Made by a program: the position numbers and the translations under genes. Shown here piece by piece: positions 1-35,201 of a stretch of DNA of 35,201 nt; the stretch's first letter is position 1, and each line of letters starts with the position of its first letter. The notes below the pieces were generated by a model. It worked only from the letters and a program-made list of their open reading frames with translations, did not search any database and was not told where the DNA came from. The DNA is from an uncultured beta proteobacterium (GTDB lineage: Bacteria > Pseudomonadota > Gammaproteobacteria > Burkholderiales > Burkholderiaceae): positions 1 through 35,201 of the forward strand of contig CAILUH010000016.1 of assembly GCA_903837335.1 (NCBI GenBank), given 5' to 3'.

Positions 1-330
1 AGCTTTCGCCTTTTATGCACTGGCGATTATCTAATTAAAAACTACTACACGGCAAATAATCAAACAGCTGAGGCTGAAAAAGTAAAGCGCCAAACGTTTG
101 AATTTATTGATAAGAAAGCAAAGGGCTCAATACCCTGCCAAATTTGGTCTGCTGAACAGATTGAATGCGAAGAAATTAGTACTGTCTCATATGATGAGCA
201 TGACTTTAAAGTGAAATACAATCGTATTACTGGCGTGCTGAATGAATATAGTTTAATGAAGCGGGGCGAATACACTAGTGAGCAACGCTTTACGGGGCAG
301 TGTATTACGGTGAGTAATAAAAAAATCTAG
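1..330 (+). CDS. unrecognised protein, C-terminal part (5' end outside window)
   Basis: An open frame runs from the first base of the window to TAG at 328-330 with no internal stop, giving 109 codons of a protein whose start lies upstream. I do not recognise the family. The visible part is hydrophilic and has four cysteines, in LLCTG, IPCQI, IECEE and GQCIT. It ends in a charged, aromatic stretch (DFKVKYN, then RFTGQC). No membrane segment is visible. Paired cysteines and a small lipoprotein directly downstream suggest an exported protein, but this is inference. The next gene starts 7 nt later, so the two are probably co-transcribed. Confidence 0.6.
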   Translation, partial: SFRLLCTGDYLIKNYYTANNQTAEAEKVKRQTFEFIDKKAKGSIPCQIWSAEQIECEEISTVSYDEHDFKVKYNRITGVLNEYSLMKRGEYTSEQRFTGQCITVSNKKI

Positions 331-337
331 GATTGAT

Positions 338-544
338 ATGAAATTAATTTTGAGCCTTTTCTTTTTAATATTGGCTTTGGTAGCCTGCGCCAAAATACCA
401 ACCCAAAATGTAGACGCGACTAAAAATAATGCCAAAACGTTCAATCAGGATATTGCCGATTGTCAACTGGCCTATCCAGAGCAAAATTCAGGAATTCATC
501 ATAAGCAATGGATTGATTGCATGCAATTAAAAGGTTGGCGCTAA
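338..544 (+). CDS. small lipoprotein, 68 aa, unknown function
   Basis: The protein opens with a short lipoprotein signal: K2, a hydrophobic core at residues 3-14, and the lipobox L-V-A-C with the lipidated cysteine at position 17. The mature part is only about 52 residues and includes two cysteines in DCQLAY and DCMQLKGW, which could form a disulfide. An AGGA sequence 5 nt before the ATG is a reasonable ribosome-binding site and supports this start. It sits 7 nt after the preceding partial gene, in the same direction. A DCM-K-GW ending is common in short periplasmic lipoproteins, but I cannot assign a role. Confidence 0.6.
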   Translation: MKLILSLFFLILALVACAKIPTQNVDATKNNAKTFNQDIADCQLAYPEQNSGIHHKQWIDCMQLKGWR

Positions 545-567
545 ATTTGGCTTGCTCGCGTTCTGGC

Positions 568-586
568 TTAGGCCCGATTGGCCTAA
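568..586. terminator. dyad between convergent genes, possible bidirectional terminator
   Basis: TTAGGCC at 568-574 and GGCCTAA at 580-586 form a perfect 7-bp stem with a 5-nt loop. The dyad lies in the short gap between the lipoprotein (plus, ends 544) and gloA (minus, ends 591). There is no clear T run on either side, so intrinsic termination is plausible but not certain. Confidence 0.45.
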
Positions 587-590
587 ATTC

Positions 591-977
591 TTAGCGTTGA
601 ATTAATTCAATTTTGTAGCCATCGGGGTCTACTACAAAGGCAATTACGGTATCACCCCCTTTAACGGGCCCAGCTTCGCGGGTAATAACTCCGCCTGCAG
701 CTTTAATTTTCTCGCAAGCAGCATATACATCTGGCACTTCGATGGCAATGTGGCCATAGGCAGTGCCCATTTCGTAGCTTTCTACCCCGTGGTTGTGGGT
801 TAGTTCAATCTCTGACTGGCCATCGGCGTTACCTTTGCCAAACCCCACAAAAGCCAATGAATAATGTTGGTCTGGGCGCTCTGTTGTGCGTAATAGGTTC
901 ATGCCCATGACTTGGGTATAAAAATTGATCGATCGGGCTAGGTTACCGACTCGTAGCATGGTGTGGAGGATCATCAT
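591..977 (-). CDS. gloA: lactoylglutathione lyase (glyoxalase I)
   Basis: This enzyme isomerises the hemithioacetal of methylglyoxal and glutathione to S-lactoylglutathione in the cytoplasm. The 128-residue product matches the E. coli-type, nickel-preferring single-domain enzyme along its length: the N-terminal [18 protein letters not shown], then [20 protein letters not shown] and [10 protein letters not shown]. The expected metal ligands are present at about H5, E58, H76 and E124. The ATG at 977 is chosen because family members begin just before ILHTML. ATG at 974 is also possible, and TTG at 986 is less likely. No ribosome-binding site precedes it. A TATATT lies 7 nt upstream, suggesting a leaderless message. 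It is divergent from selD. Confidence 0.9.
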
Positions 978-984
978 AGGAAAC

Positions 985-992
985 AATATACT
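985..992. promoter_or_regulatory. overlapping divergent -10 elements for gloA and selD
   Basis: The 8 bp AATATACT contain TATACT on the plus strand (987-992), followed by 6 nt and the selD ATG. They also contain TATATT on the minus strand (990-985), followed by 7 nt and the gloA ATG. Each is a 5/6 match to TATAAT with the key A2 and T6 present. The -35 matches are weak on both sides (TGGAGG at 964-969 for selD). No separate promoter with an untranslated leader is obvious for either gene. Confidence 0.5.
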
Positions 993-998
993 GCGTTT

Positions 999-2102
999 AT
1001 GACTACACCAATCAGATTAACCGAATATGCCCATGGCGGGGGTTGTGGCTGCAAAATTTCCCCCAGTCTATTAGCAACTATTTTGCAGGATTTGCCTTTA
1101 CCGTTGCCCAACCCTAAATTACTGGTTGGGAATGAATCGGCGGACGATGCGGCCGTTTATCTCTTGAATGATCAGCAAGCGTTAATAGCTACTACTGATT
1201 TTTTTACACCCATTGTTGATGATCCCTTTGATTTTGGGCGTATTGCGGCCACGAATGCGCTTTCAGATATTTATGCCATGGGAGGCGAGCCAATTTTGGC
1301 TTTAGCCATAGTAGGAATGCCGATTGATAAGTTACCAGCGGAAACTATCGGACGTATTCTGGCCGGGGGGCAAAGCGTTTGCGCTGCTGCGGGCATCACG
1401 ATTGCTGGTGGCCATTCAATTGATACCCCCGAACCGATATACGGCTTAGCAGTGATGGGTTTGGCACACCCGCAGTTTGTGCGTAAAAATTGCAATGCCC
1501 AAGCAGGGGACGTATTAATTTTAGCTAAACCGCTCGGGATTGGCATACTTTCTGCAGCTTTAAAAAAGGGCGTATTGAGTGCTGCTGGTTATGCTGAAAT
1601 GCTGCGCTTAACGACGCAATTAAACAGTATTGGCGCAAGCATAGCTAAGTTGCAAGGCGTTACTGCCATGACCGATGTCACAGGCTTTGGTTTAGCAGGG
1701 CATGCGCTTGAAATGGCTCGGGGTGCTAATTTAGAGTTGCAGCTAGATTTTGCAACTATTCCGTTTATTCCCTTAGCGCTTGAAAACTTAAAGCAGGGCT
1801 ATTCGACAGGTGCTAGCACGCGCAATTGGCAAAGCTATGGAGGCGAGATAGTACTTGGCAATGCAGTGGGCCAAGATCGAGGGCTTTCGGCTGCTCAATT
1901 GCAAACCCTGTTAACAGACCCACAAACTAGCGGCGGACTGCTAATTGGCTGTACGCCAGCTTCTGCGCCACAGGTACTGGCTACGTTATTACAAGCCGGG
2001 TTTGGTGATGCTTGCCAGATAGGTCAATTTTTAGGAGGGGAAGGGGAAGCGGCTGCTGAGCTCAAAAGCCCAGCGCCAGCAGCCAGACTAAAGGTTTATT
2101 GA
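999..2102 (+). CDS. selD: selenide, water dikinase (selenophosphate synthetase)
   Basis: SelD makes selenophosphate from selenide and ATP for selenocysteine or 2-selenouridine synthesis. The 367-residue product begins much like E. coli SelD. The motif HGGGCGCK carries C16 (the catalytic Cys/Sec position), C18 and K19. Further AIR-synthetase-type motifs follow: ESADDAAVY, the metal-binding region [38 protein letters not shown] and [12 protein letters not shown] at 999 is preferred over an in-frame GTG at 963 by homology and because a TATACT lies 6 nt upstream. The end overlaps the convergent parvulin gene by 7 bp. No selA, selB, selC or mnmH is in the window, so the user of its product is not visible. 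Confidence 0.95.
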
Positions 2103-2902
2103 ATCTTTGCTTTTGCTCGCAGTTTTTTCATCATTTCAGCAAACTGCGCTTTTTGCCAGGCTTCATCTGAAATAATCATTTGCTTGAGCTGGTCTTTGAC
2201 TTCATCAAAGCTAGGTACTTTCGCCTCGCGCGATTCATCGACTTTAATAATGTGCCAACCAAATTGAGTTTTAACAGGCTTGTCGGTCATCTGGCCATTT
2301 TTCAAGCCTACCATAGCCTTCGAAAATTCAGGCACTAAAGCTTTTTCACTTACCCAGCCTAAATCGCCGCCATTCGGCGCAGAGCCAGGATCTTTTGATT
2401 TGGCTTTAGCGATATCAGCAAACTTTGCTCCACCTTTAATTTGGGCAATGATTGCTTTCGCATCGGCTTCTTTTTCGACCAAAATATGTTCGACGTGATA
2501 TTCCTTGCCAGTGTATTGCGTTTTCATGGTTTCATAAGCGGACTTTAAATCGGCTTCAGTCACACCTTCTTTTTCGATGTACTCTTGAAAGACAGCGGCA
2601 ACTAAAACGCCTGTCTTCGATTGCTCTATTTGTTCGCGTACATCAGGGCGTTGCGCCACGCCAGTTTTATCGGCTTCTTGCAAAATGAGCTCACGCGTGA
2701 TGAGCATCTCTCGGCCTTGCTCGCGAATTTTAGGATCATCGCCCTGGCCTGATTTTTTAATTAAAGCGTCTAACTGAGCTGAGGGAATGGCCTTACCATT
2801 CACAATTGCGGCATTTTGTGCATAGGCTAGAAGGGGAGTAAAAGCAAGGCAAATAGCGGCAGAAATAATGCTTAGGGAGAGGTGTTTGCGAATAAATGGC
2901 AT
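2096..2902 (-). CDS. periplasmic parvulin-type peptidylprolyl isomerase
   Basis: This 268-residue protein resembles PrsA/SurA-like foldases. It has a Sec signal peptide (residues about 1-28, cleavage likely after AYA), a SurA-like helical N-domain, one parvulin domain at about 134-225, and a charged helical tail. The parvulin signature is clear: VEHILV, FADIAKAKSKDPGSA, NGGDLGWV and FGWHIIKVDE. It should catalyse cis-trans proline isomerisation and assist folding of envelope proteins in the periplasm. It is the last gene of the selO-msrB-yciB-bolA block and starts 4 nt after bolA. It gains interest because the PpiD-like protein at the other end of the window lacks this domain. Confidence 0.9.
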   Translation of the reverse strand: MPFIRKHLSLSIISAAICLAFTPLLAYAQNAAIVNGKAIPSAQLDALIKKSGQGDDPKIREQGREMLITRELILQEADKTGVAQRPDVREQIEQSKTGVLVAAVFQEYIEKEGVTEADLKSAYETMKTQYTGKEYHVEHILVEKEADAKAIIAQIKGGAKFADIAKAKSKDPGSAPNGGDLGWVSEKALVPEFSKAMVGLKNGQMTDKPVKTQFGWHIIKVDESREAKVPSFDEVKDQLKQMIISDEAWQKAQFAEMMKKLRAKAKIQ

Positions 2903-2906
2903 GATC

Positions 2907-3188
2907 TTAAATGGCTTCTTCAGGGGTTAGAGCAACAATAGCTAAGGCGTGAATTTCAGCGGGAATGTGTTTCTGCAAAGCATCATACACCAGCCGGTGG
3001 CGGGCAACCCGCGATAGGCCGGTAAATTCCGGGGCAACCAAAGTAACGCGAAAATGACCTCCGCCACTAGCTGCTCCGGCATGCCCTGCATGCATATGGC
3101 TCTCATCGTCAATGTGTAAATTGGCAATGGCAAATGCTGCCTCTAGATCGGCAGTAAATTGTTGGATGCGTAATTGGTTTGGGGTCAT
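2907..3188 (-). CDS. bolA: BolA family protein
   Basis: The product is a 93-residue BolA-fold protein. BolA proteins partner with monothiol glutaredoxins and take part in iron-sulfur cluster handling and stress responses. The family hallmarks are present: [21 protein letters not shown], a helix-loop region with the second-helix LVYDAL, and the C-terminal [13 protein letters not shown] with its conserved histidine. A His/Gly/Ala-rich insert ([14 protein letters not shown]) precedes the core, as in other betaproteobacterial members. Its ATG overlaps the yciB stop as ATGA (3185-3188), so translational coupling is likely. The length is typical. Confidence 0.9.
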
Positions 3189-3724
3189 GATTCAATATGC
3201 TTTCCAAGCCAAATACTTTGCAAAATAATAAAAACAACTAATAAACCCGTGCTGCCGAATAATTTAAAGTTGACCCAAGTATCTTCAGAAAATTGAAAGG
3301 CGACATACAGGTTTAAGACTCCCATTGCCAAGAAAAAGATAATCCAAGCGAAATTTAGCTTACCCCAGATGCTATGCGCGTGCGTTGGCTTAAGGGTCAC
3401 TTGCTTGCCCATGACAACTTGAATCCAATTTTTTTTAAAGAATTGTGCACTAATAAATAGCACTGCAGCAAATAGCCAATATAAAACGGTTGGCTTAAGC
3501 TGAATAAAAACTTTATTTTGTAGGAAGATGGTGAGACCACCAAAGACCACAATCAATATCAAGCTGGCCCACTGCATCGCATCAATTTTACGGTGGCGAT
3601 AATAGACCCAAAGAATTTGTACGATGGTTGCCACCATCGCCACAATAGTGGCGGCATAAATATCGGCAAATTTAAAAGTAATAAAAAATAAAATGACAGG
3701 AAATAAATCGAAAAGAAATTTCAT
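3185..3724 (-). CDS. yciB: inner-membrane intracellular septation protein A
   Basis: This 179-residue, very hydrophobic protein matches the YciB/IspZ family, which influences cell-envelope synthesis and division through contacts with elongasome and divisome proteins. Five or so membrane helices are visible, at about residues 5-20, 22-40, 50-69, 78-95 and 124-145, with another near 155-172. Family landmarks include [10 protein letters not shown] near the N terminus, [15 protein letters not shown] and [12 protein letters not shown]. It begins 5 nt after msrB, with no recognisable ribosome-binding site, and overlaps bolA by 4 bp, so it looks fully embedded in the operon. Confidence 0.92.
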
Positions 3725-3729
3725 AAACT

Positions 3730-4146
3730 TTATTTATTTTCTGCAATAGTTTGCGCGTTTTGGCTGGGTTCAAACTTGAGTGATGCTGAATTAATACAAT
3801 AGCGCAAGCCGGTAGTATCAGTGGGCCCATCATTAAATACGTGCCCTAAATGGGCATCGCAATTACCGCAACGCACTTCAGTGCGCGTCATACCATGGGT
3901 AGTATCTTTATGTTCGACAATAGCCTCGGCAACCATTGGAGCATCATAGCTAGGCCAACCGCAACCGGCATCGAATTTACTACTAGAAACAAATAGGGGT
4001 GTGCCACAACAAACACATTTGTATTCACCTTGATTCCAGTGATCCCAATATTTACCCGTAAAAGGTGCTTCAGTAGCGGCTTGTCGAGTAACACGATATT
4101 CAATATCGCTTAATTCTTTTTTATATTCTGCGTCAGTTTTCTTCAT
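3730..4146 (-). CDS. msrB: peptide-methionine (R)-S-oxide reductase
   Basis: MsrB reduces the R epimer of methionine sulfoxide in oxidised proteins. The 138-residue product has the zinc site as C44/C47 (CVCC) and C93/C96 (CGNC). It also has the CGWPSY motif with C62, and the catalytic cysteine C117 in RYCINSASL. The ATG at 4146 is preferred to one at 4173, which would lie before the selO stop and add residues that do not resemble the family. AGAGAG about 9-14 nt upstream is a weak ribosome-binding site. It lies 14 nt after selO and 5 nt before yciB. Pairing with selO makes a redox-repair unit. Confidence 0.95.
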
Positions 4147-4160
4147 TTCAATGGCTCTCT

Positions 4161-5663
4161 TTAGGAGGAACAACTCACCTCAATTGCATTCAATTCGGGT
4201 GGCGGGGGCTTAGCATAAGCATCATATTCTAATTGCTCAGCGTAAGGGTTACGCAAAATAGTGGCTAAGCGTGATAATTCTGAAAAATCATCTGCTTGCG
4301 CTGCCTCAATCGCTGCCTGAGCTAAATAATTACGCAGGATAAATTTGGGATTGACGAGATTCATGCGCTGTTTGCGTTCTTGATCATTGCTATGCTCTTG
4401 CTGTAAGCGAGCGCGGTAGTGATCTAGCCAGGCATCAAAACCAGCGCGGTCCAAAAAAAGGTCGCGTAAGACAGTATTTTGTTTATTACCGGGTAGCGCA
4501 CTAAGATCGCCTAAATGACGAAAAAACGTGGTGAAATCAATTTGATTGTGGTGCATTAATTGTAGTAAGGCCTCAATTAAAGGCACATCGTCGGGTTGGA
4601 TCGTAAGTAAACCGAGCTTGGCGCGAAAATGGGTTTCCCATGCGGCTTGATAAATATCGGGATAAATCGCAAGTGCACTTCGTAAGGTGGTTTGTGCAGC
4701 ATTACTTAAGTCAGCCTCAGATTGAGTAGGATTGGCTTGTTTTAACTCTTGCTCAATTAAAGGCAGCATCGCACTAGCTAAACAAGCCATATTCCAGTGC
4801 AAAATTTGCGGTTGACGCTGATAGCTGTAACGACCGCCTGCATCCGAATGATTGCAAATATGATCGATTTGAAATTGATCGAGAAACCCAAATGGGCCGT
4901 AATCCATAGTCAAGCCGAGCAAGCTAGTGTTATCGGTATTGAGCACGCCATGGCAAAAGCCCACGGCCTGCCAGTGCGCTGCAAGTTGAGCTGTACGCGC
5001 AGAAATGGCTTTAAAGAGCTCTAAATAGGGTGCGGCAGAACTCCGGCAATCGGGATAAAAGTTGTCAATCAAATCATCGGCAAGCATTTTTTGTTCAGTA
5101 TGCATTTGTAGGGAAGCGAGATGTTCGAAATGACCAACCCGTAAAAAACTCGGCGCGAGACGCGTGCAAACCGCTGCTGTTTCAAGGGTTTCACGGACCA
5201 CTGTTTTTTTTGATCCCACCACCGCTAAAGCCCGTGTAGTGGGAATGCCCAAGGCATGCATCGCCTCGCTACACAGATATTCACGAATCGAGGAGCGCAG
5301 CACGGCGCGGCCATCACCCATGCGTGAATAAGGCGTTTTACCGGCACCTTTAAGTTGGATTTCTTGACCCTGGATTTCGCCCAATAAAATAGCTCGGCCA
5401 TCGCCAAGTTGGCCAGCCCACATGCCAAATTGATGACCGCTATACGCAGTTGCGGTAGGGGTACTAAATTGTCGATCAGCTACTTCCAAGGCGTTCCCAG
5501 CCAATACTTGCAACCATGCTGGGTCGCTTGGCAGGTTAGCAGGCGTCGTTTTCAGGCCAATGAGTTTTGCCGCATCGGCAGAAAAGGTCACCCAATAGGG
5601 GTCGGGTAAGGGAGTAGGGATAACGGGTTGGCTCAGGGCTTCACCGCATAAAATAAATGTCAT
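4161..5663 (-). CDS. selO: protein adenylyltransferase SelO (YdiU)
   Basis: SelO is a pseudokinase-fold enzyme that transfers AMP from ATP to proteins during oxidative stress. The 500-residue product has [17 protein letters not shown], the nucleotide-binding [13 protein letters not shown] followed by [15 protein letters not shown], and the catalytic region HGVLNTDN with DYGPFGFLD. It ends in CSS: C498 occupies the antepenultimate position where animal SELENOO carries selenocysteine. Here the codon is TGT, so this is the cysteine form. The N terminus is somewhat short and its start has no good ribosome-binding site, so the exact start is less certain than the identity. It heads the selO-msrB-yciB-bolA-parvulin operon. 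Confidence 0.95.
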
Positions 5664-5693
5664 GCGCTTGACTCTAGCTTAACTTGAACCTTT

Positions 5694-5722
5694 TTGCTGA
5701 CCTTGCTAGAAAGCCTTATCCT
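5694..5722 (+). promoter_or_regulatory. candidate promoter of the thioesterase gene
   Basis: TTGCTG at 5694-5699 and TATCCT at 5717-5722 are separated by exactly 17 nt. This predicts transcription from about 5729 and a short leader carrying a GGAG ribosome-binding site before the ATG at 5743. Confidence 0.45.
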
Positions 5723-5742
5723 ATTGTGAATTTGGAGACCCT

Positions 5743-6228
5743 ATGACCACTGATGCCAATTTAACCGCCATCTCTAGCCAGTTAGCCCACCTGGGTGAAG
5801 AGTTAGACGTGCCATTCCTTAAGTTATTGGGCGTGCGAATTTTAAAAGCTGAAATGGGTCGCGGTGAAATTTTGCTAGCCTTACGACCCGAACATCAAAA
5901 TACCTGGAATGTTGCCCATGGCGGGGTTTTACTCACGCTGATGGATGTGGCGATGGCCGTAGCAGCGCGTTCAGCAGATCCAGGCGACCGTAGTGTTGTG
6001 ACGATTGAACTGAAGAATAATTTTTTGCAGGCCGCTAAGGGTATTTTGCGGGTGAAGGCTGATACCGTGCATACCACTGCGACCATGGCATTTTGTGAGG
6101 CCAAGCTTTACGATGATCAAGGGGCTATCTGTTGTATGGCTACAGGTACGTTCAAGTTTCTGAAACGTCTACCGACACGCAATGCGCAGGGCGAGCGGGT
6201 CATTGAAGTTGATGAACGTAAAGCTTAA
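5743..6228 (+). CDS. hotdog-fold acyl-CoA thioesterase, PaaI family
   Basis: The 161-residue protein is a single hotdog domain. It has the core motif WNVAHGGVLLTLMDVAMA on the long central helix and later strands TIELKNNFLQAA and CMATGTFKFL. PaaI/YbgC-type enzymes hydrolyse acyl- or aryl-CoA thioesters in the cytoplasm; the natural substrate cannot be told from the sequence. An extra N-terminal helix of about 20 residues and a charged tail (ERVIEVDERKA) flank the fold. A GGAG ribosome-binding site lies 6 nt before the start. The gene stands alone, divergent from selO and convergent with the NRDE gene. Confidence 0.85.
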   Translation: MTTDANLTAISSQLAHLGEELDVPFLKLLGVRILKAEMGRGEILLALRPEHQNTWNVAHGGVLLTLMDVAMAVAARSADPGDRSVVTIELKNNFLQAAKGILRVKADTVHTTATMAFCEAKLYDDQGAICCMATGTFKFLKRLPTRNAQGERVIEVDERKA

Positions 6229-6235
6229 GTAAGGG

Positions 6236-7093
6236 CTAGACCGAGAGGTTTGATCCGGAGGCCCCAATTAAGCCGCCCGTAATGACATCATGGCCGATTG
6301 TCCCTTTAGCATCGAAGCGACGCTCAACCATTTCAAATGCGCCATCATGACGTACTCTTAATATAGTACTGGAACGGGTGCCGTAATTTGGGGTTTGAAT
6401 GAATGCAGCTGACAACGCTTTTTCCCACTCCATATTGACCCCAGTGCTAGGCAACTCTTGATCGCTAGCCTGATGTGAATCAGCTAGCAAACGCAGATAG
6501 GGATCGACATTTTTTAATTCGCCTTGATCCATCGCTAAAGCCTGCGCAAATGCGGCAATGCGATGATTGACTTTAGGCCACGGTGTATCAAGCATGGCAT
6601 TTGATAGTCCATATACGCCGGCATCTAAGGCTTGTTTAGGATAAGTTTTACGGGGTCGAATTGATTTGCCCATCATTAAGCGATTGCTCACCCAATGCAT
6701 CTCAGCATTGGCCGGATTACTGAGATCAGCCATCAATAAATTAAAGCCGTTGTACTGCTCGAATTGTTTTGCGTGTTGTTCAATAAATGCATCAGGTCGA
6801 TTTGCGTTATTGAGGAATAGCATCGGTAATTCACCGCGGGTTCTTGCATCAAGCCTTTTTTCACTTGGTGCTCTTACATTGGTCAGCGCGGCAAAGCGAC
6901 CGGTTTTGGTGAAGCCAAACCAAGTGCCAGGATTACCAAGAACATCGGCGCGATCGCGGCCAGCTAAAAGATGCGGTTTTTCTGGCCACCAAGCCATTTT
7001 TTCTGTATTGCGTTCATAAAATTCATCGCGATTAGCGGCCACCACTAAAGCATATTTAGGATGCGATTTCCAGGCGAATAAAATGAGGCACAT
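6236..7093 (-). CDS. NRDE family (TANGO2-like) protein
   Basis: The 285-residue product belongs to the NRDE/TANGO2 family, named for the motif seen here as AANRDEFYER. It begins MCLILFAW, with a cysteine at position 2, as is usual for this Ntn-hydrolase-like family. Other family features are AGRD, GTWFGFTKTGRFAALTNVR, the GVYGLSNAMLDTPWPKV block and a late GTRSSTIL. Bacterial and eukaryotic members have been linked to haem or lipid handling, but the biochemical role is unsettled. It follows ygfZ by 17 nt in the same direction. A CATATT 6 nt before its ATG could give it an independent leaderless start. Confidence 0.85.
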   Translation of the reverse strand: MCLILFAWKSHPKYALVVAANRDEFYERNTEKMAWWPEKPHLLAGRDRADVLGNPGTWFGFTKTGRFAALTNVRAPSEKRLDARTRGELPMLFLNNANRPDAFIEQHAKQFEQYNGFNLLMADLSNPANAEMHWVSNRLMMGKSIRPRKTYPKQALDAGVYGLSNAMLDTPWPKVNHRIAAFAQALAMDQGELKNVDPYLRLLADSHQASDQELPSTGVNMEWEKALSAAFIQTPNYGTRSSTILRVRHDGAFEMVERRFDAKGTIGHDVITGGLIGASGSNLSV

Positions 7094-7110
7094 AACGATA
7101 ATATGCCAGA

Positions 7111-8157
7111 TTAAATTTCTAGCAAGGGGTAGGGCAATTTTTCCCCTAAAAATAACAGTGGCCCATTCGCCGCTCCTAAATGTAAATGCTCAGTCGGTAT
7201 TGCGAGCGTGCTATTGACTAGCTCAGACTTACACTCAATCTGAAAACAGACCCGCCCCAAATTAAATGGATTGGGCGCAGAGAGAACCACCATCCCAGCA
7301 GGTTGGCTAGGGTCATTAGAATGAAAAATTTCAACCCCGGGTTGAAAGAGGGCGGTGTTCTCCACCAGGGTTTTGCTATCACTATAGGCTAAGTACAAAC
7401 GCCGTTTAATAACCCCCCGATATTGGCTACGCGCGACAATCTCTTGGCCCGGATAACAGCCTTTTTTAAAATCAATGCCATACACCGATTCAAAATTAAT
7501 CATTTGCGGAACAAATTGATCTTGGGTGGCTAGCACTATCCGCGGGATAGCACTCATGACTTCAAGAAAGTTCCACATCTCAGCTTCATTATTTACATCT
7601 TCAATCGAACTTGACTCGTCAGGAGATGAGGGAGTTGCAAATAGAAAACGGGCATACGCGTGACTGACATCTTCAATCATGACTTGAGCGGGGGGCAAAG
7701 ATAAAATCACGGCCTGCTCTGGAAATGCTAAAGCGCTTACCGAATTGAGATTCCCCCCACTATGCCGCTGCCAACTACCTTTTATTAGCCATTCATTACT
7801 CACGTCCCGCACTTGTACTTTGGCCCGCAAAACATACATCGCCAGACGTTTAGCAAAAGAAGCGGCGATATCTTTCGAAAGAAATAAAAAATAGCTTGGT
7901 TCTTCGGCTTGCTGCAAAACAAGCCAGCCACTTGCCAACAAACGGCCTTTGGGCGTGCAGTAGCCGATGAGTCGAACTTGTTGAGGCCCCGATGCCACTT
8001 GGCCGAGCGAAATTGCTGCTAGCCCTTCAACTGAGTTGGTGAGTTGATTTTGCAAAAAATGGCTTGCATCGAGCCCTTGAATATGGATTAATCCCCACTG
8101 ATCTAAGGCTACAGAGTCAGCGCTAAGGTTTGCGTTATTTATTGAGGTATTTGTCAT
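7111..8157 (-). CDS. ygfZ: tRNA-modifying / iron-sulfur repair protein YgfZ
   Basis: This 348-residue folate-binding protein resembles aminomethyltransferase (GcvT). YgfZ supports the maintenance of certain iron-sulfur enzymes such as MiaB. The diagnostic motif KKGCYPGQEIVARSQYRG is present at about residues 233-250, including the invariant cysteine. The N-terminal GcvT-like part has FLQNQLTN and YCTPKGRLLA. A Ser/Glu-rich insertion (about residues 180-195, SSPDESSSIEDVNNEAEM) precedes the domain containing the signature. It is divergent from mltG with only 20 bp between the two start codons. A TATGAT lies 9 nt upstream of its ATG, giving at most a 2-3 nt leader. Confidence 0.92.
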   Translation of the reverse strand: MTNTSINNANLSADSVALDQWGLIHIQGLDASHFLQNQLTNSVEGLAAISLGQVASGPQQVRLIGYCTPKGRLLASGWLVLQQAEEPSYFLFLSKDIAASFAKRLAMYVLRAKVQVRDVSNEWLIKGSWQRHSGGNLNSVSALAFPEQAVILSLPPAQVMIEDVSHAYARFLFATPSSPDESSSIEDVNNEAEMWNFLEVMSAIPRIVLATQDQFVPQMINFESVYGIDFKKGCYPGQEIVARSQYRGVIKRRLYLAYSDSKTLVENTALFQPGVEIFHSNDPSQPAGMVVLSAPNPFNLGRVCFQIECKSELVNSTLAIPTEHLHLGAANGPLLFLGEKLPYPLLEI

Positions 8158-8172
8158 TCTGCTTTTATCATA
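8142..8172. promoter_or_regulatory. compact divergent promoter of ygfZ and mltG with overlapping -10s
   Basis: For mltG, TTGAGG at 8142-8147, an 18-nt spacer and TATCAT at 8166-8171 are followed by 6 nt and ATG. The minus-strand -10 for ygfZ, TATGAT (8172-8167), shares 5 bp with TATCAT. Only 20 bp separate the two coding regions, so the -35 of each promoter must lie inside the other gene. Confidence 0.5.
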
Positions 8173-8177
8173 GCCTG

Positions 8178-9242
8178 ATGCGCAAAAAATTATCTAAAAG
8201 CAATTATTTCAAGTCAATTGCCTGGTCTTTCCTGATCTTATCGATTTTATTTTATGTGAACATATTCACCTTGGGGGTAGTTCCCCAACAAGCGCAATTT
8301 ACCAATGGGGAAACTCAAACTGCATGGCGAATTCGCATTGCCCCTCAATCGGGGGTGCATAGCATTGCCAAACAATTGCAGGCTCAGGGCATTGGTGTAA
8401 ATCCGTGGTTTTTTCAACTCGCGGCCCGCGGTCTCTGGGTTGCTGGCAAATTAAAGCCCGGAACTTATTTATTTCCTCAAGGCGCTAATACTGGTCAAGT
8501 TTTATTACAAATGGCGCGGGGCGATCGGGTGCGTGAAACCCTGAGCATTATTCCAGGAATGACGATTTGGCAACTACGGGCTGCCATTGATGCTAACCCA
8601 GCCTTAGAGCATCAAACGCAAGGTTTAAATAATCAAGCATTGTTAAAGAAGTTAAATCTGAATTACTCCAGCGCCGAAGGACTTTTTTACCCAGACAAAT
8701 ATGTTTTCGATCCAGGCGAAAGTGATATTGCCATTTATCAACAGGCCGCAAGCGCAATGCAAAAACAAGTGCAGCTAGCTTGGCAGCAGCGTAATCCCCA
8801 AATTGCGGTGCCCAACCCCTATGCCTTATTAATTTTGGCCTCTATTGTTGAAAAAGAAACTGGTCAGGCGGCTGATCGTGGCCTAGTTGCAGCCGTATTT
8901 GATAATCGCTTAAAAAAGGGGATGAAGTTGCAAACTGATCCAACTGTTATCTATGGCTTAGGCCCTCAATTTGATGGGAATTTACGTAAATCAGATTTGC
9001 GGCGCGACAATCCCTACAATACTTATATGCGCCTCGGATTACCACCAACACCTATTGCTATGCCTAGTCGCGATTCGCTATTTGCAGCCGCTGGGCCCGC
9101 GAAGAGTGGGGCACTCTATTTCGTGGCTAAAGGGGATGGCAGCAGCTATTTTTCGACTTCCCTACCTGAACACGAACGGGCAGTAACCCAATATCAACGA
9201 CTACCAGCGAAAGCACCGAATTCGTCGCCTGTTAAACCTTAA
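8178..9242 (+). CDS. mltG: endolytic murein transglycosylase
   Basis: MltG cleaves nascent glycan strands in the inner-membrane leaflet and so sets peptidoglycan chain length. The 354-residue protein has one membrane anchor at about residues 13-33, then a periplasmic LysM-like region (GVHSIAKQLQAQGI, KPGTYLF). The catalytic domain contains LLILASIVEKETG, where E225 corresponds to the catalytic glutamate of E. coli MltG. LQTDPTVIYGLG and RDNPYNTY follow. The ATG at 8178 gives the expected short cytoplasmic N terminus; an in-frame start at 8130 would lie inside ygfZ. It opens the operon mltG-tmk-holB-tatD-ankyrin. Confidence 0.93.
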   Translation: MRKKLSKSNYFKSIAWSFLILSILFYVNIFTLGVVPQQAQFTNGETQTAWRIRIAPQSGVHSIAKQLQAQGIGVNPWFFQLAARGLWVAGKLKPGTYLFPQGANTGQVLLQMARGDRVRETLSIIPGMTIWQLRAAIDANPALEHQTQGLNNQALLKKLNLNYSSAEGLFYPDKYVFDPGESDIAIYQQAASAMQKQVQLAWQQRNPQIAVPNPYALLILASIVEKETGQAADRGLVAAVFDNRLKKGMKLQTDPTVIYGLGPQFDGNLRKSDLRRDNPYNTYMRLGLPPTPIAMPSRDSLFAAAGPAKSGALYFVAKGDGSSYFSTSLPEHERAVTQYQRLPAKAPNSSPVKP

Positions 9243-9271
9243 TTTTTTAGACTCTTTAATTTTTTATCCGT

Positions 9272-9904
9272 ATGCAGAATCAACCAGGATTTTTTATCAG
9301 CTTTGAAGGCATTGATGGTGCGGGAAAAAGTACGCACATTGAAGCTTATGCCAACTTTTTACGCGCCAAATTTCCAGAGCGTAAGGTACTAGTGACTCGT
9401 GAGCCTGGTGGCACATCCCTGGGGGAACAACTAAGAAAACTGCTACTCGATGCCCCAATGGATCTTGAAACGGAAGCTTTGCTGATGTTTGCAGCGCGCC
9501 GTGAGCATTTAGCCCAGATTATCGAGCCAGCCCTTGCGGCCGGAAAAATTGTGATTTCGGATCGTTTTACTGACGCTAGTTTTGCTTACCAAAGTGGGGG
9601 CAGGGGCTTAAGTATTGAAAAACTCAGCCAACTCGAACATTGGGTACAAGCCAGGGCAGGGAAGCTATTGCAGCCGAATATCACTTTCTTATTTGATTTG
9701 CCCAGCGAAGTTGCTGAAGCGCGGCGCTCACAAGCAAGGACGCCAGATAAATTTGAACGTCTAGATCTCGCCTTTTTTGAACGCGTCCGTCAGGAATATT
9801 TGCGCCGTGCAACAGCAGAACCTGAGCGTTTCCGCATCTTAGATGCACGAGACACCCCTGAGGTAATCTGGAAAAAGCTTCAAAATATCAATATAAGTAC
9901 ATGA
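9272..9904 (+). CDS. tmk: thymidylate kinase
   Basis: Tmk phosphorylates dTMP to dTDP for DNA synthesis. The 210-residue product has the P-loop [11 protein letters not shown] near residues 11-21, the DR(F/Y) motif region [18 protein letters not shown], the REPGGT motif that contacts the substrate, and the LID segment around [14 protein letters not shown]. The length is typical. It follows mltG by 29 bp, a T-rich gap without a recognisable ribosome-binding site, and precedes holB in the order common to many proteobacteria. Confidence 0.96.
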
Positions 9905-9912
9905 TTTATATA

Positions 9913-9918
9913 TATAAT
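9913..9918 (+). promoter_or_regulatory. TATAAT in an AT-only island between tmk and holB
   Basis: The 59-bp gap between tmk and holB begins with about 40 bases that are almost all A or T and include a perfect TATAAT at 9913-9918. No convincing -35 is seen at the usual distance. It may be a secondary internal promoter for holB, or an UP-like or nucleoid-protein-binding segment. Confidence 0.3.
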
Positions 9919-9963
9919 TTCATTATTAATTTTAACTATAACAAGCGCTGATGAATAAAAGCT

Positions 9964-11100
9964 ATGAGTCTTAATCAGCCCATTGCCCCTTGGCTGCAAG
10001 GACTATGGGATGAGTTACCGTTTGCTGCCTTTCCCCACGCAGTCCTTATTTATGGGCAAGCAGGCATTGGCAAATATGATTTTGCGATCCGCCTTGCCCA
10101 GGCCTTATTGTGTGAATGCGCAGAGCCCAATGTCAGCAAACCTTGCCGGCAATGTGAGGCGTGCCGCTGGTTTGCAACTGGCAATCACCCCGATTTTATG
10201 GCGCTAGTGCCTGAAATACAGCGTAAGTATTTGCCCCAAGCAGCACTGGAAGGTGGCCAAGCCGATGCGCCAGTTCGAACCGCTAAAACCCGCGATGATG
10301 AAGCCGATACGGAAGTTGCCGATAAAAAAGAAAAGCGTTTTATTGCGATCGCTGAGGCGCGCGGCGTTATCGGCTCTTTGGGGCTCGGGAGTCACCGAGG
10401 TGGTAATCGGGTGATCTTAGTTTCGCCCCTGGAGCAATTAAAACCCGATGCGGCCAATACCTTACTCAAGTCTTTAGAGGAGCCTCCACCGCAAACCATT
10501 TTTATTTTAGTGACAGCTAGACTTGATCGTGTTCTGCCAACCGTTCGCTCGCGCTGCCGCCTCTTGCAAGCACCAAAGCCTGAGCGCGCTATTGGGCTTA
10601 GTTGGCTGCAAAATAAACTCGCTACGGAAAAACTCAACGCAATATCTGCGGCTGAAGTAGAGGCCCTGTATGACGAGAATGGCGGGGCCCCATTTACTGT
10701 TTATGAAACCCTGCTAGCTAGAAGTAGTCAAGATGAAAAAGATGAGTTGATGCTGGGTGCCTTAGCCACAAAAAATTTATTACAGGGCCTAGCAAATGGT
10801 ATTCATATTGATTGGCTGGGCATTGCCGAAAAAATTCATAAAGCCCCTGTGCCGATTTTATTAACCACATTGCAACGCTGGTGTGCAGATTTACAAGGGC
10901 TTACTCAGGCGAATGCGGTGCGTTATTACCCTAAGCACGCGGAGGCCTTAAGCCTGCTAGCAAAGCAAGTACGTCTAGTAAAATTGCTCCGCTGGTGGAA
11001 ATTGTTATTACAAGCCCGGCGCCATGAAAATCATCCCCTTGCTACGCGCATACAAATGGAAGCCCTGCTGTTGCAATACCAAAATATTTTTAGCGATTGA
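9964..11100 (+). CDS. holB: DNA polymerase III subunit delta'
   Basis: The delta' subunit is part of the clamp loader that opens and loads the sliding clamp. The 378-residue product has an AAA+ fold with a P-loop-like GQAGIGK at 31-37. A zinc-binding cysteine cluster follows: C50, C52, C61, C64 and C67. Next come NTLLKSLEEPPP and the sensor region LPTVRSRCRLL. A charged insertion at about residues 92-125 (KTRDDEADTEVADKKEKR) is longer than in E. coli delta'. It follows tmk by 59 bp and precedes tatD by 27 bp; neither start has a clear ribosome-binding site. Confidence 0.93.
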   Translation: MSLNQPIAPWLQGLWDELPFAAFPHAVLIYGQAGIGKYDFAIRLAQALLCECAEPNVSKPCRQCEACRWFATGNHPDFMALVPEIQRKYLPQAALEGGQADAPVRTAKTRDDEADTEVADKKEKRFIAIAEARGVIGSLGLGSHRGGNRVILVSPLEQLKPDAANTLLKSLEEPPPQTIFILVTARLDRVLPTVRSRCRLLQAPKPERAIGLSWLQNKLATEKLNAISAAEVEALYDENGGAPFTVYETLLARSSQDEKDELMLGALATKNLLQGLANGIHIDWLGIAEKIHKAPVPILLTTLQRWCADLQGLTQANAVRYYPKHAEALSLLAKQVRLVKLLRWWKLLLQARRHENHPLATRIQMEALLLQYQNIFSD

Positions 11101-11127
11101 AATTTCAAAATAGATTGATTAACCCTG

Positions 11128-11910
11128 ATGTTTATTGATTCACATTGCCATCTCGACTTTCCAGAATATCGTGACCGTATGCCTGAAGTCTTAGCCAATA
11201 TGGCTGCAGCTGGGGTAAGTCACGCGCTGTGCATATCCGTCGACTTACCTGATTTTCCGGCTGTTAAGGCCTTAGCTGAAACCTATGCGCATTTATATGC
11301 ATCAGTCGGGGTTCATCCTGATTATGAAAACACCCCCGAACCCACTGAAAATTTCTTGGTGACAGCTGCTGAGCATCCGAAGATTATTGCTCTAGGTGAA
11401 ACGGGTTTAGATTATTACCGCAGTGGGGAGCGACCTTATGAGTCAATGGAATGGCAGCGCCAACGCTTCCGCACCCATATTCGGGCTGCCATACGCGCCA
11501 AAAAACCCCTCATTATTCATACCCGCTCTGCCTCAGAAGATACGCTACGCATTATGCAAGAGGAGGGCGCAGGGCGTGTTGGCGGGGTGATGCATTGTTT
11601 TACTGAAAGTACGGCAGTGGCACTAGCTGCCATTGAAATGGGGTTTTATATCTCTTTTTCAGGCATTGTGACCTTCAAAAACGCCAAGGATCTACAAGAA
11701 ACTTGCCGTCAGTTGCCCTTAGAACATATGCTGATTGAGACCGATTCACCCTATTTAGCTCCTGTTCCCCATCGTGGCAGGACCAATGAGCCGGCATGGG
11801 TAGCCGATGTCGGCCGTTTTATTGCAGGCCTAAAAGGGGTTCCGGTAGAGACCATAGCACAGCAAACAACAAATAATTTTTTTGATTGTTTTCAGCTAGA
11901 TAGAGCATAA
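11128..11910 (+). CDS. tatD: TatD family metal-dependent DNase
   Basis: This 260-residue TIM-barrel hydrolase has the full TatD motif set: DSHCHLDFPEY at the N terminus (metal site), ALGETGLDYYR, IIHTRSA, VMHCFTES and ETDSPYLAPVPHRGRTNEP. TatD proteins are Mg-dependent 3'-5' exonucleases implicated in DNA repair and turnover. The position after holB is the usual one for the group, and the gene may equally be called ycfH; TatD and its paralogue YcfH cannot be told apart by sequence alone. Two nucleotides separate its stop from the ankyrin gene. Confidence 0.93.
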   Translation: MFIDSHCHLDFPEYRDRMPEVLANMAAAGVSHALCISVDLPDFPAVKALAETYAHLYASVGVHPDYENTPEPTENFLVTAAEHPKIIALGETGLDYYRSGERPYESMEWQRQRFRTHIRAAIRAKKPLIIHTRSASEDTLRIMQEEGAGRVGGVMHCFTESTAVALAAIEMGFYISFSGIVTFKNAKDLQETCRQLPLEHMLIETDSPYLAPVPHRGRTNEPAWVADVGRFIAGLKGVPVETIAQQTTNNFFDCFQLDRA

Positions 11911-11912
11911 AT

Positions 11913-12665
11913 ATGCAGTTAACTATTACTAGTTTGCATTTACCTTTATTCCGGCTATTGTTTCGGCGAATAGGCTACTTAAGCTTATATTTTGCTATTG
12001 GCCTAAGTCTTCCTTTCCATTCGCTAGCGCAAACCCCAGTTTATGAGCTGGATGCCATCAAAGCGGCCAAATTTAATGATGCCAAGGGCATGGCAGCGTT
12101 GTTACGGCAAGGCCTGATTAGCCCCAATATGCGTAACGCCAAGGGAACCCCCTTACTGATGCTGGCGCTAGATGATCGCTCAACAGAGGTTATTTATCTC
12201 TTAATGGATACGCCAGGCATTGACATCGATGCCGTTAACCGTAAAGGCGAAAATGCCCTCATGATGGCTGCCATCTTTGGACTATTGCCTGAAGTGAAAT
12301 ATTTAGTTGAGAATAAGGCGGCGATCTTTAATCAACCCGGTTGGACGCCCTTGCATTACGCTGCTACTTCCGGGCAAACCGAGATAGTGGCTTATTTAAT
12401 CGAGCAGGGCGCACAAGTGAATGCCTTGTCTGAAAGCAATACAACCCCCCTAATGATGGCAGTACGTTCTGGCAATATTGAAACCGTTAGTGTTTTACTG
12501 AAGAATGGCGCCGATCTACAAATCGTCAATAACCAGGGTTTTACTGCGATTGATGTGGCAGATCTATTTGGACGCGGGGAAATTAGTGAAGGCCTTTCTA
12601 GTCGCTGGTTAAAGCTATATAAACAGAATTACACCCATATGGTGATGATGCCGCAGGGTAAGTAA
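11913..12665 (+). CDS. secreted ankyrin-repeat protein
   Basis: The 250-residue protein has a long N-terminal export signal: a basic region up to about residue 19, a hydrophobic segment at 20-36 and a likely cleavage site in SLAQ near residue 40. About five ankyrin repeats follow, between residues 48 and 225. The third and fourth have good consensus: GWTPLHYAATSGQTEIVAYL with an EQGAQVNA finger, and TTPLMMAVRSGNIETVSVLL with KNGADLQ. Ankyrin repeats bind proteins, here probably in the periplasm; the partner is unknown. It starts 2 nt after tatD, so it is the last gene of the mltG operon, which is not an obvious functional fit. Confidence 0.85.
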   Translation: MQLTITSLHLPLFRLLFRRIGYLSLYFAIGLSLPFHSLAQTPVYELDAIKAAKFNDAKGMAALLRQGLISPNMRNAKGTPLLMLALDDRSTEVIYLLMDTPGIDIDAVNRKGENALMMAAIFGLLPEVKYLVENKAAIFNQPGWTPLHYAATSGQTEIVAYLIEQGAQVNALSESNTTPLMMAVRSGNIETVSVLLKNGADLQIVNNQGFTAIDVADLFGRGEISEGLSSRWLKLYKQNYTHMVMMPQGK

Positions 12666-12692
12666 GCTGTGCCTAGGTATATCCATTATGCG

Positions 12693-12698
12693 TATAAT
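12693..12698 (+). promoter_or_regulatory. candidate -10 for the channel gene pair
   Basis: A perfect TATAAT lies in the 105-bp gap after the ankyrin gene. The -35 region is weak (TGCCTA at 12670-12675, 17-nt spacing). Transcription from about 12705 would give a leader of roughly 66 nt before the first channel ATG, without a recognisable ribosome-binding site. Confidence 0.4.
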
Positions 12699-12770
12699 CA
12701 TTATTATGTCAAATAAGAAATAGATCTCCATCTAGCCCTCATCAACCCGCTATTTTGACCACAACTACGC

Positions 12771-13274
12771 ATGCCTGAAATACTCAGTAATCTTCCTAAT
12801 ATTGCTCTTCTTTGGAATGAGATTGCCGCTGACTTAATCCGGCCTGAAATGAAGTTTTTCATTTTTGTAGCAGTGTTCGTGGTGCTCATCCATGGCATGC
12901 TCGTACTGCTGATCATGACGGCCTTTCATCAGATCAATAAACACAATATCAACCGTTATCAAAAACAAGTAGACGTCTTAGTCTATTTCTCAGTCGTTTT
13001 ATTGATCTTTGTAAGTCATTTACTAGATATCTTTATTTGGACCTATGCCATGGTTAACCTTGAGATTTTCCCAAGTGCGTTAAAAACCTTCTATTTTGCT
13101 GGCGAAATGTATACCAATTTAGACCATAATGACCCCAGCTTTAAGCTCGGACCAGAGTGGAATATGTTGCCGATTTTATTGTCATTTTCCGGCTTATTTG
13201 CAGTGGCTATATCTGGGTCAGCGCTCTATACACTCTTGGTATCTACTTTCACTAAGCCAACTAAAGATGAATAA
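12771..13274 (+). CDS. potassium-channel-family paralogue without a selectivity filter
   Basis: The 167-residue membrane protein has helices at about residues 28-52, 68-95 and 132-158, with a pore-helix-like segment between the last two (LKTFYFAGEMY). It is clearly homologous to the next gene: ILGH/VSHLLDIxxWTYA, xxxIFPxxxxTFYFAGEMY and the MLPIxxxFSGxFA helix all align. Where a potassium channel needs the T-V-G-[YF]-G filter, this protein has TNLDHNDP (residues 115-122), so normal potassium selectivity is not expected. It may be a non-conducting or regulatory subunit, or a channel for a different ion. The start is by homology with the paralogue; no ribosome-binding site is seen. Confidence 0.75.
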   Translation: MPEILSNLPNIALLWNEIAADLIRPEMKFFIFVAVFVVLIHGMLVLLIMTAFHQINKHNINRYQKQVDVLVYFSVVLLIFVSHLLDIFIWTYAMVNLEIFPSALKTFYFAGEMYTNLDHNDPSFKLGPEWNMLPILLSFSGLFAVAISGSALYTLLVSTFTKPTKDE

Positions 13275-13286
13275 AGCGCTAAATTG

Positions 13287-13838
13287 ATGGAACTACTAAA
13301 CTACCTGCCCTCGCTGACCGATTTATTTAAACAAATTTACACGGATATTGGCAACCAGCAAATCTATTGGATTTTAGTTTTTGTTGGCTTGATGCTGACT
13401 TTTCACGGCGTCTATGTACTGCTCGTAGTGATTTGTTTTAATGCCATTCGCAGTTGGTTAATCGATAACTATCGAATTGCTGGCCATTATTTTTATGGCT
13501 TTCGTTTAGCTGCTTTTATAGCGTATTTTGTGGCAATAGTACTCATCATTTTAGGGCATCTGATGGACATTGTGCTGTGGACTTACGCCCTAATCCCGCT
13601 CAATATTTTTCCCACCAATCCCGAAACTTTTTATTTTGCTGGCGAAATGTATGTCACAGTAGGCTTTGGTAGTTTTGAGCTTGCTAAGGGCTGGCGCATA
13701 CTGCCGATTGTGATTGCCTTCTCGGGCATCTTCGCTGCCTCCATGTCGGGGGCTGCTTTATTTAATATGCTGGGCAGCTTAATAAATAAGCGCGAAAGAC
13801 CCGATATCAGCGCAGATGCTAATTTGCCCGCTGCTTAA
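13287..13838 (+). CDS. three-helix potassium channel family protein (Ion_trans_2-like)
   Basis: The 183-residue protein has three membrane helices (about 25-50, 72-102 and 138-162). A pore loop lies before the last helix: NPETFYFAGEMY, then TVGFG at residues 124-128, a recognisable potassium selectivity filter (GFG variant). GWRILPIVIAFSGIFAASMSG forms the inner helix. This matches the bacterial Ion_trans_2-like proteins in which one extra helix precedes a two-helix pore module. It would assemble as a tetramer in the inner membrane. No RCK or other ligand domain is attached. ATG at 13287 is used rather than TTG at 13284. It lies 12 nt after its filterless paralogue, and its last 20 bp overlap the convergent DUF3108 gene. 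Confidence 0.78.
   Translation: MELLNYLPSLTDLFKQIYTDIGNQQIYWILVFVGLMLTFHGVYVLLVVICFNAIRSWLIDNYRIAGHYFYGFRLAAFIAYFVAIVLIILGHLMDIVLWTYALIPLNIFPTNPETFYFAGEMYVTVGFGSFELAKGWRILPIVIAFSGIFAASMSGAALFNMLGSLINKRERPDISADANLPAA
13632..13652 (+). repeat. 21-bp exact repeat between the two channel paralogues
   Basis: These bases are identical to 13092-13112, exactly 540 bp upstream, and encode the pore-helix residues YFAGEMY in both proteins. The match is most simply a remnant of the tandem duplication kept by strong selection on the pore helix, rather than a mobile repeat. Confidence 0.7.
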
Positions 13839-14769
13839 ATACCAATTCAAACACCCTACCGTTTGCCTCTAAGGTACGCACTCGACCTGGTAGCCATTCC
13901 AAATCTTTTGCCAACCAGATGTCGACCTGCCGCTTATATGGGTCAGTTGCCCTTTGAATTAAACGATAGTGCCGGACTGCTGTTTGACCTAAGGAAGGAA
14001 TCGCATCGGATTTCAACTCCTCGCCAAAACTGAGAAATTGCCACATTTCAAGCGTGTTGTAATCGACGACAGGAATTTCACGTACGACCCCTACTTCATC
14101 AATTTTGTCGCTGCCATTTAGCAACGATGCTAACTGAAACATGAGGCTGAAACGGTCTTGCGTACCGGGTAAGATATCGGGCGTAAATTCAGGCTTTTCA
14201 GTAAAAAACATTTTGCCGCCTCCCTTTTCATCACGGTCAAAACGGGAATAACGCGGCGGTTTTTCCCCGCGCTGAGTCCAATAAATAGCTGGGGCAAGCC
14301 CATATTTATCAACCACACCACGTGACTCAAAGACAAATGGTCCAACAAAGGCATACGGCACATTAATGTAAAGCCGATAACCGCCATCATTAACCACCCA
14401 ATCAACTCGCCCTGTTTGGTTTACCTGCCCATCGATAACCGCATCATAAAAAAGAGTGGCCGAGCTTGGTAAGCGAAACGCCTGCCCTTTTTGACTTACG
14501 CCGCCACCCTCTCCTTCTGTATCAGTTCCGCTAGCACTTGAACTAATGGATGAGTTACTGTCAGTTGAAAGTGGCGGCGCTAACTTTTTCTTTTGGCTAC
14601 GTTTAATTTCAATAGGCTGAATTTTTTCAACTTTAAGAACAGCTTGCAGGGGTTGCTCTTCTGGAGCAGCAAGCTGGTTGCCAAAAGAAATGAAAGGTAA
14701 TCCAGCAAATAAAATGAGATGCGCAATGATGGAAATTGCCAGCGCACCAAATAGAACTTTTAATCCCAG
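13819..14769 (-). CDS. membrane-anchored DUF3108 protein, non-canonical start (CTG proposed)
   Basis: The C-terminal two thirds is a DUF3108 domain: YDAVIDGQV, then VFESRGVVDKYGLAP, RYSRFDRDEKGGGKMFF, PGTQDRFSLMFQLAS and the closing DIWLAKDLEWLPGRVRTLE. The frame stays open upstream of the first GTG (14397) to a stop near 14799. It encodes a membrane helix (VLFGALAISIIAHLILFAGL), a basic linker (KRSQKKK) and a Ser/Gly-rich stretch, a TonB-like layout. That region has no ATG, GTG or TTG in frame. CTG at 14769 has GGAAGG 6 nt before it and would give 316 residues starting 10 nt inside the HNH gene. DUF3108 proteins are envelope proteins of unsettled function. It overlaps the second channel gene by 20 bp at its end. 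Confidence 0.65.
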   Translation of the reverse strand: MGLKVLFGALAISIIAHLILFAGLPFISFGNQLAAPEEQPLQAVLKVEKIQPIEIKRSQKKKLAPPLSTDSNSSISSSASGTDTEGEGGGVSQKGQAFRLPSSATLFYDAVIDGQVNQTGRVDWVVNDGGYRLYINVPYAFVGPFVFESRGVVDKYGLAPAIYWTQRGEKPPRYSRFDRDEKGGGKMFFTEKPEFTPDILPGTQDRFSLMFQLASLLNGSDKIDEVGVVREIPVVDYNTLEMWQFLSFGEELKSDAIPSLGQTAVRHYRLIQRATDPYKRQVDIWLAKDLEWLPGRVRTLEANGRVFELVFKQRAN

Positions 14770-15335
14770 AAGGCACCTTCCAGTAAGCGGCTTTCTTTAG
14801 GTAATTTAGCAGCCAAAAAATCCATTTGATCGGCCAAAATATTACGGCCTTTTAAAATCATATCTTCATATAAACTCGGCGTGTAGGGAGCATACAGCAA
14901 ACTCATGCCAGAACCCTCGGGGGTGCGATTCCCTTTCCGTTGATTGCAGGGGCGACAGGCGATGACTAAATTCATCCACGCATATTTGCCACCACGACTG
15001 TTGGGAATAATATGCTCGGCTTCAGCATCATTTTCTGTAACGCCCTGCCCGCAATAGGCACATAGACCGCGGTCACGCCTAAATAACTTACGTTTGGTAA
15101 TTGCAGGAATCACATCAAAAAGATTAATACGTGCTGAGCCTTTGACGGCCAGAATAGAATGCAATTCAATAATTGATTGATGACCAGTAAGGCGAGAAAT
15201 ACCGCCACGCATCACTGAAATTGGATCGCCAAGTGTCCACAGGACACTTTCATCAGCGTAATGCTTAGTCGCTTCTTCAGCATTGACCCAGCATTGGGGA
15301 ATGCCACCAGCATCTAGCTTCAAAATACTAAGCAC
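14760..15335 (-). CDS. HNH endonuclease domain protein
   Basis: The 191-residue protein has a zinc-stabilised HNH domain at about residues 88-135: C92/C95 (LCAYCG), E107-H108 (AEHIIPNSRGG), N122 (MNLVIAC) and C127/C130 with N131 (CRPCN). The N-terminal half (CWVNAEEATKHYADE, GDPISVMRGGISRL) and the C-terminal tail are conserved parts of this common chromosomal subfamily, whose role is unknown. No partner restriction or toxin gene is adjacent. The start is GTG at 15335, fixed by an AAAGGAG ribosome-binding site 5 nt upstream. A -35/-10 pair and a leader hairpin lie in front. Confidence 0.88.
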   Translation of the reverse strand: MLSILKLDAGGIPQCWVNAEEATKHYADESVLWTLGDPISVMRGGISRLTGHQSIIELHSILAVKGSARINLFDVIPAITKRKLFRRDRGLCAYCGQGVTENDAEAEHIIPNSRGGKYAWMNLVIACRPCNQRKGNRTPEGSGMSLLYAPYTPSLYEDMILKGRNILADQMDFLAAKLPKESRLLEGAFWD

Positions 15336-15363
15336 AACAGCTCCTTTCTGCGATTCGCCTGCA

Positions 15364-15381
15364 TTAAGGGTGGCCCCTTAA
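15364..15381 (-). promoter_or_regulatory. perfect hairpin in the HNH gene leader
   Basis: TTAAGGG and CCCTTAA form a perfect 7-bp stem with a 4-nt loop within the predicted 5' untranslated region, ending 28 nt upstream of the GTG. It could be an operator dyad or an RNA structure affecting translation. There is no T run after it, so a terminator is unlikely. Confidence 0.4.
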
Positions 15382-15398
15382 AACGAACCTTCACCCCT

Positions 15399-15427
15399 AT
15401 CTTACAGAAAAGTGCTAGCCCAATCAA
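15399..15427 (-). promoter_or_regulatory. promoter of the HNH-DUF3108 unit
   Basis: On the minus strand, TTGATT (15427-15422) and TAAGAT (15404-15399) are separated by exactly 17 nt. Transcription from about 15391 gives a leader of about 55 nt that contains a hairpin and a strong ribosome-binding site before the GTG start. Confidence 0.5.
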
Positions 15428-15479
15428 TTTGAGCAGTTTGCTTCCCTATTCCGCACTCTTAAAAGGGATTAAAAAAGCT

Positions 15480-16085
15480 TCAAACTGAGCGGCCAGAACA
15501 GGCAAAATCCAGTACCTGAGGCAGGTAGAGACTGTATTCACTTAGACCATGATCGCTGCCCTCTAGTACAAGCTGCTGCGTGTGAGCATAAAAATGCACC
15601 ATTTCTTGCCAATCGAGCAGCTCATCACCTTTTGCTGCCATTAAAAAATAGCGCTCCGGCTTAGATATTTGGCTAATTTGTAGTGACTTTAATTCATCAA
15701 TATATTGGGCTTTGAAATCAAAGGGCTCATTACTATCGTATTGGGTAAGCTCGCCAACATAAGGCGCTAATTCACGGGCAGCATAGACAGCTGGGTTTAG
15801 CACTACTGCCTTACAGTCTAAGTGCTCAGCTAACCAGTTAGTATAAAACCCACCTAGCGAAGAACCAATAATGACAACTTCTGCGGGCTTTACATTTTTC
15901 AGATGATCAAGCACCAAATCAATCGCATTTTGGGGTGATGGCGGCAGTTGAGGGCAAAACCATTGCAATGCCGCGCCAGCAGCAATCTTTGCTTGAATAG
16001 CTGCGCCCGTTAATTTTGCTTTAGAGGAATTGGGTGAAGAGCGAAAGCCATGTAAATAGACTACTTGCAAAATATCTTGGGTCAT
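15480..16085 (-). CDS. YqiA/YcfP-type alpha/beta-fold esterase
   Basis: The 201-residue protein is a small alpha/beta hydrolase of the YqiA type. It has an N-terminal VVYLHGFRSSPNSSKA strand-turn (oxyanion region), the nucleophile elbow GSSLGG with serine 76, a VVLNPAV strand, and a late GSDHGL with the probable catalytic histidine; an aspartate in AAKGDELLD completes the triad. YqiA hydrolyses short acyl esters in vitro; its physiological substrate is unknown. Its ATG overlaps the stop of the hydroxypyruvate isomerase gene as ATGA, so the two are probably translationally coupled. Confidence 0.85.
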   Translation of the reverse strand: MTQDILQVVYLHGFRSSPNSSKAKLTGAAIQAKIAAGAALQWFCPQLPPSPQNAIDLVLDHLKNVKPAEVVIIGSSLGGFYTNWLAEHLDCKAVVLNPAVYAARELAPYVGELTQYDSNEPFDFKAQYIDELKSLQISQISKPERYFLMAAKGDELLDWQEMVHFYAHTQQLVLEGSDHGLSEYSLYLPQVLDFACSGRSV

Positions 16086-16873
16086 TGGGCTAAATCATTC
16101 TTTAGGTACTTCAGCCAGCCTAAGCCGGCTTCGGTATTTGTCAGAGGCCTGTACTCGCAACCGATCCAGCCAGAGTAATGCAAGCGGTCAAGGAGTGAAA
16201 ATAAAAAGGGATAATTAATTTCCCCCGTTCCTGGCTCATGTCTGCCCGGATTATCAGCGAGCTGCATATGTGCAATGCGGGGTAAATATAATTCAATTGT
16301 CTTAGCTAGCTCACCAGCCATCCGTTGCGCATGGTAAATATCAAATTGTAAGAAAGCGTTCGGGGCAGCTACCTCATCCAATATTGCAATAGCATGTTCG
16401 GTACGTGATAAATAAAAGTGCGGTATATCAAAGGTATTAATGGGCTCTATTAATAATTTAAGCCCCGCATCTTGGAATTCTTTGGCCGCATATTGCAAAT
16501 TAGCAATAAGTGTTTGGCGTAATAACTGGGTATCAATACCTTCCGGGGCAATACCCGCCAAACAATTTAATTGACGAACCCCTAAAATTTTTGCGTATCG
16601 AATTCCAGTTGCTACGCTTAAACGAAATTCGTCAATGCGATTTGGTAAACAGGCCATACCACGTTCATTAGCCTCGGTATTGCCAGGGGGTAAGTTATGT
16701 AATACCAGCTTTAAGTGATGCTGATCAAGTTGTGCCTTAATTTCTTCTGCGGCATACGCGTAAGGAAAAAGAAATTCAACTGCCTTGAACCCTGCCTGAG
16801 CAGCTCTTTCAAAGCGCGCGAGAAAAGGGACTTCATTAAACAGCAGCGAAAGATTAGCGGCAAATTGGGGCAT
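16082..16873 (-). CDS. hyi: hydroxypyruvate isomerase family protein
   Basis: The 263-residue protein is a xylose-isomerase-like TIM barrel of the Hyi family. The start MPQFAANLSLLFNEVPFLARF is characteristic, as are AGFKAVEFLFPY, NLPPGNTEANERG, LLIEPINTFDIPHFYL (metal-binding glutamate), QFDIYHAQRMAG and HEPGTGEINYPF. Hyi interconverts hydroxypyruvate and tartronate semialdehyde in glyoxylate metabolism, although related sugar isomerases look similar and the other pathway genes (gcl, glxR) are not here. The start is well supported by homology. TACAAT lies 7 nt upstream and no ribosome-binding site is present, suggesting a leaderless message. Confidence 0.85.
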   Translation of the reverse strand: MPQFAANLSLLFNEVPFLARFERAAQAGFKAVEFLFPYAYAAEEIKAQLDQHHLKLVLHNLPPGNTEANERGMACLPNRIDEFRLSVATGIRYAKILGVRQLNCLAGIAPEGIDTQLLRQTLIANLQYAAKEFQDAGLKLLIEPINTFDIPHFYLSRTEHAIAILDEVAAPNAFLQFDIYHAQRMAGELAKTIELYLPRIAHMQLADNPGRHEPGTGEINYPFLFSLLDRLHYSGWIGCEYRPLTNTEAGLGWLKYLKNDLAQ

Positions 16874-16880
16874 TTGCTAG

Positions 16881-16886
16881 ATTGTA
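16881..16886 (-). promoter_or_regulatory. candidate -10 of a leaderless hyi transcript
   Basis: TACAAT (5/6 match to TATAAT) on the minus strand is followed by 7 nt (CTAGCAA) and the hyi ATG. The -35 region is not convincing. The rest of the 121-bp gap holds two short palindromes (16971-16978 and 16978-16987) of no obvious role. Confidence 0.45.
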
Positions 16887-16994
16887 GCTAGTGACTACCT
16901 GGCCTTTTAGGCAAAAATGATTCAGCCGTCTCAACTGGCAATTACAGGCTATATAAAAACCCACTTATCGGATTAATCAAGATCTTGCAGCGGT

Positions 16995-17459
16995 TTAAGG
17001 TACGGGATTTAAATTGGCGTGGGCAATAACTTGCCATCCTGCAGCACTCTTTTGCCATACATCAAGCCGGTACTGTGGTTTTCCCGAGAGCTCTTTACCG
17101 TCGATAACCTCTTTTGTGGCGATTGCATAAGAAACAATTAAAGCATTTTCAGAGTAGGTAGCCTTCAGATTGCTGAGGGCATATTCACGAATCTTGGCCT
17201 TTTTAATAATCTCCATCCAGGCTGCTTTATTTTGAGCGCCAATGTTTAATACCTGTTGATAATTTGGTGAAACAGTTTTTTCTAGGCCCTGCATGTCGCC
17301 ATTTTTTACTTGATCCCACCAGAGGCGTTCGAGTTTTTCTGCTTCAACTTGGGCATTTGCTGCGGTAATGACTTGTGCTTGACCCAGCATCGGAACAGCT
17401 ATTAAGGAAGTCAATATGGATAGCAGGATGAGTGAGCGCTTAAAAAAAATCTTGGTCAT
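16995..17459 (-). CDS. secreted SnoaL/NTF2-like (DUF4440-type) protein
   Basis: The 154-residue protein has a Sec signal peptide (basic residues K3-R9, hydrophobic core at about 10-25, cleavage probably after GQAQ or TAANA). A small cone-shaped NTF2-like domain follows. Its pattern is typical of DUF4440/SnoaL folds: LERLWWDQVKNGDMQGLEKTVSPNYQQV, a middle strand ALIVSYAI, YRLDVWQKSAAGWQVIAHANL. These domains bind small ligands or act as accessory factors, so no reaction can be assigned. ATG at 17459 is preferred to one at 17522 because the latter would put 21 polar residues before the signal. It lies downstream of the tRNA terminator. Confidence 0.75.
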   Translation of the reverse strand: MTKIFFKRSLILLSILTSLIAVPMLGQAQVITAANAQVEAEKLERLWWDQVKNGDMQGLEKTVSPNYQQVLNIGAQNKAAWMEIIKKAKIREYALSNLKATYSENALIVSYAIATKEVIDGKELSGKPQYRLDVWQKSAAGWQVIAHANLNPVP

Positions 17460-17550
17460 GATTATTCTCAGTTGATTTGAATGGAAGTAACTATACCTTG
17501 AATTTTGGTATGCCAATGGCAACGATCTGCCGCTGTTCTCTTGGGTTGGT

Positions 17551-17587
17551 ACTCAAAAAGAAAAAAGAGGCCCGAAAGCCTCTTTTT
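17551..17587 (-). terminator. rho-independent terminator of the tRNA operon
   Basis: On the minus strand, directly after tRNA-Asp, a perfect 10-bp stem (AAAAAGAGGC paired with GCCTCTTTTT, 17587-17562) with a 6-nt loop runs into TTTTTTCTTTTT. This is a strong intrinsic terminator. Confidence 0.9.
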
Positions 17588-17597
17588 GCTTAATATT

Positions 17598-17674
17598 TGG
17601 CGGAGCGGACGGGACTCGAACCCGCGACCCCCGGCGTGACAGGCCGATATTCTAACCAACTGAACTACCGCTCC
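17598..17674 (-). tRNA. tRNA-Asp(GTC)
   Basis: The minus strand folds as a complete 77-nt tRNA including encoded CCA: acceptor GGAGCGG paired with CCGCTCC, D arm with AGTTGGTTAGA, anticodon loop CTGTCAC (anticodon GTC), and T arm GCGGGTTCGAGTCCCGT. It is the last of three tandem tRNAs and is followed by a strong terminator. Confidence 0.97.
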
Positions 17675-17744
17675 AAATAAGGCACAACTTGTGTAACGTC
17701 ACTCTAAAACGATACTACTAACTGCTTGATACGACTAAAAAAAC

Positions 17745-17820
17745 TGGCGTCCCCAGGGGGATTCGAACCCCCGTACTCACCGTGAAAGGGTGATGTCCTA
17801 GGCCTCTAGACGATGGGGAC
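17745..17820 (-). tRNA. tRNA-Glu(TTC)
   Basis: The minus strand gives a 76-nt tRNA with encoded CCA: acceptor GTCCCCA paired with TGGGGAC, anticodon loop CTTTCAC (anticodon TTC), and T arm GGGGGTTCGAATCCCCC. It is the middle gene of the tRNA cluster and lies just downstream of gltX, whose enzyme charges it. Confidence 0.97.
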
Positions 17821-17843
17821 CTGGACTAAATTGTTCAAAATAG

Positions 17844-17919
<76 letters not shown>

Positions 17920-17923
17920 GCGT

Positions 17924-17953
17924 TAAATCGCTTAACTTCTTAATTCCTGTCAA
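17924..17953 (-). promoter_or_regulatory. candidate promoter of the tRNA cluster
   Basis: A perfect TTGACA lies on the minus strand at 17953-17948. The best -10 at 18-nt spacing is GATTTA (17929-17924), a poor match, followed by a GC-rich segment that runs straight into the tRNA-Ala 5' end. A perfect -35 with a GC-rich discriminator is typical of stable-RNA promoters, but the -10 is uncertain. The 145-bp gap from here to gltX otherwise holds nothing clear. Confidence 0.4.
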
Positions 17954-18064
17954 TTTCTGACCGCACATTCAAACAATCCGTGATTTTAGCCTATTTTTAT
18001 TCTCTGGCTTGGGCTTACTGAGGAATATGCCTGGCAATGCTTGATGCAGGCCCTTGTTTGACGC

Positions 18065-19462
18065 CTAACTCAGCACCAAATTTAGACGTTCGGTACAGGC
18101 TTCCCACCCCATCAAAGCCATTACTGCATCAATAGCTGGCGTTTGGGTGGTAGCAAATAAAGCAAAACGTAAAGGCATAGCCAAGGCCGGCATTTTTATT
18201 TGATGCTCGGCTAAGATAGCCTTAATAACTGCTGCATAGGCTTCTTTCGATGCTTCACAGCCCCCAATTGCGCGCTTTAAATCGGTTAAGGCAGGCTTGA
18301 TTGCTGCTGGTATATGAGCCGCAATCTGTTCTGCAGAATGCTGTGGAGCGGGTGCGTAAAATAATTTTGCACCATCCGCAATTTCTAATAAGGTGTTGGC
18401 TCGATCTTTTAGTAGCCCTACTACTTGCTCAAAGTTGGGGCCCTGCTGAATATCAATGCCACGCTCTTCGGCAAAAGGCCGCACTAGTTCGCTTAAGTAC
18501 TTTGTATCAGCCTGCTGAATGTAATGGTGATTTAACCAAAGTAATTTTTCAGGATTATGTTGCGCAGGAGACCTGCCAAGATGCTCTAACTCAAACCAAG
18601 CAACAAATTGCTCTTTTGTAAATATTTCCGCATCACCATGAGCCCAGCCTAATCGAGCTAAATAATTCAAAATGGCTTCTGGTAAATAGCCCGCCTTTTG
18701 GTAATCGCGCACGCTCATAGCGCCATTACGCTTACTCATTTTTTCACCCATATCATTTAAGACGGTAGGTAAATGGGCATATATTGGTGGCGTACCGCCT
18801 AAAGCACGCATAATATTAATTTGCCGCGGGGTGTTATTGACATGGTCATCGCCGCGAATAACATGGGTAATTTTCATATCCATATCATCTACCACGACAC
18901 AAAAGTTATAGGTCGGCGTACCATCGGTGCGCGCAATCACTAAATCATCAAGTTCATCATTGCCAATTTCAATTAAACCTTTTACGGCATCTTGCCAAGC
19001 CACGCTGCCATTAAGCGGGTTTTTAAAACGAATGACCGGGCTTACGCCAATAGGTGGCTCTGGCAATGCTTTGCCAGGTTCAGGGCGCCAGAGGCCGTTG
19101 TAGCGGGGTTTTTCTTTATTCGCCATTTGCGCATCACGCAAGGCATTTAAATCAAGCTCACTCATGTAGCAAGGATAGGCTAAGCCATTTTTTAACATTT
19201 CCTGAATGACCGACTGGTAGCGATCAAGCCGTTGCATTTGATAAATGGGCCCTTCATCAGGATCAAGCCCTAACCAATGCAATCCCTCAAGGATGACCTC
19301 AACTGCCTCTAGCGTGGAGCGCTCTTGATCGGTATCTTCGATGCGCAAAATAAATTGGCCTTGATGATGACGCGCAAAAGCCCAGGGGTATAAGGCACTA
19401 CGTAAGTTACCTAAATGGATGAAGCCAGTTGGGCTAGGAGCAAAACGGGTCCGGATGGTCAT
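18065..19462 (-). CDS. gltX: glutamyl-tRNA synthetase
   Basis: The 465-residue class I synthetase charges tRNA-Glu. Its HIGH-type signature is [21 protein letters not shown] at residues about 7-27, and its KMSKS-type loop is [40 protein letters not shown] residues and [11 protein letters not shown] mark the catalytic core, with the helical anticodon-binding region at the C terminus. The length is normal for a bacterial GluRS. The ATG has no ribosome-binding site, but GATAAT lies 7 nt upstream, predicting a leaderless mRNA. The gene runs toward the tRNA cluster containing tRNA-Glu and is divergent from hslO (55-bp gap). Confidence 0.97.
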
Positions 19463-19469
19463 ATTGCTT

Positions 19470-19475
19470 ATTATC
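19470..19475 (-). promoter_or_regulatory. candidate -10 of a leaderless gltX transcript
   Basis: GATAAT (5/6 match to TATAAT) on the minus strand is followed by AAGCAAT and the gltX ATG. The best -35 is TTTAGA with an 18-nt spacer (4/6). Confidence 0.5.
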
Positions 19476-19505
19476 TCAGGTCATGAGTTATTTTCTAAAA
19501 CCGTG

Positions 19506-19511
19506 GATACT
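19506..19511 (+). promoter_or_regulatory. candidate -10 of a leaderless hslO transcript
   Basis: GATACT (4/6 match, with A2 and T6) is followed by TTAAGG and the hslO ATG. The AAGG touching the ATG is too close to act as an ordinary ribosome-binding site. Confidence 0.35.
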
Positions 19512-19517
19512 TTAAGG

Positions 19518-20486
19518 ATGAATCAATTACTGGTATTTATTTGTGATGGCGCACCGGTACGCGGTGAAATCGTTAGTATTGGAAGTGCTTGGCAAGCCAT
19601 TCTAGAGCACCGCAACGAGCCCTTGGCGGTTCGTAAAATCTTGGGCGATTTTGTCTCTGCAGCCACCCTCCTCAGTGCCAGCTTAAAATTTGATGGCACT
19701 TTAATTATTCAAGCGCAAAGCAAAGGCCCAGTTTCTTTATTGGTAGTGGAATGCACTGCTAATTTAACCGTGCGTGCGACCGTAAAATTAGCGCCAGATT
19801 GCGGCGAAATTAATGCAGCTGCTACCCTTAGCGAGCTTCTTGATGCCAATAATACCGGCCGCCTAGTCATCACCTTAGACGCAGCTGAACGAAAGCCTGG
19901 GCAAGCCCCTTATCAGGGTATCGTGGCTCTTCAACAAGATGATGCTGCGGGTCACTCAAAGCCAGTGACTTCGGTAGCTGAAGCAATCATGTTGTATATG
20001 CGTAATTCAGAACAACTGGATACCCGCATTTGGTTAGCTAGTAACGATACAAGCTTAGGTGGTCTGCTATTACAACGCTTACCCAATTCGAGTGGGCACG
20101 CGCACTTAGATCCCGAATTAGCAAGCGAAGGTTGGCAGCGGATTCAGTTTTTAGGGGAAACGATTACTGCTAATGAGCTACTGACACTTGAGCCTGAAAC
20201 AAACTTGCGCCGACTCTTTCTGGAAGAATCAGCAACCGCAGGGGTACGGAGCTTTCCTGCGCGCTCAGTCCAATTTGCCTGTCGTTGTTCGCGCCAGAAA
20301 GTCGCCGATGTATTACGCATGCTGGGTGAACCTGAAGTAGAAAGTTTGTTGGCTGAACGTGGAGATGTAGAAACGATCTGCGACTTTTGTGGCAAAACCT
20401 ATTCGTTTGATCCCGTAGATTGTCGTCAAGTATTTAAAACTGATTTACTGAGCGATGCCACTAGACCGGCATCGAAGGGGCACTAA
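19518..20486 (+). CDS. hslO: redox-regulated chaperone Hsp33
   Basis: Hsp33 is a cytoplasmic holdase activated when oxidation releases zinc from four cysteines. The 322-residue product has the N-terminal DGAPVRGE motif and GPVSLLVVEC. The redox switch is C255-x-C257 (CRC) and C288-x-x-C291 (CDFC), close to the C terminus as expected. ATG at 19518 matches the usual start just before the DGAPVRGE region; an upstream in-frame GTG at 19503 cannot be excluded. No properly spaced ribosome-binding site is present. It is divergent from gltX and convergent with ftsB (14-bp gap). Confidence 0.95.
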   Translation: MNQLLVFICDGAPVRGEIVSIGSAWQAILEHRNEPLAVRKILGDFVSAATLLSASLKFDGTLIIQAQSKGPVSLLVVECTANLTVRATVKLAPDCGEINAAATLSELLDANNTGRLVITLDAAERKPGQAPYQGIVALQQDDAAGHSKPVTSVAEAIMLYMRNSEQLDTRIWLASNDTSLGGLLLQRLPNSSGHAHLDPELASEGWQRIQFLGETITANELLTLEPETNLRRLFLEESATAGVRSFPARSVQFACRCSRQKVADVLRMLGEPEVESLLAERGDVETICDFCGKTYSFDPVDCRQVFKTDLLSDATRPASKGH

Positions 20487-20500
20487 GGACTATTAGCCTA

Positions 20501-20821
20501 CTACTTGTTAGGCTCAGTTCCGTTAGCGGCATTTACTGCCAAGGGCTTTTCCGCAGGCAATATTTGTACATAATATTCACCTTCCTTAAGCATGCCATGC
20601 TCCGAACGAGCGCGCTCTTCAATTGCCCGTGTGCCCTCTTTTAAATCTTTGACATCGCCACTTAACTTCGCATTGCGCAAGGTAAGGAGCTGGTTCTTTT
20701 CCTGCTGGGCATTGAGTTGACCTTCCATTTCATAAACCCGTAACCACCCTCCTTTACCTAACCATAAAGGGTACTGAATACCGATAAAAAGCAGTAGCAT
20801 CGAGTAAACAATAATTCTCAT
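20501..20821 (-). CDS. ftsB: cell division protein FtsB
   Basis: FtsB is a bitopic component of the FtsQLB complex that activates septal peptidoglycan synthesis. The 106-residue product has a membrane helix at about residues 3-20 (IIVYSMLLLFIGIQYPLW), a periplasmic coiled coil at about 30-65 (EMEGQLNAQQEKNQLLTLRNAKL), and the conserved GTRAIEERARSEHGMLKEGEYYVQIL. A short polar tail follows. It is the last gene of pyrG-kdsA-eno-ftsB and starts 59 bp after eno. Its final codons may form a weak 6-bp dyad (20495-20514) with the intergenic bases before hslO. Confidence 0.93.
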   Translation of the reverse strand: MRIIVYSMLLLFIGIQYPLWLGKGGWLRVYEMEGQLNAQQEKNQLLTLRNAKLSGDVKDLKEGTRAIEERARSEHGMLKEGEYYVQILPAEKPLAVNAANGTEPNK

Positions 20822-20880
20822 GTTTGAGATGTCGGCAGTATGAAAATGAAAAGGTTAGTAGGATGAAATGAGAATAAAAA

Positions 20881-22191
<1,311 letters not shown>

Positions 22192-23063
22192 TTAAAAATC
22201 ATCTTCAATGAAGATCCCGTCTTTTTTCACCACTGCATCAATCGTTAGCAGTGATTCAAGTAGTTCTTGCATGCGATTTAATGGCACTGCATTGGGGCCA
22301 TCAGAAAGCGCATTAGCCGGGTCTGGATGGGTTTCCATAAAAATACCGCTAATGCCTGCTGCAACTGCTGCCCGCGCGAGCACGGGCACAAACTCACGTT
22401 GCCCACCGCTACTAGTACCCTGTCCGCCGGGTAACTGAACTGAGTGCGTTGCATCGAAGACCACGGGGGCTTGCGTTGCTCGCAAAATTGCTAAGCTACG
22501 CATATCGGCTACTAAATTGTTGTAGCCAAAAGTAGTACCCCGCTCACAGACTAAAAACGGCTGGGATAGACCTTTTTCTTTAGCTGCATCGCGTGCTTTA
22601 TCCAGCACATTAAACATCTCTTGTGGAGACAAAAATTGCCCTTTTTTTATATTCACTGGTTTGCCGCTTTGCGCGCATGCCCGAATAAAATCCGTTTGCC
22701 GACATAAAAATGCAGGGGTTTGAAGAACATCAACAATCGCTGCTACGGGCGCAATTTCAGGAATATCATGCACGTCGGTTAGCACCGGCACCCCAATTTC
22801 CTTTTTTACCTTTGCTAAAATTTCTAGCCCTCGCTCCATCCCTAGCCCGCGATAAGAGTTGCCCGATGAGCGATTCGCTTTATCAAAAGAGGATTTATAA
22901 ATAAAGTGCATCCCTAGGGCACTCGTAATCGCTTTTAGTTCGCCGGCAATGTCTAGGGCAGATTGCTCCGATTCAATAACGCAAGGGCCCGCAATTAAAA
23001 AGAGGGGTTGCTTCAAGCCAATAGGAAAGCCACAGAGTTGCAGCGCGCTATCAATCTTCGTCA

Positions 23064-23064
<1 letters not shown>
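22192..23064 (-). CDS. kdsA: 3-deoxy-8-phosphooctulonate synthase
   Basis: KdsA condenses PEP with arabinose-5-phosphate to make KDO-8-phosphate for lipopolysaccharide. The 290-residue product has [36 protein letters not shown] and [17 protein letters not shown]28 in [10 protein letters not shown], together with [15 protein letters not shown] and LSDGPNAV, supplies the Cys/His/Glu/Asp set of the metal-dependent class, whereas E. coli KdsA has asparagine at the cysteine position and needs no metal. Its ATG overlaps the pyrG stop by 1 bp (TGATG), so translation is probably coupled. Confidence 0.97.
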
Positions 23065-24728
<1,664 letters not shown>

Positions 24729-24750
24729 TTAGGCTCGGTTGGAAATGGTA

Positions 24751-24781
24751 ATTATACCGATACCGGACTACAACACGCCAA
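24751..24781 (-). promoter_or_regulatory. promoter of the pyrG operon
   Basis: On the minus strand a perfect TATAAT (24756-24751) lies 19 nt after TTGGCG (24781-24776). Transcription from about 24744 gives a leader of roughly 18 nt. I do not see the start-site C run used for reiterative-transcription control of pyrG in Gram-positive bacteria. Confidence 0.5.
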
Positions 24782-24868
24782 AGTACGCAAATTTCCCTAT
24801 CCCCCCTTGATCTTGTAATTACTGCACCAAACTAGGGGGAAAGTCGTGCTGATCGGGCCCCAACGATT

Positions 24869-24874
24869 TACAAT
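24869..24874 (+). promoter_or_regulatory. candidate -10 of acnB
   Basis: TACAAT (5/6) on the plus strand would start transcription near 24881 and leave a leader of about 35 nt with a GAGGA ribosome-binding site at 24905-24909. The -35 is weak (GTGCTG at 17-nt spacing). The remaining part of the 190-bp pyrG-acnB gap shows only C and G runs that could pair loosely. Confidence 0.35.
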
Positions 24875-24915
24875 AGGGGTCTAAATAGAGTCAAAACTTA
24901 CCTCGAGGACTAAAG

Positions 24916-27501
24916 ATGTTAGACACCTATAACGCCCAAGTTGCTGAACGTGCCGCCCTGGGAATTCCGCCTCTACCGCTAACTAAAGATCAAACATCCC
25001 TATTAATCGACCTGATCAAAAATCCGCCTGCGGGTACCGAACAGCAGCTAGTTGATTTAATTACTTTTCGCGTGCCTGCTGGGGTGGATGAAGCTGCTAA
25101 GGTAAAAGCTGAATTTCTCGATAAAGTAGCGAAGGGAGAAGAAAAAACGCCCCTACTCTCACCTATTGAAGCTACTGAGTTGCTCGGTACGATGTTAGGT
25201 GGTTACAACATTAAGCCTTTAGTCGACTTATTAAGCAATGCTGAATGTGGCGCCACTGCAGCTGCCGTATTGAAAAAAACCCTGTTAATGTTTGATTACT
25301 TTAATGATGTGCAAGAGCTCGCTGAAAAAGGCAATGTTAACGCCATAGCCGTCATGCAAAGCTGGGCTGCCGCTGAATGGTTTACTAGTCGCCCAGCTGT
25401 ACCAGAAACAATGGTTTTAACGGTTTTTAAAGTGACCGGCGAAACGAATACTGATGATTTATCACCAGCGCCAGATGCCTGGAGTCGCCCCGATATTCCG
25501 CTGCACGCTACTGTCATGCTGAAAAACCCACGAGCTGGCATCGAGCCTGATGAAGTTGGGGTTCGCGGTCCCATGAAACAAATTGTTGAGTTGCAGAAAA
25601 AAGGCCATCAAATTGCGTATGTCGGCGATGTCGTAGGCACTGGGTCATCGCGTAAATCAGCTACTAATTCGGTACTGTGGTGGACTGGTCAAGATATTCC
25701 TTTTGTCCCCAATAAGCGCTTTGGTGGCGTCTGTTTAGGGAGCAAAATTGCCCCCATCTTTTTTAACACCATGGAAGATGCTGGCGCATTACCGATTGAA
25801 CTAGATGTTTCGCAAATGAATATGGGTGATGTTATCGAATTACGTCCCTATGAAGGTAAAGCGCTCAAAGACGGCAAAGTTATTGCTGAATTTAAATTAA
25901 AGTCGCCAGTTATCTTGGATGAGGTTCGTGCAGGCGGACGCATTCCCCTTATCGTCGGACGCGGCCTGACAGCTAAAGCGCGCGCTGCCTTAGGTTTGCC
26001 AGCATCAACCGAGTTCCGTGTGCCATTAAGCCCGCCTGATCATAAAAAAGGCTTTAGTTTGGCGCAAAAAATTGTGGGTCGAGCATGTGGCTTGCCTGAA
26101 GGTCAAGGTGTTCTGCCAGGCACTTACTGCGAGCCCCACATGACTACAGTTGGATCGCAAGACACGACTGGTCCAATGACCCGGGATGAACTAAAAGATT
26201 TAGCCTGCCTCGGGTTTTCTGCCGACTTAGTCATGCAATCGTTCTGTCATACCTCGGCCTATCCTAAGCCGGTTGATATTCGCACTCATCATGAGTTACC
26301 CGCCTTTATGACTAATCGTGGCGGCGTGGCCTTGCGCCCTGGTGATGGGGTCATTCATAGCTGGTTAAACCGCCTATTACTGCCAGATACCTGCGGTACT
26401 GGTGGCGATAGCCATACCCGCTTTCCAATTGGGATTTCATTTCCTGCCGGCTCTGGCCTGGTCGCTTTTGCTGCGGCCACTGGCGTCATGCCACTCGACA
26501 TGCCTGAGTCGGTCTTAATACGCTTTAAAGGCAAAATGCAACCCGGTATTACTTTGCGCGATTTAGTCAATGCGATTCCGCTCTATGCCATCAAACGGGG
26601 CTTGCTTACGGTGGAAAAAACGGGCAAGAAAAATATTTTTTCTGGACGCATATTAGAAATTGAAGGCCTGCCTGATTTAAAGGTAGAACAAGCCTTTGAG
26701 CTCTCAGATGCATCTGCTGAACGTTCTGCTGGCGGTTGCACGGTGCATTTAAATAAAGAGCCCATCATTGAATACATGCGCTCCAACATCACCTTAATGA
26801 AGTGGATGATTGCAAATGGATATGAAGATAAGCGTACCTTGGGCCGTCGTATCAAAGCCATGGAAGCGTGGATTGCCAATCCACAACTCTTAAAAGCCGA
26901 TGCGAACGCCGACTACGCTGAAATTATTGAAATCAATATTGATGAAATTAAAGAGCCAATTTTGGCCTGTCCTAACGATCCAGATGACGTGAAATTTTTA
27001 TCCGAGGTTGCTGGCGCGAAGATTGATGAGGTTTTTATTGGCTCATGCATGACCAATATTGGGCACTTCCGCGCAGCGGGCAAAGTACTCGAAGGCAAAA
27101 CCGATATCCCCACCCGCCTCTGGATTGCACCGCCCACCAAGATGGATGCAATGATTCTCACGGAAGAAGGCTATTACGGCATCTTGGGTCGCACGGGTGC
27201 ACGGATGGAAGCGCCAGGATGTTCTTTGTGTATGGGTAATCAAGCCCAAATGCGCAAAGGCGCTACCGCTGTCTCTACTTCAACACGCAATTTCCCTAAT
27301 CGCTTAGGCATCGATACCCAAGTCTATTTGGCCTCTGCTGAATTGGCGGCGGTTGCTGCACTCTTAGGGCGATTACCCACGCCTAAAGAATACTTGGAGC
27401 AAGTTGCTGCACTCGATAGCAAATCGTCGGAAGTGTATCGTTATATGAATTTTGACAAAATCAAAAGCTTCAGTGAAATGGCGGATACCGTTACAGTCTA
27501 A
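24916..27501 (+). CDS. acnB: aconitate hydratase B
   Basis: AcnB is the main TCA-cycle aconitase and may also hydrate 2-methyl-cis-aconitate. The 861-residue product has the B-type order: N-terminal HEAT-like domain, swivel domain ([32 protein letters not shown]), then the three catalytic domains. The 4Fe-4S ligands are C711 (GSCMTN), C769 and C772 (PGCSLCMGN). [14 protein letters not shown] and ARMEAPG are also present. The length is close to the E. coli enzyme (865). A GAGGA ribosome-binding site 6 nt before the ATG supports the start. It ends 7 bp before the convergent spermidine-synthase-like gene. Confidence 0.98.
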
Positions 27502-27508
27502 CCCGTTA

Positions 27509-28300
27509 TTAAATCTCTAATGCCAGCTCTTGTCTGGCATTAGCGTTTCTGAGGCCCTTAGCCCACGCTGAAGTAACTAAGCCGGTTTTTTCCTGAATTA
27601 ATTGCGCACGTTTTTTTATGCTTTTCCATTCAGCATAAATATGTGGTCCTTTAAAAGCAATGGCGACAGCATTGCAATCATGTGATTCGGGAAACAACAG
27701 TACTCGATCATGAAATGCCTGACAAATATTTTTCAGATTCCGTTTAAAACTGGAATGCTGTGAAAATAAATTAACTGTCATTACCCCCGGGCCACGCAAA
27801 ACGCCATAACAAGCCCGATAAAATTCGAGTGAGCTTAACACTGGCCCTTCGGCTGCTACATCATATAAGTCAACCTGCAGGGCATCGTATTGCTCGGCAT
27901 TGGCACTGGCGAGCACGAATTCTAAGGCATCAATTTGCTTTACTTGTAAACGTCGATCATCATCTGGCAAATAAAACATGGTGCGCGCAGCAATAATCAC
28001 GGCAGGGTTTAATTCAATAGCAGTGGTTTTGACGGCTGGACAATACCGATACTGAAACTTAGCTAAAGCGCCAGTACCCAAACCTAATTGAGCTACTTGC
28101 AAGCCTGGGCGACTTTCTAAAAAAAGCAACCAAGCCATCATTTGCTGGTTGTAATCTAAATAAATTTCATCAGGATCATTTAAACGCATGGCCCCCTGAA
28201 TAAGATCGCTACCAAAATGTAAATAGCGAATACCGCCCGACTCAGAAAAAGTCACTGCTTCGGTTGCTAAATTAGGTAACTCACCTGCGGCCATTTGCAT
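27509..28300 (-). CDS. spermidine-synthase-like methyltransferase-fold protein
   Basis: The 263-residue protein has a Rossmann fold like spermidine synthase: YLHFGSDLIQGAMRL near the N terminus, motif I VAQLGLGTGALAKF (G73-x-G75-x-G77), the acidic strand end AIELNPAVI, DALEF and DALQVDLYD. Members of this SpeE-like group often lack proof of polyamine synthesis, and the gatekeeper residues are not clearly those of true SpeE, so I leave it unnamed. ATG at 28300 lies 10 nt after the purL stop; ATG at 28294 is equally possible, and upstream starts would lie inside purL. It is probably co-transcribed with purL. Confidence 0.75.
   Translation of the reverse strand: MQMAAGELPNLATEAVTFSESGGIRYLHFGSDLIQGAMRLNDPDEIYLDYNQQMMAWLLFLESRPGLQVAQLGLGTGALAKFQYRYCPAVKTTAIELNPAVIIAARTMFYLPDDDRRLQVKQIDALEFVLASANAEQYDALQVDLYDVAAEGPVLSSLEFYRACYGVLRGPGVMTVNLFSQHSSFKRNLKNICQAFHDRVLLFPESHDCNAVAIAFKGPHIYAEWKSIKKRAQLIQEKTGLVTSAWAKGLRNANARQELALEI
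27517..27543. terminator. hairpin between convergent acnB and the SpeE-like gene
   Basis: CTAATGCCAG and CTGGCATTAG form a perfect 10-bp stem with a 7-nt loop, lying in the last codons of the minus-strand gene and 15 nt after the acnB stop. T runs are short on both sides, so a bidirectional terminator is likely but not textbook. Confidence 0.55.
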
Positions 28301-28310
28301 AAACCCGAGA

Positions 28311-31300
28311 CTAATTAACCCAATAACGGGCATTGCGAAATAAACGCATCCACGGACTAGCGCCATCGGCGATGGCATTCCATTCTGGCGGATGCCAACT
28401 CAGCTGAGCGGTACGAAAAACCCGTTCTGGGTGCGGCATCATAATGGTGAAACGACCATCGGGAGTAGTTACGCCAGTTAATCCATCTGCTGAACCATTC
28501 GGATTTAGCGGATACGTTTCAGTCGCTTCACCACGGTGATTTATAAACCGTAAAGTGCCTAAATGGGCTGCGCGCAATTGCTCGATATTGCCTTGCCGGC
28601 TAAAGTTTGCATAGCCTTCGCCATGTGAAACTGCAATGGGAAGATGGCTACCGGTCATACCTTGAGTAAAGATAGAGGGCGATGGTAAGACTTCGACCAT
28701 AGCTAAGCGGGCTTCAAATTGTTCTGATAGATTGCGCGTAAATTGTGGCCACGATGCAGCACCAGGAATAATAGGTGCTAAATTACTCATCATTTGGCAA
28801 CCATTACAAACACCTAAAGCAAAACTATTTGCTTTAGCAAAAAATTGTGCAAACTGATCACGCAATTGAGAATTAAACAGAATGGTTTTAGCCCATCCTC
28901 CGCCTGCCCCCAAAACATCGCCATAACTAAAGCCGCCACAGGCCACTAAACCCTGAAAGCAGCTTAACTGCGCCCTTCCGGCAATTAAATCCGACATATG
29001 CACGTCAAAGGTATCAAAACCAGCCCAATGGATAGCGTACGCCATTTCAACATGGGAGTTCACGCCCTGTTCACGCAAAATTGCTACTGGCGGACGCACG
29101 CCCTTCTGGATGAAAGGTGCAGCAATATCTTGCTGGGCATCAAAGGTAACTATGGGGGTCATTCCTGGATCACTGAGATCATCCAGTAAGTTGAACTCAC
29201 TATCCGCGCAAGCAGGATTATCACGTCCACGCGCAATCTGCCAACTGGTGTTTTGCCAGAGTTTTTGTAACGATTCTCGGCTGGCGCTATAAATCTTTTT
29301 TGCATCCCGCCAAATTTCAATCATGCCAGTAGTATTGGGTTTGCCAATCACGTGGCTACAAGCACTTAAATTGAGGCGTCGTAAGATCGCAAAAACAGCA
29401 TCACGTTGACTGCGCCTAATTTGAATGACAACCCCTAACTCTTCATTGAATAAAGCCCGCATAGTGAGGTCGTGGCGCTTACCTGAAATTTGTTGCGCCC
29501 AATTTTTAGCATCACCGTAGTCGGCTTCTTGTTGGGGGTCTACCGCTAGCATATCCACATTAAGCGCAATGCCACAATGCGTAGCAAAGGCCATTTCAGC
29601 TACGCAAGCAAATAAGCCGCCATCAGAGCGATCATGATAGGCTAATATCATCTGGTGTTGCCGTAACTCAATCACTGCAGCAGCTAGGGCCTTGAGGTCA
29701 TCCGCTGAATCTACATCAGGTGTAGAAGATCCCGTTTGATTTAATACTTGCGCCAAAATACTACTCGCCAAGCGATTTTTACCGCGACCTAAATCGATTA
29801 GAACAAGCTCGGTATCTTGCAAAGAATGCGTCATATCATCGGCTTGTAGAACAGGTGTTAAGGTAGCGCGTACATCCTCTACGGGTGCAAAAGCCGAAAT
29901 AATTAATGAGACGGGGGCAATCACTTCCTTTAGCTCACCGGCAGCTTGCCAAGTGGTAGCCATGGATAGAGAGTCTTTTCCTACCGGAATCGAAATACCC
30001 AAAGCAGGACATAAATCCATACCCAATGTTTTAACCGCTGCAAATAATTTGGCATCTTCACCAGCGACACCGCAAGCCGCCATCCAGTTAGCCGATAACT
30101 TCACATCTGCTAGCGCACGAATATCGGCTGCAAAAAGATTGGTTAAGGCTTCACCAACTGCCATGCGAGCTGCAGCGGGCGCATCTATTACAGCTAGCGG
30201 AGTACGCTCCCCCATCGCCATAGCTTCACCCCGATACGCTTTAAAATCCATCAGGGTAACCGCACAATCAGCTACCGGTACCTGCCATGGACCGACCAAT
30301 TGATCGCGCGCATTTAAACCGCCTACAGTACGATCACCAATCGTAATTAAAAAACCTTTACTGGCTACCGTAGGTTGTTGCAAAACCCACGCAATACAAG
30401 TCGCTAAATCGGTATCGTCTAGATTGAGTTCAGCAAAGGAAGTTTTAGTACTCTCAACCGTACGATGCATACGCGGTGGCTTACCCAGCAAAACGTCCAT
30501 CGGCATATCAATAGGCCAAGCAGCATCAGCAGCTGGATTTTGCCGCTCATCCTGTAAACGTAATTGACGCTCTAGGGTTGCACTACCAACTACAGCCATT
30601 GGACATCTTTCCCGCGCGCATATCTGTTGTAATAGTGCGAGACTTGCACTGTCAATCGCTAAGACGTAACGTTCTTGCGCTTCATTGCACCAAATTTCTG
30701 CGGGGCTCATGCCGCTTTCTTCTAGTGGAATATGGCGAAGCTGAAAATCGGCGCCTAAGCCTGCACCATCGGCTAGCTCGGGAAACGCATTCGATAAGCC
30801 GCCAGCCCCTACATCATGAATAGAAATAATTGGATTTTTTTCGCCCAAATGACAACAGGCATTAATAACTTCTTGCACGCGCCGTTCAATTTCAGGATTA
30901 CCTCGTTGTACCGAATTAAAATCTAAATCGGCAGTGTTCGTGCCGGTGCTAACCGAGCTTCCTGTAGCGCCCCCCATACCAATGCGCATTCCAGGACCGC
31001 CCAATTGAATTAATAAATGCCCTGCTTGAATGGGTTTTTTTGCCGTATGGTTAGCCGCAATATTGCCAATGCCTCCAGCAATCATGATGGGCTTGTGATA
31101 ACCCCGGCGCACGCCATCGATCGTTTGCTCATAAACCCGAAAGTAGCCACCTAAATTGGCTCGCCCAAATTCATTATTAAAGGCTGCGCCACCAAGGGGG
31201 CCTTCGATCATAATTTGCAAAGGGGAAGCAATGCGTTCAGGTTTGCCATAAGGCGCTTTCTCCCAAGGCAAATCGGTATCAGGTAGGTGTAAATGCGAGA

Positions 31301-32324
31301 CTGAAAATCCCGTTAAGCCAGCTTTTGGCCGCCCACCAATGCCAGTAGCCCCTTCGTCGCGGATTTCTCCGCCAGCCCCAGTTGAAGCCCCAGGAAAAGG
31401 TGCAATACCAGTCGGGTGATTATGCGTCTCTACCTTCATTAAGGTATGCATGACGCAATCTGCTTTTTGATATTGATACGCACTACCTTGTGGAGTCCAA
31501 GTTTCGACTTCACAGCCAGCCATTACTGCCGAGTTATCAGAGTAAGCTACGATCGTGCCCTGCGGCTGTAAACGATGCGTATTGCGAATCATCGCAAAGA
31601 GAGATTGATCTTGTTCGATGCCATCGATAGTCCAAGTCGCATTAAAAATTTTATGTCGGCAATGCTCACTATTGGCTTGCGCGAACATCATCAGCTCTAC
31701 ATCGCTTGGGTCGCGCTTTAAGCGCTGAAAGTTGGTCGCTAAATAGTTAATTTCATCCGTCGATAAGGCTAGGCCTAAATCGGTATTCGCTTGTTGTAAA
31801 GCATCCTCACCATGGGCTAAGACAGCAATCCGCTGCAAGGGCGTATCAGCTAAAGATTGATATAACCCTTCTGCTTGATCAAGCTCAACTATTACGGCTT
31901 CAGTCATGCGATCATGAATGGCACTCAAAATGAAGTCCTGCTCCTTGGCAGATAACGCTTTAGCTGAGCGCCAGGTAAAGCGAATGCCGCGTTCAATCCT
32001 GAAGATTTGAAGACCGCATTGACGGGCAATTTCGGTAGCCTTACTTGCCCATGGCGATACTGTGCCAAACCGAGGAATAGCGATAGCTTGACCAACGTTC
32101 TTTGGCGATTTTTCTTTAGTCTTATATGGATCACCATAGGCTAACAAAGCCTCTAATACCTTGGTTTGCTCTTCATCTAAAGCGGTTTTAGACCAAACAA
32201 AATGCAGGTACTGCCCTTGCATCGAATCAAGCATGACCCCTTGCTTGGCAAGATCAGCTAAAAGCCGTTGCTGGCGAAAGGAAGAGAGGGCGTCAGCCCC
32301 TGGCAAACAACGAAAAAAAGACAT
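28311..32324 (-). CDS. purL: phosphoribosylformylglycinamidine synthase
   Basis: PurL converts FGAR to FGAM in purine synthesis using glutamine and ATP. The 1337-residue product is the long single-chain proteobacterial form. It has an N-terminal PurS-like part, a linker with FAQANSEHCRHKIFNATW, two AIR-synthetase-like halves (KVETHNHPTGIAPFPGA, GAGGEIRDEG, IHDVGAGGLSNAFPEL), and a C-terminal amidotransferase with GFSYGDVLGAGGGWA, the nucleophile in GVCNGCQM and MPHPERVFR. The ATG at 32324 begins MSFFRCLPG as in the family; an upstream GTG-like extension would lie in the ABC gene. TATAAT is 6 nt upstream, with AAGG touching the ATG. Confidence 0.97.
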   Translation of the reverse strand: MSFFRCLPGADALSSFRQQRLLADLAKQGVMLDSMQGQYLHFVWSKTALDEEQTKVLEALLAYGDPYKTKEKSPKNVGQAIAIPRFGTVSPWASKATEIARQCGLQIFRIERGIRFTWRSAKALSAKEQDFILSAIHDRMTEAVIVELDQAEGLYQSLADTPLQRIAVLAHGEDALQQANTDLGLALSTDEINYLATNFQRLKRDPSDVELMMFAQANSEHCRHKIFNATWTIDGIEQDQSLFAMIRNTHRLQPQGTIVAYSDNSAVMAGCEVETWTPQGSAYQYQKADCVMHTLMKVETHNHPTGIAPFPGASTGAGGEIRDEGATGIGGRPKAGLTGFSVSHLHLPDTDLPWEKAPYGKPERIASPLQIMIEGPLGGAAFNNEFGRANLGGYFRVYEQTIDGVRRGYHKPIMIAGGIGNIAANHTAKKPIQAGHLLIQLGGPGMRIGMGGATGSSVSTGTNTADLDFNSVQRGNPEIERRVQEVINACCHLGEKNPIISIHDVGAGGLSNAFPELADGAGLGADFQLRHIPLEESGMSPAEIWCNEAQERYVLAIDSASLALLQQICARERCPMAVVGSATLERQLRLQDERQNPAADAAWPIDMPMDVLLGKPPRMHRTVESTKTSFAELNLDDTDLATCIAWVLQQPTVASKGFLITIGDRTVGGLNARDQLVGPWQVPVADCAVTLMDFKAYRGEAMAMGERTPLAVIDAPAAARMAVGEALTNLFAADIRALADVKLSANWMAACGVAGEDAKLFAAVKTLGMDLCPALGISIPVGKDSLSMATTWQAAGELKEVIAPVSLIISAFAPVEDVRATLTPVLQADDMTHSLQDTELVLIDLGRGKNRLASSILAQVLNQTGSSTPDVDSADDLKALAAAVIELRQHQMILAYHDRSDGGLFACVAEMAFATHCGIALNVDMLAVDPQQEADYGDAKNWAQQISGKRHDLTMRALFNEELGVVIQIRRSQRDAVFAILRRLNLSACSHVIGKPNTTGMIEIWRDAKKIYSASRESLQKLWQNTSWQIARGRDNPACADSEFNLLDDLSDPGMTPIVTFDAQQDIAAPFIQKGVRPPVAILREQGVNSHVEMAYAIHWAGFDTFDVHMSDLIAGRAQLSCFQGLVACGGFSYGDVLGAGGGWAKTILFNSQLRDQFAQFFAKANSFALGVCNGCQMMSNLAPIIPGAASWPQFTRNLSEQFEARLAMVEVLPSPSIFTQGMTGSHLPIAVSHGEGYANFSRQGNIEQLRAAHLGTLRFINHRGEATETYPLNPNGSADGLTGVTTPDGRFTIMMPHPERVFRTAQLSWHPPEWNAIADGASPWMRLFRNARYWVN

Positions 32325-32330
32325 CCTTAG

Positions 32331-32336
32331 ATTATA
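32331..32336 (-). promoter_or_regulatory. perfect -10 of a leaderless purL transcript
   Basis: TATAAT on the minus strand is followed by CTAAGG and the purL ATG, so transcription would begin at or next to the A of the start codon. It sits in the 22-bp gap after the ABC ATPase gene. The -35 is poor. No PurR-like operator is obvious. Confidence 0.5.
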
Positions 32337-32346
32337 AGAGTTGTCT

Positions 32347-33063
32347 TCATTCGGGTAGTAGGCGCCCGCCCTGCAGGTGCAGTTGACGCCCACAACGCTT
32401 TGCCAAAGTAATATCGTGGGTGACTAAAATGAGGGTTGAACCAGTATGTTGATTTAAGGCAAATAAAAGCTCAATAATCTTTGCCCCAGTTTGCTCATCT
32501 AGGCTGCCAGTCGGCTCATCGGCAAATAACATCGCTGGCTTACCAATAAACGCACGGGCTAACGCGACGCGCTGCTGCTCGCCTCCCGATAAGGTGCGTG
32601 GAAAATGATGCAAGCGCTGCAGAAGACCAACTTTAGTTAGCCAGTTAATCGCCTCAGCCCGCGCTAATCCGCTCTCGATACCGCGCAACTCGAGTGGCAG
32701 CATGGCATTTTCAAGCGCTGTAAGGTGGGGTATTAATTGAAATGATTGAAATACAAAACCCAGTGTTTTACCGCGGCAGCGAGCACGCTCGTCTTCATCT
32801 AAATCGCTAAATGGCTTGCCCATCAATTGAATGGAGCCACTTGTAGGCGTATCTAGGCCTGCCAGTATGCCTAGTAAAGTACTTTTACCGGAGCCCGAAG
32901 CACCAACAATAGAAATGCTCTCACCCGTCAAAATGCTAAAGCTAATGTCATCTAAGATGGTTAAAGGGCCGTCGCTTGTTGGCACCGTTTTATTAATCTG
33001 CTCAGCCTGTAAGGCGAAATAAGCATCTGGCTGGGAAGCAGGAAAATGATTGGGCTGAAGCAT
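32347..33063 (-). CDS. ABC transporter ATP-binding protein, YbbA/LolD type
   Basis: The 238-residue ATPase has all motifs: Walker [10 protein letters not shown] (54-62), Q-loop [17 protein letters not shown], signature [15 protein letters not shown], Walker [18 protein letters not shown] and the switch LVTHD. The [19 protein letters not shown] pattern is typical of the MacB/LolD/YbbA subfamily, which drives mechanotransmission or lipid/lipoprotein export with FtsX-like permeases. The divergent tesA-type gene supports YbbA, as in E. coli tesA/ybbA. The usual permease gene (ybbP) is absent: purL follows after 22 bp. The start lacks a ribosome-binding site. Confidence 0.88.
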
Positions 33064-33095
33064 AAAATAGCGATTTGGGTCTAGGTGGCTCTTTT

Positions 33096-33103
33096 AAAGG
33101 AGG
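33096..33103 (+). promoter_or_regulatory. strong ribosome-binding site deciding a TTG start
   Basis: AAAGGAGG, a near-perfect anti-16S complement, lies 4 nt before TTG at 33108. It fixes the start of the esterase gene at this TTG, because no ATG or GTG lies nearby in frame. Confidence 0.75.
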
Positions 33104-33107
33104 CAAG

Positions 33108-33776
33108 TTGTTACGTAGCAATTTACTAATAGCACTTATCTTACTCGTGCTCGGGTTTTTTGGGCGGGCAGATGCTGAGCCGAGCACAACAAGCCAAACT
33201 AGCTCCCTGAAGCAGGGCAGTCAGAGTCATTTACCGGTCTTGCTTGTGCTGGGCGACAGCCTCTCGGCTGAATATGGCATTAGCCGAGGTGAAGGCTGGG
33301 TCAACCTACTTGAGCGTCGCATCAATGACAGAGGGGCCACATGGCAAGTATTCAATGCCAGTATTAGTGGTGAGACCACTGCGGGGGGCTTAAGTCGCTT
33401 GCCCGACCTACTACAGCAAAAAAAACCGCAATTGGTAATTATTGAATTGGGTGCTAACGATGCTTTACGTGGGCTTGCCTTAAGTAGCTCAGAAAAAAAC
33501 TTGCGCACCATGGTGCAGCTAAGCCTAAAGACAAAAGCGAAAGTCTTACTCTTGGGCATGCGGATTCCGAGTAATTACGGCGCCACCTACAGTAAGCAAT
33601 TTGCAAACATGTATTCAACCATCGCAACAGCTGAAAAGATTAACCTCGTGCCATTTTTTTTGCAAGGAGTGGCAGAAAAACCCGAATTATTTCAGGCTGA
33701 CCGCTTACACCCAAGAGCAGAAGCCCAAACTATTTTGTTACAAAATGTCTGGGGCAAGTTAGCACCCCTGCTCTAG
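33108..33776 (+). CDS. tesA: periplasmic GDSL/SGNH arylesterase, TesA type
   Basis: TesA-like enzymes are multifunctional acyl-CoA thioesterases, arylesterases and lysophospholipases. The 222-residue product has a signal peptide (residues about 1-23, ending ADA), then SGNH block I VLGDSLSAEYGI with serine 51, the block II glycine region ISGETTAGGLSRL, block III ELGANDALRG and block V DRLHPRAEAQ carrying the Asp/His pair. Starting at TTG gives MLRSNLLIALILLVLGFF, an ideal signal peptide, and a strong ribosome-binding site precedes it. It is divergent from the YbbA-like ATPase. Its last 4 bp overlap the convergent PpiD-like gene in a CTAG shared by both TAG stops. Confidence 0.9.
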   Translation: MLRSNLLIALILLVLGFFGRADAEPSTTSQTSSLKQGSQSHLPVLLVLGDSLSAEYGISRGEGWVNLLERRINDRGATWQVFNASISGETTAGGLSRLPDLLQQKKPQLVIIELGANDALRGLALSSSEKNLRTMVQLSLKTKAKVLLLGMRIPSNYGATYSKQFANMYSTIATAEKINLVPFFLQGVAEKPELFQADRLHPRAEAQTILLQNVWGKLAPLL

Positions 33777-35201
33777 CTACCCGCAGCTAGATTAGCACTT
33801 GCCTGCTTCAGGGGGTTAATCATTTTTACGCCTGCACTGTCACGCCAATGCATCATAAAACTGGCAAAGTCGACTTGAGCTGCCATTTGATTAATTTGTT
33901 GCGCTTGAGCTTGCTGCACTTTAGGATCGAGTGCAGCGGCAGGCCGCACTTCTCCAACCACATAAAGTGTCGTACCTGCCCCAGTATTTGCAATTGATAG
34001 GGATACGGGTAATTTGGCAGCATCAGCAGCCATTACCGCATCTAGGGATTCAGCGCTTAAATTGACAGGTTTGTTACGTGAAATCCAGACCGCCGCACTA
34101 AAACCAGCCGTGTTTTTAGGATCTTTTTGCAGCGCTGCAAAACGCTCAGCCGCAGCGGTAGTAGCCAACTTCTCGGCCAATTGCAAACTCACTTGGCGCT
34201 TCACTTCTGCCATCACATCCTTTAAGGGCAAGATACTCGCAGGATGAATCTCGGTTATACGCGCGGAAACAAAAACACCAGGGTTAATTTGTACGGCCTC
34301 AATATTGCGCTTATTTTTAATGGCGTCATCACGAAACAAAGCTTGTAAAACCTTGACATTATTTAACGGGCTGCCTTTAGGCAAGCTAGCAGCACTGGTG
34401 CGGGTTACGCCCTTTTGCGTTTGAATGCTGAGCTTTAATTTATCCGCTGCAGGTTTTAGGCTATCTGCCTGTTCATAAGTCAAATTGACAAACGCATCGG
34501 CTTTTTCACCAAAAACTTTAGGATCTTCCTTTGGATCGGCTTGCAAAACTAAAAACTGCACATCAACCTCTTCGGGGGTGGCAAACAATTTAGTATTGGC
34601 ATCGTAGAAAGCTTTAATCTCGGCTTCGCTCGGATTTACTTTGTTGACATAATCGCTAGCATTAAAGGATAAGGCTTGAATTTGTCGCTCTGTGCCGTAC
34701 AAGGCAGTAATCTGGTTGGCTAATTTAGGAACAGGTAATTCTGTACGCGCCACCGAGCTTACTAATTGCTGCACCATTAAGTCAAATCGTTGCGAGCCCT
34801 CGAACTGCTCTACGCTCATGCCGTTACTGGCTAATAGCTGGCGATATTTAGCAGCATCAAAACTACCATTAGCTTCATATAAAGCGCGAATTTCAGGAAT
34901 CCGCTTTAAATTTTGCGCCAAAGCTTCATTGCTGACGCGTAAATTTAATTGTTTGACTGCAAAGCCCATCAGCCGCTGCTGCAAAATTTCATCTAAGACT
35001 GCCTGCTTAAAGCCTAAACTTTGCGCTATTTGTCCTTGTACGCCAATGCGGTCTGCCTGACGTTTGGCCGCAGCATCAATTTCTTGCATCGTAATGGGAT
35101 TGCCATCGACCTTCATTACATCGGTTGCTTTATCCATAAACCCGGTGTAACCCGAAATTCCCCAGAGGGCAAATGAGGGCACAATCAACAGCAATAAAAT
35201 G
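33773..35201 (-). CDS. PpiD-like periplasmic chaperone lacking the parvulin domain (5' end outside window)
   Basis: The visible 475 or so residues begin inside the membrane anchor (LLIVPSFALWGISGYTGF), so the start lies beyond the window. A SurA/PpiD N-domain follows: VDGNPITMQEID, QQRLMGFAVKQLNLRVSNEAL, FEGSQRFDLMVQQL, SEAEIKAFYDAN. The C-terminal region also matches PpiD (FVNLTYEQADSLKPAADKL, FRDDAIKNKRN). Between them, where PpiD proteins carry a parvulin domain of roughly 100-150 residues, only PKEDPKVFGEK remains; there is no HIL or GGDLG motif anywhere. PpiD is an inner-membrane chaperone near the Sec translocon. This version should hold clients without isomerising prolines. The reading frame is intact. 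Confidence 0.85.
   Translation of the reverse strand, partial: ILLLLIVPSFALWGISGYTGFMDKATDVMKVDGNPITMQEIDAAAKRQADRIGVQGQIAQSLGFKQAVLDEILQQRLMGFAVKQLNLRVSNEALAQNLKRIPEIRALYEANGSFDAAKYRQLLASNGMSVEQFEGSQRFDLMVQQLVSSVARTELPVPKLANQITALYGTERQIQALSFNASDYVNKVNPSEAEIKAFYDANTKLFATPEEVDVQFLVLQADPKEDPKVFGEKADAFVNLTYEQADSLKPAADKLKLSIQTQKGVTRTSAASLPKGSPLNNVKVLQALFRDDAIKNKRNIEAVQINPGVFVSARITEIHPASILPLKDVMAEVKRQVSLQLAEKLATTAAAERFAALQKDPKNTAGFSAAVWISRNKPVNLSAESLDAVMAADAAKLPVSLSIANTGAGTTLYVVGEVRPAAALDPKVQQAQAQQINQMAAQVDFASFMMHWRDSAGVKMINPLKQASANLAAGS

Follow-up and report, generated by a model that had tools for sequence, protein, structure and literature searches.

A predicted class of leaderless genes, with -10 boxes 6 or 7 nt before the ATG, in a betaproteobacterium, probably a Polynucleobacter

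Several genes in a 35,201-nucleotide stretch of DNA from an uncultured beta proteobacterium (the window, which is contig C16 of a 2.0 Mb source genome in 295 contigs, G000) have a -10-like hexamer ending a few nucleotides before the start codon, and the question is whether such genes are transcribed from the ATG itself. The first-pass annotation listed nine such boxes, and all nine are present in the sequence with the spacings that it gave:

985..990, minus strand: gloA -10 box TATATT, 7 nt before the ATG (A at 977)
987..992, plus strand: selD -10 box TATACT, 6 nt before the ATG (999)
7100..7105, minus strand: weak box CATATT of an NRDE/TANGO2-family gene, 6 nt before the ATG (A at 7093)
8166..8171, plus strand: mltG -10 box TATCAT, 6 nt before the ATG (8178)
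8167..8172, minus strand: ygfZ -10 box TATGAT, 9 nt before the ATG (A at 8157)
16881..16886, minus strand: hyi TACAAT, 7 nt before the ATG (A at 16873); probably a chance match or of very recent origin
19470..19475, minus strand: gltX -10 box GATAAT, 7 nt before the ATG (A at 19462)
19506..19511, plus strand: hslO -10 box GATACT (a 4/6 match), 6 nt before the ATG (19518)
32331..32336, minus strand: purL -10 box TATAAT, 6 nt before the ATG (A at 32324)

The Shine-Dalgarno-like (SD-like) sequence claimed before acnB, eno, tesA, HNH and paaI is also visible, in tesA at a TTG start. Ten proteins of the window were scanned with Pfam, which supports a glyoxalase (gloA), an AIR-synthase fold (SelD), YceG (MltG), a xylose-isomerase-like barrel (Hyi), glutamyl-tRNA synthetase, Hsp33 (HslO), TANGO2 (NRDE), 4HBT and HNH; the ygfZ product in this set has no Pfam match. 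Three consecutive tRNA genes lie on the minus strand at 17601-17919, just downstream of gltX. The window has a G+C content of 46% and the larger G000 sample 44%. The named loci nearest to its MltG come from two metagenome-assembled genomes of uncultured beta proteobacteria (96 and 79%), followed mostly by Polynucleobacter (50-64%). The gltX match has identical coordinates in the genome of Polynucleobacter sp. 30F-ANTBAC (L039, G004) and in G015, a genome of the window's genus, and from this we infer that the genus of the window is Polynucleobacter.

The boxes at 6-7 nt are very probably leaderless promoters. A sigma70-type -10 hexamer would end 6 or 7 nt before the AUG, RNA polymerase would initiate at its A to give an mRNA without a 5' UTR, and ribosomes would start on the 5'-terminal AUG without Shine-Dalgarno pairing. 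A hexamer at -12 to -7 with a spacing of 6 sets +1 on the A of the ATG, and leaderless translation proceeds through the 70S ribosome, or through the 30S subunit loaded with fMet-tRNA and IF2. The box, the peak in its spacing, the restriction of this peak to in-frame ATG codons and its conservation are established observations; the transcription start site and the use of the known leaderless route in translation are predicted, and an additional upstream promoter may supply a leadered mRNA at any of these genes.

The spacing was counted in G000, in 800 kb of another species of the same genus (G026), and in control samples from E. coli, Burkholderia and two other Burkholderiales (G038 and G049). 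Genes were called with a simple coding model, the threshold of which was lowered after stricter settings gave 62-69% and then 76-82% coding; the first in-frame ATG was taken mechanically as the start, so that the choice of start is blind to upstream motifs. The E. coli starts come from the same gene caller, and the E. coli annotation was left out of the counts. A box is a 5/6 match with A2 and T6, tallied for each spacing between 0 and 40, and the expected count is the mean over spacings other than 5-8. Counting was limited to genes that have both an upstream neighbour and an ATG inside the allowed zone, which reduced called to counted genes from 261 to 208 (G000), 683 to 592 (G026), 158 to 145 (E. 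coli), 260 to 133 (Burkholderia), 152 to 130 (G038) and 135 to 113 (G049).

Within the window, five of 28 counted starts are boxed at spacing 6-7 (gloA, selD, mltG, hyi and purL), whereas the other spacings average 0.22 each; this count lacks gltX because of its overlap with the called hslO, which itself entered the count at an earlier ATG (19455). The sharp peak at 6-7 nt, which had been set as the genome-wide test, is found outside the window too. G026 has 32 boxes at spacing 6 and 7 at spacing 7 among its 592 starts (39 against 4.7 expected; mean 2.35 per spacing), and G000 has 12 and 4 among 208 (16 against 2.7 expected; mean 1.35); the largest count at any other single spacing is 6 in G000 and 8 in G026. 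Once the window is removed, G000 retains 9 boxes at 6 and 2 at 7 among 180 starts, with a mean of 1.14 elsewhere (Poisson P 2.6e-5). In 100 dinucleotide shuffles of each sample the shuffled mean is 2.25 and the maximum 8 for G000 (observed 16/208), and 6.53 and 13 for G026 (observed 39/592); the window counts, the starts outside it and the shuffles uphold the judgement that the recurrence is far above chance. None of the controls has a clear peak at 6-7: E. coli has 1/145 (0 at 6 and 1 at 7; 1.1 expected), G038 2/130 (2 and 0; 1.1 expected), G049 1/113 (0 and 1; 1.8 expected) and Burkholderia 1/133 (0 and 1; 0.3 expected), the last a weak control since strict boxes are scarce in its DNA of 67% G+C.

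With the strict 5/6 box the excess over background is 5.8% of all counted starts for G026 and 6.4% for G000, and with a 4/6 box it is 6.6% and 10.2%; about 6% of starts (strict box, background removed) are thus probably leaderless in the two sampled genomes, beside an SD class. By gene arrangement, G026 has 20/154 boxed starts in divergent genes (2.1 expected), 4/140 in distant same-strand genes (1.35 expected), 6/62 in the middle class (0.43 expected) and 9/236 in close-spaced same-strand genes (0.81 expected). The peak had been predicted to be absent at genes internal to operons, and this does not hold for the close-spaced same-strand class, of which purL itself is a member and in which G000 also has 4/88 against 1.0 expected. 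Boxed close-spaced genes include accA and a DAHP synthase gene (L017, L143, L153, L159, L161, L197, L218); here the box lies close to the end of the preceding gene or within it, and such boxes are likely to be promoters inside gene strings. A scan of 10 of the 39 boxed G026 genes against NCBIfam, with some matches below the curated cut-off, gave AccA, YchF, GpmA, GlnS, DAHP synthase, a nucleoside bisphosphate phosphatase, a polyprenyl diphosphate synthase-like protein, a UbiH-family hydroxylase, a YicC endoribonuclease and a rhodanese-like protein.

The alternative that survives best is that transcription starts a few nucleotides before the AUG, leaving a 5' UTR of 1-5 nt, so that the mRNAs are very short-leadered and not strictly leaderless. 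The box of ygfZ favours it, as it stands at 9 nt in 11/17 loci and would give a leader of about 3 nt; the peak at 6 and 7 instead places canonical initiation on or next to the A of the ATG, and G026 shows no more than background at spacings 8 and 9 (2 and 1 of 592), which makes this alternative improbable for the class.

The spacing peak is essentially confined to in-frame ATG. In G026, counts for in-frame ATG are 35 and 8 at spacings 6 and 7 against a mean of 3.27 per spacing, and for out-of-frame ATG 1 and 1 against 1.73, with no peak; the CTG and ATH controls give no peak. GTG is slightly in excess (in G026, 4 against 0.78 at spacing 6; in G000, 2 against 0.46 at spacing 7), and TTG has 2 at spacing 6 against 0.70 in G000, with 0 and 1 against 1.59 in G026. 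That the start codons are misassigned, the true starts lying downstream behind ordinary leaders, is suggested by the two tandem ATGs of gloA; it is very unlikely for the class, as the first in-frame ATG was picked mechanically, the peak is absent for out-of-frame ATG, and gltX, purL and mltG align at the boxed ATG in the loci examined, with few exceptions. Returning to leaderless promoters, an SD core precedes 0/16 (G000) and 2/39 (G026) boxed starts against 48/192 and 147/553 of the others, a depletion that is partly trivial because the box fills 6 of the 14 bases scanned. Weak -35-like hexamers 16-18 bp away are found at 12/55 boxed starts against 2 to 4/55 in three control bands. A 16S tail with CCTCC is present in 3/3 relatives, and SD-led starts should therefore work beside leaderless ones; this tail was not found in G000, the assembly of which may lack it.

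A count free of any gene caller compared TANAAT-N6-ATG with TANAAT-N9-ATG in 61 whole genomes, N9 being a single control spacing that keeps the codon phase. N6 exceeds N9 in 37/37 same-genus genomes, with totals of 3067 against 1213 and a mean N6 excess of 50 per genome (P < 0.001 in 34 of 37). Among other genera of the order N6 is higher in 20/24 genomes (981 against 669; P < 0.001 in 5), so the pattern extends past the genus, patchily; in the remaining four of these 24 (G040, G042, G064 and G065) N6 is not above N9.

Conservation was followed gene by gene, with loci of identical upstream sequence or without an ATG excluded; the loci kept, matched and searched were 31, 34 and 35 for gltX, 23, 24 and 35 for hslO, 29, 30 and 30 for purL, 17, 17 and 18 for mltG, 17, 18 and 18 for ygfZ, 29, 30 and 30 for selD, 26, 29 and 30 for hyi, and 18, 18 and 18 for NRDE. 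A 5/6 box stands at spacing 6 in 29/29 purL loci, and the mltG box keeps spacing 6 in 17/17 distinct loci. The gltX set, which takes in five loci from other genera (L107-L111), has a 5/6 box at 6-7 in 26/31, with one same-genus miss by eye (L134); its seven spacer letters differ and its spacer length is constant. For hslO the 4/6 box is at 6-7 in 23/23 loci and the 5/6 box in 2/23. The selD boxes differ between species, a 5/6 box at 6-7 being found in 6/29 genus loci and that of the window being kept in its nearest relative, L247; the selD promoter seems to have changed more than once. By eye, GATACT or GATACC also stands about 8 nt before a possible ATG upstream of selD in L254, L267, L269, L270, L271, L272 and L274. 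The gloA gene was matched in four loci, of which the window and L247 keep the box; it was not seen in the other two, L037 and L039. Across 70 reciprocal orthologue pairs of G000 and G026 the box is in both members of 7, in G000 only in 3, in G026 only in 2 and in neither in 58, so that 7/10 boxed and 2/60 unboxed G000 genes have a boxed G026 orthologue (Fisher P 3e-6).

Both the predicted peak and the conservation thus support the proposal that sigma70-type leaderless genes exist alongside an SD class, with a shorter roster than was first given: purL, mltG, gltX and hslO are strong members, gloA and selD are local, and hyi and NRDE are unsupported. The box of ygfZ, which had been called near, is present with its spacing mostly at 9, and its leader is probably about 3 nt. 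Chance matches in AT-rich upstream DNA may account for hyi and NRDE, and as an explanation of the class as a whole are refuted by the shuffles, the starts outside the window, the genome counts of N6 against N9 and the conservation, leaving them scarcely credible in that role. The hyi gene is rejected as a conserved leaderless gene, its box occurring in 1/26 loci, the window's own copy, and an AAGG-type SD being seen by eye upstream of hyi in several relatives; NRDE is rejected with a 5/6 box at 6-7 in 0/18 loci and a 4/6 box in 6/18. In purL the spacer (32325-32330 in the window) is also conserved by eye, as CTAGGG in 12/30 loci and in closely similar forms in most of the rest; it makes a G-rich discriminator that abuts the predicted start site, which could point to stringent control.

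Gene starts of this kind are already known in related bacteria. Leaderless (TA-led) genes were reported in 9/71 betaproteobacterial genomes at a mean of 6.8% and a range of 2.8-10.6% (Zheng 2011, PMC3160421), with TANNNT some 12 bp upstream of the start codon as in the genes described here; conservation of the spacing across a genus is documented here and not in that survey as far as its account was available, and Polynucleobacter is not named in its main text. In Cupriavidus metallidurans CH34 leaderless transcripts make up 4.67% of primary start sites mapped by experiment (PMC7563307), and in Burkholderia cenocepacia J2315 72 genes start exactly at the start codon and 42 more within 10 nt, 24 of them tRNAs (PMC4603805); the latter likewise has a TA-rich box directly upstream of mapped starts in a related betaproteobacterium. 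The leaderless sets of both are described as enriched for transcription genes (in Cupriavidus also replication and repair), whereas the starts here are predictions and most of the named examples encode housekeeping enzymes. That two start classes coexist is supported here, and the suggestion that this would be notable is tempered by these three reports (PMC3160421, PMC4603805, PMC7563307). GeneMarkS-2 has a leaderless class, as cited in PMC9581028, where the description of it makes no mention of the genus Polynucleobacter. No leaderless genes or mapped 5' ends in Polynucleobacter were found in searches of the open-licence literature. A common freshwater genus would join the bacteria in which leaderless and SD-led starts coexist, and the conserved core genes purL, gltX and accA would fall in the leaderless class; such a genus would therefore be a culturable system for asking why genes stay leaderless, and gene callers should expect a -10 box instead of an SD before such starts.

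The freshest lead is the symmetric -10 common to ygfZ and mltG, the starts of which are 21 bp apart; their boxes overlap in TATCATA, and TATCATA-N5-ATG is kept in 18/18 loci. The starts of gloA and selD are 22 bp apart, and their boxes overlap on opposite strands in AATATACT, which is seen in the window and L247 only. Both pairs thus show a feature of bidirectional promoters, namely -10 boxes that overlap on opposite strands in the gap between diverging genes. Starts 21-24 bp apart occur in 7/104 divergent pairs of G000 and G026 against 1/69 in the four controls; by eye four of the seven have overlapping boxes, and L005, L012 and L158 do not clearly have them. In 5/104 divergent pairs both genes have a 5/6 box at 6-7, against about 1.9 pairs under independence, as computed from 29/216 boxed divergent starts, which hints weakly at coupling of the two sides; one of these five pairs spans 170 bp with, by eye, an apparent tRNA gene between. 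A further paired case is gpmA with a rhodanese-like gene (L220).

Bidirectional promoters have overlapping -10 elements on both strands and start sites 7-25 bp apart, usually 18 bp (PMC10268837), and by analogy with that work transcription would proceed both ways at the overlapping boxes; in contrast to the usual 18 bp, the distance here is 21-23 bp between start codons, which are also the predicted start sites. For some divergent housekeeping genes in Polynucleobacter the 20-bp intergenic region may thus be a complete two-way promoter, with one symmetric -10 and start codons within about 3 nt of both start sites, a tentative model to which we give slightly less than an even chance; the ygfZ ATG lies farther than 9 nt from the shared box in some loci. 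The csoR-cueA divergon of Bradyrhizobium also has overlapping -10 elements, and its csoR mRNA is leaderless by 5' RACE (PMC5057107); unlike the pairs here, it has a leader of 42 nt on the opposite side and promoters overlapped by a repressor box. Searches of the open-licence literature yielded no clear earlier account of the paired leaderless and bidirectional arrangement, although its absence there is unproven. Beyond Polynucleobacter, 11/39 ATG-bearing ygfZ loci (L056, L057, L063, L072, L073, L074, L087, L088, L092, L093 and L095) have GATAAT or CATAAT upstream of an in-frame ATG at a spacing of 6 or 7 nt, and leaderless ygfZ may therefore be old in Burkholderiales.
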